Of a DNA stretch of 64,000 nt, positions 1-64,000 are shown in pieces; positions within the stretch are counted from its first letter, which is position 1; every line of letters starts with the position of its first letter. The translations under genes were made by a program, and so were the position numbers. Below the pieces are notes generated by a model, which worked only from the letters and a program-made list of their open reading frames with translations, made no database searches and was not told the origin of the DNA. The stretch comes from Channallabes apus (taxonomy: Eukaryota; Chordata; Actinopteri; Siluriformes; Clariidae), in assembly GCA_030522415.1 (NCBI GenBank), contig CM060127.1:1841114-1905113 (forward strand), in the 5' to 3' direction.

Positions 1-174
1 TGCTTTCCTCTTGTACGGATTAAGTTAGAGCAGAACGAAATTGAGTGCTAGACACATTCGACAATTATCTTACCCCCCGTTCTCGGAACCCCCTTCCACC
101 TTCTTTGATTGGAATGTTCGTTGAAAAGAACCGTATTTTCTTTACTTTAAATGTGCACGCTTGCGCTTCCTGCA

Positions 175-332
175 CATAATCACGTGGACACATGAGCCAA
201 TGACAGCACGACTTTGGGGGGCGCGTAGGGCGCTACCGAGTTTCTTGGCTCCTGCAGCATTGGGTTATCTGCTGTGTTCATTTCAGAAGAAGTTTAAGTG
301 AAGGAGCTCCTCACCTCGATGCCTGACTGGCT
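175..332 (+). promoter_or_regulatory. hoxa13a: hoxa13a proximal promoter / 5' UTR candidate
   Basis: This is non-repetitive sequence directly upstream of the hoxa13a start. It contains an E-box CACGTG (181-186), a CCAAT box (197-201) overlapping a MEIS-type TGACAG (201-206), and a GC-rich run (218-235). No TATA box is evident. The transcription start is not determined. The motifs are seen directly; promoter function is inferred from position. Confidence 0.5.
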
Positions 333-1518
333 ATGCCAACGTCACTGGTCCTGCGCCCTGACCCGGTCATGTTTTTATATGGCAACCCTGGTGTTCTGGA
401 CGACGCAGGCAAGAACATGGACGCGTTTTCCCGAGGCAATTTTGCACCGAGCTCGTGCAGAAATTTTCTAACCCCCAACGCTGCCCACACGTCGAGCGAC
501 GTAAGTACTACAGGATTTAGTGAGGTTGGAAAACAAGGCAACCCGTGTACAGCCTCGCAGGGATCTGGAGGCGCATCACTGCCTTATGGGTATTTTGGCA
601 GCAGTGGATATTATTCATGCCAGTTGTCTCATACCCACTGGACTGGCAGTGGGGTTAAATCGTCCACTCATTCTCCAGTCTCTGCTGCCTCACAATATGG
701 GGATAAATATACGGATATGTCAACAACGTCGACCGAAAACTATGTTGCTTCTCGAGCCAAGGAGTTCGCATTCTACCCGAGCTATAGTTCGAGTCCGTAC
801 CAGCCCGTTGCCGGCTATCTGGATGTACCTATAATACAGGGTGCAAACGGGCCATCAGAGTACAGAAATGAGTCTTCATTATTACCTGTTGAAAGTTGTC
901 AGCCGTGGGCGATCAGCGCTAGCAGCTGGAACGCACAAGTCTGCTGTGACAAGGAGCAACCACATACAGGATCAGTGTGGAAAGCATCTATATCAGGTAA
1001 AATAAACTTTGATCTAGCTTATGCACCCGAAAGGATTTTGTCGGACAAAAATATATATATTTGATTATATATATATTATTATTATTTTTTTTTAACAAAC
1101 GTAACTTTTACCCATGGTGGCCATAAACGTATTATGCCCATCCATAAAATAAACTAGTTTCAATAAGATGAAATAACATTAATGAAATAATATTCAATTT
1201 GAGTATTTAAACAAAAATAAATAAGATACTTGATAATGAATTTTAACAATTTCATATGGCATTTTTTCAGACTCAGTTCATCACAGAGGAGCAGACGCAA
1301 GTTCATTTCGGTGCTGCAGAAAAAAGCGCGCTCCATACACAAAGGTGCAACTGAAAGAACTCGAGCGCGAATATGCGGCTAACAAGTTCATAACCAAGGA
1401 CAAGCGTAGGCGGATATCCACACTGACCAGCCTATCTGAACGACAGGTGACCATTTGGTTCCAGAACCGGCGCGTAAAAGAGAAGAAAATTGTGAACAAA
1501 TTAAAATCTAACGGTTAA
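333..1518 (+). CDS. hoxa13a: Homeobox protein Hox-A13a (two exons: 333-996 and 1271-1518)
   Basis: This is an AbdB-class homeodomain transcription factor. In the family it patterns distal fin/limb, hindgut and urogenital regions in the nucleus. Exon 1 starts at ATG 333 and ends at 996 (donor GTAAAA). Exon 2 begins after TTTTTCAG at 1271 and stops at TAA 1516-1518. The split codon gives a 303-residue protein. The N-terminus has the HOXA13-like PVMFLY and KNMD motifs. The exon 1 core has [29 protein letters not shown] and [12 protein letters not shown], typical of Hox13. The homeodomain is at about 237-296 with recognition helix [13 protein letters not shown]; there is no hexapeptide, as expected for group 13. 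VMFLY...KNMD favours HOXA13 over HOXC13 or HOXD13. The homeodomain N-arm (CCRKKRAP) and helix 1-2 region differ from the usual Hox13 sequence. The reading frame is intact, so the gene is probably functional. Polyadenylation signals AATAAA lie at 1839 and 1863. Confidence 0.93.
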
Positions 1519-2560
1519 GACAACAGAAGGGAAAGTTGTATGTCGGCGAAACATTTTTTGTGAATTCTTTGTTTGTCAGAAAAAGGATTTGATGCCAGTA
1601 GGTGCTATGACACCGACACCGAATTATATTTTTCCTTAATAAGAATGTCAATAATGCCGTGTGTGAAAATATAATATTTATGCTCGCAGTCTCGTGTCTT
1701 GTGCTCAGCGATTAAATACAAGGAGAGCCCATTAAAATGTTTTCCCAACTTCATGTATAGTACTTGTTTATAAATTGTGTCGATCTAATAACAATTTATC
1801 CTGATCTATCTAGGATTGACTTATCTGCTTATGTGTCAAATAAAATTTTTCACGCCTGTCTCAATAAACCACTGATATGATTAACAAACAGAACGTTTTC
1901 TTTTGACGTCACCAAGTTCAAAGAATTGTGCCTTACATTTTCAGTAAATTTATTTCCGCCTTTGTAAGAGTCAGTCTAAGTCCGCCAGTTTGTGTTGTAT
2001 ATATTTCCAAGAAAAAAAGGATATATAATATATTGAAATTTATATTGGTAATCATAAATTATATATGCTTTGTCATTCTGTTCCGTGCAACATAATTTTG
2101 GATGGAATCGAGACAATATGTTCATTGCAAAGTCATTAGTAGACCAACATCGCCATCTACTGATGGTGAGTTTGTATCGGTTCAGTTTATTAACTGTGGA
2201 TACTTTCTTTACATTCTGATTTCTACTCAAAATATATTTCCATAAAAGCATAATAAAACGGATACAATGTAAATTCCAACAATTAGGTTTTTAGATTTGA
2301 TGCATTCGACATCTTCCACCACTTAAATGCAGTATGTCATGCAGTGAGCTCACACAGAATGTAAAAACATAGGTAGATATAAATAGATAGAGTACTTTAT
2401 GAATCCCAAAGGGAAATTGTAACGTTACAGCAGCCAGTTCACAGTTTATAAAACAACACACAAACAGTAATGTGTAGAAGAATAGTTTAAAATGCAAAAT
2501 CACATAATTTTTAAAATAACTTTGCTTGTCCTTTTCTATCATAGCATATATCACATCTTT

Positions 2561-2616
<56 letters not shown>

Positions 2617-2620
2617 CAGA
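1519..2620. other. hoxa13a 3' UTR and flank, ending in an (AT)n tract
   Basis: The AT-rich 3' flank holds two AATAAA signals (1839-1844 and 1863-1868). No conserved coding sequence was recognised in any frame between about 1900 and 2560. A pure (AT)n microsatellite occupies about 2565-2612 and abuts the Tc1 insertion. Confidence 0.6.
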
Positions 2621-2622
2621 TA

Positions 2623-3716
2623 CAGTGGCTTGCAAAAGTATTCGGCCCCCTTGAACTTTTCCACATTTTGTCACATGCATGAATGAATCAATTTTATTGG
2701 AATTCCACGTGAAAAACCAATACAAAGTGTGTACACGTGAGAAGTGGAACGAAAATTATACATGATTCCAATTTTTTTTTTTACAAATAAATAACTGCAA
2801 AGTGGGGTGTGCGTAATTATTCAGCCCCCTTTGGTCTGAGTGCAGTCAGTTGCCCATAGACATTGCCTGATGAGTGCTAATGACTAAATAGAGCGCACCT
2901 GTGTGTAATCTAATGTCAGTATAAATACAGCTGCTCTGTGACGGCCTCAGAGGTTGTCTAAGAGAATATTGGGAGCAACAACACCATGAAGTCCAAAGAA
3001 CACACCAGACAGGTCAGGGATAAAGTTACTGAGAAATTTAAGGCTTAGGCTACAAAAAGATTTCCAAAGCCTTGAACATCCCATGGAGCCACTGTTCAAG
3101 CGATCATTCAGAAATGGAAGGAGTATGGCACAACTGTAAACCTACCAAGACAAGGCCGTCCACCTAAACTCACAGGCCGAACAAGGAGAGCGCTGATCGG
3201 AAATGCAGCCAAGAGGCCCATGGTGACTCTGGACGAGCTGCAGAGATCTACAGCTCAGGTGGGGGAATCTGTCCTTAGGCTGGTCAGAGTTGATGGGAAG
3301 ATGGATGGAGCCAAATACAGGGCAATCTTGAAAGAAAACCGCTTGGAATCTGCAAAAGACTTGAGACTGAGGCGGAGGTTCACCTTCCAGCAGGACAACG
3401 ACCCTAAACATAAAGCCAGGGCAACAATGGAATGGTTTAAAACTAAACATATCCATGTGTTAGAATGGCCCAGTCAAAGTTCAGATCTAAATCCAATCAA
3501 GAATCTGTGGCAAGATCTGAAAACTGCTGTTCACAAACGCTGTCCATCTAATCTGACTGAGCTGGAGCTGTTTTGCAAAGAAGAATGGGCAAGGATTTCA
3601 GTCTCTAGATGTGCAAAGCTGGTAGAGACATTCCCTAAAAGACTGGCAGCTGTAATTGCAGCAAAAGGTGGTTCTACAAAGTATTGACTCAGGGGGCTGA
3701 ATAATTACACAAAAAT
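2623..3716 (+). mobile_element. Tc1/mariner-type DNA transposon, inactivated
   Basis: The left end CAGTGGCTTGCAAAAGTATT follows a TA dinucleotide (2621-2622), the Tc1 target site. A transposase remnant is readable from about 2985 to 3687. It has QQDNDPKHKA (the second catalytic Asp region) and SSDLNPIKNLWQDLK, ending GGSTKY. In Tc1 transposases the last motif is normally NPIENLW; here the catalytic Glu is Lys. The segment that should hold the first catalytic Asp is deleted, since the text jumps from GESVLRL to VDGKMDGAKY. A right-end-like GGGGGCTGAATAATTACAC stretch is at 3694-3712, but the element then runs straight into a second Tc1 element. It is inactive. Confidence 0.85.
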
Positions 3717-4268
3717 TTCCACCTCCATGCTTGACTGTAGGGACTGTGATGTTCTTAGTGTCATAAGCAGCATTCTGATGACAAAGAGCCCAATTTTGGT
3801 CTCATCTGACCACAGCAGTTTATCCCAATCTTTCTCTGTTCATTGGCAAACCTCAGACGGGTCTGTATATGTGTCTTCTTGAGGAGGGGAAACCTGCTGC
3901 GCTGAAGGATTTCAATTCATGCAGCCGTTTTGTGTTACCAATGGTTTGTTTGGTGACTGTGCTCCCAACTGCCTTGAGATCATTCACAAGCTCCTCCCGT
4001 GTAGTCCTGCTGGTCCCTCATTTTTCTCATGATTATTCTTACTCCTTGAGGTGAAATCTTGCATATAGGGCCATAAATGGTTTGTATTTCTTCCATTTGT
4101 AAATAATCACTCCAGCAGTTGTCTCCTTCTCACCAAGCCATGCTGATGGTCTTGAAGCCCCTTCCAGCCTTTTGCAGGTCTAAAATCTTGTTCCTGACTT
4201 GCTTTGACAACTCTTTGGTCTTGCCAATGTTGGTGAGGTTTGAATGGAAGATTTTGTGGACAGGTGGC

Positions 4269-4301
<33 letters not shown>

Positions 4302-4588
4302 CCACATTGTTGTTAGGAGCACCTTCTTAAATTAATGTGTACCACAAGACCACATAACCAGTCTGTGAGAGGCAAAATTATTGTTGGTTGGAAGAGGATC
4401 AAATACTTATTTCCCTTCTTTGAAATGAAACTTAATTCATAACATAACATCCATGTGCTTTTTCTGGATTTTTGGTTGATATTCTGTCATAAACCTATGC
4501 TAAAAATTATAGACCCTTCATTTCTTTGTAAGTGGGCAAACTTAGAAAATCTGTAAGGGATCAAATACTGTACTTATTTCCCCCACTG
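3717..4588 (-). mobile_element. Second Tc1-like element, opposite orientation, degenerate
   Basis: The terminal sequence at the right end is the inverse of CAGTGGGGGAAATAAGTA. It finishes at 4588 and is followed by TA (4589-4590). The interior on the minus strand is recognisable as Tc1 transposase coding sequence broken by stops, for example the region complementary to 3720-4260. A poly-T tract at about 4268-4294 interrupts it. Its inner end abuts the preceding Tc1 element at about 3716 without a visible target duplication. This suggests insertion plus deletion, or a recombination joint. Confidence 0.72.
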
Positions 4589-4639
4589 TATATTCCTTGC
4601 GATTGCCCAGTTCTGTACTGTACAAGTGATAATAGTATT

Positions 4640-5487
4640 CAGTACCGCCGCTCCCTATACGCAGAGTACGCAATTTGCGTAGGGCACCAACTCCCAGGGG
4701 GGCACCATCCCAGCTGCTCAAGAAAAATCTTTTTTATATATTATAATAATAAATTAATATTAATAATATATACATATATAAATAAAAAAATATATAAACG
4801 TATACAGTATATTGCATTTTACGGTCAAAAATTATAGTAATTGAACAATATGCCTGGTCCTGGAAAGAGACATCAACAGTGCATCACTTTCAGGTATGTT
4901 CATAAACCCGTGAAACTTAATTTAAAAAAATTACCCAAATCTTTGGATTGCTCTGCGCATAGCAGTGACGCTCCCTGTAACTGTTGCCTCTGCTGAGCGA
5001 AGTTTTTCTAAAATGAACCTCATCAAAATGTACTTGCGCTCATCTACGGCACAAGAGCGCATGAGTGGTCTGGCAATAATCAGCATCAACTCTGAATTAT
5101 CAAAGGCTTTATCGTATGAAGAGCTCATTTACGACTTTGCCTCAGGAAAAAGCACAGAAGTGTGCCTTTGTAAATTTTTAACTTTGGAAAGCTCCAGCAG
5201 ATGACAGAGTTGATTTTATTTCAGTTTATTATTGTTTATTTTATTAATTATGAATGTTTTATTTAAAGTGTAATTTTAGTTTGTATTTTTTGCTGTAGAG
5301 CTACAATTGTAATTTATAAATGATAAAAGTAAATACATAAATAAATTGTATTTGAATAAAGTTCTATTTTGACCCTAGGTGTTTTTTTTATTTATTATTA
5401 TTTTATTTTTACTGCCGTAATATTTGGGGGAGGGGCCACAAAAGTACATTTCTGCTAAGGGCACCGATTTGGCAAGCAGCGGCCCTG
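4640..5487 (+). mobile_element. hAT DNA transposon, internally deleted, 8-bp TSD ATAGTATT
   Basis: The element is bracketed by perfect 8-bp direct repeats ATAGTATT (4632-4639 and 5488-5495), the hallmark of hAT transposition. Its ends form imperfect terminal inverted repeats (CAGTACCGCCGCTC versus CAGGGCCGCTGCTT). Inside, at 4968-5150, a reading frame gives VTVASAERSFSKMNLIK, the C-terminal dimerisation motif of hAT transposases. Most of the transposase, including the catalytic core, is gone. It is a decayed, deletion-derived copy. Confidence 0.85.
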
Positions 5488-5495
5488 ATAGTATT

Positions 5496-5940
5496 TCCCT
5501 TTACACTCCTTAATCAAAATTCTTGCTCCCCTGTCTGTTTAGGCTAGAAACTTAGCGTAGTTTCAGCTCAAGACGCTAGTCGCCGCCACTGAGCAGCAGT
5601 CTTTATAAATCAGCGGTGTATGCAAACACATTATGGCACGTTATTAATGATGGAATATACTGTAGGCCTGTTTAATGATTTTATTTTATTTCATATCAGA
5701 ACTAATAAAATGACTTTTATTAGCCAATTTCATGTGACTAATGCATTAAAATTGGCAATCACTTTTAATATTGAAAAGGTGGCAAACAATGTGGCAGCGA
5801 TACAGCGTGTTGAAAGCGGTAAAGTTAGTTTAATATTCAGACATTCGACAAACATTCGGAAGGGGTATTTTAGGGACCGTTGACTAATTTCTGTCCAAAT
5901 GAAAAGTGAAAGTACTTGTTACTTACCTGGCTACGTGCCA
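5496..5940. other. Unassigned intergenic sequence
   Basis: Nothing recognisable as gene or repeat was seen. An 87-codon open frame at 5620-5883 has AT-driven composition and no family resemblance. Confidence 0.4.
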
Positions 5941-6530
5941 CAGTTATTCTAATTTATTATTAAACATACAAATGCCATGCATACTACTTTTGTTCATTAT
6001 TAATTGTTGAGTTAATAGATGATATTAATTGTGTATTGTGAATTGATTTGCAAATATTATATATATTTTATTAAATCACTATTTCTTCAATAGCTTTTTG
6101 GTCGTGTGACCATGTGACCCCAAATTAGTACCAAAATAATCTCATTGAAGCCCCACACAAGGTACACCAGGTTTTATGCCATGATGTCTTCATTTATTTA
6201 ATTTTTTTATTTTAAAAAAACGCCTTTTCTTCAATAGCTTCTAGGTCATGTGATCTGGTGACGCCACATTGGTACCAAAATAATCAGACCTGAGACCCCC
6301 AAAAGGTACACCTGCTTGTTATTAACCATACATATGCCATGAGACGTTGCATACTAATAATATAATTAATTGAGTAATATTAATTGAGTACTGTGAATTA
6401 ATTTGCAAATATTATTATTTTTTTATTAATTCACAATTTCTTCAATAGCTTTTCGGTCGTGTGACAATGTGACCCCAAACTGGTACCAGTTTGATTTTAT
6501 CCCATGATGTGTCTTATTTAATATTTATTT
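5941..6530. repeat. Diverged tandem repeat, unit motif TTCTTCAATAGCTT
   Basis: Three copies of a block beginning TTCTTCAATAGCTT and continuing with a GGTC.TGTGA..TGTGACCCCA-like stretch start near 6083, 6227 and 6437. The first and third also share about 120 bp upstream (ATGCCATG...GATTTGCAAATATTAT), so the larger unit is about 360 bp. The family is unidentified. Confidence 0.65.
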
Positions 6531-6745
6531 AATTTTTTATAAAAACAAAAAATACTTTCAAAGTTCCTATGGAAGTTACTATAGCAGGGAATGCAACTCT
6601 GAGCACTTCCTGTTTCAATGAGGAGTACATTCATAAAATGTCAAGGGGGCAAATTTGGATACCTCTTGCGTCCCAGGGGTACTTATACACTGTAAAAAAT
6701 CTTATGTGCCATCTACTTTAAAAAATATGGTAACAATATTGCGCA

Positions 6746-6936
6746 TATTATTTTTAAGCAGTTTTTATGGCTTGATTTTTTTTAAAGAATTTACTTGAAT
6801 AAATCATGTAAAAAATCCTAAATTATTTAGCCAGACGGATATTATTTTTAAGTAGTATTTACAGCTTGATTTTTCCCCCAGCAGAATCTACTTGAATGAA
6901 TCATGTAAAACATCCTAAACTATTTAGCCAGACACA
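6746..6936. repeat. Tandem duplication, about 94-bp unit
   Basis: 6746-6838 and 6840-6934 are diverged copies sharing ATTATTTTTAAG, GCTTGATTTTT, TACTTGAAT.AATCATGTAAAA and ATTTAGCCAGAC. The origin is unknown. Confidence 0.65.
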
Positions 6937-8740
6937 TGATTTTAACATTATTAGTGGAATAATCTTTTTTAGTTTAAGCAGATAAAACAAAATGTACTCA
7001 TATTATGCAAAATTACTTAATATTAAAAAAAAATTATAATGAAATGAATACATAATGCATTTTGGTGTTAAATATGCTTTTATTTCATGTTTCACTGGTA
7101 TCAAAATATTAAACACTTTGTAAAATAGTGTATATAACATTTACAGCAGTTTCAAGATCTGTAAAACTATTTGTAAAACAGTCTGTAACGGACAATTTTT
7201 GTGTCACTGAAATCAACTGTTTAGCATTATATGCTAACATCTTTTTTGTGGGAATAGTCACATTCTGTACTAAAACGTGAGAGAACTTGTACAGTAAACC
7301 ATTTAGGTTCATATCTTCGTAACATTGTAAAACACTAACTCCCCAAAACTTGTTTTAGTGAACTGTGGAGACTGACACTACAACAAACTCAAGTATGCTA
7401 ATGGCAGACAGGATGTTTTCAAAAATGTTCACTTTTTCATTTATATTGCTGACACTAGTGCAAGAAAGGAGCTTATTTAAGAAATCAAAATAAAATGTAA
7501 GCATAAGAGGCTTAACTTACCTCTTAACATTTTACACTGTTCGTCTGTTCCTTCAAAATGGCGTCTGATCACAGTGACTGTTGAGATTCAAATGAAGGTG
7601 ACTCAATTAAACCCGGATAATTGGACAAATTCTCTTAAAATAAATATGAATCCTTTTTTCCCTCAAAATTTTAGCCTATAAATGGTTGCTCAAATTAATC
7701 CTAAAAATTGCACTCCTTTCCTTAAAAAAACAGGTACATTTTATTTCTTAATTTTATTAGTGAAATGTTCTCAATATATTATAACAAACACAGAAAACTT
7801 TTAAAAATGAAATATACATATTATTTTTAATGATTACATCAATTTTTTTTAATGAAAATGACAAGACTCTGATTCATTTTTTGTGAATAAATGTACTAGT
7901 GTACCATTTGCGGGGTATGTGATGACACAGACTCAAAGTTGGTGTCAATGTTAAATTTGTGGGATTTTTGGACCCCTTAGAAAAGTAATAGTACCCCAAT
8001 TCCCGAATAAGCCGAGGTTTGATACCTATTTCATGGGTCTACGACAAACTGTAGGGACTAGTTTGTATGGAATAATAAATAAATAATAAATTCGCAAGCA
8101 CCACTAATAATAATAAAAAGAAGATGAATAAGAATAATAAGAAAGTGCATACTCATACACATACGCATGTTATTTTCTATTATTTATTCCGAGGAAAATT
8201 GCAAAATGCATATGTTATGCTGTAGATGGCAGGCCGTACATGAATCATTTTATAGAACACTATGGAAAATTATTTTATGCATTAAACAATCATTATGGTA
8301 GGCCATATACACAGGCGTGTGTGGTCGCATTTACATTACCACTTTGTTGAGGGCCTGAGCATATTTAGAACCTCAAGGCCTTTATTTCTTTATTTCTGGG
8401 CTGTGTAATAATATATTAAAAAGTCTATAAACTATATGCACCCAGCATCAACTATCCTTGTGCAGAAATCCAGAAAGACACATCCCTCGCAGTATGGTGG
8501 GAAAGTATTTCCGTTTAGACTGCATTAATATCGTTGTGGCTATGATTTGCTTGTAACCTGCATAGAAATACTCTCTGATAGGGGTGGTCTGAAGAGGCAT
8601 CGTCAGCTCAGGATGATCAGGATATAGGTCACCCTTTATGACTTGTTTCTTGCGCCCCCCAATGACCAAGTTAGAAAGTGCATGTAAAATTGCTGTTTAA
8701 AATCTGTTGAGGTAAAGAAAAAAAAGAAGAAAAAATAGAT
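6937..8740. other. AT-rich intergenic DNA, no gene recognised
   Basis: The sequence is low-complexity and AT-rich with scattered stops in all frames. A 73-codon minus-strand frame at 8448-8669 has no recognised family. No Hox exon, splice-bounded coding block or RNA gene was found here, although hoxa11a and hoxa10a would be expected in this interval in other teleosts. Confidence 0.5.
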
Positions 8741-9180
8741 TATTCATACTAAGGATTCCCCCAATTAAAGATGGCCTCAAGATTTAATTTGAATGATCTG
8801 AAGAATTAGGAGGTAGTTTTCCTTCATCATGATTCTAGCCACTTACAATGCACCAGTTCCAGGCAGCACAACAGACCCAAAACAAACCCAAATGTGTGAT
8901 GTGTAACAGATGTTACAGTGTCCACGGGATGCCTCATCTTTACTCCTGGTTTGAGCTTGTAAGTGTGAATTTTGGAGCAGGGGCTTCTTTCTTGGACTCT
9001 TAGTCTATGGTGATGTAAATGGCTTGACTGTAGACAGTGACATTGGTCACAGCAAATTCCAAGTTCATGGTAGGCTGGTGCTTTGATCCCTACCAATTTC
9101 CTCCCAGGTGAGGGGGACAGTTTGGGTCTTCTTTCAGACCTTGGGGCAAAGTGACCCCACCTCTCAATAATTTATACTTA
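8741..9180 (-). mobile_element. Degenerate Tc1-like relic
   Basis: Read on the minus strand, the block reads like a mutated Tc1 transposase middle segment. It has a stretch resembling GCTGC..GGAACTGGTGCA followed by ATCATGATGAAGGAAAACTA, matching the pattern around the Tc1 'GTGAL...IMRKENY' segment. Frameshifts and stops break it. Ends were not identified. The assignment rests on remembered similarity to fish Tc1 elements. Confidence 0.5.
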
Positions 9181-11190
9181 CATACAGTGATTTGAACTGA
9201 TATTGGAATCGTTCTCAGATCTGCACTGAACACCTTGAACCTTCTCACTGTACTGTGTGTTATCAATCCAATGAGCGCTGATAAACAAACCTTTTTTTTT
9301 TTTTACTTTGCCACAGACAAGCTACCAGCTGGAGTTCATCACTAACAGAAAGTTGAGAGGCCTCAGGCTTGGCTAATTAAAGACATTTCAGGACATTAAG
9401 CATACACTACTGGCACTAAAAAACAAATGTAATTACTACATTCTCAGTAGAAGCTGAGTCCCACTAAAGTTTTTGATCAAAACTGTCAACAGTAACCACC
9501 ACAGTTATATTTTCGGGAAAAAGTGTTTTTCCTTTTTGACAGTATTTAAATTTTTTTGTGTGTCAACGAACTGAACAAAGGCCAATGATCACATTCTCAG
9601 CTATATACATTTTTTTTCGTAGCGTGCAAAGCTAAGGTTGGGAAGTATGTTTAAGCTCTATACTCAAGTAAAGGTTGCAGCAAATATCTCCTCAGTTATG
9701 TCCAATTAGTGCTTAAAAGGGCTGTTTGTAGTGTAAGAGTTTAAATGGAGTTTAACAGAGTTGTATAATTACAGAGATTATGTTGGGGAAAATAAGCACT
9801 GATTTTATATTGGAAAATTCAATGTTAATTCAGCCGTATCCATTTTGTGTTGTTGGATAATGTTGTGCGGACTTTTATTAACGAATGGGGAAGAACGGAA
9901 AGGGGGGGGGGGGGATAAATTAATAAAAAAAGGAGTTGTTGGCGTTAAGAAGAGCTCGTCCGTGTCTGAGGGTTTTATTTTATTAATCTTATAACTTCTT
10001 CAGCCTTAAAGCCCCGAAAGCACCCACAAGCAAGTATTATAGTAGCAAACAAACAAATGAAAAATAAAAAAAGGTAAAGGGATGGCACAAGCATCCATTT
10101 TTCCCTCCTTTTTTCTTTTCTTTTAGCTGCTTTATTTCCTGTCGTAAACGAGAACAGCCGCGGTCTACAATGTGTTTGTCCACTTGCCTTTTGTGATTCG
10201 GCACAGCTGAACGACATTTTAGTCACGGGTATAGTCAACAAGTTATAACGATTCGTAGTGGACGAGCACATGGTGAAGGCAAGGTACTGGGAGAGAAACT
10301 TTGAAAACATTAATACATAAAGTATTTGCTAGGAATAAACGTAAAATAATTTATAGCATGAGAATGTTTTGGACACATTTTAACTTCCTAAAAACTATTT
10401 CTTAAATAAATATAATTTTTTTTTAAAGTAGATACTAGATATATTACAGATTATATATCTAGATATACTAGCTTTATTACAGACATAAATAATCTGTATT
10501 CATTATACATCAATTCATAATCTAGATTAATTATTTTCTATATTTATTTATTTCTATTATTTTCCTATATACATTTTTTCTTTTAAAGATTTCAGCTTAC
10601 AGCTAATAAATAATTATAAAAAAAATCCTGTATCTCAAAATGTAAGAATGTCTATTTTCAAATTTGAGTAATTTACTATTTATACAGTATTGTATATCAA
10701 GACAATATGTACAGCTCTGTTGTACTTACAGTTTTTCTGTATACTGTAAAGGTTTATTTACAAAACCTCCATTACATGACTGCCATTTTGTAAGCAAACA
10801 TTAAATCCTCTCTTTTACAATGAATTTGGCTTAGAACAACTGGTTCTATGCATGCAATTGTATTTTAAATTCTTTCCTTTGAAATAGTTTTTGTGCTATA
10901 TCTTTGGTCCTTGGTATTCATTTCCCTTGTGTTTGCATTCCTATCTTGTATCTGCATCCTATGTATGGACACTTATTAAAACATAGACAGGCATGCAATA
11001 AGTAAATGGATACCCATACTTTTATAATATAATGTATACACAATTTTTTCTTTCTTTTCGGGAATAGAACCTTCTTTAAAGTCTATATTTTGGTCAGTCT
11101 GAAAGTGGAAGGAAGGTAAGCAAAAATGATACGATAAAAGCTAAACCTGATTTGTTAAAAAAAATTAATAACTTTGGTACATATTTTATT
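9181..11190. other. Intergenic DNA with homopolymer tracts, no gene recognised
   Basis: It contains a G run at about 9901-9914 and long AT-rich stretches (10,380-10,740). A 111-codon minus-strand frame at 9975-10310 has lysine/arginine-rich and hydrophobic patches but no recognisable family. It is treated as chance. Confidence 0.45.
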
Positions 11191-11199
11191 ATATAGTTG

Positions 11200-11432
11200 T
11201 GGGTGGTTACTTAATTTTGCGTCCATGTGGGTGTGTTTATACAACTGATTTACCGACGTGTTCCTCCAGATCACGTGCGCACGAAATCCAATCAAAGGAC
11301 AACCTACAGTCAACATATTACCCGACAAAGGGTGGCTGCGCTTCTTGGCTATATTTTATTCCGCTTATAGCGGATAGTCTCTCTTGGATCTGTTGTTTTG
11401 TGTGAATATAAAGGCAAGTGTACCTGTCCGCC
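11200..11432 (+). promoter_or_regulatory. Vestigial promoter/5' region of the hoxa9a pseudogene
   Basis: This block is moderately GC-rich and non-repetitive, lying in AT-rich surroundings directly upstream of the hoxa9a relic. It includes an E-box TCACGTG (11271-11277), a CCAAT (11290-11294) and a TATA-like AATATAAAGG (11405-11414). Assignment as old promoter rests on position. Confidence 0.4.
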
Positions 11433-11912
11433 ATGTCGACATCAGAAACCCTTGTAAGGACACGATTCGTTCATTGCACCGAAAAGTGGAGAGTACCATT
11501 TTCTTTATGTTCGGGGCTGCTTCAACAACCAAGGCCGTGATTTTTTTTTCCGGACGAGCGTCATGGCATCACATGCCGCATATTCCCTTCGCGGAGCCGC
11601 GGGCCGTTCATCACTCATACGCATAGTGAAGACCCCAAACTGGAGTTTAGGTATGAATTATATTGATGCATGTCGCACGGAGACAGATACTCTTTTCATT
11701 CGTTCTGGTGAAGGAGGCAAGAACGAAGGAAAAAGAAAAACCGATCCCGGTAAGATCAAAAGTCTGGTTAATACGAATTGTGAATAATTGGTGTACAGCT
11801 TCAATTTGATGGCTGTCAGTCCTGTTTTGAAAACTTAAGTATATCACCGAGTCTGATGCATTTTTCTTATTCTTGCAGACAACCCCGTGTCTATCTGTCT
11901 TCGTGCAAAATA
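11433..11912 (+). pseudogene. hoxa9a pseudogene (exon 1 relic 11433-11749, exon 2 relic 11879-11912)
   Basis: The relic starts ATGTCGACATCAGAAACC, giving MSTSETL like the Hox9 start MSTSG.L. After a small deletion, a shifted frame reads DSFIAPKSGE, matching the Hox9 YYVDSFIGHES segment. The exon 1 tail has a degraded acidic stretch ending AAACCGATCCCG and then GTAAG at 11750. That is exactly where Hox9 exon 1 ends with the DPN motif. A short intron ends TTCTTGCAG at 11878. Exon 2 begins ACAACCCCG.. and continues to TCTTCGTGCAAAAT, a mutated form of the Hox9 N-PAANWLHAR start. It is lost into AT-rich DNA at about 11912, before the homeobox. Several frameshifts and stops are present. Position between groups 13 and 4 supports hoxa9a. 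It cannot encode a homeodomain. Confidence 0.82.
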
Positions 11913-13522
11913 AATAATGAATGTATAAACAAATAAATTATATTAAATTAAATATAATTTCATTTCATTCAACTTCACTTAAATAATAAATAAATAACTA
12001 AGCATGCACAAGATTCTCGAACTGGATTAAACCGATTAAAAGTTTCTTTTTTGTTTTGTTTTTTAATGCATGATTTTGTCTCTAGATACATTGTTAAATT
12101 AATTTAAACCTGGTTTATCTATATGAGAATTTTCACATTTTCAGAGTCGGTGGGAATCATTTCGCCTATTTACTTCCTAAAAATTCTCGATTTGTTGTCT
12201 CAGTGCTAACATCGGACGCTTGGTAAAAAAAAAATTTAACACCACCGTAGTGTGGTGAAATTAATACCTTATGATCGTCATACTGGCTGAAGACTGTGTT
12301 GCTCACTTATTTAAATTGTAATGTGTACTCTTTTTTTTTTATTGGAAATTAAACATTTAAAATATAATATATAAAATATTAACTATAACAGACAATGTCT
12401 CCATACTACTACTACTTCTACTTCTAATAATAATTACAGTTCCCTCTGAGCTAGCAGCATTACCGCCATAAATGTTATTGGTAAAAGCCACAGGCAGACA
12501 TGGAATACAAGAGAAATGTAAATGTTAGATCCAAGAGGTTTTGGCCTGCAGATTCTACAGAAGTACAATATATAACGTAATGCTATGTACTTGTACTTAG
12601 TTACGTGTCCCACTACGTAATTTTATACTCTTAACCAATACTGTATGTGTACTACAATAATATTTGTAATAATTGGAAGTCTTTTATGGAAGTCGCAGAT
12701 ATACGCATTCAATGGTCTCATAAGGGAAACTATTAACTGCATTCCGACTTTATGGCAGTCGAGAACAATAACAGAGTTTTCAGGGCCGCAGGCCAGTTCA
12801 GACTGTGCTACTCTCATTCAGTCTCGGGTTCCCTCTCCATTCAGCTGTGCGATGTGCACAAAGGCACCGGATATAATTTAGTTTTATTGGCTAAGACTGA
12901 CTCCATGGCGTAAAACGTTAATTACTACTAGAGGGAGCCATATCAACACGTATAGGAGAAAGTGTATTTGGTTATGTAATTGATTATAATGAGACAACAA
13001 TCACTAAGACACTTCATGTTCCTGCCTGCAACACCATCCGTCGCAGTTATGAGATGCTGCTTATAGATTTTTGGCGGGCTAAGACGACATTAAATTCAGA
13101 CAAACAAAAGTCAAGTCAAAAGACAAGTACACGCTACAGTCTATATAGGGATTTTTTTTTACAACAAACTCGTAACAAAGAGCTGAAAGTCGACAAGATT
13201 TGAGCAAACTTGAACAAACCACCAATCTTTAATAAAAGAAGATTATGTAAGTGCACAGTACAGATAAATGGCCTACAAAAAAAGTTAAACAATACATTTT
13301 GCTTATTAAACCTAACATCTCTAATACTAACAGTTTACTTAGCCTCATTAGTAAATAAATTCAAATATGTCGTAAGTATTTAAATTGAATTGCGCCAATT
13401 TAAACACAAAAAAAATCACAGTTGTATCTATTTGTACTTCTAATTTTCGACATGTTGCCAATGGTTAGCTAACCAAGTGGATATTGCGAATGAACGATCA
13501 GCAACTTTTACTCGAGCCATAG

Positions 13523-13553
<31 letters not shown>

Positions 13554-13725
13554 GATATTAAATCTAGACAAAGCAGGGTTTTAATCTGTGTTCTTTAACA
13601 CATTTACTGTTATGTTTAAAATGAACTTTAAATATTACATAATTAAACAATCCGATTAAAATTTAAAATAGCTATTAACGAATATTCATATCCTGATTAT
13701 TATTATTAGTAGGAGTAGTATTGCT

Positions 13726-13775
<50 letters not shown>

Positions 13776-14010
13776 ATTTAGTGTTTAAATACCTGCAGTT
13801 TCAAGTTTCATACCGACACGAAACTATTATTTTTTTTACACATTTCATCTGACTGAAATACTAGAAATACTCATGAAAGTGTGACTGCAGCATTCTCGCA
13901 GAGGAAGAACTAACACATTTGTTGTGATAAAGAAGTACACTCCTCCTGCTCTTTTTAAGTAAAATATACAAGTCAAGAAGACCAGTGTGTGTTCTAAGGT
14001 GGGAAATCAT
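11913..14010. other. Intergenic DNA; C homopolymer and (AAT)n tracts
   Basis: No Hox homeobox continuation was recognised downstream of the hoxa9a relic. A C homopolymer spans about 13523-13544 and an (AAT)n microsatellite about 13729-13774. The 12,790-13,140 stretch is less AT-rich and non-repetitive (for example GTAATTGATTATAATGAG), so it could be an old conserved noncoding element. I cannot assign it. Confidence 0.45.
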
Positions 14011-14145
14011 GATAAATTGAGAGAGAGAGAGAGAGAGATGACGTCTTGTTGTATTATGACAAACTTACACAAATTGCCACACGGGGGCGGTCGCTGCAAA
14101 CAAATTGTGAGACACAAGAGACTGTAAAAAGTGTCGAGAACCACG

Positions 14146-14180
<35 letters not shown>

Positions 14181-14240
14181 CATATGTCATTTCAAGTTTC
14201 AGGATTTTTTTTTCTTCTACTACAAATTTTGTAGTATACT
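14011..14240. repeat. Microsatellites (GA)n and (CA)n
   Basis: There is a (GA)n tract at about 14020-14038 and a (CA)n tract at about 14150-14178. No gene is present. Confidence 0.8.
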
Positions 14241-14789
14241 CATCACAAATGATTACAGCACCATGAGACTTCAGATATTTGATATACTTGACATTTCATC
14301 TCCGTTAATTGTCCTAGTGACGTCAGGGAAGTTGCGGTCAGGTTCATAAGGCCAATTTGGTTTAAATACCATCTATTCTGGGTCACTCTAGGTAAATGGA
14401 CAGCATAGTGGCAAAAAATAAATCTGAAAGAAAATATGATAGCAGAACACAAAAACAAACAGCACAATGACTGAAAGAACCAAGATCTACTAATGAAAAT
14501 TCCTAAATTGACTGAATATTTAAAAACTGCCACAACATATAGTCAGCCACAAAATTCTGGAATACTGCCAGCAAAAACAATGTCAAAATCCCCCACCTAT
14601 AGTCTACATCCTGCATGCTGGGACTGAATTGATAAATATTTGGTGACTCGTGGTGTTTTTTTTGTTTGTTTGTTTTTTGTTGTCATAGATTAACTTGTTA
14701 CGAAACTTGAATGGAGATATCACTCCTACAAAGACATTCAACAGATATTTGTATCTTTAACATTATTAACAATATTCTATTCATCTCCA

Positions 14790-14950
14790 TGCAAGATCTT
14801 CAAACAGGTGCAGCTTATCTCCAAAAGAAATATGACTGTGATCTGAAGAAAGATTTTGTGATATTCATGCCTTTGCTTGTAACCAATGCCAGTGGGGAGC
14901 ATTCTTTTTCCAAACTGTTTAAATGTAAAACAGACGGGGATCCACAGTGA
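14790..14950 (+). mobile_element. hAT transposase C-terminal fragment
   Basis: A short frame contains LLVTNASGEHSFSKL, resembling the hAT C-terminal dimerisation signature (V.NA..ERSFS.L). Upstream it is open only to about 14711. No terminal repeats were found. It is a relic of a different hAT family from the one at 4640-5487. Confidence 0.5.
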
Positions 14951-15047
14951 TATTCTGTGCTTTTCAAAAACTCTTCGAAAGCTGTTCTATCAAGAAAACA
15001 AACAAAATACATTCTAATGAATAAAGGAACATTTTTTTTTATTAATG

Positions 15048-15306
15048 AAGGTACAAACCACTGTCACTGGTGCAGTACCTTTCAAGGTCACAGAATTGTA
15101 CCTTAATATAGAAAAACATTTTTTTTTCAATAGAGAAACAAATTTGTACCAATTCTGTTTTTACCATAAAAGACGTTATTTGTACCATGGACAACCAAAA
15201 TGTACCTTTTGTTTTATAAACTTACTGGTACATTAGTGTACTTTAACCAAAGGTAGAAATATTGTCCTTGAGGGTACCACCACAGTGACAAGCCCATTTG
15301 TACCTT
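15048..15306. mobile_element. Short inverted-repeat element (MITE-like)
   Basis: The two ends are diverged inverted repeats. The left end is AAGGTACAAACCACTGTCAC...AGTACC..TCAAGG. The right end, on the opposite strand, is AAGGTACAAATGGGC.TGTCACTG...GGTACCCTCAAGG. The length is about 260 bp with no coding content. The superfamily and target duplication were not determined. Confidence 0.6.
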
Positions 15307-15389
15307 AACAAATATCTAATGTGTTCCTTTGGGAATTATAAAGAATATCTAATGTGTTCCTTTATAAGATAAGAGGTTATCTGAATGTA

Positions 15390-17170
15390 TGCAAATGGAA
15401 AAAGGCTTGGACCTGGAAAAAGCTATCAATATGACCAGGCAATCCGAGGAGATTAAAAAACAGAAAAGCATTTTGAGGATTGATGCCTTCAGGGTAAAGA
15501 CGGATGTGAGCTCTGTGGACATTGTATCTAAAGGCAGACAATAAAAAGAAAAGCCCACATTTGGTAAAACCAAAAGTTTTGGGATAAAGTCGCATAACTA
15601 TCATATTAGGCATTCAAAAAGTTCCCAGTGCAATAAATGTGGTGGTACACCTCACCCAAAGCATGACTGTCAGCTAAAGATGCAAAGTGTCATTCCTGTG
15701 GGAAAAAAGGACATTACCAGCGTGTATGTTTCACAGGCAAAGCTCTATTCGGCATAGAGGAGGAAGAGAACGGTTTCTTTCTTGGCTCTATGACATCAAA
15801 TGCTGATGCATGGACAGTGGACATATGTGTAATGGAAAAAAAACATCACATTTAAACTGGACACTGGTGTCGGAGGTTACTGTTATTCCCCAGACTGTTT
15901 TTAACAGCCTTTTTTGTGGTATGGAGCAACATGTTCTTCAGAATCTAGAGAAACCTTTGTTTGGTCCAGGACGCATTCCTCTGGAAGTGGTAGGGTTTAC
16001 TAGACTAAAACTGACTATATGAACCAAGCAGAGCACAGAAAAGGTGTATGTAGTTAAGAAATTGAGCACACCACTGCTTGGGTTGCCAGCAATTGTAGTA
16101 TTTGGGTTGCTCATCCGCATGGATTCTATAAATATGGAGACTATTAAGGCACAGTTCCCCAAGCTATGTAGCGGCCTAGGAGAGGTGCAACAGCCGTACA
16201 CAATTAAGCTCAAACCAGGTGCTGTGCCATTCTCTGACTCAAGCTGTGATGAACATGTATGTTCCCACAAATGTGAGTGAGCTAAGAAGTTTTCTGGGGA
16301 TGGTCAGTTAGGGAAGTTTATCCCACAGGCGGAGAAGGATAAGCCATTTTGTGACCACCTCTCCAAGAAAAATTGCTGGGTTTGGGGCTATTAATGCGCT
16401 ACTCATATTCCATTCAACATGTTCCTGGAAAGTTATTGTGGACCGCAGACCCACTGTCACGCTCACCAGTAACATCAAGCATGTCCTCAGAAGAGCTAGA
16501 ATTAATGGAGAGCACCAACATCTATGTGGACTGCATAGTCGAAGGTCTACCTGCAAGTCCCACATACTTGGACAATTTGAGAGAGCAGCTGAAGGCTGAT
16601 GGTGTCTGTTCACATGTCATGACGCTGTGTATGGAAGGATGGCCAGCACATGCAAGACAAAAGTCAGTGCTGAAAAGTTACTGGTCAGAATAAGCTACAC
16701 TCACTGTGAAACATGGGTTACTGCTGAAAGATACAAGGCTTGTAATATCTTCCGCAATGAGAAGTGATGTGCTCGCCAAGTTACATGACGGACACCAAGG
16801 GTTGGTTAAATGTAAAGAGCGTGCGCGTCAATCTGTGTGGTGGCAGGGGCTTAGTCAGCAAGTAAATGAAATGGTGCTTAATTGTAGGACTTGTATAGGT
16901 GAGTGGCAAAATCACAAAGAGCCTTTGTTGTCAGAATGCCCTGAACGTCCATGGCAGATCTGTTTGTCTTGGGGAGGAAATATATCTGCTTGTCATTGAC
17001 TATTATTCAAGGTATGTCGAAATTGCAAACGTGGCTCACACAAAATCCACTGAATTCCTGAAGCTTTGATGTCTGATAATGGCCCGCAGTTCTCTGGGCA
17101 AGCTTTTGTTTCCTTTGCGGATTCATATGGGTTTAAACATGTTACTAGCAGCTCAATGTTTCCTCAATGC
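15390..17170 (+). mobile_element. Ty3/gypsy retrotransposon, decayed, 5' part (gag zinc knuckles, protease start, RNase H tail, integrase)
   Basis: In order: two CCHC-type zinc knuckles (CNKCGG...HDC and CHSCGKKGHYQRVC, about 15630-15730); an aspartic protease start KLDTGV (about 15853-15871); a short reverse-transcriptase leader; then a jump to the RNase H C-terminus (IQHVPGKLLWTADPLSRSP, about 16410-16465). The integrase follows, with an HHCC-like zinc domain (HDGHQG...NCRTC, 16787-16895) and a core containing VIDYYSRYVE and SDNGPQFSG. Most of the reverse transcriptase is deleted, and several stops and frameshifts are present. The integrase is interrupted at 17170 by a hAT insertion and resumes at 19705. 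Confidence 0.88.
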
Positions 17171-19696
17171 CAGAGGTGGAAAGAGTAATAAAATTTTGTA
17201 CTCAAGTACAAGTACTGTTATTTCAGTGAAATTTTACTTAAGTACAAGTAAAGTTACCATTATAAACATCTACTCAAGTAAAAGTAAAAAGTAGCTCATT
17301 AAAAAATTTACTCAGAGTAAAAGTTAGTTACTTTTTTATTTTTATTTTTTAACAGCGGGGGTGGGATGAGGCATTCTAGCGTAGTTCAAAAAAGATGAGC
17401 AGATATAAATCTCAAACTAGTTGTTTTTAACTGAAGGACAGAGGTGGAAAGAGTAATAAAATTTTGTACTCAAGTACAAGTACTGTTACTTCAGTGAAAT
17501 TTTACTTAAGTACAAGTAAAATTACTCTTATAAAAATCTACTCAAATAAAAGTAAAAAGTAGCTCATTAAAAAATTTACTCAGAGTAAAAGTTACCGAGT
17601 TACTTTTTTATTTACATTTTTTTAATAGTGGGGGTGATTCTTTTGCTGAATTGTTTTGCCCTTGGGTGTTTCCATGTTCACTCTTATATTAACAGATTAT
17701 TGTTTGTTTTTAAATGTTTGCTGTGGGTGTCGATTGTATACTGATCTGGCTCTGCTTTTTTTTTTTTTGTTAAATATAAAAAAAAAAAACACACACACAC
17801 ACAGCGGGGGTGGGATGAGGCATTCTAGCATAGTTCAAAAAAGATGAGCAGATATAAATCTCAAACTAGTTGTTTTTAACTGAAGGAACACCTTTGCATA
17901 ATAAAGTGGTCACTTAAATATGGTGTTACGTCCCAGTCTAGGGCCAAACAGCAAAAGAATGGTTCAGGGTTCTATTTTAAACTGTATGGAAATGGTGGTA
18001 TATGGCAGAAAGAACTAGATCCAATCATTAACTGATGAAATAATGAGGTTTGTATATACACACACACACACACACACACCAGGAGGAGGATCAGATTCAG
18101 GATGGACCCAGGCCAAAATAACAAACAAAATGGTATTTATATTTAGTAGCTAGATTACCTGCAAAAAGAAACAACAACAAAAAAAACCCACAAACAAAAA
18201 TACAGGTACCTTCCCGGACTCCCTAAACCAAAACCAATGAAATTATCTACAAATATATACAAAGACCAACCAAACCAAAGGGACAAAGCAATAATCAAAG
18301 TCAATTGGAGGCAAAAAGTCAAACCAGAATACACAACCAAATATCAAAACGCCAAAATCACAACCTCTTTCATCTTTCCCGCGTCTCTCCGGGTTATACT
18401 GTACATGGTCGCGCTAGTCGATGACGTCACTCAGGGCGGAAGCGACCGTGTGGAAGGTCAGGTGATGCCGATGTCAGAAAACCTGGAGTGGAGTCTGGAG
18501 CGGCGCGCGACCAGGACATGATACACACACGCGCATTTATACAAAGCATAATATTTTCATTATTTTAGCATTTTTATTCATTTATTTTTTACTCAGTAGC
18601 GAATATGATTTAAAATGTAGCGAATTACAATACTTCAAACAAAACGTACTTAAGTAAAAGTAAAATTACAGATTTTTAAAACTACTTAAAAAAGTAGAAA
18701 TACACAAAAAAGCTACTCAATTACAGTAACGCGAGTAAATGTAATTCGTTACTTTCCACTTCTGCTGAAGGAACACCTGCATAATAAAACTGTTGTCTTT
18801 CTTGTGCTTGAAAATCAAAGTGGTCACTTAAATATGGTGTTACGTCCCAGTCTAGGGTCATACAGCAAAAGAATGGTTCAGGGTTCTATTTTAAACTGTA
18901 TGGAAATGGTGGTATATGGCAGAAAGAACTAGATCCAATCATTAACTGAAATAATGAGGTTTGTATATACAAAAAAAAACACACACACACACACACGCGC
19001 ACACACACACAACAGGAGGAGGATCAGATTCAGGGTGGACCCAGGCCAAAATAATAAACAAAATGGTATTTATATTTAGTAGCTAGATTACCTGCAAAAT
19101 ACAGAAATAAATAAATAAAAAATACAGGTACCTTCCCGGACTCCCTAAACCAAAAGCAGTGAAATTATCTACAAATATATACAAAGACCAACCAAACCAA
19201 AGGGACAAAGCAATAATCAAAGTCAATTGGAGGCAAAAAGTCAAAACCAGAATACACAACCAAATATAAAAACGTCAAAATCACAATCTCTTTCCTCTTT
19301 CCCGCGTCTCTCTCCGGTTTATACATGGTCGCGCTAGTCGATGACGTCACTCAGGGCGGAAGCGACTGTGTGGAAGGTCAGGAAGATGCCGATGTCAGAA
19401 AACCTGGAGTGGAGTCTGGAGCGGCGCGCGACCAGGACATGATGCACACACGCGGCGCAACGGAGCATTTATACAAAGCATAATATTTTTATTATTTTAT
19501 CATTTTCATTCATTTATTTTTTAGTCAGTAGCGAATATGATTGAAAATGTAGCGAATTACAATACTTCAAACAAAACGTACTTAAGTAAAAGTAAAATTA
19601 CAGATTTTGAAAACTACTTTAAAAAGTAGAAATACACAAAAAAGCTACTCAATTACAGTAATGCGAGTAAATGTAATTCGTTACTTTCCACTTCTG
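17171..19696. mobile_element. Outer hAT-type nonautonomous element inserted in gypsy integrase (TSD CTCAATGC)
   Basis: The left end CAGAGGTGGAAAGAGTAA and the right end, inverse of CAGAAGTGGAAAGTAACGAA, are terminal inverted repeats. The element is flanked by perfect 8-bp duplications CTCAATGC (17163-17170 and 19697-19704). Removing the insert and one duplication restores the gypsy integrase frame across the junction. It has no transposase. The subterminal regions are iterations of TACTCAAGTA/TACTTAAGTA-like motifs, typical of hAT-derived nonautonomous elements. It contains a second copy of itself. Confidence 0.9.
17439..18764. mobile_element. Inner copy of the same hAT element, inserted into the outer copy (TSD CTGAAGGA)
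   Basis: It has the same terminal sequences as the outer copy. It is flanked by perfect 8-bp duplications CTGAAGGA (17431-17438 and 18765-18772) within outer-element sequence. It contains (CA)n tracts near 17792 and 18058 and a GC-rich block around 18,410-18,520 that recurs in the outer copy around 19,325-19,440. The close similarity of the two copies suggests recent activity of the family. Open frames inside (for example 18237-18521) are not shared as coding sequence. Confidence 0.9.
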
Positions 19697-19704
19697 CTCA
19701 ATGC

Positions 19705-20086
19705 AATGGAGAGGCGGAGCGTGCGGTACAGACAGTCAAAAACCTCTTGAAGAAGGCAGCAGACCCATACTTGGCTCTACTCGCCTATAGAGCTACACCT
19801 CTTCAGAATGGTTACAGCTCCTCATGGGGTGACGTCTTCGCACTACAGTTCCGGTACTTCCATCTCGGCTGGATCCATCACTACCTGACCATGCAGTCTT
19901 ATTCCGGAAGGAAAAGGAGAAGAGGATGTCAGATGCTACAAATTACAACAGGCGTCATCGCTTTTTGCCACTTAATGGTGTGTCACCAGGCGATCAGGTA
20001 TGGGTGACCAACGAAAAGTCATCTGGGACTGCGCTTCAAAAATACTCTACACCAGGGTCTTACTCGGTGGATTTATCCCAAGGTGT
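19705..20086 (+). mobile_element. Ty3/gypsy integrase continuation
   Basis: The frame resumes [20 protein letters not shown] and continues with [16 protein letters not shown], the expected C-terminal half of the integrase core including the catalytic Glu region (GEAER). A frameshift follows, then [12 protein letters not shown] and a partial C-terminal domain. It is interrupted at about 20086 by a LINE. Confidence 0.85.
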
Positions 20087-20318
20087 GCTCAAATTCAAAT
20101 TTTATTTGTCACATACACAGTCATACACAGTATAATATGCAGTGAAATGCTTACACGACCGCCAGTGACCTTAAAAAGAAAATAAAAGCTTGTACGTAAA
20201 ATAAATATAAATAAAAGGAAATACTAAAGAAATAAATTTAACTAGTAAAATTAACTGTACAATAAGGGCATAATAAATTATTGCAAAATATAGAAATAAA
20301 TGGGGGGGGGGGAGTGTG

Positions 20319-20351
<33 letters not shown>

Positions 20352-21697
20352 ATTTAAAGTGACCGTGGTTGGGAAAGTGAAAGTGACATATGCAATTGTC
20401 CAGATGTATAAATATTTAGTGCAAGTGTGTATGAATGCGTCCATGATTGTCCAGTCAGTGTTGTGAGCTTAAAAAGATATTAGTCCTGTGTTGTGGTGTG
20501 GTTGAGAGACCTTATCGCCTGCGGGAAGAAGCTCCTCCTCAGCCTCTCTGTGTTGGCCTTTAGGGAGCGGAATCGCTCCCCAGACCACAACAAAGAGAAC
20601 AGTCCATTACTGGGGTGACTGAGGTCCTTCATGATCTTCCTGGCCTTAGTCCAGCACCGCTTGCTGTAGATGGAGTGCAGGTCAGGGAGCTCAGTGCGGA
20701 TGATGCGCTCGGCTGATCGCACCACCCTCTGTAGAGCTCGTCTGTCCTGCATGGTGCTGTTCCCGAACCAGGTCGTGATGTTTCCCGTCAGGATGCTCTC
20801 TATGGTGCAGGAGTAGAAGTTCCTGAGCACCTTGGAGGGCAGTCTAAAGTCTCTCAAGCGTCTGAGGTGGTACAGACGCTGCCGGGCTTTTTTCACCACG
20901 GTGTTGATGTGACAGGACCATGACAGGTCCTGAGTAATGTGAACACCGAGGTATCTGAAGCTGTCCACTCTCTCCACTGGGCTCCTGTTGATGACGGGGG
21001 TCTGATAGTTCCTCTCCTGCTTTGTACTAAAGTCCACTATCAGCTCCCTTTTCTTACTGACGTTCAGGAGGAGATTGTTCCTCTGGCACCAGTTCTCCAG
21101 ATTTCCAATCTCCTCTAGGTAGTCCGACTCATTGTTGATCAGTCCGACCACGACGGTGTCGTCAGCAAACTTGATGATGGAGGTGGAGTTGGTAGTGGCC
21201 ACGCAGTCGTGGGTGTACAAAGAGTACAGCAGGGGGCTCAGAACACAACCCTGGGGGGCTCCAGTGCTGAGTGAGTGTAGCTGAGACATGTCCGCCCATC
21301 CTTACTGCCTGTGGTCTGTCAGTCAGAAAATTGGAGATCCACTGACATATACATGAGCTGAGTCCCAGGTGCTCCAGCTTGGTGGTGAGTGTGGGGGGAA
21401 TTATGGTATTAAATGCAGAGCTGTAGTCGATGAAGAGCATTTTAACATAATTCCCTTTCCTAGTGTCCAGGTGAGTGAGTGATGTGTGGAGGAGATGAGA
21501 GATTGCATCGTCTGTGGAGCGGTTCTGACGGTATGTAGTGAAGAAATGAAGTCTCTGATAAGGCGTTCAAAGCACTTCATCACTACTGAGGTGAGGGCTA
21601 CAGGGCGATAGTCATTGAGAGAAGCTCAGATGCAATCGTCAGCACCTAATACCTTTGCACACTTCACCACAGCAGGAAACATGAGAGCCAGCTCCTG
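20087..21697 (-). mobile_element. Non-LTR retrotransposon (LINE), 5'-truncated, inserted in gypsy
   Basis: The minus strand encodes reverse-transcriptase blocks: DYRPVALTSVVMKCFERLI, LFIDYSSAFNTIIP (catalytic Asp), GAPQGCVLSPLLYSLYTHDC and IIKFADDTVVVGLI (the FADD catalytic box). A thumb/C-terminal region follows, ending RSFFPQAIRSLN near 20500. At least two frameshifts (about 21290 and 21420) inactivate it. The 3' UTR runs to 20087 and ends in the motif AAATTTGAATTTGA (on the minus strand). That tail recurs alone at 23.94 and 41.93 kb. The 5' truncation at about 21697 is typical of LINE insertion. The clade looks L2/CR1-like but was not established. Confidence 0.88.
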
Positions 21698-21796
21698 AAC
21701 AGGCTCCTATGCCATCTCCTATGGTACCAAGACTTCCCCTCTTAGAACTAGGTATGGCAGAGCAGTTGTCAAACCCAAAAGATACAACCTGTAGCT
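21698..21796 (+). mobile_element. Ty3/gypsy pol C-terminus and stop
   Basis: Downstream of the LINE the gypsy text resumes with a proline-rich tail (PEQAPMPSPMVP) and, after a frameshift, TRYGRAVVKPKRYNL followed by TAG at 21794-21796. That is the usual basic C-terminus of gypsy integrases of this type. It shows that the LINE, like the hATs, landed inside one gypsy copy. Confidence 0.75.
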
Positions 21797-21829
21797 AAAA
21801 AAAAAAAGAGGAATGTGTTTTGTTTAAGG

Positions 21830-23041
21830 CAGGGGTGCCCAACCTTTTTTGAACAAAGATCTACTTTTTAATTTGGCAGTGTGCCGAGATCTACCAGTCC
21901 AAACAGAAAGCCAGTTGCTATTCATAGCATATTTACATATTTAATGTGCACAAAACAAACAAAGTAGCCCTAATCCATATATAATAAAACGTAGTCTAAT
22001 TGTAGTGATAATCGAAAGTTATTAACCCTAACCCTAGCTGTTCTTTTGCACCCATGTCTCCAAAAACCATTCTAATGAAAACACACAGATGTGCCACATC
22101 CACAACATCAGTCGACTCATCAAATTGAAGAGAAAAACATTCACACTGTTCAATATCTTTCCTTAACTGCGCCTCGACATCCCTCACATTCCCTCACATC
22201 GCCGTGTAACAGGGCCACGGGGTAATTGCAGGTCCTTAACGGCAGCTATGATATCACTTTTATTCTTGAAGTCACCAAATAGTGTGTCTGCAGCTGCGAC
22301 AAAAGCTTCTTTCACAACTTCGCCATCCTTGAAAGACTTCTTGTGTTTTGCAAGAACGTGACTGACACGATAAGATGCTAAACTTGCAGCCTTACCCTCG
22401 GTGTTTGGCCTGGTGAAAATGGACTGCTGTTCTGCGAACTGCCTCTTCAATTCCTGGACTTTTCAGCTGCGTAGAGCTGATTTAGCCGGGAAATCTGCAT
22501 CGTAGCTTTTGTGCGCGGTTTTGAAATGGGGCTCCAAATTGCCCCCCCCCCCCTTTTTTTTTTTTTTTTGCTTCTGCCATAGTTGCGTTTTACTTTGCTG
22601 AAGTTTCAGGTCTCTTAACATCTCTACTTAAACTAGTCCCTACTAGTAACGGTGCCTATAGCTAAAACCCTGGCTAAATTCAGATTAGCGTACTAGCATA
22701 CTACTCTCGCTATTTCTGCCATATATTTATATGAAATAGTATGAGTAGTATGTTAGTATGCGATTTCAAATTCAGCCACTAATTCCATCGGTTTTTCAGC
22801 GCAGAGCCGAACGTAATCAGTGATCTTGTAAGGGAAAATAAAGAACTGTTTTTTAAAATAAGTACAGTGTTTCTTTACTCAAAAAATACTATGTCTATAA
22901 AGGTTATTGTTTTATTTGAGGTTTGAGGCGCAGAAACGGTGAAGAGAAAGGACAAACCAGAAGGCAGTTTACTCTCGCGATCAACTGGAAAGCAGTCTGC
23001 GATCACCCGGTCGACCGCGATCGACTGGTTGGGCACCCCTG
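21830..23041 (-). mobile_element. hAT transposon with transposase fragments (SCAN/GTF2IRD2-like group)
   Basis: The terminal inverted repeats are CAGGGGTGCCCAACC at both ends. The flanking 8-mers GTTTAAGG (21822-21829) and GCTTAAAG (23042-23049) look like a target duplication with two substitutions. On the minus strand, two fragments of transposase are open. One (about 22184-22450) has AEQQSIFTRP and YRVSHVLAKHKKSFKDGE. The other (about 21996-22187) has CFSLQFDESTDVVDVAHLC with the hAT catalytic Asp region. The remainder is deleted. A poly-C/poly-T tract is at 22542-22570. Confidence 0.85.
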
Positions 23042-23305
23042 GCTTAAAGGAGACATACAGACTCAATTTTGCATAAGTTAATATGATTCTTTAGGGTCCT
23101 AATGAAAAGTTTGTAATATACTTTAATTAAAAATTCTCAATTGTTGTGTAAAAAAAACATTACTTTTACCTGGTAAAAAGTAGCTCTGTTCTCAGCAACC
23201 TGTTTCAGTACATGCTCCTTTAAATGTTAATGACCTCTACTGAACCCGCTCCCCGTTCTGTGGGGCGTGTCTTCACAATACAAGTGGGGTATAGCTTTGA
23301 CAACA

Positions 23306-23678
23306 TTCATTCATTCATTCATTCATTCATTTTCTATACCGCTTTATCCTTATATACAGGGTCGCGGGGGGCCTGGAGCCTATCCCAGGAGGCTTAGGGC
23401 ACAACGCGGGGTACACCCTGGAAAGGGTGCCAATCCATCGCAGGGCACACACACATACACACACTCATTCACACACTATGTTCAATTTGGGAACGCCAAT
23501 TAGCCTAACCTGCATATCTTTGGACTGTGGGAGGAAACCGGAGTACCCGGAGGAAACCCACCAAGCACGGGGAGAACATGCAAACTCCATGCACACAGAG
23601 ACGGGAATCGAGCCTGGCCGGGGAATCGAACCCGGACCCTGGAGGTGCAAGTGCTAACCACTACACCACCGCGCCGCC
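23306..23678 (-). mobile_element. tRNA-derived SINE with (AATG)n tail
   Basis: On the minus strand it begins with a tRNA-like head. The A box (TGGTGTAGTGGTTAGCAC) and B box (GGGTTCGATTCC) are near 23610-23665. It continues through a conserved body and ends in an (AATG)n tail at about 23306-23333. It is flanked by 12-bp duplications GCTTTGACAACA (23294-23305) and GCTTTGACCACA (23679-23690) differing at one base. A partial second copy lies at about 33565-33770. Confidence 0.85.
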
Positions 23679-23754
23679 GCTTTGACCACAGTTAAAAATA
23701 TTTTAAAAAACAGTTAAAAATAATTTGACATGATGTTAGAATTATTTTATATAT

Positions 23755-23942
23755 AAAGGAGTTATTTCTACTCTCTTGCTCTCTTCCTCATAGATCTGAT
23801 ATTAACGTGTTAAATCTTCCCTGCTGCTATCTTCCTGTCTCCTCTTGCATCTGTTCATTCACGCTCACCTTCCCATACTCTGTCTCTCTCTCTCCCTCTC
23901 TCTCTCCCCCTCTGTCTCCTTCCACCTATCTTCCTCTCCTTT
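23755..23942. repeat. Unclassified dispersed repeat, copy A left part
   Basis: It matches 46070-46260 closely, for example the shared CTTCCTCATAGATCTGAT and TTCCCTGCTGCTATCTTCCT. The copy continues at about 24510-24715. It is split by a LINE tail, an (AT)n tract and a tRNA-like sequence. Confidence 0.7.
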
Positions 23943-24190
23943 GATTCAAATTCAAATTTTATTTGTCACATACACAGTCATACACAGTATGATATGCAGT
24001 GAAATGCTTATACGACAGCCAGTGACCTTAAAAAGAAAATAAAAGCTTATACGTAAGGAATAAATATCAATAAAAAGAAATACTAAAGAAAATAAATTTA
24101 ACTAGTAAAATAGTTGTACAAATATACAATGTACAAATGAGTGCATAATAAAAATCTTACAAAATATAGGGGAAATATATTATTATTATT
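23943..24190 (-). mobile_element. LINE 3'-end fragment
   Basis: It is nearly identical to the 3' end of the LINE at 20087-20290 (shared TTTTATTTGTCACATACACA and the following GTGAAATGCTTA). It is a very short 5'-truncated insertion, placed inside the dispersed repeat copy A at the sequence CCTTTGATTC. Confidence 0.8.
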
Positions 24191-24253
24191 TTTTTTTATT
24201 ATAAATATATATATATATATTTCCCCTATATTTTGTAATATTTTTATTACGCA

Positions 24254-24313
<60 letters not shown>
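24191..24313. repeat. AT-rich palindrome and (AT)n microsatellite
   Basis: The segment TATTTCCCCTATATTTTGTAA around 24218-24238 is the inverted copy of 24160-24180, forming an arm around TTATTATT. A long (AT)n tract at about 24258-24313 follows. Confidence 0.7.
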
Positions 24314-24314
<1 letters not shown>

Positions 24315-24370
24315 CTATATATGTATATAAAATTTTACATGTGAATCTGGTTGTAAAACTTTTTTGACTT

Positions 24371-24441
24371 CCCAAACCGGGAATCGAACTCGAGTTGCTA
24401 CACTGAGAGCGCCGTATCCTAACCACTAGACCACGGAGGAT
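24371..24441 (-). pseudogene. tRNA-Glu-like pseudogene (CTC anticodon position)
   Basis: The minus strand reads GTGGTCTAGTGGTTAGGATA (D arm, A box), then GCGCTCTCAG around the anticodon, and GAGTTCGATTCCCGG (T arm, B box). The acceptor stem (TCCTCCG with TTTGGGA) has two mismatches, and the anticodon and T stems are imperfect. It is therefore a decayed tRNA-Glu or a tRNA-headed element rather than a working gene. Confidence 0.55.
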
Positions 24442-24509
24442 TAATGGCTACTTCTTGGAAATGCCGGCTATTCAACCCGCGACCTTATACACGCGAAGCA
24501 TTGTTTTTT

Positions 24510-24720
24510 CGGGATCTCACCAGGACATTTACAATGGTCAATTTGTAGTAACATATGTCTATAGCACAGGCGTTTAGTCAAACAAATCTATAAACCGATC
24601 TTTTGCTGTTAATAAACAGAGACCTTTCTGACAGACAACGTGTGTGTGTGTGTGTTTGACTGAGTCTCTCCTGGTGTCAGAAAAGCTTACCGAAGCATAG
24701 CGCACTCGCCTCGTTACTAA
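24510..24720. repeat. Unclassified dispersed repeat, copy A right part (LTR-like)
   Basis: It matches 46329-46540. Shared text includes GATCTCACCAGG, TTGCTGTTAATAAACAGAGA, a (GT)n tract and CTGAGTCTCTCCTGG. The AATAAA signal followed by a GT tract and CCTGG.G.CAGAAAAGCTTA resembles an LTR end, but this is not proven. Confidence 0.6.
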
Positions 24721-24771
24721 ACGAACTTTAGACAAACTTTATAAATATGTAGTGCAAAAAAGCATGTACCT

Positions 24772-24841
24772 TGAGCAGGAATCGAACCCGGGTCTCCCAC
24801 ATGAAAGCGCCGAATCCTAACCACTAGACCACCGCACTACA
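24772..24841 (-). pseudogene. tRNA-Glu-like pseudogene (TTC anticodon position)
   Basis: The minus strand reads GGTGGTCTAGTGGTTAGGAT, then CGGCGCTTTCATG, then ACCCGGGTTCGATTCCTG. The A and B boxes are well kept, but the acceptor stem does not pair. It is a second, independent tRNA-Glu-like copy about 400 bp from the first, in the same orientation. Confidence 0.55.
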
Positions 24842-25180
24842 GCAACAAACTGCACACCACACTCATGTAGGCGCCATTTTGCTCCAGTGTAGAAAAACAA
24901 TGGCCGACGGCTCTTTTTTCACTCGGGGCGTGTCTTTGCTCAAACACCAGTGTCAATCAACTATAGTAGGAGTGACTTCACACCGACAGGCTTTTGAAAA
25001 CGGCCTGATTTCAGAAGGGGCATCTTATATTATTAAATTAAAAGAAAATCGCTGGGTGGCTCTTTATCATTGTAGAGTGGTTGTGTACACACTCTCCTAA
25101 CACACAATGTAGTCCAAACAGCTTGAAAAAGTCCATGTAGCACCGTAGGTCCCCTTTAAGATGAATAAAAAGTTATTGAG
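24842..25180. other. Intergenic DNA, no gene recognised
   Basis: A 73-codon plus-strand frame (24879-25100) contains FFTRGVSLLKHQCQSTIVGV, without a recognised family. Nothing else was identified. Confidence 0.4.
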
Positions 25181-25551
25181 TTCCGGAGATCGCTCGTTCG
25201 AACCCCGGGTGATGCCGTTTTCCTCTCAGGGAGGGATGAGAGGTACTTGTGCTCCCACATTAATCACGACTCTACAGCCAATCAGGGGCGTCTGTGAGCT
25301 CGCGCACGCGGAAGGAGCGGCTAGCGCTTTCCTCCGAGTGTGTTACTCCGCCCCTAATGGTGCGTGAGCAAGCAGTTCGAAAAGATGTGGTCGGCTGACG
25401 TCACGTTCGACCCCTGTTCGGAGGAAACAGGGGATAGTCTTCGCCCTCCCGACTGAGTGATAGTGGTAGCCTTAATGTGGGAGCGCCCCCTAGTGACGGG
25501 GAGGAATTGGCTAAGACTAATATTGGGGAGGAAATAGGAACCTCCCCCCCC
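25181..25551 (+). mobile_element. SINE-like element, B-box head, with TSD
   Basis: It begins with CGCTCGTTCGAACCCCGGGTG, a polymerase III B-box-like segment. The body is GC-rich, and it ends at a C/A-rich tail at 25543-25560. Direct repeats AAAAAGTTATTG.GAG flank it (about 25167-25180 and about 25556-25572). The A box is weak or absent, so the head may be truncated. Confidence 0.65.
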
Positions 25552-25572
25552 AAAAAAAAAGTTATTGTGAGT

Positions 25573-26220
25573 TACCAAGGAGTGTTAACCTTCTTTTATT
25601 GGTAAGAAGAGCATGACAGGCAGTGGATAGTAAATGCTATATGCATAATATACTTAATATTAGGGTCATTAATTGCTTTAAATAACTTAAAATGTGTGCA
25701 AATGGCTTACATAATTGGTTCCAAAGCTAAAAAAGGTATTTCTTAGGGGTCTGCAGGTGTTTTGAGGCCCTAAAGGAGCATTTGTGTTTTTTTCATTTAC
25801 TTATAGTAGATGGCTAAAGGCTGATTACACTGATGATTAGTGTCATCATCAGTCTGTGTTTCCCATGAAACAGTGATGGGCTGTCTGTATCTTTCTATCA
25901 AACAGGTGGTTGATAATTTTCACTGTCACAACTGTTGACAGCATGTTCATGATAACATAATAAAATAAACAAATGAATATCATCATTATTATCAAACACT
26001 AATGACCATGCATAAAGACAACATAAGCTTTTGTAATGTCTTACAAAGAAGTAAACTTTTTTTTTTTGTTTATATTAAATAACATTATAGATGGCAGTGT
26101 CATAAACTAACCAAATACTGAACAAAATAGCTACCGTAAGCTAAAGCTATTCAAAACAGGGTGAAATACATTGAAACATTTACACCACCGCTGATACTAA
26201 CAACCATCCATAATATACAT
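25573..26220. other. AT-rich intergenic DNA
   Basis: No gene, RNA or repeat family was recognised. There is a short poly-T tract at about 26058-26068. Confidence 0.45.
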
Positions 26221-26224
26221 AAGG

Positions 26225-26704
26225 CATTAGCTTAGCCACCATCTTCTTCTTCTTTGTCTTTCGGCTGTTCCCTTTCAGGGGTCGCCACAGCAAATCATCT
26301 GCCTCCATCTAACCCTATCCTCTGCATCCTCTTCTCTCATACAAACTAACTTCATGTCCTCTCTCACTGCATCCATAAATCTCCTCTTTGGTCTTCCTCT
26401 AGACCTCCTGTCTGGCAGTTCCAACATCAGCATCCTTCTGCCGATATATTCACCATCTCTCCTCTGAACATGTCCAAACCACCTCAATCTGGCCTCTCTG
26501 ACTTTATCTCCAAAACATCTAACATGGGTTGTCCCTCTGATGAACTCATTCTTGATCCTATCCATCCTTGTCACTCCCAAAGAGAACCTCAACATCTTCA
26601 GCTCTGCTACCTCTAGCTCTGCCTCCTGTCTTTTCTTCAGTGCCACTGTCTCTAAGCCGTAGAGCATTGCTGGTCTCACCACTGTCCTGTACACCTTTCC
26701 ATAT
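26225..26704 (-). mobile_element. RTE-type non-LTR retrotransposon, 3' end only
   Basis: The minus-strand frame at 26275-26694 includes RPAMLYGLETVAL, ELKMLRFSLGVTRMDRI, RLRWFGHVQRRDGEYIGRRM and RRSRGRPKRRFMDAV, the characteristic C-terminal region of RTE-clade polyproteins. It stops after a short tail ending in AAGAAGAAGATGG. It is 5'-truncated at about 26704, so the catalytic reverse-transcriptase domain is absent. Confidence 0.85.
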
Positions 26705-28196
26705 TTGAGCTAAGCTACATAAGGCGCTTTGTTAGATTAACAGTGTTATATATATGCTACGCAAAATTATGTAAGTGACATTGGTTATGTAAGTGACAAG
26801 GTTGTTTATATGCTGGCCAAAGCTAGCAGAACATTCTGTACCCTTTATGTTAGATCAATTATGTACCTTCATTATGTTATGTTCCTTCAATTCAGCTGTA
26901 TCTTAAAAGAAAATTTAAATTTTCATGCCATTAAGGGTACATTTCTTCAAGAAACATTATTTTCTACGTGTATGAATATGTATTTATGATTGTGATGCTG
27001 TTGCATTATTGCTGTTATTTTTCCACGACTTTTACTTACTTTGTTTAAGTATTGCAAAGCAGTTGTACTTGTGTCACTATCAGGATGCTGTGATTTTGCC
27101 TTAATGCAATCGTCTGCTGCAGTTGTTGCACCTGTTGTTGCACTGGCTTGATAACCTGATAACTGGCTTGCAGATGCACTGTGAACCCATTTTTCTTGTA
27201 GCCCTCCTGTGTGCCTGTGGATGTTTAAAAAAAATGCTATTACACATAGCACTAAATTACTTATTTTTTGGTAAAACATTATGAGTAAGAGAGGTTTAAA
27301 AAAAGGAGCAGCCTAAGGGCCCATAACCACCTTAATCCTCCACTGGTAGCACTGGGTTGTGACCTTCTGCCCAAAACGTGCAACAAAAAAAAACAAGATT
27401 CAGTTGAAGTGCGCAGATGAATTCACAGAGAGTGACCGGGACACCTCAGGTCAGGGGCACAGATGGTGGGATGGGGGGATGTTGGATGGGGGCCCATCAG
27501 TTCAAAAAGATTCCGACCCAACCCTCCAGCTAACCTCAGCATTTTTTTCCCACTACCACAATAACGGGAGAAACAGCTTGTACACCAACTTTTGTTTCGA
27601 TTTTCTTTGCTACAATTTATTTAAAACACGTAAATCTGCCACTTTGGTTACCTCCGTGAATAACGCTACTGTTCTAGGGGTCCTAAAACATTCCTTGAAC
27701 TGAGCCGTTCTATGTTGTGCCGGCCAAGCTGTGTACCCAAAAGACACCCGGATGGTCACATGATCAGGTAAGTTTAAATATCGATATCTGTAGTTCTGCG
27801 TTGTAAACGGCACTGTGACACCAACGGAGGAGAAAAACATTTTCACAAACCTAGCCATATAAGTAGACTTAAATTTTTCATATACTCAGTCTATGTTCAA
27901 TCCTCGGTCACATTAATAGACAATTTATTGCTTTATTGTTTTATTGGGACGATAATCTCGAACAGCCTACTAAATATAGGTTACGTCTTGCTTTAAGTGA
28001 TGAATGCAAAAGAATAACTGGACTTGTTGGACTGGAGGATAGTCAAGTGTTTTAGTCTAAATATTGTTGTGGCTAATAAATTTTTTACATTGTCCTGGCA
28101 ACGACAATATTTTTTCATGCTATTCCCGATGACAGACAGGCCCAAGTCATGCTGAAAGAGTCATGTACTTTATATTATATATTTGTAAGGCAGTAG

Positions 28197-28249
<53 letters not shown>

Positions 28250-28414
28250 AGGCAATAAACTAGGATACTTACTCTTGTTAACATATTAAACAATTTGAAA
28301 TTCAACTTATTAAAACAATGTTGCTCTGATAAATTTTTGTTCAAGCCTAAATACATTGAATCTATTTTTATTTAATTCGTTTACAAAACAACTTCCTCGT
28401 GCTTTGCAACATCA

Positions 28415-28458
<44 letters not shown>

Positions 28459-28730
28459 TAGTGGTATTATTAATAATAGTAGTAATTAAAAGAAATAAGT
28501 AATAACTGAATTGCAATCGAAATTACATAAATACTTGTCAAGGTCTATGTTCAAGATTTTGAGGCACTACCGGTTTAGGACCGGTTTGGTACCATTTCTG
28601 TCTATCCAGTAGCTCGGATTTATCGTCAGGTATGTTTAGACCTATTGCTTCATGGAACTGGTCCAAGAAATGAGTAAAAGCGCATCAACATAAATTAATT
28701 CCTACAGTGATCCAGGCCTCACAAACTAAC
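26705..28730. other. Intergenic DNA with (AT)n and (AAT)n tracts
   Basis: (AT)n lies at about 28200-28247 and (AAT)n at about 28416-28458. Open frames at 27359-27703 and 26947-27279 match nothing known to me. No Hox exon was recognised. Confidence 0.45.
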
Positions 28731-28734
28731 TGCC

Positions 28735-28860
28735 CATAAAAGTGTCACGTGGTGGTCATTAAAGTTGGTTTATGGTTTTGGGGAGTTGACAGTCTATAGT
28801 ATTTAACAGCGCTGACGGGATTTCTTTTAAATCTCTTGTACAGAAGGGACCTTCAGTGCT
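28735..28860 (+). promoter_or_regulatory. Candidate vestigial Hox promoter (CDX-type sites around an E-box)
   Basis: Within about 45 bp there is CCATAAA, then TCACGTGG (E-box), then TTTATGG. The two outer motifs are CDX/posterior-Hox-type sites in opposite orientation. The block is non-repetitive in an otherwise repeat-rich interval. In mammals, promoters of central Hox genes carry such sites. Function here is inferred only. Confidence 0.35.
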
Positions 28861-28890
28861 GCCATCGCTTCTCTTTTCCAGAAAGTCATT

Positions 28891-28940
28891 ATGAATTTTG
28901 AATATGCCGACTGGATTTGCTTGGCAGCCAATCGTGGTGA
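28891..28940 (+). pseudogene. Possible hoxa7a start-codon relic
   Basis: ATGAATTTTGAATATGCCGA reads MNFEYAD, weakly like the Hox7 start (MSS.YYAN) with a one-codon loss. It lies 40-150 bp downstream of the CDX/E-box block and between the hoxa9a relic and hoxa4a, where a group 7 gene would sit. A GTGAGT follows at 28937. The similarity is short and could be chance. Confidence 0.25.
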
Positions 28941-30825
28941 GTTTACATGTTATTGTTGTTGTTGTTTTAAATATATTTGTTTAAGAGGACTAGGGAATGA
29001 GATTTAGAGGAGTTCACGATCCATACGTTTTGCTAACTATTTCTGTTATCGTTTTTAAAGAGCATATCCTTTCAGTCTAAGCAAAGTCCTGTAGCTGATT
29101 TCGATTTGCCTTTAAACACTTGCTCATGGATCGTCTTTTCACAGCACTTTTCTTATGAATTTGATATATGTTTGGTATTCTTTTTTGAGCACAGAATTGA
29201 GCTAAAGGGCTGTATTGAAGACATTAGCAACATGATAAATACTGTGTTTACAAATACACCATGATGTGGTATATTTTCTTGTTCGTCTTGACATATTTCT
29301 AATTAAAATATCTGTATAATTGTATACACAGAGTTCAAAGTCAGAATTTTTAAGAGTTATCTTTGGAATACAGCATTCTTGAATTTTTCTTTGAGCTTTA
29401 TGGGCAGCGAAATGTAATTGTGGTTATGAAGTTTGTTTTGGAAGAACGTTTTATTTAAACTTCAGGATTAAATAAAGGGTAGCGGATAAAAGTCAGCGGA
29501 TAATTATCGTGTTCATCTTCGTCTTTCACAACATGGTTTCTGCAATGTTTTCTGTTTCTGCCTTCACGGATTTGTGCTGTACGAAATTAATATGAATAAA
29601 ATGCCCTCTTGGTTCATTCACGCAGGTTACCTATTCCTGTTTGACTTCGCTATCCCATTTAGATGTAATTTTAAATTGATTAAAATATCATATTAATTAA
29701 AATATTCTGAGACAGAAATTCGTATTTGCAGCCCAGCAATTACGCTTTTCAATGGTTTTGTTTCCTCCTGAGTGTGCTTGTTAGTAAATATATCAAAGAG
29801 CTATTGTGCATCGTTGTACACGCCAGATTATTAAAACCAATTATATTTAGTAACCTATAATAGAATGAATGTAATTTGTCCTGTTTTATCTACTTTTTCA
29901 AGAAACGAGGCTTCATCTTTTTAGGGGGGGGAGGGGGAAGGGGGGGGGGTTACATACAAATGCGAGAACGAGTGAAAGACATTATGACACTGACCTAGAC
30001 AGAGGAGAGATTGGAGGGGAAAATTGATTCTCACTTGTTCTTGGTTCATCACGAGGTCACCAGTGGCAGGAAGATAAATGTTCACAGGCTGTACCAACAG
30101 AGCTTTGGTCAAGTTCAGTGTCATTCTCATTCTGCGCCTCTGCGCTCAATAAGAAAGGAATTAATTAAAAAAAAACGTAGCTTGATATCACAGAATAACA
30201 AAGAAACCGACAAGCTAAAATCCAACATATCTTGGTTGCCAAAATGCACCAGAACAACGCAAAATTGTGTGAATGTCCAATAAGACAGAAAATAGAACTG
30301 GAAAAAAGAGATGCATGTGTCTGTACTGCGGGTGTCTGTGTGTGGAGGAGTCGGTGTGTGTGTGTGTGTGTGTGTGTGTTGGCAGATCGTCCGAAAATGT
30401 TAAAGGATGAAGTCTGTTGCATATACCTTTGGCCTAATTTGGTTTCAATATTTTGATGTGCTCTGTGATCCATTTTCCTTAGCACTTTGAGACAAAAGCC
30501 AAACATACAGTATGTTCTAGCTTTGTAGATGAGCTTCAAAAATCTTAAGCAAAATTATGAATTAATGAAATTCCCATTTTTTTACACATCACATTGTTTG
30601 TCACAAATTAATTGTCCTGTAGTGCAAGTGAACAAGGTAAAAAAATATGATATAGATAAAAAAAACAATTATTTGAAAATTTTTATTAAAGTTTCTTCAA
30701 TGATGTTTTGCAATGTTGTTCAATGATTTAAAGTGGCATTTGTAATACAATACACAAACTTTTTGATTAAATTGTACAACTACTCCTCTATTGCCATCAT
30801 TTTGTAATTAAACTAACAAAGTAGG

Positions 30826-30877
<52 letters not shown>

Positions 30878-30980
30878 GTGTGTGTTTATCCATGGAAAGT
30901 TGACTGGAAGGGAAAAGTGTGTTAGGAAAAAGTGCACAAGCAACAAGGATGAGTGTGGCCTTAAGTAGATTGTCAAGCAA
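28941..30980. other. Intergenic DNA with G-rich, (GT)n and (CA)n tracts
   Basis: G-rich tracts lie at 29923-29949, (GT)n at about 30353-30379 and (CA)n at about 30831-30874. No hoxa5a exon was found in this interval, which is where it would be expected. Confidence 0.5.
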
Positions 30981-30984
30981 AGCT

Positions 30985-31650
30985 GTTCCAAGAACTTGGG
31001 AGAACTTTTTGAGAAGCGAAGTGAGGCTGGAGTCAGTGCATCAAGATCCCCAATCTATAATAAATGGTATACAACTGATGCATGCCTAGTATCAAGTCAC
31101 CCCTGGAGCAGAGACAACATCAGAAACATCTTACCTAAGGAGAAAAAAAAACTGGACCGTGCCTTAGCAGTCCTCTTTTCAGAAGCAAATTATGAAGTTC
31201 ATTTGAAAACCAGAGTCTGGAGGAAGACTGGAGAGGCACAGAGGCTGAGTTGTTTAAGTTGCTTGAAGCCCAGTGGAAAATTTCCACAGTGAAGATTTGG
31301 GGTGCATTGATGGTCCACTGAATTTTATCATGTCCAACACAGCCATTTAGATTTTGCTTCGATCTGCTGAAAATCACTATTTGTCTTAGATCCTGCTCAC
31401 AGTGTAAAAATTACCTGGTAAAATTAACTGGTTTGCTTAGCAACATATTACTGTGCTAAATTGGCCAGCCAACTTACCTGACCTGAACCCCTTTAGGAAT
31501 CTATGGGCTATGCCAAGATGGAAATAAAAATACTTAACCCAACAAAATAGCTGAGCCAAAGACTGTTACCAAAGCAACCACATTATCAATAACATCTCAT
31601 GCCACATTGATGCAGTAGTTCATGGTAAAGGAAACCGACCAATAGCATGC
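30985..31650 (+). mobile_element. Tc1-like transposon relic with internal deletions
   Basis: Fragments follow Tc1 transposase order: GAGAAAAAAAAACTGGACCG near 31140, CAGAGTCTGGAGGAAGACTG near 31210, TTTGGGGTGCATTGATGGTC near 31297, then TGACCTGAACCCC..AGGAATCTATGGG near 31480 (the L.DLNP..NLW block), and CGCATTGATGCAGTA-like text near 31610. Deletions and stops are frequent. Terminal repeats were not located. Confidence 0.7.
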
Positions 31651-32842
31651 CTATATGACTATAACTTTAAGAAGTTGGACATTTCTGTAGAGTAAATCCT
31701 TTTCTGTAGACATTGTAATTTTTGGAGAAACAGAATTTGGTATTTTAATTAGCTTTCTGCTGTAAACATTGAAAGAAAAGTCTTGAAATTTTTTAGCCTA
31801 TGTGAAATAAGTATATAATATATGAGTTTCAGGTTTTTAATTAAATTATGAAAAATGACTATCAAGATGCACTGCATACAGGCACATTTACATAGCCTGT
31901 TCAAGGCAGGAACACTGCCTATGCAAAAAACACAGAGGATTAACCAGGGACAGTGTTGTTGTTGTGCATTTAATCTAATAGTGACAGAGAAGAGTGTCTT
32001 GCCCCTATCAAATGAGAGGAGATTCCTGAGACGTGTGAGGCATGCAACACATTATCAAGAAGCTTTAAAAGCAATAAACAGTCAGCTGCTAACCCATAGA
32101 TTGAACATAGTCATTTGTAGTAGAGTTACACTCCAAATAAATTAATGTCAACAAATAGGAGACTGTGAGGTCTGGGAGCTCCTTTCGCTGAGCAATAGCA
32201 TTTCAACACTCAGATCACAGACTCTAATTAATCTATAATCAACACTATGTATAGTTTTTCTTTTCTTCAGTGCAAATGGTACGCATTACATTAGACACAG
32301 ACACTCTTGTGTTAAACGTCACACCTCTTATGAGTCTGGAATGATGACACATTCTTAAAAGCACACACTGAGCTGGCCTAACACTGGACTGATGGTTCCA
32401 GAGTAAACTACAAAGGGGAGCAATGGTGGCATGCTGGATTTTTTTCTTAGCAGCTTTAGCACAGACATTGTGTGAAAGTTCTTAGCGAAGATTTGAGTGA
32501 GTGAGTGAATAAATGAACAAGTGAATGGGTGAGTGATGCTTCTTTAACTCTTTTCAGATTTCACATTTTTGACTCCCTAAATGCTATCTTTCTGTCATTC
32601 ACTTTTCTGTGTAAATGCTCTCTGTTTATTCACATTCAATATTTGAGATTCTACAATAGGTCAAGTGACATATAAAATAGCATAGGGTTGCCAGATTAAG
32701 CTGTATAATTTACCTAGATAAGGCTGAAATCCCTCCTCCCCAAATAGAGAGCACCTATGTGGCTGTGCAGTATCTAGGCTATTTAAAATAGATTCCAAAT
32801 TCTGATAATAAATGCTTTTCCATTTACAGATACTTTTGCACC

Positions 32843-32891
<49 letters not shown>

Positions 32892-33470
32892 ATCAATGTT
32901 ACTCAGTGAAATGTCACCTGTCTCCTGAGCCTGGTAAAAATTACTTGGCAGTAATCACTAAACAGTGAGATGTTTTGTTAATTTTACATGTAATTTTTGC
33001 ATGTAATTTATCTTATCTTGCAAAATGGCTGACAAAGTTGATGGCAGAATTACGTGTGGCATGTTGCATTTATTTCATCTCTTTTCCAGCCTTGTATGTA
33101 ATGACAAAGTTTGTAACACTGGATATACAGTGGGATTTCTATTTTGATCAAGCACTATTCTTTAAGACCATTCAGATGAGCCATAACGTCATTGTAAAAG
33201 CCATTCTTTCATTACCAGACATTAATTCCATCCCAACATGATAACTAATGATGGAAAACTCCCCAATCTGACATCACCATTTACAGCATTAAAGCATAAT
33301 TTTTGAGACTGTCTTGATTGGTAGGCCCACTGTACATTGCCAGTACAGTGGGCCTCGGTATGTCCTAATCATGTGCATGCCCATTTGTAACTCTTTCACA
33401 CAGTTCATATTTAAATTGAAACCTTATTCTGATTTTCAGATTTTAATGGATATACTATGTACTAATCTCA
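31651..33470. other. Intergenic DNA with a (CA)n tract
   Basis: A (CA)n microsatellite lies at about 32847-32889. Open frames (for example 31855-32145 and 32975-33241) have no recognised family. No RNA gene was identified. Confidence 0.45.
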
Positions 33471-33474
33471 TAAT

Positions 33475-34690
33475 TTTATTTGTATAGTGCTTTAAATAAT
33501 TATCATTGTCGCAAAGCAGCTTTACACAATCAAAAGAAATTATGGATGTTTGTATGAAATGTGCCTATCACAGGAGGCTTAGGGCACAAGGCGGGGTTCA
33601 CCAATCCATTGCAGGCCATACACACACTTACACACATACATACACACACTCACACTACAGGCAATTTGGAAACATCAATTAACCTAACCTACATGTCTTT
33701 GGAATGTGGGAGGTAACTGGAGTACCAGGAGGAAACCCACCAAGCACGGGGAGAACATGCAAACTCATGAGAAGGTTATTAGAAATTATAAATTATAAAT
33801 AATAATAAAAAAATAACTCATGAGAAATTATTAGATAGTCCCTGATTTGCAGGCCAAGGGCGATGGTGGCAAGGGAAAAAACCTTGAGAGGAACCAGACT
33901 CAACAGGAAACCCATCCTCATGTGATAACGGATAGCAGGGCTTGATCTGCAGTGTGTTAGGAGGCTGGAAGTTCAGAATAACAGGAGATGTCTTTAAGTA
34001 TGGAGTCCAGTTCATTATTGGAGGTTCAGGTAGACTGTCAGGAATAGCATGTGTAGCTCGACATGGGGGACCGGGAGAGGGAAAGTAAGAGAGAAGAGTA
34101 GAGAGCAGAATAGAAGGAGAGATAACAGTTAGGTATGGTTACTGTCACACAATGTAGAAGGTGAATGTATATTTAGTGCAGAGTGCAAGCAGGGACTCCT
34201 GCAGGACTAATTGGCATCATAACTAAAAGGGAGAGCCAGAAGGAAACACAGACATGAGGGGGAACCGGACTGTAAAGCAACACTTCATTGTCAACAAACC
34301 TGAGTGATCAATGACAGTGGGGGAAGACAGTATCTAAACATATCAGTTCACCATAATAATCTACATCCACGAGTCCTCCAGATCTGCTCATTTACCTAAG
34401 GCAAACATATTTACAAAAATATTGGCTAAATAAAGAGGTTTTTAGCCTAGACTTAAACACTGAGACTGTGTCTGAGTCCTGAACCTTGGGGCTTTGTAAG
34501 AAAAAGCTCCACCCCAGCTGTAGTTTTCATAATACGTGGTACTGACAAGCAGCCTGAATCTTTAGATCAAAGAAAGTGATGCTAATTAACTTAGCATCCA
34601 GTAGTGAATAAAGAAATCAGGTGCAGCAAATTGATTTGCCCTGGCAGGTCTCTAGAAATTGGAAGGTGACCAAATTGTGATATTTTTGGT
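33475..34690. repeat. Long fish dispersed repeat of the GTCGCAAAGCAGCTTTACAC type
   Basis: It contains TATAGTGCTTTAAATAATTA and GTCGCAAAGCAGCTTTACAC (about 33484-33530), CCTTGAGAGGAACCAGACTC (about 33881-33900) and CCATCCTCATGTGATAAC. I recognise this combination as an abundant interspersed fish repeat. Its class is not certain. A partial SINE at 33565-33770 interrupts it, followed by a local duplication of AACTCATGAGAA (33763 and 33817). Confidence 0.6.
33565..33770 (-). mobile_element. Partial copy of the tRNA-derived SINE
   Basis: It shares AGGAGGCTTAGGGCACAA, CAATTAACCTAACCTACATG and AACCCACCAAGCACGGGGAG with the full SINE at 23306-23678. It lacks the tRNA-like head and the (AATG)n tail, so it is a truncated, older copy. 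Confidence 0.75.
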
Positions 34691-34793
34691 TACCTTTTAT
34701 TTAACATGCTTGCAGAACACAGTATACTGACAATGGATACTTCTCTTTGACTATTAACTTATATGGCAGCAGATTCCAGACTTATATATGCTA

Positions 34794-34833
<40 letters not shown>

Positions 34834-35029
34834 TGGTTGCATTTGTAAATGCATTTTGTATGTTTGAATAGAATACTATATTTTCTATTTAAAACAATTT
34901 CAATAAACAGCTATACATAAGGGATGACAATTCATTCTCATTTTCAATCCCTATGCTGTTTTGGAGTCTGAAAAACAGAAGTAATAGCAATCCTTACATT
35001 TGTAATAAATATTTTAATTTAATTGTTAG
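34691..35029. repeat. (AAT)n microsatellite and flanks
   Basis: (AAT)n lies at about 34793-34833. No gene is present. Confidence 0.7.
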
Positions 35030-35795
35030 ATATTGTCTCTCCTTATTAGCACCTGATAACACAACCAATGTCTTCAAAAAAGTTTAACAAAACAATTATA
35101 CCTAACGATCTTCATATGACGATAGCCAAAGCATATATGAACAATGTAGCTTGGAGAAATTTTCATGTCCTCATATGAGAACATTCGGGTCTCAAGAGAC
35201 CGAATTTTAAAATAAATAAGCTAATGTAAAATATAAGTTAACAAAAATGAAAGTGACCTAAGATCCTTACCTAGCACCGTGTTGGCTAGATTTTAAATAT
35301 GGAGAAACACTAGTTCATTACACAAATGAACGCAGCAATTGAATTGTTCTTTGAAGTTGAAGTTCTTTGTGGAATAAAATTTTCTCCAACTGGGCCAACT
35401 GATCCTGAGCGGTGACCTTTTAGCTTCTCAGTATATTTAAAAATATCCTGTTTACTATATCTTAATCTGGATTTGTAAAGCACGTAAATATTCAAGTGTC
35501 CGACTATTAAGTTTGACAAAAGGAAATAGCGACAGAAAAAGAAATCGTTTATTATTATTTCTATGTTCGTGAAAGTAATGTATATGTTGCAATGTATATG
35601 TTGATGTATATATATGTCGCAAATTTGTCCTCACTGATTCTCTTTATCAGCAGCTGATAACTATAAACTTAATCGAGGTATTCAAACAGGATGATGTTTG
35701 GCAAAAATAATTATACCTCAAGGTCCTTATGAGATCGATTACACGACAATGTAGATGGAAGAAAATGCCACGTTATCATATGAGATCGTTTGTGT
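35030..35795. repeat. Diverged direct repeat pair (35030-35190 and 35625-35795)
   Basis: The two segments share, in order, TTGTC.., ..CTGATAAC, CAAAA.AATTATACCT, a TATGA..CGAT-like stretch, ACAATGTAG.TGGA and TCATATGAGA. They are separated by about 430 bp of unrelated sequence. They are non-coding and lie about 2.5-3 kb upstream of hoxa4a. It is either a duplicated regulatory element or an unknown repeat. Confidence 0.55.
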
Positions 35796-36072
35796 ACGGC
35801 TAAAAGCAAATGTGCAAAGAATTAATTCCACTTCAAAATTTATTTTCCTCCTAGCTTCATTCTCGCTGTTTTTCTTTTCATTCTGCATTTTCAAAGGCTA
35901 TTTACAATAGTGCTACTTTGTTTAATAGCTCTGCGATATTTTATGCTCTTGACTCTTGCCATTCTGTCAACTGGAGAAGTTATTTCATCGACGGGTTGAA
36001 AGCTAGGTCACTGTGTCTAACTAATATGAAAATGGCATTATTTCAGAGAGCACGCCATGTTTTTTAACAAAG

Positions 36073-36130
36073 ACTGTCAGTGAGAAAGATTAATCAGACA
36101 CGAAATGGAAACCGGGTCATTGAGAGGTCA
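36073..36130 (+). promoter_or_regulatory. hoxa4a: Candidate hoxa4a enhancer: DR5 retinoic-acid response element with HOX/PBX and MEIS sites
   Basis: GGGTCA (36114-36119), TTGAG, AGGTCA (36125-36130) form a perfect direct repeat spaced by five, the classical RAR/RXR site. Eighteen bases upstream, ATTAATCA (36089-36096) is the inverse of the PBX-HOX consensus TGATTAAT. CTGTCA (36074-36079) is a MEIS/PREP site. Group 4 Hox genes are known to use RAREs plus autoregulation. The motifs are seen; function is inferred. Confidence 0.65.
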
Positions 36131-38029
36131 GGCCAAACTTGGTTGTGATTAGCAACCCTTACCACTTCTGAGTGCTGTATACAGTGGGGGTCCGGTCATC
36201 TCCAACACTGAGATATCGCAAAAATCCATCGCACGTCGATTATTAAAACAACCTTTATGTGAGTATCAGTTTAGCACCATAAAAATCGTGGCAGAACGAG
36301 CATACCAGATGATAATCCCTCTGGTTAGAGAGAGAGTCTCTACGAACTTAATTTTGCGATTCTTTGAGATGGGAAATTCAGCCAAGGTCAGTTACCACCT
36401 CCTTAAATGGAAAATTGTGGCGAGGAAAGGTAGGCAATACTTCCATTTACTATATTGTATTGTGCCTCGAAGATAAATTGGATAAACTCGGGTCTTCACG
36501 GCTGCCTACCCCTTTTTCGCTCCAAGAAAAACAAAATCAGTACACAAGAAAAGACATAGAAGTGATATAATAAAGCGAGGTTTTCCTCACGACCTTTGTT
36601 TTCTTTAAACATGAATAACAGCATTAACAACAAAAACATATAAAAACAAACGAATAGAATCCTTTCAAACAAAGGTAACAAAAATATAATGAATAAAACC
36701 TTTTCTTTATTAGTATTATCCAACAGTCAACCAATAAACTGTTCTCCTTTAAAAAAAAAAAAAAAGAAAGAAAAGGTAGCGTTTATAATGAAAATTTGTT
36801 AGCAAAAGAGCAAAAGTAATCTTTATATTTTACATGTTATTAAGAAATATCGTTAGGAACTTTTTTTTATTTGGGCAATCTTTTCTTCCAACTAAAGGTA
36901 ATTTTTAAAAACTGTGGTAGTATCAATACAATATTTCTATTTATTTAGGCTTTCTGTTGTTTGTTAGTGTTCGTAATATATTCTGATGAAATGTGCTGTA
37001 TAGGTCCAGCACCTGAATCCAAATTATAACAATTCATACAAGTACATGTACCTATAATGTTGCACATTTTAAATCATACTTCCAGGAACTCTATTAATGC
37101 CAGGCCTTTCGGCTGTTTAATTTAATTTAGCCCTTCGATTGAACATTCACCATGTTATTGTGTGGTGCCTGGATGTAGCTATTTGATCAACATTTACATA
37201 TAGGATAATTGTATTGGTTGTTCAATTGGAGTGAATCTTTTGTTACAGTGGGGAAAAAACCCTCAACATTGTTAGTTATTATATTCAACCTTAAAGTAAA
37301 AAAAAAACCGCTATATCATTTACAGCTCTCAATAACGCAGTTGTATGTAATTCAATAATTATATTGTTGTATATCAATAGTTTTGTATATACTGGTATGA
37401 CCCAAATTTATTATCTCGTTAATGTAGCCAGAGGTTTGATAACCTCTACTGTAAACGACTGTTTGTCACCATATGCGGTATATTGTTACACAGTGTAATC
37501 TAGAAAATTAAATCCGTTTCAGGTTCTTCGTTTGTCAATATGGGGACCGTTAAACGTCATGTTGAGCAACTGTTTCCCGATCAAAAGGAATGTCACGTAT
37601 AAACCTAAGAGCGCTTATATTCAACGTGCCTTTAAAAAATGTGAAGGACCCTAAACTGTAGGATGCTGTAAATTAAAAATTTTCACTGATGTTTCCTGAT
37701 GCCCCAATCAGATTAGATATGACGATGTATGAAAAGGTGGATGATACTGTATACAAATATGTACAGATATTTGAGTGTTTTTTCTATAATTCATTGTATG
37801 AAAACGTGGACAGAAATCTCTTATTAATTTCTAAGAAAATATAAAATATCCTGTTTGTATAGAACCTCTTGTACAAGATATTTCAAACAATAGGTTGTCC
37901 TTTTCCGTATTCGTGTGCATATTTACTGTAACGAATAGTTAATCTTCTGTTTATTTGTACGTTTTTTAAAATTTCTTATTAATAAATATCGACGCGTGGT
38001 CAGTCCGTCAAATTGTCGTTTTACTCATT
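36131..38029. other. hoxa4a upstream intergenic DNA
   Basis: No exon of hoxa5a was recognised. An (A)n tract lies at about 36751-36764. The 36,130-36,500 portion is non-repetitive and may be conserved regulatory DNA; the frames there (36288-36476, 36364-36570) resemble no known protein. Confidence 0.45.
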
Positions 38030-38204
38030 CATGGCCTGCTATTGGTGCTTGTTTACCCGGCACCCAAAGAAGATTTTGATTGGTCTTTTTTTCACGTGAC
38101 TAGACAACTTCTACATTTGACAGAGGGACTAGGCGTTTTTTTGCGAGATCAAGAAAAGACAGTACGATAAAAATTTAATTGTTGCACTTCACAAATTAAC
38201 GACC
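38030..38204 (+). promoter_or_regulatory. hoxa4a: hoxa4a proximal promoter / 5' UTR
   Basis: Two inverted CCAAT boxes (CTATTGGT near 38039 and GATTGGTC near 38077) and a TTCACGTGAC E-box (38091-38100) lie within 165 bp of the start. There is no clear TATA box. The arrangement is consistent with a Hox promoter. Confidence 0.55.
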
Positions 38205-39414
38205 ATGAGTTCATACTTAATCAATTCGAATTACATCGAGCCATCTTTCCCGCCCTGCGAAGAATACGAAGACAACGGTTATATCTCCGTCTCTTCTGAC
38301 TACTACGAGCGACCCAAAGAATCAGGCTTCTCCCATCACGAAGGGACAACATACCCGCGGCCAAATTACCCAAACCCGAACTATGATTACGGTAATGTTT
38401 CAACCAATGACCTCGCCGATTTCAACGATCGGCTTCACATACAACCTCGGTCTGTTCCACAAGATCACGAGCCCCATCTGGGTATGGAAGACTGCACAAC
38501 GACGACCAACAAGGATTGCAGCCTCGCCACTGAAGCTCACACTGACACGCAGAAAGGAAAAGAGCCGGTAGTGTACCCTTGGATGAAAAAAGTCCACGTC
38601 AATTCGAGTAAGTATATGTCAATAAAATACTGATGCATCAATTTGAAGGTGTTTGTCGGCTATAAATTAAATATACCGGCTAGGTAGCATGTTGACATTT
38701 ATCTGATTGATTTGCTAGCTCAAGGGATTCAAGATTTAGGATTCAAAGGTGATTTAATGGCACAAGTCAGAAGAAGAAAATAACAGAAATAGATAATCGC
38801 TAATTAGGAGCTCTCGTAAATTTTATTACCCATATTGTTTCCACTCTACTCTTTGGCTCTATTTCATGTTGTTTCAAAGACGCCCCGTTGTTTATGCGTG
38901 GCTTTCTTTAATCATAACAAATCTGGGCAAATTGACTCCACCACATCGATGTTTTCGAAGCTGCAAAAATAATAAATAAAACCCTGAATCTAACCATGTA
39001 AAGCGCATCCATACTGTTTAAAATTTAGTGGCTGCCTGGTGTTCATGGTCAAGAATGTGTATAGATGATACATATTTATTTGTTTGTTTAGTGACCGCGA
39101 ACTATGCTGGAGGAGTGCCTAAAAGGTCTCGCACCGCCTACACTCGCCAGCAGGCTCTTGAGCTTGAGAAGGAGTTTCACTTTAACCGGTACCTGACTCG
39201 CCGTCGGCGCGTGGAGATAGCGCATACAATGTGTCTATCAGAAAGACAGGTAAAAATCTGGTTCCAGAACCGCCGTATGAAATGGAAGAAAGACCACAAG
39301 CTCCCCAATACGAAGATCCGTTCTAGCAGCTCTTCTTCCACTCACCAAGTGAAAACGGACGCGGGCCAGCAGCAGCAGACATTAATTCCCACTCCGTGTT
39401 CATTAAGTCTATAA
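38205..39414 (+). CDS. hoxa4a: Homeobox protein Hox-A4a (two exons: 38205-38607 and 39092-39414)
   Basis: This is a Deformed-class homeodomain transcription factor, nuclear, which in the family patterns hindbrain, neural tube and anterior trunk. Exon 1 starts at ATG 38205 with the Hox4 signature [20 protein letters not shown]. It ends at 38607 (donor GTAAGT) after the hexapeptide YPWMKK (about residues 124-129) preceded by GKEPVV, which is typical of HOXA4. Exon 2 opens after TTTGTTTAG at 39092. The homeodomain (about 144-203) contains [18 protein letters not shown] and [19 protein letters not shown]. The total is about 241 residues, ending SLSL. The usual Hox4 start is MTMSS; here the first codon is ACG, so translation should begin at the second Met. 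The frame is intact. AATAAA lies at 40228. Confidence 0.95.
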
Positions 39415-41500
39415 TGAAGGAAGGACATTAGAACTGAGCGAGAAAATACAGAGCAGTATTCGGACTAACCTCACATTGTTACTTTCTATTTAATATTGAA
39501 CATGGGGGTTATTGTACTTGCCTCTTCTATTTAAATTGACCCAGCTGTCACATATCTTTACTCGGACGGTTTGGAACTGAAGAATTCACCCCTCTTAACG
39601 GGTAGATAACTTTGCTTCTTTGTTTCTTTTCTGAAGAAAAAAAAAACGAAAGAGTTTAACGTGACATTCTTTTTTTTTGATATTAAACAATGTTCGCCAT
39701 TATGAAAATGAAAAATGTTACCGGAGTTTTTATCTATCTTCATGGAGATAGGCTTGTACAACACTAATTACAACACAAATGTACAAATAGTATAATTCTA
39801 AAAATAATCCGTAAACGTAGTTCTTGTTAGTTCAATGTTTGTGTAGTTTGTTCAATGTCATTAAGCTGTGAATAATCGTGGTCTTTATTTTTTGTTAGTA
39901 TTTGCACACCAATGCAATACTGTAGCATTTGATGCAACTGTATCATTGGAATTAATAAATAAGTTTGCTTTTAATGTTATTTGTATATGTAGATTAGACA
40001 GAGTCAGTAATCCAATGCTGCTAAAATAACAATGTTTTATATGAAATGATAAAACATTTATCGTAATGGTTACTCCAGAATGTTTTAAAATTCAGTTGAT
40101 CAGAATGTCATATTTTCGAGTTCATTGTCTGTTACTAACATGCACTCCACTCCCATTTTGGGCAATGTTGGTTTATAGTCATAAATCACAGGCAAGGTAT
40201 ACTGACTTTTAACCTACCGTGATGTAGAATAAAACTCAATGTTACTGAAATTGTTTTAATAAAATGTAAATTCCAACCAAATTAATATTTAGTCCCTATT
40301 CTATTGTTTAAAAAATGCTGGCAATTTATAACGGTATAAATAACAGCCATGCGCCAATCTAAAACGATTACGCAAATTAGTAATACAATTGCTGCGGATC
40401 TTGTTTCTCCGAAAAAAACGTTTGCATGACTTTACACAGGCAACATTTAAATAGCTGGTCTTGGGTACGATTATAGAAAACATTGCTGACTTCATTAATT
40501 CAGTAAATATGTTACTGCAGTAATGTTTTTAATTATTTACAAAATACAGAAATCACCACACATGGTTTTCATTAACAATAGACAGTATCTGAGTAAGTTT
40601 TATATATGTAAAAAAGAATGCGTGGTCGGTTGATTGAAGATAAATTTAATGTAATATTTACATTAAAATATCAAGTATCTCTGCAAAACGGATTTCATCA
40701 TTGTACTAAGTTTAGTCTAAACTATTTATAGTTGCTGTACTAGGTTGAATTATGTAGAGTGAGCGTGATCAATTCACGTATCGTTTTCGTAAACCAAATA
40801 CACACTGAAATCTGGGAAGGATGTTGGCACTGACAAGAATTACACCTGGAATATTAAAGCAACACATCTGCGGTATAGGTAGAACAACCTAACGATGATG
40901 AGCGCAGACAGCGTTTCAGCACTTAAAAATAGACGTTATTAAATATTCTTGGATTTTCGAAAACGAAAAATTGATAATGTAACTTTGTCGGTCACCTGGT
41001 ATCAATGTACACATTGATTTAAGTAAAAAGATAAGTTAAGTAGATGCTTTCAGGAAACACCTCGCAGAAGTAAGCTATATCGCATGTCATGTTTTTCTGA
41101 CTTCTGTAGTGAAGTGGATTCCGAAACTTAATATATTGTTATAATATAAAAAATTATATTTTCCCCTACAGTAATTTTTATTAAATGTGATATAATCAAA
41201 ACTTCACCCAATTCATTTAATGACGAATTTTGCATTGTAAATAAAAATATCGTGCATCGTCCATATGCACGTAAACAAGTAAATATTTAAAGCTGTGTGT
41301 GTGTTATTATTTTATGCGGAAGATGTTTGTCACTTGTTTGATGCCAAACAACCTTACGGTTTTCGTTGATTTACTATTATACTTAATTATTCTGATTTTG
41401 AAAATAACTCTCATGAGTGATATTCAAATGTTCAAATGTTTATTGTGACAACAGACCTCCATAGCAGCTTTTTTTGTAGCTAAAAATGACTCGGGCGGTA
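39415..41500. other. hoxa4a 3' UTR and intergenic DNA
   Basis: This AT-rich 3' region has AATAAA at about 40228. No further exon or transposon was recognised; repeat density falls sharply compared with 2-35 kb. Confidence 0.5.
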
Positions 41501-41516
41501 CCTGCCAAATAGTTCT

Positions 41517-41594
41517 GAGTTCACGCAAAGGCCACAAAGTAGCTGTCCAATCATCGAAGTGTAACACTATGCATGACCCCTGACCTCTGACCTT
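41517..41594 (+). promoter_or_regulatory. Nuclear-receptor half-site cluster downstream of hoxa4a
   Basis: TGACCC-C-TGACCT-C-TGACCT (41574-41593) is three direct half-sites spaced by one. On the opposite strand this reads AGGTCA.AGGTCA.GGGTCA, which offers two DR1 pairs and one DR8. About 55 bp upstream, AGTTCA CGCAA AGGCCA (41518-41534) is an imperfect DR5. The interval between Hox4 and Hox3 genes is a known location for retinoid-responsive enhancers. Function is inferred. Confidence 0.5.
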
Positions 41595-41924
41595 GCTATC
41601 TCAAGTGAGCTTTCATGCAGTGTTTTTATTTATTTATTTATTGATGTTTGGGGCAGTACCAAACCCAGTCAATACAAAACAACAAAAAAAAAAAAAATCA
41701 ACCAACCAAACAAAATTTAAAATAGCGCACTAAATAGATCAACTATTACAGAGACAGATTTTTCAAGTATTCAGCGATACAACAGTATTAATGAAAAGGG
41801 GGAACTTTTAAGTATTCGGTGTATCTGTGTATTCAGTATCTGAAACACAAATATTTAGCAACCTGAATACTAAAATTATCCAACCAGAAATTTCAATATC
41901 CATTTAGAAAAATGTTGTAAATTA

Positions 41925-42005
41925 AAATTTTGTCACCTACACAGTCATACACACTACGATATGAAGTGAAATGCTTGTACAACCTCTGATGACCTAAAAT
42001 TAAGT
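41925..42005 (-). mobile_element. Old LINE 3'-end fragment
   Basis: It matches the LINE tail at 20095 and 23943 in diverged form (ACACAGTCATACACACTACG, GTGAAATGCTTGTAC). It is a third, older copy of the tail. Confidence 0.6.
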
Positions 42006-42366
42006 TTATGTAATTAAGTTAGAGTTTTTAAATAATGAACATAAATTATGAAATAAGAATTTATATGAGCCAATTGGATACACACCTTTTTAAACTATAC
42101 ATTCACTGTTAGGTTGTTAACTTTTATATGACAGCACAAAGAGAGAGGAGGGCATGATGGAGACAGCAGAAAGAGCGCAAGAAAACCAAATAGCTATAAT
42201 GCAAAGCATATTCTAATTTCAATTTTCTCAAAAACTATAGCCCAAAACTAATGTTACTTACTAGTAATATTGCTGTTAAATCAACAAACTATAAACATAC
42301 ACTAAAAGTAAAATAATATAAATAATATAGTACTATTAATAGCAAGATACTATACAGTGCCATATA

Positions 42367-42545
42367 CCGGGCAGTGGTGGCTTAATGCATTAAGTTACTG
42401 GCCAAAGGGTCAACGGTTCAAGCCCGGTTGTGCCAGATTTCAGCTGTTTGGCCTGTTGAACACAGCCCTTAACCCTGTCTGCTCCAGGGGCACTGTATAA
42501 TGGCTGTCTTTGGACTTTGACCATTTTGATGCGTCAAATAAAGGA
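42367..42545 (+). mobile_element. tRNA-derived SINE, second family, copy 1
   Basis: It begins CGGGCAGTGGTGGCTTAATG (A-box-like) with a B box GGTTCAAGCCC at about 42415-42425. The body runs through AACACAGCCCTTAACCCTGT. A second diverged copy is at 61633-61790. No clear target duplication was found. Confidence 0.65.
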
Positions 42546-42813
42546 CCATGTTACATTCTGACTAGTAGTTGAATAATATAAAGATAAATGATTTCCCTGA
42601 CTTGCCATCATGCCGTGATTGTGGGTGCCAGGTTGGCTGGTCTGAGTTTTTCAAAAACTGTTAGTTTCTAGAGTTCACAGTGAATGGTTGAAAACCAAAA
42701 ATCATATATAAAGTCGAGAGTCTATATCACAACCTAGCTTAAATATGAATCTGATATAACCTTTTAAAGCAGAAAAAATTTGACCTGGTGGCCAAAATAG
42801 TAATCTAATCCTA

Positions 42814-44862
42814 CACCCTAAAAAATGCTGGGTTAAAAACAACCCAGTCTGGGTTGTTTTTAACCCAGCTGCTGGGTAAATATAGGACTAACTAAATGCC
42901 CATTAAATTAATGGGTTAATTTAACCCAGCAAGATGGGTTATTTGTTTAACCCAGCAAGATGGGTTAAATATTCAATCCAAATGCTACGTCAGATTTAAC
43001 TATAATGCTGGGTTAATTCTACAACATAAATTGGTCAAATGTTCTACCCATATGTTTGGGGTTTGTTAGTTCATTTTAACTGGAATGTTGGGTTAATTCT
43101 ACCTCACAAATAGGTTATTATTATTTTCATGTTTTACAGTGAATCTGTAAAAAAAGAAAAAAAAACACCCATGTCTATTAAACAGTTAAATTACTTTGAT
43201 ATACTGGTGTATTACAAAAAACCATACATATATCCAATAAACAACATCCTATTAAATGTTCTTAATAGACAATAAATTTTGAATTTATTTTTCAAAAGCA
43301 CAAGAACAGATAATCAACAGTGACATCATTACTATACTATTACTGACAAGGGCAGAATAGAGTAATTGCACAAATAGACTAAGGCAGCTTCTACAGAGCA
43401 GGATCTCTCTGTGACTTAAGATATCTTTTCTGCAGAACAAAACTATCCAGCCCTGGTCTCATTTTAACATACAAACACGGTCTATGACTTTTCAGGTAGG
43501 CCTCGCTATTTCATTACAACATTACTGAGAGCAGCGCTGGTCATTATCTCCCAACGTCAGGATGTAGGGTATACGGCCTTGACACTTCAGCCTGGAGGTA
43601 TTCCACCATGAAAGAAACCTTAGAAAGAAAGAAATGAAAAAGTAAAAATTTTGTTGAATAGCAAAGACTAAACTGAATAAGAGTATTAATTTAGTGTGAA
43701 ATAGGATTGATACAAAAAAAATTACAAAGCTGCCCATTAAGATAGGGTATAGGTAACCTAAAACAAAAACATGGAGACAGCTACTACCAAAAATAAAACA
43801 GCAAAATAAGCACGACTTTTAGGATACTGTACAGCTCTTTATGTCAGACTAGTTGATATTGTGGTCTGCATTGATTTTAAGCTAATTACCGAAAAATTGT
43901 CATAGCTGGTGTCATACTGGTACATTACAATCACCAAAATATTAATACTTCCATCTAGTAGTTATCTGTACCGCTATGGTACTTTTTCCTGTAGTTGGTG
44001 CGCTGACTGATAGTTAATTTAACTTTGGTTAAAGAGAGCTACCTGGTTAGCTTACATGCTATTACTGGTGATACATTTGCATACTTGCCAAAGGGGGAAA
44101 GGTGTAAAATATTGTTATAACTCGGGAGAAACGCAGGAGAAATTTGACCGCAGAGTAAATTACTAGCTAGTGAAAAACGGGAGGGTTAGCAGGTCTGTAT
44201 ATTTGTGAGAGGGTCAGTGTTTTGTAACACACCAGCATTTTATTGTCTCAAGCAGTGAGATTAATAAAGTTCTAAAGTGGTTGCTAATGCTAGCAAACTA
44301 ACTGAATGCTAAACTGTTAACTGTATTGCTAGCATGACGGAGGCATTTATTCATCACTTCACCATCTTCGTAACCCTGCAAACATTCTACAGAGAAGCTA
44401 AAAAGCTCAGACATCTTAGCCGTTTCTTTCATACACAGGTGGGGTTTATGGCTAGCAGCTATTCTCAGCTAAATTATCATCCAGTACCTCAGACCAGCCG
44501 GAAAGTGTGTGTAACCTTAACACGGTAACAGTAATAAATGTTACATATAGTAATACTTTTTCAGTCATATGTGAATTAGGTGAGTGAACATGTGTATACA
44601 GACCTTGTATTTAACGCCATTTCCCCTTAAATGTCCGAGGAGGATGAACCGTCATCAGCGGTGTGGGAGCTCAAGAGACACGAAGCTGAGTGACAGCCAC
44701 TGAATCCACCGGTGAACTTTGGGGGAGGGGCCAAGCAAACTTCAACCCAGCAGCTGGGTTACACAAAAACTACCCAACTCTCTGAAAATAACCCAGAAAA
44801 ATGACCCAACAACGGCAACCCAGCGTTTGGGTAGAAAAAACAACCCAGCATTTTTTAGAGTG
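42814..44862. mobile_element. 2-kb terminal-inverted-repeat element, nonautonomous
   Basis: The left end CACCCTAAAAAATGCTGGGTT and right end AACCCAGCATTTTTTAGAGTG are inverted repeats, each bordered by TA (42812-42813 and 44863-44864). The subterminal regions are dense in TGGGTT/AACCCA iterations (for example 42834-43095 and 44743-44845). No transposase frame was recognised inside. The TA border would fit a Tc1/mariner or related superfamily. Confidence 0.75.
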
Positions 44863-45540
44863 TATCATGGGCACAGACTCATACAAACTGGACAGGTGAA
44901 GAAGAAAAAAGACCAGGTGATCTTCAGGTGTACAGGTGTTCCTAATACAACACATCAATTGTATGACCCTCTGGGTGGGATTCATATTTCCCTTATAGGG
45001 CCAATATATTGGTACTGCAGCTATGGGTAAAAGAACACTACTGGGAAGATATACTACTCCAACCTTCTCCAAGCATGGCAGACATGAGAAGCAGAGTTCC
45101 CTCATATACCATGGAGAATGATCAGTGCACTGGGTCTGACAGTTGACATGTGTCAGCATGGACACTCTGAGCTGCTGCATCTACACTGCATATATCATAT
45201 ACAGCAAACAGAAATTATCTTTTTTTCCCTGAAATCTTCAGTGTTAACTTTTTTTTTTTTTTTTTTTTTAGCAATTTGCACTTCACGAGCCTTTCTGTGT
45301 GATTGAAATAGACAGCGTAGTTTTCACTCCCCATGTGCATCATTTAGCTTTGGGTTCCATATGTGGTTTACCGGGTGCCTTTCTTTGGAACAGTTTTGTG
45401 TTTTGTAGATGCTGTGACCAACTCGTCTAGCCATCACAGTTAGGATCTTGAGAAACTCACTCGAAATCTTGCCCCAACAATCATCTTGCTTGCAGCAAAT
45501 ATAGAGAACTAACTGTGTATTTGCTACCTAATATAGTCGA
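44863..45540. other. hoxa4a-hoxa3a intergenic DNA
   Basis: It contains a poly-T tract at about 45249-45269. There is no gene; the minus frame 44770-45180 overlaps the TIR element end and is not considered coding. Confidence 0.45.
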
Positions 45541-45545
45541 CCTCA

Positions 45546-45640
45546 TGATGGATCAAATTTATCAAGATAATTAATTTTATTCACTTTATCTGTCATGAGA
45601 TTTAATGTGACGAGTGATTCTTAATTATAGGATCTATTTT
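45546..45640 (+). promoter_or_regulatory. Candidate HOX/PBX + MEIS enhancer 5' of hoxa3a
   Basis: TGATGGAT (45546-45553) is the PBX-HOX consensus used by anterior Hox proteins. GATAATTAATTTTAT follows, and CTGTCA (45590-45595), a MEIS/PREP site, lies 37 bp downstream. Group 3 Hox genes are known to have autoregulatory elements with this site pair. Function is inferred. Confidence 0.45.
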
Positions 45641-46069
45641 TAAGTAAATAATTCTTTTTTTATTGTTGTACAAATCACGCTTACGATAATCTTTAAAATC
45701 AATATGAGGAATTATTGGCAAAACGTTGCTTAAATTCCACTACGATTTAAAAAATAATTATTCCATAAATAAAAATTGTCCTAGGGAAAGCCGTGAAGGT
45801 ATGGAATGGGGGAGGCTGTATGTCCGATCATGTTGATTAATGATCTTCGAGTCTACTACATCCGCTACACTTTTCATGCGAGTTAAACAATGTATTGTCG
45901 CAAACAAGTGCCACATCAGATAGCCCGTGAGACATATGACCTCCCATGAGCCTCCACTCTTATCTTGATCGAACACACCCACAATACGAGTGATTATATT
46001 GTGCATTTTCAGATAATGTTTATTATACACTTATAGTATATACGCAGTGTAAGAATTATTTAATATATA

Positions 46070-46196
46070 CAGGAGTTGTTTCTACTCTCTAGGTCTCTTC
46101 CTCATAGATCTGATGTTATCGTGTTAAATCTTCCCTGCTGCTATCTTCCTGTCTCTTCTTGCATCTGTTCTTAAAGGTGTGAACGCCCCCACGCTC

Positions 46197-46240
<44 letters not shown>

Positions 46241-46426
46241 TGTGTCTCCTTCCTCCTCTCCCCCTAACTCAACATCTTGTGATTCGTCTCTGGACGGGAC
46301 GCACACCTGTCATCCTTTCCTTTGATTCTTCAGGATCTCACCAGGCATTTACAATGGTTCATGTTCTTTGTAGTAACATAAAAACCCGATCTCTTGCTGT
46401 TAATAAACAGAGACCTTTCTGACAGA

Positions 46427-46481
<55 letters not shown>

Positions 46482-46540
46482 ACTGAGTCTCTCCTGGCGC
46501 CAGAAAAGCTTATACCGAAGCACAGCGGACAGACCAAGCG
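46070..46540. repeat. Unclassified dispersed repeat, copy B (uninterrupted; LTR-like)
   Basis: This is the full-length counterpart of copy A (23755-24720 less its insertions). It contains (CT)n (46200-46233), GTTAATAAACAGAG, (GT)n (46433-46484) and a CTCCTGGCGCCAGAAAAGC end. The AATAAA-then-GT arrangement and the final TGGCGCC resemble the end of a long terminal repeat followed by a primer-binding site, so a solo or partial LTR is possible. Confidence 0.6.
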
Positions 46541-46544
46541 CTAC

Positions 46545-47537
46545 TTCTACTGCAAAACTTTACACACAGTATATACACACAAAATTATGCGTTAACGTAC
46601 TATGAGTATCATTTTTTTCAGCAGATTTCTTTGTTACATATGACTTCTTTTTGTTGTTTAGCAGGGAATGGGAGGAGAACCATTAAAATAAAGGTGAAAG
46701 CACTTAGCTCTCAATAAAGGAAAGAAACTCCATTGTTGAATGATTAGCATGTCATCCACAGCCAGGGATTTCCTTCTGAAGAAGAGCTCTGGCCCATTTC
46801 CTGAAAAACGTCATACCTATTCATCTAAAAACAACAGACACTTTAACTCGACACTTTAACACCGCCACCACCACAGACTGGTTATAAAGTCAAAGTTCAT
46901 CTGAAACAAGATTAAATGACCTACGAAAATATGGGCGTTTCGAAATTACCGACACATCGGTCACTCCTTGTTACTTTCAATTTGATCTCCTCTACGATCC
47001 GACTGCGTGGCGAATTATCCTCACTGAATTTTCTGTATATTAATATAAAGGTTTTAACGTTGGGTCGTGAGTCACGTGATCAAAGAGCAAAATATGGATG
47101 TGAAATAATGGTAAGAGGCAAGGAGGTGGAGTAGGTGGTGTGCGATCAAGCTTTGGTGGAGTGCAAGCGTACTCCACCTTTAAAAAAGCTAAGTCATTAA
47201 GCAATTATTACTATAAGATATTTATTATTACTATAATATTGATTATATTACATTACTGGACGGGTGTTTTCCGGCAGAAAAAAGGATCGCTGCGCGAAAA
47301 GGATGGATTTTATTTTAAGGTATTTCCGTTGATTGTTCATTACTCTTATAAGTTATTACAGCTGTGGAAACTGTCAGAAAGCTCACATTGAATGAACGCT
47401 AACGTTTGGAATATTTAAGTAGCCAGGATTATACTGAAGTGTAAATGTTGTTATTCATTATAAAATACATAAAACTGCACCATACTGATTATATATGAAC
47501 TTATGGCAATACATTTAGGTTGTATGTATGTCGAAAG

Positions 47538-47582
<45 letters not shown>

Positions 47583-49090
47583 CGGGGTTTACATTCTAGT
47601 TCTATAAAATATTCTTGTTTGTAGGGGTTGTGTCCCAGAAGAACAAATCAAAAGACAATAAAACTCAAGGAGTATCAGAGGGTAATTTCATGTGGAAGTC
47701 CTTAAGGAAAACGAGATAGAAAGCGAGACGGACTAGCATCGAGGAACGCGCAGCTCGGCACTCGAACATTGATTTATGGCCCCGGGAGCTGCTGGTCGCG
47801 AGTTAATGACTATTCGATCCAAAAAAAAAAAGAGTGAAGGAAAAAAAGGGAAGATATTTAAACTATTGTTAAAATATTATTATTGTAACTAAATATTTAT
47901 TTTTTTATTATTAGATCATTATAATATTATATAATATAATTATATATTATTGTTACCTTATGTTTTATTGTATTAAATTATTATTATTATTATTATTATT
48001 ATTGTTGTTGTTAAAACCTTTTTAAATTATATATGTCAATGGTCACCATAGCTTATTGTGCCATGTGGTAGCGCGTAATGAAAAAAAAATCTATTTATTT
48101 TCTACAGAATTAAATGAAACTAACTTACTCGAGACTGTGTCCCTTGTAAATAGGGGTTAAGTGGAAATATATGTTTAAGAACTCACATTGTCGTTGTGCG
48201 CCGATCTTTCATTAAATAGTTAAATATTTTAAGTAGCTGACGTACACGTTTTACAAAACCTAACTGTGGTTTAGTGGTGCAATTTGTCATTTTAAAATGA
48301 TATTCGACTAATCCCAAATTATTGTTTTTATTTGTTGCTTTTTTGGATTGATTGGATGTATTATAGCCAAAGAAATATGGCCCACTCTACTATTGTGTTA
48401 ACAATTAGCCAGTCAAAATCCCCGAACAATCACTATAATAAAACAATGGAGTAAACGATTAACGAAATTTGTGTGCTGAAAGTGCTGACCCTATGAAATA
48501 AAATGCACACTCATGGATTTTTAGGATCCCACACATCATCCCACGATGTGCTTTGCTAGCATTTATCTTTATATGGTGTCCTTTTAAAAATGCTTCGTGA
48601 ATAGCATTTTATTTATTTCGTGAATATGAGTGGGTGTTATTATATTTCTAGCCCGGAATGCAGTTAGTTTCTTACTCTAAAATTCTACTGTGTATTTTTT
48701 CATTTCTTAGGCTATATATTGTTTAAAAAAGTATAACAGTAACACGCTATGGAATTTTCGGTGTATTTTGTAGAATTATGGCTGCAACGCGAAAATAAAC
48801 CTAAATAAAATGCTCGTTATAATTTAATATTCTTTACGTCTGTGGAAATATTATATGCTAATAATGGTTTTTAAAGCAGTTGTAGTACGCCTCTTTAAAC
48901 CGCATATTAAAGTCTGGCCGTAGGTTTTGCTGAAATTTGCGATTGTCTTTATATTTATGTGCACGCGCATTGGTCTGTTTATATGTGCATACTTAAGCAC
49001 TCACTTAAGCGCAGCCCATTTTGGCTTATGGTATGTGTAATCGCCAGAGCCACTGCGCATGGCGTTGTATCACTTTTGTACTGGTCTTCG
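46545..49090. other. hoxa3a upstream intergenic DNA
   Basis: It contains (GT)n at about 47539-47581 and an AT-rich low-complexity stretch at 47,870-48,010. A non-repetitive GC-richer block at 47,700-47,820 (GAACATTGATTTATGGCCCC and following) looks like conserved regulatory DNA. No coding exon was recognised. Confidence 0.45.
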
Positions 49091-49094
49091 TGAA

Positions 49095-49285
49095 CCTATA
49101 AAAAAGAGAGGTTTTTTTTTTTGAGCACCCTCCAGGTCGAGTCACTCGGCGGTTTGTTTTAGCTTCAGCTCTCAGGGCTCGCTCCTGAAACTGCGCTTTC
49201 TGCTGTTTTCCGAGTGAACTTTTCCCCGGAGCCGCTGAATGAGAGCAGCTCGCGGCGTGCTGTGCGCTGATCGTCACAAGCGAAG
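49095..49285 (+). promoter_or_regulatory. hoxa3a: Likely hoxa3a TATA promoter and upstream noncoding exon
   Basis: A TATA box CCTATAAAAAAG (49095-49106) precedes a GC-rich block with no long open frame. That block ends in CGAAG followed by GTAAGAAA, a strong donor at 49286. The matching acceptor candidate is CTCCCTCTACTTTAG ending at 50486, about 120 bp before the hoxa3a ATG. Hoxa3 genes of other vertebrates use upstream noncoding exons. Confidence 0.55.
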
Positions 49286-49524
49286 GTAAGAAAGCAAAAA
49301 GCGGAGGCTATCGCGTGGATGTTTAATAGAGGACTTTGTGATTTATGACCAAGTGACTTAAATCTCGGTTCAGGGAGAGTTCACACTCACACACACACAC
49401 ACACACACAAGCCAGATCCCGCTAGTGTGTGGCTAGTGCTGCTTACATTTTCAGGCGAGAGAAACAAAGAAGAATCACTTTTTTAAATCATTTGGCTTAC
49501 TTTAGACGGTTTTTATTGCCTTTC

Positions 49525-49565
<41 letters not shown>

Positions 49566-49836
49566 TACTTGTTTTGTTGCATTATACACACGCTATATTT
49601 TGCAACAAATATTAAATATCCTATGTGGAGATTTTTAAATACTTTATATATTCCCTCCAAATAATATATTAAACTGTTTCAGTTCATAGTGGTATGTTAC
49701 ATATTTGCACATAGGCCTAGTTTTTTCCCCTTTTTTTTTTGCTTTTCTGCTTTGCATGTCACATTGTCTTAAGGATATATTGTATCACGTTCTGATGATT
49801 TCTCTTACTGGCTTGGCTTTGAAGCACAAAGCTGCC

Positions 49837-49893
<57 letters not shown>

Positions 49894-50603
49894 TCACACA
49901 CACACACACACTCGCTAACCTGGTAACCCTCATACATCACTGGCGGTGTATGCGGCGACAGCAGCCATTATTATTTGATACTGAGGAAAGGTTCATGGTG
50001 TGGTCGCAGCGACGCAGGGCCGCCCGGTTTTTCAGGTTTTCCAGAGGACCTCTATCCATCTTTTTTGGGCGATTGCGAATGGAGGGGAATGCGGTCGTTA
50101 TGGTGTCATGGTAGCTGTGGCGAGCAATCAGTCTGAGAGTGAGAATTTTTTTTTCCGATTATCAAAGCCAAAACCATATGTAGACCACGGGATATTTATC
50201 GCAGGCTGCAAATTAACAAGCACAAAAAAGTATAGTAGCAATAGGTATTGTAAAATAAAGCATTTGGCCAATTTATGTACATCACCGAAGACTCTGTCCT
50301 CTTGGTGTAAATAGAACAAATCCGTTTGTTGATTTTTATTTATCGTCAGTATTTACTATTGTTACCCTTGGCCATAAGGTAAGTGGTAAGCACCCTTCTA
50401 GATCTTTCTTCGCTGTCAGCCAGGCTTTGCAAAGTAAGATAGATAGGGCCGATTTCACCCGCCTATCGTATCTCCCTCTACTTTAGGTGCACCCCAGGAG
50501 CCTATTGGAGAAGAGGTGTCACGTGATAACATCAAGCAAATGTTCTTCTACAACAGTGTCAGGACCCTGTCAGTTATTAAAATAAGCGTTGGGAAACAGA
50601 AAA
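49286..50603 (+). other. hoxa3a 5' UTR intron and ATG-proximal 5' UTR; microsatellites
   Basis: (AAT)n lies at 49508-49566 and (CT)n/(CA)n at about 49841-49912. Near 50502-50525 an inverted CCAAT (CTATTGG) and TCACGTGA E-box suggest a second, ATG-proximal promoter. Confidence 0.5.
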
Positions 50604-53600
50604 ATGCACAACGCAACCTACTGCGACGGTTTGCCTATTTACAGTAGCTGCTCCAGTCAGCGTGCAAATGGATTGGGTTACGATGACAATCAGCAGAACT
50701 GTTTTTCGGTCCTTCATTTGGAAAGTGACGACCAACGACCGGCCTGTTCATTGCAGTCCTTCAAAAGCTCAGCGACGCTTCACAAACTTGAAGCCTGCTC
50801 GCAGAACAAAGGAACACAACATACACTAGAAGACAACGATCGTCTGTCCCCTAATAACGTAGCCCACAATTCAGGCAGTGGGCAAAATGTAAACAATGCA
50901 GGCCACGGTTCCCCACCATCAGCCACCAGCAAGCAAATATTCCCTTGGATGAAAGAGTCACGTCAGAACATCAAGCAGCAAAAATCCAATAGGCGTATCA
51001 CAAGTTCAGGTGATTATAGTCTGTGAATACGTATTCACATGCACCTGTAAATTTAAATGCCCCAAATATGTTTAGCAGAGACGAAAAATATACCACCAGG
51101 GTCAGAGTGTAGAGTCACATTGTTACATAGAACATTGGCAGGAATTTAGGCTAGCATGGTGTAGCTGCCTACCGTTTTTAACGCTGAACTAATGCCTGAT
51201 TTTTCATACTCTTGAATTCTCCGTCAAATCAAACAAGAATGCTTGGCATTTTTATTTCAAACATTTTCCATCCACGTCCTTACCTCCATATAATTTTATG
51301 CAGTGCGTGTGCTGAATTAACACTTAATATACGGTATGTGCACTGTTTGTTATTAAAGAGAGACTGTCGTGTGTAGAAAAAATGTGCAGTATCCATCTCT
51401 TGTTATACTTTTGCAGATTCCGTCAGTTAATAACCCTATTTGTGCGTGATGCTGCTTTTGAACTGTTGTTACAGTCCAACCATTTTTATTTATACCATCC
51501 CGTTCTTACAACGCCTAAAACACTGTAGCATGAAGAGAAACATTTACCATCACTGCACACTCCCTTCGGATCACTGTTTTAATGTTAGGTGATTGCATAT
51601 GCTTCGTGTTACTGACGCAAATAGCAAACGTATTCACTGGCTTTGTGCCTGAGCTTTGTGCTTTAAATGTCCGAAGATGTCAGCTTTCTTTAGTGCAACA
51701 CTATCTGTAAAGTGTCACAATATTTGATTCATATTTGTCAATAGGCAACTGTTAATTACATCTACGTGGATGTCCCTACATTTAATATAATTTTGGAATC
51801 GTGTCATGTAGGGTAAATAAAATATTGGGGGAATCTTCTGGGTTCACAACAGCCTCAACTAAATTATATTCTATAGCATTCCTTTCTTGTTAGTTGTCAA
51901 TTTAATTTCATGATTTGGTATTTCTAAATAATAATATTTTTTAATCCTAAATAAAAATTTGCCCTGAAATTGTGGTACAGTAACAACAGTAAACAATAGC
52001 TAGTGCTGGGAGCTGCAAACAATCCGTCTGTTATTTACATAAGTAAATTTAGTTCAGGGCACTATCGGTCATTTTGACTGAAATGTTTGATCATCAATTT
52101 GTTGGCAACAAATTATTTTATCTTATTACTAATAAATAATAAGCCCAAAATCAGAAAAAAAATTGTACACTGACAATAATCTAGATATATACTAGCTATA
52201 CCCAAAACCTAGGTGAGTGTTTACATCAGCCAAGATAAAGGAAAAATATGATTAAGACGTCCAAAACAAATATCAAACTGTTTGTGAAAAATCTGATTAA
52301 AACATTATATAGAGTAGAGCTAACTCTAAAGAGCATCCCTTATAAAATAATAGTAAACATGTTTTTCATTATTACTAATGAATGATTCGTTCATGTTTTT
52401 GTAATAGACATTTGACGCACAATGATCAACCATAAAGCCAATGAATTAGTTTTTTTTAATTTTTTTTTTATAAAATGTATGGGCTTTCCCCTATAGGATG
52501 ACCAGGCACACAGAATAGTGATGCCAAAAATGTTCATTGGCATAAATGAAGGGCTAAAGGCTTCTCACCATGTTATGATATTTGTGCTGGAAATGAGAAG
52601 GGATTGGGTTATAAATTGTTGGGATGTACGGTCCCCTTTAAAAGTATTGGAATGACAAGGCCTTTAAATTTGAATTGCAGTTTTCATAACCTGGCATTTA
52701 TATGTAGACGCGTTTAACAGCTTGGACATAGCACCATTGTTCAGACTAATCAATTTTAGCATGAGCAAAAGTATAGAAACAGAACATTTAAATCATTTAA
52801 AAGTAAAATAAGTAATCCTTGTTTTGGGGTTTCCCATTTATTTTCCTCTTCAGTAAATAAAAAGGTACTCGTTTGGGTTAACCTCTGGTGATTGACATGA
52901 ACAAAACCTTTTATTTGTTTTTCTCAAAAATGAAAAAAAAAAAAAGATAAAATCTTTTGCTGTGTTGGAAATGGGTTTTCAGGCATTGTTTTGCCGCATG
53001 ATGACCCACAAGCTTGTATGTTTTGTACCATAATTTCTTTTTCCACATTTTGGCCTTTTCAACACTTTGGTAGGGGTTAATCTTGGGTCGAGAAGCCCCA
53101 GTGGGACTATCGCCACCTGTCTTGTAGAACCCCAGCCACAGGGGTGCACAAGACAGTGCACTCTTAGCATTGATCCCAAGCTTCGATAAAATGTGGGAGG
53201 CTGCATAAGTAAAGCTATCCAGTGAAAATCTGTACCAAATATTTATAATGGATGATCCCCTGTGGTGACCAAATGAGAGAAAGATCTAGCTTAGCCAGCA
53301 TGCCTCATTTCTGCAATTTCATTCAAATTCCAATCTGGTTTTCATTTTTTATTTTTTTTACTGTGAGCAGTTGGCATCTTATGGTATGGACATCTTTGCT
53401 CTCATACTATTTTCTGGCTTCAAAATGCTCTCTGGGTGTCATGCTGATTTATAATTTTAACAACAAATGCAGTCCTCATAGCTAAAACCCAGGGTACCAA
53501 CTAAGATTACATATAGCTATCATTTGTTGAAATAGTAATTTTAACAGTTATATAAGTTTTTTCAGTCACACAAAAACATGGGTGGGTTGAAACGAAAGGT

Positions 53601-54749
53601 TTCTTTTTCTAAGTTGGTTAAGATGTTTTGGTGTAAATATCAGGATTTGAACGCTGAAAAAAGAATCTATTGTCTCACATTCTGCTTTATCAGGCCAATC
53701 TAATCAAATATCTTTCATGTATAACAAAAACAAGTTTGGCCTTGGTGTTCTAGTATTTTCAGAGGTGAGGTAAACTTATTAGCAGCTAATGGCTTTAAAG
53801 TGATTAGGTACACACATAATGTCTTTATTCCACTAGGGGCACTTCATTGCATTTGTGGAAAGGCTCTATAAGTCAATGTAGGTTTATATATGTTTAGAGT
53901 TCATTTAATGAGAGCATTTGTACTAATATTACATAAGAATTGCTGACTGTACTGATTGGTCTTCTTTTGTGTTCAGACAGCTGTTCAGATGACAAAAGCC
54001 CAACCAACTCTTACACCTCTAAGCGTGCACGCACTGCTTACACCAGCGTACAGCTTGTCGAGCTTGAGAAAGAATTTCATTTTAATCGCTACCTTTGTCG
54101 CCCACGGCGGTTGGAGATGGCAAATCTGCTCAATTTGTCTGAGCGGCAAATAAAGATCTGGTTTCAGAACCGCAGAATGAAGTACAAGAAAGATCAGAAA
54201 GGACAGTCTTTGAGTAGTCCTGTTGTGCCAACTTCAGGATCTGTGGCCATGGGAGAGGACTCTGTAAGCTCATTAGATTTCATGGTAAACCGCATGAGGT
54301 GCAACACTTTGTCCCCAACAGTATATACCAATGCTCAGAGAAACCCCTACAGCCTGTCTGGATCATATGCACAAGTCTTTACCAGAACGTTTAACAACGG
54401 CTCATCTTCTCAAAAGACATACCTGGGGACCAGTTCAGCCATGACTGAGTCTGACATGCATAATTTCCAAGGTAACACTCAATTCTGTGTGCAAACACAG
54501 GGCAGTAGTGTGCATGTAGATGCTAATGGAACCTATGCAGATAGCATTAGCAGCAGTGGGAGTTCAATTTATGACCTGCCACAACTCCCTCAAGCTGTTC
54601 ATGGCAATAGAGACTATAACAGAGCCATCATCATAGGGAACAGCCATCATGATGGAACACTTGAACCGTCTCAGTGCGCATACTCAGACTTTACACCACA
54701 CTTCTCTCAGGGAAGAATTTACGAAGCACCTAAGCTGACACATCTATAA
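50604..54749 (+). CDS. hoxa3a: Homeobox protein Hox-A3a (two exons: 50604-51009 and 53977-54749)
   Basis: This is a Hox group 3 homeodomain transcription factor, nuclear. In the family it acts in hindbrain rhombomeres 5-6 and third/fourth pharyngeal arch derivatives. ATG 50604 is chosen because MHNATYCD matches the Hox3 start (M.NATYYD). Exon 1 has the conserved RPACSLQS and the hexapeptide [11 protein letters not shown] (about residues 112-122). It ends at 51009 (donor GTGATT). A 2.97-kb intron follows. Exon 2 starts after TTGTGTTCAG at 53977. The homeodomain (about 150-209) contains [20 protein letters not shown] and [14 protein letters not shown]. The protein is about 392 residues and ends APKLTHL, the Hox3 C-terminal motif. 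All frames are intact. Confidence 0.95.
51010..53976 (+). other. hoxa3a: hoxa3a intron
   Basis: This intron is AT-rich, with no transposon recognised apart from short homopolymers (for example 52927-52944). Hox3 introns often carry regulatory elements; none can be named here. Confidence 0.6.
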
Positions 54750-56331
54750 CATTATTATGTCTCTTTCCATTATTTATTCACTTGCAACTGCTGCTGAATT
54801 AACACCACTGAGGTTACATCCTTTTTTAGTTTTAATGATTTTTGTGAGTCAGGAGGAAGTTGCCTTTTCTTGTTTTAAAATCGTTTTTTTTTATAGTGCT
54901 ATATTTTTTACATCCTTGAATATGATTTTTTACACACTTCTGCATATGAACTCATGGTTAAACAGGGTATAGTCATTTTGTTTATATTCCAAATGTGAAG
55001 TACTGTTCTGATACTACCCATCAGATAACACAATCAATGGTTTTGTCTTGATTTTTTAAATTTGCATTTTGTTGTACTTGAAGAGATATAACCTACAACT
55101 AAGGTTTTTTTTTTTAACTTGCTTACTTCCAAAAATCTATTCATAATCTATTGTCACTATGTAAGGAAGCTAACTGTTTCAAAGCAGTTAACATATCTAA
55201 CACCTTGCCAGATGTAGGCTATTTAAGTTTTTAAACTTGATGCCAGAAATATCTAAAAGGATAAAAAAACACAATCATGGGCAAGATAGAAGGCTTGGGG
55301 GAATTGATCATTTTTCCAGCCAAAGTTATTCACTTTTAAGCAGTTTGTAAAGAAGATTATGTAAGAACAACAGCAGATGTTGATTAAATAGGACTTCTTT
55401 TTTTTATTTTTGAAAATGTCTTTGTTGGGAAAAGTTTGATTTTGGAACTCAGAAAGGCATTGTTTTGGTCAGTTAAAACATCTAATAATAATTTTTAACT
55501 CAGTGTTAAATTAAATTTTTAACTTTGAGTACTGTATTTATTTTATGACTGGCCTGCAATATTTGTAAATGAGATATGAAGCTTAAACTGGTAGTAACAG
55601 TGAAACCTCAAATTTATGTTCTTAGCATTTACAAATGGAATCTGATGTTATCTTTGTCTGCTGTAGCTTCAAGGTTTGACGGTTTCTGAGATGCTTTATC
55701 GTTTACCATGGTTGTATGGAGTTGTTAAGCGAGTTACAATAGATATCTTGTCAGTGTGAAACCAGTCTGGCACTGAAACTCACTCTTTTCAACAAATGTT
55801 TTTTGTTTTGTTTTGGTGAATCGCTGCTCATTGAATACTTTTATGCACTTGTACTTATCTTTGTAAACTCTACAGACTGCTCTGCATGGAAATTCCAGGG
55901 AACATTGTTGCTCCATCCTGCGCATTTTTTTTTTTTGCAAGTGCTCACAAGTATAGAAACAGAAACAACAACTAATGATTGCTTGAATCAATTAAACTAT
56001 TGGGTGCACTGTTTAGAGGAAGCCTATGAGATTGCTCTGGTGCTGTACATAAATGAATGCTTTTTGTTTCCTTTTACTTTGCACATCTTTAGTAACAACA
56101 ATAATAGTTTATCAGTTGCATATTTTTTATCTGTCCATAGAAGCAGGACAATTCAGACCAACATCTTTCATCAACTGTGAAAACATATATATTTTTATTC
56201 ATGTTCATATTCATATTTCAAGACCAACAACATTCATAAAAAATTTTCAGAAAAAAAACTGAAATATTACTTGCAAAAGCTAGGGCAATAGTTTGCATGA
56301 ATATCTTACCTAAGTTCATTGAACATAATGA

Positions 56332-56371
<40 letters not shown>

Positions 56372-57645
56372 GTTGTTGTTCACTCAAAACAAACATAAAA
56401 TATTTATCCAAGAGTTGCTATAACTAGATTAGAACTTGATGCATTTATTTGCTTTCAAATATCTTACTTTTTGCATTTACTTACCACCCTAATTCTGAAT
56501 CATCACACTCAGATAAAAGGTTTTAACTCACCAATTAGACATTAAGGTTATTTATAATATCAATAAGGTTTTTCTTTTTAATTAAACAATTGAACAGAGA
56601 TATAGAAACTCAATTTTACACAAACAAAAAGAAATCCTGGGAAGAATATCCATATTGAAATACCACTGTCATATCAAGTTAATATGCTAGTTTTAGCCAG
56701 TTACCTATTTACCTATACCTATACCTATTACCTAGCAGTCATTTAAACAAACAAACAAAAAAACATTTGTTGTGTTTAAAGACTAAGAAAATAATTAAAG
56801 ACTATTTTGATGGTAATAAGAACTAATCAGTAATTAAAAATAAACATCCGCTTACTTCAAAAGCAAATGAATATTTTCAAAAGCAAATGAGTATTTTTAA
56901 ATGGAGTACATTTATAATGGTACAATAGATTATTTTACAAAGTCATTTTTATTTCTTACAATTTAAATTATTGGTGTATCAGACATTAAATATTTATCTA
57001 AATACTTCTTCCAAATCACAGGATTGACCAAACAATCGTAAATGATGGTGCCTGTGTTGAGGATTGCTTTACTGGCCAAGTTAGTCCTCTGCTGTTCTTC
57101 TGAAGTCTAGAAAACTGTGAAAACTCAACTGATTGTTGAGTTTAACATTTAAAACTATTGGGTAATCTCCAGACCTACAGTAAACTGTTGGACAACAGTG
57201 GCAGCAGCAGTCAAGAAACCATCTTTTGCTCATGAGCTTCAGGAAACAATCCAGCAGGCATAGATTGAGTGAGGGACACCAGAGAACTGCAGATGCTTTT
57301 TTGGTTATATGCCCAGCCAAATCCAACAGGTTTTGAAAAATAAAGGATTTCACATTAATACTGAGTGTTGTAAAGCAATTTTACTGCATAAATGAACAAA
57401 TTATACTTGTTCTGTTGGCTTTCATTAAAACATTGAATTTCACTTTTGAACCTTTCCTGTTGTCATTAAAATCAGTTACATTACAAACTTGCACATGTCA
57501 CAGAGTAATTTTCAGTAATCGCTTGCATCTTGTTATTTGTTGACGACCTCGTTCTCCCAGCAGACTCATCCATTACACTCTGACAGAATTCCAGGTCCCT
57601 ATATTTGCGTGTGAGTGGAGAAAAGATAGAAGTTCTTCTAACGTT

Positions 57646-57700
<55 letters not shown>

Positions 57701-59112
57701 CAGTTTCAACATGTTACAACGTATTACAGTGTTACAATATACATACATACATACATACATACATAGGACAACAGAACGGTTTTTAAATTTATATTTTAAA
57801 TACAAGTAGACTGTTACCATATTTTAGGTTGGGTTTCTTTGTGCTTAACATTATTTTGCTTACTTTTTATGCAATTTCCACTGATCATTTTCTTGTGTAC
57901 TAAAGAGCAGCTTGAAACCCTGATACCGTAAAACGTACTTTATATAAGAAAGATTTGATTACTTTTTTAAGCGCAATAACTGAGTTGATGGATCTTGAAT
58001 AAGGTTCATGAAAGCAAGAGATCCACAATCACTAGTCTCCTACAACTAACCCTCGCAATTTAAGACTCACTAGTCTCTTAATGTAATTGCTATTCGCCAA
58101 ATAATTCTTCAAAATGTTTAAAACAAAGAATTATGTAAAGAAATTGCATTAATAAGAAAATCCAGATTGTACCTAACATTAACTCGAATAAATCAGTTGA
58201 ATTTGGCTACTCACCCCTTACTGCACTTGTACTACATATCATTTAATCCAAAAGAGATTGTGAGTGTGAAACAAAATAAAACGCTAGAGAACATCTGTAG
58301 TGGCTTCCTGGTCTGTTTCTGGTTGTATTGGATCTTGCGCAGAGTTAAAGAGATGAAATATGTTGTGGGGGAGCGATGTTGTCAGACCTTTTGGTGAGTA
58401 AGATTGATCACACGCAGGTTTCCATGCCTCTTTGTTTAGTGTATAAGCACTAAAACTGCAAGCGGTCAGGCACGGCCTTTCAATTCACGTTTTAAATATG
58501 CCACACACGCAGGATGTTTAAAAGTGGTCCTTACTGTGTAATTCCTATGCAATATTGCACTTTGTTATTGAATCATATAACGCTACTTACTGTATAATTC
58601 TGTAGATACAATACATCCTTAATACTGATTTTTTCAAAGTTCACATAACGTTGTTTGTGTTATCTATAGTAAAAGAACAAATTAAGTGGACCACAAAAAA
58701 AGACACACTCACATTTTTGTTAAAATTACGTTGCGCCTGTATGTAGTAATTAAGTGCAGTTAGATATAAAATATATGGATAGATATTAGTTTTAATTTGC
58801 CTTTTAATGCAAGCTGTCATTATTGAAGGTGATTTTGCCCGCTGTTCACAGGCAATACGATGGTAAATGGTATATAAAGGAATGTAGTTACATTTTATGT
58901 TATAAGGCACAATCGTTTTACTATTGTCGCTATTAATGATGTTCTTTTAGCTATACCATTGTAACGGAAATAATGCATCGTTGTGTTCGACAAGCTACAC
59001 TGCCTCGCTTAACTGCAAAACACAACATCGCTCAAATTGCTGAAGATGTTATGGCGGTGTAAAGCATCCTCCAGCCAGAGAATCCCACCGTACGACGGCA
59101 TGAAAAGAAGAC
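54750..59112. other. hoxa3a 3' UTR and hoxa3a-hoxa2a intergenic DNA
   Basis: It contains (ATT)n at 56331-56370, (GA)n at 57647-57698 and (CATA)n at about 57743-57765. A non-repetitive block at 57,540-57,615 and another at 58,280-58,400 could be relics of Hox2 hindbrain control elements. Open frames such as 55803-56180 are not recognisable proteins. Confidence 0.45.
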
Positions 59113-60316
59113 ATACATTACGAGTTTGATCGTAAAACAAGTTGCATCAAGAGTCAGTCTTTGCTATAAGCGTGTCTGACGTTTTTTCTTCATCATTTAA
59201 GGGCTTTACGCGTTCACAAGCGCTTATCCCGACTTTCTTCGTGCACATATTTCCTAGCTCGAGCGCGGGGACCAGCAGCGTCATGGCCGCCGGAACAGCC
59301 AGAAATGCAAGAAAAAGGCCTTCAAGAACTAACGGCTAACGTACACACAGCGAACACGAATGACGGTTCCCGACAATGCGGCGAGCCCATGTGACGGTTT
59401 CCGACAATAGACAGTCTAAGACTTGTGAATTTATGCGACAATTCCCGTAAATTCGAAACGACTGAAAACCATTCAAGCCAGTTAAAAATAATTTAGTATC
59501 TTATTATTATTATTATTATTATTATTATTTAACAATGATTGCTTTACGCTTATTGTGTGTATCCTGGACGCATTTTAATATTTAATTATGAAAAATGGCG
59601 AACTGTTCTGTCTTGGGTTGCTCATGCATTCAGTGATCAATACTTCCTACGCTTTGTAGGCAATATGGGCTGCAATGTTACATATTATAATAACTTAATT
59701 AGCACTTAATCTCTTATGTTCCTAATCTTGTTTCAGCGAAATTTTACCAACTGCACCGCATCGACCTGTGTGTCCATGGTCTAGTGTATAATTAAGCTTC
59801 GTATGTATATTAAAAATAATGTAATCTATGAGATAAACACCTCCTGTCTATCTATGCTTGCGATGGATTTAAATATGCTACGGTGGACACACTGCCTGTG
59901 ATCGAGGCTCTCCCAGTGGTACTGACCTTTCTCAATGCCACGTTGATTTGTGGTTTCAGAACCGTCTTACGGAGCCGAAACGGCAGCCTCGTACAATCTA
60001 AGGAAGCCAAGAAAACCGGTGAAAGATAGTTCCGTCTATCAATCCAAACTTAAATAGGTCTATCCTACAATGAGTGTGATACTCTCAATTCACATTACGC
60101 CATCATAAACTTCCCCGTTGGCTCGCAACAACTGTCAGAACTGTGCTGTTACCTCTAGGACAAGAATCTTAGTAGCATCCCCAAAGCCAAATATTCAGTT
60201 GTCCACTGTCGGTGGATTGGCTTTTGCGAGACTTAACATTTTAACGGATTCGTCCTTGCTTTTAAAAACCCGCTTTGGTGCTGTCAGGCTCTCAGCAGCA
60301 GGAGCACCTATCCAGT
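59113..60316 (+). pseudogene. hoxa2a pseudogene (exon 1 relic 59113-59335; exon 2 relic about 59741-60316)
   Basis: The start codon position reads ATA. After it TACGAGTTTGATCGTAAAAC gives YEFDRKT, then a stretch ending CIKSQSLL, then a stop (TAA), then ACLTFF. This parallels the Hox2 start (NYEFERE.GFINSQPSLAECLTSF). Further on, a serine-rich SIKSSTLSHSALIP-like stretch is frameshifted. CCGCCGGAA...ATG.AAGAAAAAGGC at about 59288-59323 is the decayed PPEYPWMKEKKA hexapeptide region. In exon 2, CTGACC at about 59920, then TTGTGGTTTCAGAACCG and AAACGGCAG (59952-59988) are homeobox helix 3 (VWFQNRR...KRQ). CAGAACTGTGCTG (60135) fits the Hox2 C-terminal QNC motif. Multiple stops and frameshifts rule out a protein. 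Confidence 0.88.
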
Positions 60317-60950
60317 GATAACGTCGAAGTCTTATTATTTTTATTTATTTATTTTCACATATGTTTTAGATGCATACGTCGGCAGCGTTTCACATAAAGC
60401 ACATGAACAAAAATTTTGTCGAGTTTTGCAAAACTTAAAAATTCATATTATCACATAAGTCCCATGATAGGTTAACATTAAATTATTATAGATATCTTGA
60501 TTAACTTGTGTTCACTAATATCTCAAATTAATATATTTTTCTATCCCAGGACCAAATAAAATAGTTTGGTGTCTTTCTTTTTCATATGGACTTTAAATAC
60601 AATAAACTTGTCATTTCAAACACGTGTCATATTTTCATGCTGTCAGTAAGTATGTGTGGTTATTTAAAAAACAATTAACAAAAGCGGTTTAAACATTTTA
60701 CAATAAAATTCAACCAAATGACAACTTCTCTTAAAATGTAAACATTTACTTAGGCACAAACATTGAAAACACGTATATACTGCAGTCTACGGAAAGCAAA
60801 TGAGTGAGAATCTTCAAACTTTAAATGAAAGGTCACGTGCACTTGTGTTTTTGGTCACAAACTGTATCAGACAGAAGACAGAATTTATAGTGTAAACAAA
60901 ATGTAGGAATCATACAAAAAATAACAAAAATAACTAACATTTCATCTAAC
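60317..60950. other. AT-rich DNA between the hoxa2a relic and hoxa1a
   Basis: No gene was recognised. It includes AATAAA signals near 60556 and 60601, possibly those of the dead hoxa2a. Confidence 0.45.
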
Positions 60951-60954
60951 GTTT

Positions 60955-61150
60955 AAAATGCATCATGGATGCTTCTTTCTAGAGTCTTTGTTTGAGGCCC
61001 TACATGGGGGAAATGCCTGAGATGCTTCATTTCCTGACAAGCTCATAAATCAAACTCTTTCACGCAGCCTGACAGGACGAGACAATAGCAGGGACCACTG
61101 AACTAATAAAAGCCGGCCCGCATCCGCATTTTTATCTCTCTTTTTAATCT
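60955..61150 (+). promoter_or_regulatory. Candidate conserved noncoding block upstream of hoxa1a
   Basis: This is a non-repetitive, GC-richer island in AT-rich surroundings. It has TCATAAATCAAACTC (CDX/PBX-like), CTGACAGGA (MEIS-like) and CTAATAAAAGCC. It lies 2.2 kb upstream of hoxa1a. Regulatory function is inferred from composition and position. Confidence 0.35.
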
Positions 61151-61204
61151 AGAGCACAAAGTACAGTGTGCCATAATCATATAGACTACGTATGGAAAAT
61201 GATG

Positions 61205-61223
61205 TATTATTATTATTATTATT

Positions 61224-61274
<51 letters not shown>

Positions 61275-61303
61275 CTTCTTCTTCTTCTTCTTCTTCTTCT
61301 TCT
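61205..61303. repeat. Compound trinucleotide microsatellite (ATT)n(GTT)n(CTT)n
   Basis: Three successive pure arrays, TTA/ATT (61205-61226), GTT (about 61227-61274) and CTT (about 61275-61303), differ by one base per unit. The open frame through them (poly-Cys/poly-Ser) is an artefact of the repeat. Confidence 0.9.
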
Positions 61304-61632
61304 AATTTCAAGTCAGGAGTGCCCAGGCTTATTTCATCAAGCATTATTAAATCACTGATATCCTTCTATTTGTACATTTTACATGAGATTAAGTCAGAAT
61401 TATGTTACGTGCATTTTTGTGTTAATAAGTTAGAATTATGTTACGTGCATTTTTTAAAATATTATAATATACTTTTGTTTGAATTATAATTATTTGTTTG
61501 TTCTGAGGTATATTTTCTGAGTTGCTTTTATACTGATCATATAATTAAAATGATTATAATAAATGTGTATTGTAATTATTATTGAATTTGTTCAGCTGGA
61601 GAAAAAAGGCGTTTATAACATTTACAGCCACA

Positions 61633-61790
61633 CGGGGCAGCAGTGGTTCAAACAGTTAAGGCTCCGGGTTACTGATGGGTTTCATGCCTCAGTACCGACA
61701 AGCTGCCACTTGTGGCCTTGCACAAGGTTCTTAACCCTGTTTGCTATAGGTCCGTTTTATCATGGCCCGGACTCCAGCATAATACTGAAA
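61633..61790 (+). mobile_element. tRNA-derived SINE, second family, copy 2
   Basis: The order matches the element at 42367-42545: CGGGGCAGCAGTGGTTCAAA head, GCTGCCACTTGTGGCC and CTTAACCCTGTTTGCT. It is diverged, with no target duplication recognised. Confidence 0.55.
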
Positions 61791-62773
61791 ATAATTTATC
61801 TGTTCTGTAAGGTGACTTTAATTGAATATTATTGTATGTTGCGTTTCGGGTGCTTTGTAAGTGGTAATTTGTAATGACGTTCTTTCAATTTTGGAGACGA
61901 GAAGTTGAGGCTCCGAGATGAAGTAGTTCCAACTGATAAGTTCCCTAACCAGTAAAATAAAAGAACACAAAATTCCTCCACAACTTTTTAATGCAATTGG
62001 GGGTGGTCCTATTAACTATTACTTTCTTTCCTGTTCACAGAGTAATGTCAACATGGCTCTTACACTGTGAACAGTGTAAAATCCCTCTTCTTTATATCGC
62101 TGATTTAGCGTAATACATTTCAATATGAAAAGATTAATTGGTTAAATACCAATTAACAACAAAACGTAAGTAACATTCCACAAAATATTTTTGTAAAACA
62201 CAATGAAAAAGTAAATAAACATTGACATAACTAACTGCAGTTTTCCACACGCGGTTAAAACGCATAAAAATGTACAAATCTGGCCATAAATAAAAAAAAA
62301 TGTGTCTGGGACCTAGCCTATTTGTACCTTTAACTTAACGTTTTGTAGTTAGAACTTATCTAAATAGTATTTGCTTGTTTGTTTGTTTACATTTTATGCT
62401 CTTCGGCAATCTGTTGGCTCTATGCTTTTCGATCTTTGTTATTTCACAAAGTAAGACCAACAACAACATTGTTTTTCTTTGCAAGAATTTTTTTATACTC
62501 ATGGCATAATTTGGTAATAAAATTTTCTCTTCAACTAATAAAGCGTCTCTCTCGCTTTCCTCCAAGTAGTTTTGAATACAATTGTATTAAGATTCAGTGC
62601 ACCCGGTCAAAAGGCTTTGGAATTTTTTATTTTATTTTACTTTTTACTCCAATGTATCACATCAATAATCAATAGCCTAGTGAAATGTAACATTACTAGT
62701 AGTTTGTCGTTTTCCTGCTTTAGCAATTTTACTGTGATCACAAAATATTTCAAAGGTTTGTTCCGAGAGGATG

Positions 62774-62813
<40 letters not shown>

Positions 62814-62934
62814 GGACAAAAATGGCGACTTAATAACCGTCGGACACAATACAATGAACTGCACTCAGAAGAATTTCTTCTAATCAGTAATTCAGTTAGA
62901 CTATCCGATAATTGAAAACGATGCAGTTAATTAT
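61791..62934. other. Intergenic DNA with a (CT)n tract
   Basis: (CT)n lies at about 62771-62812. No gene was recognised; the frames around it are AT- or repeat-driven. Confidence 0.5.
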
Positions 62935-62939
62935 TTGCA

Positions 62940-63356
62940 TGTCGTCTTACCTGACATTGGCATAGTTCACTATAGTTCCAATATATATGGGCACCGGTCC
63001 TGGCTTCCACTTATCCGCGCAGTACATGATCTCTACCTTCTACCACAATTGTTTCTTCAGTCAGTGAGTAGGAGCCAGTGGGAGTGCTTACGTCATTATG
63101 ATCGACTTAAGGTCGGAATTAGCAAAGCTGTAGCCTTTAACGACTACCTGTCAGCGCGACGCGCGTGGGGCTCAACACCCGGCAAAGGCAACTGGCTGAC
63201 CCGGTTCACGTGACTGTCACTGCTCATTCATATCACTTGTGCGCCGCCTCCCGCGTAACTCCGCTGATTGAAGCCGGCGGAAGGCTGGCGGGTGGACCGT
63301 GGTTGTGGCTATATACAGTTTGAGCGTGACAGTAGGAGAGACGCTGCAATGCCAGA
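62940..63356 (+). promoter_or_regulatory. hoxa1a: hoxa1a promoter region
   Basis: This non-repetitive, GC-rising block ends at the hoxa1a ATG. TTCACGTGACTGTCACTG (63206-63223) joins an E-box and a MEIS/PREP-type CTGTCA, and TGATTGAAG (63265-63273) is PBX-like. A TATA-like CTATATACA is at 63309-63317. It is consistent with Hox group 1 promoters, which use PBX/MEIS input. Function is inferred. Confidence 0.5.
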
Positions 63357-63966
63357 ATGAATACATTCTTAGACTACTCAGTGATGAGCGGTGGCGACGG
63401 GAGTGGCGGGGGTTCGTGTTCTGTCAGTGCATTCCATGCAGATCACGGAACATTCCAGTCGTGTTCCGTCACGGTAAATAACTGCAACGGGAGCGAGCGG
63501 TTCTTGACCAGCAGCGCGTCACCGGACTCTGTTTCAAATCATTCACATAAAGCCGGTACACTGTCAATCGCCTATGGTGGCCATCCAACTTACGGGGCTC
63601 AAACTTTTTGTACCAGTTATAATCACTACACCGTCAACCAGGATTCTGACTCCACTGCAGGTTTAAGTCAGTGCGGTCCGCTAGTTTACTCTGGAAATAC
63701 TGTCGAGTCCCATCATCGTCATCATCATTTTCGACACGGTTACTCAGGCAGTAGCGTTCGCTTACCTGGGCAACTCCAGTTTGCAGCTGCTGCGTATGGT
63801 CACGGTCAGGATCAGGCTAATTTGACGTTGTTGGCAAGTTGTTCAAACCCTCTCTCTTCTCTGCACGCGTCACATTACAACCCGTGCTGTTCATCTCTAT
63901 CTGATGGTGTGTCAACGACGCAGACGTTTGACTGGATGAAAGTTAAGCGGAATCCACCAAAAACAG
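63357..63966 (+). CDS. hoxa1a: Homeobox protein Hox-A1a, exon 1 (gene continues beyond the window)
   Basis: This is a Labial-class homeodomain factor that in the family patterns rhombomeres 4-5 and responds to retinoic acid. ATG 63357 opens MNTFLDYSVMSGGDG, matching the Hox1 start (M.TFLD.). The Hox1 motifs FQSC.V.VNNC, GPLVYSGN, a short His-rich run (HHRHHH, about residues 119-124) and the hexapeptide TFDWMKVKRNPPKT (about 190-203) follow. The donor is ACAG followed by GTGACT at 63967, phase 1 as in other Hox1 genes. The exon encodes 203 codons plus one base. The homeodomain exon lies outside the window. GPLVYSGN, the start and the HoxAa context favour HOXA1; a group 1 gene of another cluster is unlikely given hoxa3a and hoxa4a next door. 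Confidence 0.93.
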
Positions 63967-64000
63967 GTGACTGGATGGAATCTTATAGCAAACTTACTAG

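Follow-up and report, generated by a model that had tools for sequence, protein, structure and literature searches.

The HoxAa genes published as lost in catfish are 2a, 5a, 7a, 10a and 11a (PMC6173838). The text of that study infers that A2a, A7a and A10a were lost before the catfish-zebrafish split, and that A5a and A11a were lost in the catfish line (PMC6173838). The hoxaa cluster measures 58.2 kb in zebrafish and 66.6 kb in Tetraodon, while hoxax of Pantodon measures 55.2 kb (PMC4166920). Medaka provides a precedent for a pseudogene with a working enhancer, psi-hoxa2b, and in transgenic medaka an 89-bp core of the hoxa2a enhancer is sufficient for hindbrain and neural-crest expression (PMC5831782). 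This 89-bp piece alone drives a hindbrain and arch reporter in 52/62 embryos (PMC5831782, Table 2).

The window, which is the whole stretch of 64,000 nucleotides that was analysed, is a catfish HoxAa cluster as judged by its sequence (Table 1). The Hox loci lie on one strand in the order 13, 4, 3, (2), 1, which is the HoxAa pattern. In a hoxa3a tree the window was placed with the Siluroidei (non-loricarioid catfish) in a group of seven rows with support of 100/100 and without resolved internal order. The joined hoxa3a protein is 70% identical to a Pangasianodon Hox-A3-like protein. The best teleost hoxa3a matches that bear names are mostly called Hox-A3a or Hox-A3, and these names, together with an enhancer core closer to that of medaka 'a', indicate the 'a' ohnologue. 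The preliminary description listed hoxa13a, hoxa4a, hoxa3a and exon 1 of hoxa1a as intact, which was confirmed by open frames and Pfam domains. Both the HoxA13_N domain and the homeodomain of hoxa13a exceed the Pfam cut-offs, and exon 2 of hoxa1a is outside the window. A tblastn search with homeodomains recovered three complete ones and a fragment at best E 0.001, with other places in the window reaching only E 0.17 to 0.94. The proposed reduction to 13-4-3-1 is right within the window. The cluster occupies at least 63.6 kb of the window and is not expanded, its length being ordinary for a teleost HoxAa cluster (55 to 67 kb in three teleosts).

Table 1. Features of the HoxAa cluster in the window.
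Feature	Position	Strand	Remarks
TCACGTG...CCAAT motif, hoxa13a promoter	180..201	+	motif scan
hoxa13a exon 1, intact	333..996	+	frame open, joins exon 2; Pfam HoxA13_N 90.9 bits (cut-off 27)
hoxa13a exon 2, homeodomain, intact	1271..1518	+	best tblastn match a group 13 homeodomain, 87.5% identity; Pfam homeodomain
13a-4a interval, 36,686 bp	1519..38204		Tc1-, hAT-, Ty3/gypsy- and LINE-like fragments
TCACGTG...CCAAT motif upstream of hoxa9a relic (ATG at 11433)	11271..11292	+	motif scan
hoxa9a relic, exon 1 start (MSTSETLV...)	11433..11745	+	frameshifts and deletions
TCACGTG...CCAAT motif, hoxa4a promoter	38079..38099	-	motif scan
hoxa4a exon 1, intact	38205..38607	+	YPWMKK hexapeptide region
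hoxa4a exon 2, homeodomain, intact	39092..39415	+	95.5% to group A4 homeodomain; Pfam
TCACGTG...CCAAT motif, hoxa3a promoter	50504..50526	-	motif scan
hoxa3a exon 1, intact	50604..51009	+	part of the joined hoxa3a protein
hoxa3a exon 2, intact	53977..54749	+	homeodomain, then terminal DUF4074 (Pfam)
Match to 89-bp hoxa2a r4/cranial-neural-crest enhancer core (RE3-RE2)	58358..58446	+	medaka comparison
hoxa2a relic exon 1	59113..59324	+	initiation codon gone; frameshifted, with a single in-frame stop
hoxa2a relic exon 2, homeodomain helix 3	59924..59986	+	scores 58, against 53 for the best of 60 shuffles
hoxa1a exon 1, intact to splice donor	63357..63966	+	open frame, 203 codons

Loss of the central and posterior block except hoxa13a had been ascribed to this lineage. 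The reduction is right, but most of it is old and already published, going by the text of the catfish study (PMC6173838). The loss that seems peculiar to this lineage is that of hoxa9a. The genes 5a, 7a, 10a and 11a left no convincing trace in the window. One weak 5a/7a candidate at 35968-36074 (score 55; shuffles as good 1/60 with A5 and 0/60 with A7) was left unclaimed, as its frame shifts twice, its alignment has a gap of eight residues and 35.0-36.4 kb holds no notable exon 1. Human proteins served as queries for relics of 10a (exon 2 only), 11a, 7a exon 1 and 5a exon 1, all of which were rejected with 3 to 51/60 shuffles as good. The window contains no mir-196, which gave 0 matches at up to three mismatches and no Rfam match at gathering, and was not among three weak matches.

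Decayed copies of hoxa2a and hoxa9a had been described in their expected places. Both stood up to shuffle tests, hoxa2a strongly and hoxa9a less so. The two exons of hoxa2a are readable between hoxa3a and hoxa1a, and the frame is broken. Exon 1 scored 86 (60 shuffles: mean 37.7, best 48), 0/60 shuffles were as good for either exon piece, and the helix 3 fragment is closest to A2 (tblastn E 0.001). Minimum changes per base are similar in the hoxa2a and hoxa9a relics (0.17 to 0.21), so the death of hoxa2a may not have preceded that of hoxa9a by long. Several indels are present in both exon 1 relics and none in the 21-residue exon 2 relic of hoxa2a.

The enhancer core match stops 667 bp short of the dead hoxa2a. 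It aligns with the medaka hoxa2a core without a gap and shares 71/89 bases with it, where the best of 100 shuffles shared 46; with the medaka psi-hoxa2b core it shares 43/88. A putative Hox/Pbx site, AGATTGATC, is found at 58401-58409; in register, AGATTGATCA stands here where the reference has AGATTGATCG, and AGATTGATCA is also present in the active psi-hoxa2b core. The putative Prep/Meis site, in register with medaka, reads TTGTCA here and CTGTCA in the reference; with this change, a scan of the window for a Hox/Pbx plus CTGTCA pattern produced 0 matches. From the Prep/Meis site through the Hox/Pbx site 2/31 bases differ from medaka.

By this comparison the enhancer appears to have outlived hoxa2a, and the surviving core may serve hoxa3a or hoxa1a. 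Selection would then have kept a hindbrain and neural-crest enhancer long after the death of hoxa2a, hoxa3a or hoxa1a having adopted the element or shared it from the start; we hold this tentatively, at somewhat less than an even chance. A doubtful but serious possibility is that the core is no less a relic than the exons are: hoxa2a would have died recently here and independently of zebrafish, and no selection would act on the core now. The similar decay of the two gene relics fits such a history, and the probed enhancer flanks are gone, since six more medaka flank primers (three hoxa2a, three psi-hoxa2b) had no match in the window above chance. The 18/89 differences in the core also fit unconstrained drift if hoxa2a died recently, as 18 or fewer have P 0.58 at 0.20 changes per site and P 0.18 at 0.25, although some of the 18 arose on the medaka side. 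At the same rates, however, two differences across both sites have P 0.037 to 0.008, for a stretch picked post hoc. The 89 bp also lack any indel, whereas each exon 1 relic has several, and the published inference, as worded in the text of that study, puts the disappearance of hoxa2a earlier than the divergence of catfish and zebrafish (PMC6173838).

The idea that Hox clusters stay together because of their shared enhancers has long been debated and is difficult to test. If selection has kept the core, otophysans without hoxa2a would be a natural experiment in which shared enhancers, not coding genes, set resistance to decay; the enhancer-bearing anterior end would stay clean and the emptied 5-11 block would gather debris. 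A dead gene and an enhancer-core match at a known address between living genes would reduce the question to a reporter assay and a deletion.

The gap between hoxa13a and hoxa4a had been called rich in transposons, with few insertions anteriorly, and relaxed constraint had been offered as the cause. All four ORFs with transposon domains above Pfam cut-offs do lie in this gap, but a uniform spread would leave the anterior part with 0/4 in 14.5% of cases. Self-repeat cover is 11.6% in 13a-4a, 3.8% in 4a-3a and 0% in the hoxa3a intron and 3a-1a. Tandem-repeat arrays are no denser in the gap (0.68 per kb versus 0.83 anteriorly). The transposon contrast is suggestive and not significant, and relaxed constraint was not established, given the chance figure and the ordinary cluster length. 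Because the length is ordinary, the gap was refilled rather than expanded. We consider it improbable that transposons invading the central block, as the one place where constraint on insertions was relaxed, caused its loss or went along with it. The four ORFs and the highest repeat cover speak for an invasion; the chance figure, tandem arrays that are as dense anteriorly, repeat copies at 41.9 and 46.0-46.4 kb and the ordinary length speak against it.

A Hox9 N-terminus was found between hoxa13a and hoxa4a, and the evidence for hoxa9a, which consists of exon 1 plus a Hox-type promoter motif upstream, is moderate and weaker than that for hoxa2a. Chanos Hox-A9a exon 1 scored 69 against the relic, a value reached by 0/60 shuffles (best 63) and, in a larger set, by 0/240 (best 64). 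Using a nine-sequence ostariophysan profile, 11433 was still the top place, at weaker strength (3 or 4/150 shuffles as good). The homeodomain exon was not found in the window (best score 47, 18/60 shuffles as good; profile 32/150). The TCACGTG...CCAAT motif has five matches in the window versus 0.05 expected, and its start precedes the ATG by 162 bp at the relic and 153 bp at hoxa13a. A motif at 28.7 kb had 0 matches in prokaryote contigs, a collection uninformative for fish. In-frame translations of contigs P0309, P0291 and P0305, tried as a hoxa9a 5'-UTR, had their best places elsewhere in the window. We think it quite unlikely that the match at 11433 arose by chance, hoxa9a having left no trace. 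The missing homeodomain exon would fit chance, as would a profile Gumbel P no better than 0.014 to 0.031, presumed UTR translations with no signal of their own, and queries that score low at 11433 (Scleropages A9a 38) or come from A9b (one reaches 51). Against chance are the MSTS start, as in other Hox9 proteins, the unreached Chanos score, the motif upstream, and a Chanos A9a score of 64 versus 39 or less for C9 and D9 queries. No named catfish hoxa9a was found in the best 120 of 3,681 or of 7,835 protein matches. If the genome holds no copy elsewhere, hoxa9a would join the Hox genes dispensable in a catfish.

An assembly artefact, either a false 13a-4a junction or collapse of a gene-bearing haplotype, is very unlikely, as all genes and relics share a strand and keep the expected order, the hoxa9a relic and its motif fall between 13a and 4a, the sparse gene set agrees with published catfish losses, and the cluster length is normal.

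We consider it likely that this cluster is at a late stage of the stepwise gene loss that followed the teleost genome duplication, with retention of an enhancer and a debris-filled 13a-4a block. Four genes are intact in all that the window shows of them, and two relics lie on the same strand in expected places. Paralogues, chiefly those in HoxAb, would have covered for the lost coding genes and so made them dispensable, a redundancy that we infer, while regulatory DNA common to living neighbours would have been kept. In hindbrain or neural crest, the most likely present target of the hoxa2a core would be hoxa3a or hoxa1a. The block between 13a and 4a, holding no living gene, would have gathered transposon debris as the cluster length stayed ordinary.

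Zebrafish HoxAa keeps 13a, 4a, 3a and 1a, as here, and also 5a, 9a and 11a, unlike here. Its 2a, 7a and 10a are lost likewise, according to the text of the catfish study (PMC6173838). The striped catfish Pangasianodon hypophthalmus has the same published lack of 2a, 5a, 7a, 10a and 11a; A9a is not among the losses named in the text, whereas here 9a is a relic (PMC6173838). The same text has 2a vanished from striped catfish, yet it is still readable as a relic in at least one catfish, the present one (PMC6173838). In the 63-kb hoxb13a-hoxb9a interval of Astatotilapia burtoni a group 13 gene is likewise separated by a long repeat-bearing stretch, although that interval is in HoxBa, has increased in size, and carries no Hox relics mentioned in the portion consulted (PMC2080641). 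In medaka, psi-hoxa2b is the HoxAb copy, a transcribed pseudogene whose enhancer was assayed (PMC5831782), whereas catfish hoxa2a is the HoxAa copy, is far more decayed, and has a putative enhancer. In both, a hox2 pseudogene is accompanied by an upstream enhancer that survives in medaka (UER(K20-RE5)) and appears to survive here, with the Hox/Pbx site likewise AGATTGATCA (PMC5831782).

The preliminary description listed hoxa13a, hoxa4a, hoxa3a and hoxa1a exon 1 as intact, and open frames with consensus splice ends confirm this. A homeodomain tblastn search of the window identified three complete homeodomains plus one fragment; the remaining places had E values of 0.17 to 0.94. Over its full length, the window hoxa3a has 70% identity with its Pangasianodon and Tachysurus counterparts and 67% with that of Silurus. 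Bagarius shares 59%, and the other named ostariophysans among the matches listed share 46 to 55%, the catfish Trichomycterus 55%. In a 19-row hoxa3a tree the window sequence, Pangasianodon, Silurus, Bagarius, Tachysurus and two further contigs formed a 7-row group (support 100/100), with Trichomycterus outside; branching within the group lacks resolution. The grouping therefore places the window in a catfish of the Siluroidei.

Genes, relics, the enhancer match and transposon-domain ORFs, with positions in the window
Feature	Position	Evidence
hoxa13a	exons 333-996, 1271-1518	open joined frame, consensus splice ends
DDE_3 ORF	3220-3687	posterior; above Pfam cut-off
Dimer_Tnp_hAT ORF	4926-5201	posterior; above Pfam cut-off
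hoxa9a relic exon 1	11433-11745	
Integrase_H2C2 ORF	16706-16999	posterior; above Pfam cut-off
RVT_1 with ALKBH8_N ORF	20480-21289	posterior; above Pfam cut-off
hoxa4a	exons 38205-38607, 39092-39415	open joined frame, consensus splice ends
hoxa3a	exons 50604-51009, 53977-54749	open joined frame, consensus splice ends
match to hoxa2a enhancer core	58358-58446	71/89 identical to medaka, ungapped
hoxa2a relic exon 1	59113-59324	score 86; mean 37.7 and best 48 in 60 dinucleotide shuffles
hoxa2a relic homeodomain helix 3	59924-59986	score 58; best shuffle 53
hoxa1a exon 1	63357-63966	open up to splice donor

Decayed copies of hoxa2a and hoxa9a had also been proposed, and both were recovered in place, hoxa9a for exon 1. 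The hoxa3a-hoxa1a interval was searched by frameshift-tolerant alignment with human HOXA2. The hoxa2a relic has lost its start codon and contains an in-frame stop. In exon 1, 29/59 aligned residues are identical, a figure that leans high because the alignment was optimised.

For hoxa9a, Chanos Hox-A9a exon 1 scored 69 against a best of 63 in 60 shuffles, and it also exceeded all of 240 shuffles (best 64, Gumbel P 0.001). A Hox-A9a profile built from nine ostariophysan proteins again put this place at the top, equalled by 3/150 shuffles using its first 90 columns and by 4/150 using exon 1. When 15 Hox9 proteins were scored there, Chanos A9a led with 64. Scores were 38 to 50 for the other four A9a, 34 to 51 for three A9b, 36 and 44 for the two unduplicated A9, and 32 to 39 for five C9 and D9 proteins. 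By these scores the relic is A9-like, and the preference for 'a' over 'b' is not clean. Independent support comes from a promoter-type spaced motif, TCACGTGN{4,24}CCAAT, which occurs 5 times in the window against 0.05 expected: before hoxa13a, hoxa4a and hoxa3a, near 2.7 kb within a Tc1-like element, and at 11271-11292. The last starts 162 bp upstream of the relic ATG; its hoxa13a counterpart lies at 153 bp. Counting against the relic, presumed hoxa9a 5' UTRs gave no signal of their own when translated, and no homeodomain exon of hoxa9a was found. A palindromic TCACGTGA (47072-47079), 3.5 kb before hoxa3a exon 1, resembles the local Hox promoter motif and is possibly a distal hoxa3a promoter.

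As a lower bound, the relics have accumulated 0.17 to 0.21 changes per base. Although supposedly older, the hoxa2a relic is no more decayed than that of hoxa9a. This points either to a later death of hoxa2a in this lineage than in the published tree or to an exon 1 that is itself maintained.

Human proteins were used as queries for 5a, 7a, 10a (exon 2 only) and 11a, and nothing convincing was found in the window. The best candidate among these is a weak group 5/7 homeodomain-like stretch with two frameshifts (35968-36074), 2 kb before hoxa4a. Searches of the window did not find mir-196, which PMC2080641 reports in a HoxAa footprint common to all fish compared there. At 28745-28775, 9.4 kb before hoxa4a and where hoxa5a is expected, TCACGTG is followed by CATTAAAGTTGGTTTATGG. 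Similar paired CDX sites are reported in the promoters of the lncRNAs HOXA-AS3/HOXB-AS3, which lie just 3' of HOX5 (PMC8330917); the pair alone arose in 9/100 shuffles, and we treat the likeness as a lead only. Downstream, at 28891-28942, a short frame (MNFEYADWICLAANRG) starts with an ATG and leads to a GTGAGT splice-donor-like site; it is possibly the first exon of a sense transcript.

The 13a-4a gap (36,686 bp) had been described as TE-rich, with few insertions on the anterior, hoxa4a-to-hoxa1a side. ORFs were chosen by eye (ten) or as stop-to-stop frames of at least 82 codons, low-complexity excluded, and 55/55 posterior and 15/20 anterior ORFs were scanned against Pfam. All four TE-domain ORFs lie in the gap, and the anterior ORFs scanned had no domain above its cut-off. 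Self-repeats make up 11.6% of the gap against 3.8% of 4a-3a and are absent from the 3a intron and 3a-1a, although longer intervals are more likely to contain sequence that repeats within them. This much favours the description. However, if the four ORFs were spread uniformly, all would fall in the gap with 14.5% probability, and tandem arrays are no denser there (25 rows/36.7 kb versus 19 rows/22.8 kb). One dispersed repeat has copies on both sides of hoxa4a (23734-24658 and 46048-46449; pieces 82-94% alike), which means that insertions occur in the anterior part as well.

Among individual elements, a Tc1-like fragment carrying the DDE_3 domain (2623-3687) lies 1.1 kb after hoxa13a. One of its ends is presumably a terminal repeat of Tc1 type, to which a search allowing 5 mismatches found no partner. 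Near the integrase-domain ORF are two tandem copies of ~0.9 kb (17894-19701), 90% alike over 903 columns. Three sub-cut-off Pfam matches, one of them posterior and two anterior, look like chance, as probably do Rfam SCARNA7 matches at 32824-32992 and 14136-14288, which overlap CA repeats far under the gathering score.

Measured from hoxa13a through hoxa1a exon 1, the cluster spans 63.6 kb; published lengths are 58.2 kb for zebrafish hoxaa, 66.6 kb for Tetraodon hoxaa and 55.2 kb for Pantodon hoxax (PMC4166920). The gap is refilled rather than expanded.

In medaka, an 89-bp core lying 5' of hoxa2a is sufficient to drive a reporter in r4 and cranial neural crest (PMC5831782). We rebuilt it from four tiling primers, setting a one-base overlap at one junction to reach the published 89 bp. 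Its match lies 3.6 kb past the hoxa3a stop; the runner-up place in the window had 41 matches, and 100 shuffles gave at most 46. The core of psi-hoxa2b, the medaka HoxAb-copy pseudogene, matched at just 43/88, which supports 'a' identity. Six other medaka primers, from wider enhancers, had no match above chance in the window. The start of the element is 755 bp upstream of the first codon of the relic, compared with -1392 ('a') and -803 ('b') in medaka (PMC5831782). Its putative Prep/Meis site has a single change (CTGTCA to TTGTCA), and its putative Hox/Pbx site reads AGATTGATCA, as does that of the active medaka psi-hoxa2b core (PMC5831782). Under free drift at 0.20 to 0.25 changes/site since gene death, 18 or fewer differences in 89 have P 0.58 to 0.18; for the 31-base stretch spanning Prep/Meis to Hox/Pbx, picked post hoc, at most 2 differences have P 0.037 to 0.008. 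With the decay of the relics, these values make constraint on the core plausible.

Gene content, the relics, the enhancer match and the cluster length are direct observations. Most likely, redundancy, with cover from HoxAb, would have driven the loss of coding genes, and regulatory DNA would have been kept where it serves living neighbours, presumably the enhancer's target, leaving debris elsewhere. The causal direction between gene loss and TE load is likewise one that we infer.

Zebrafish are without hoxa2a, and acanthopterygians retain it (PMC5831782). The striped-catfish genome paper (PMC6173838) infers that A2a, A7a and A10a had gone before catfish and zebrafish diverged, and that the catfish line itself lost A5a and A11a. 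Among the papers listed by literature searches on catfish and hoxa9a, we saw no earlier report of hoxa9a loss; a named catfish Hox-A9a was absent from the best 120 of 3,681 and the best 120 of 7,835 protein matches, which is indecisive. A9a is not in the striped-catfish paper's list of losses, and the cluster here therefore differs from the published catfish HoxAa by hoxa9a.
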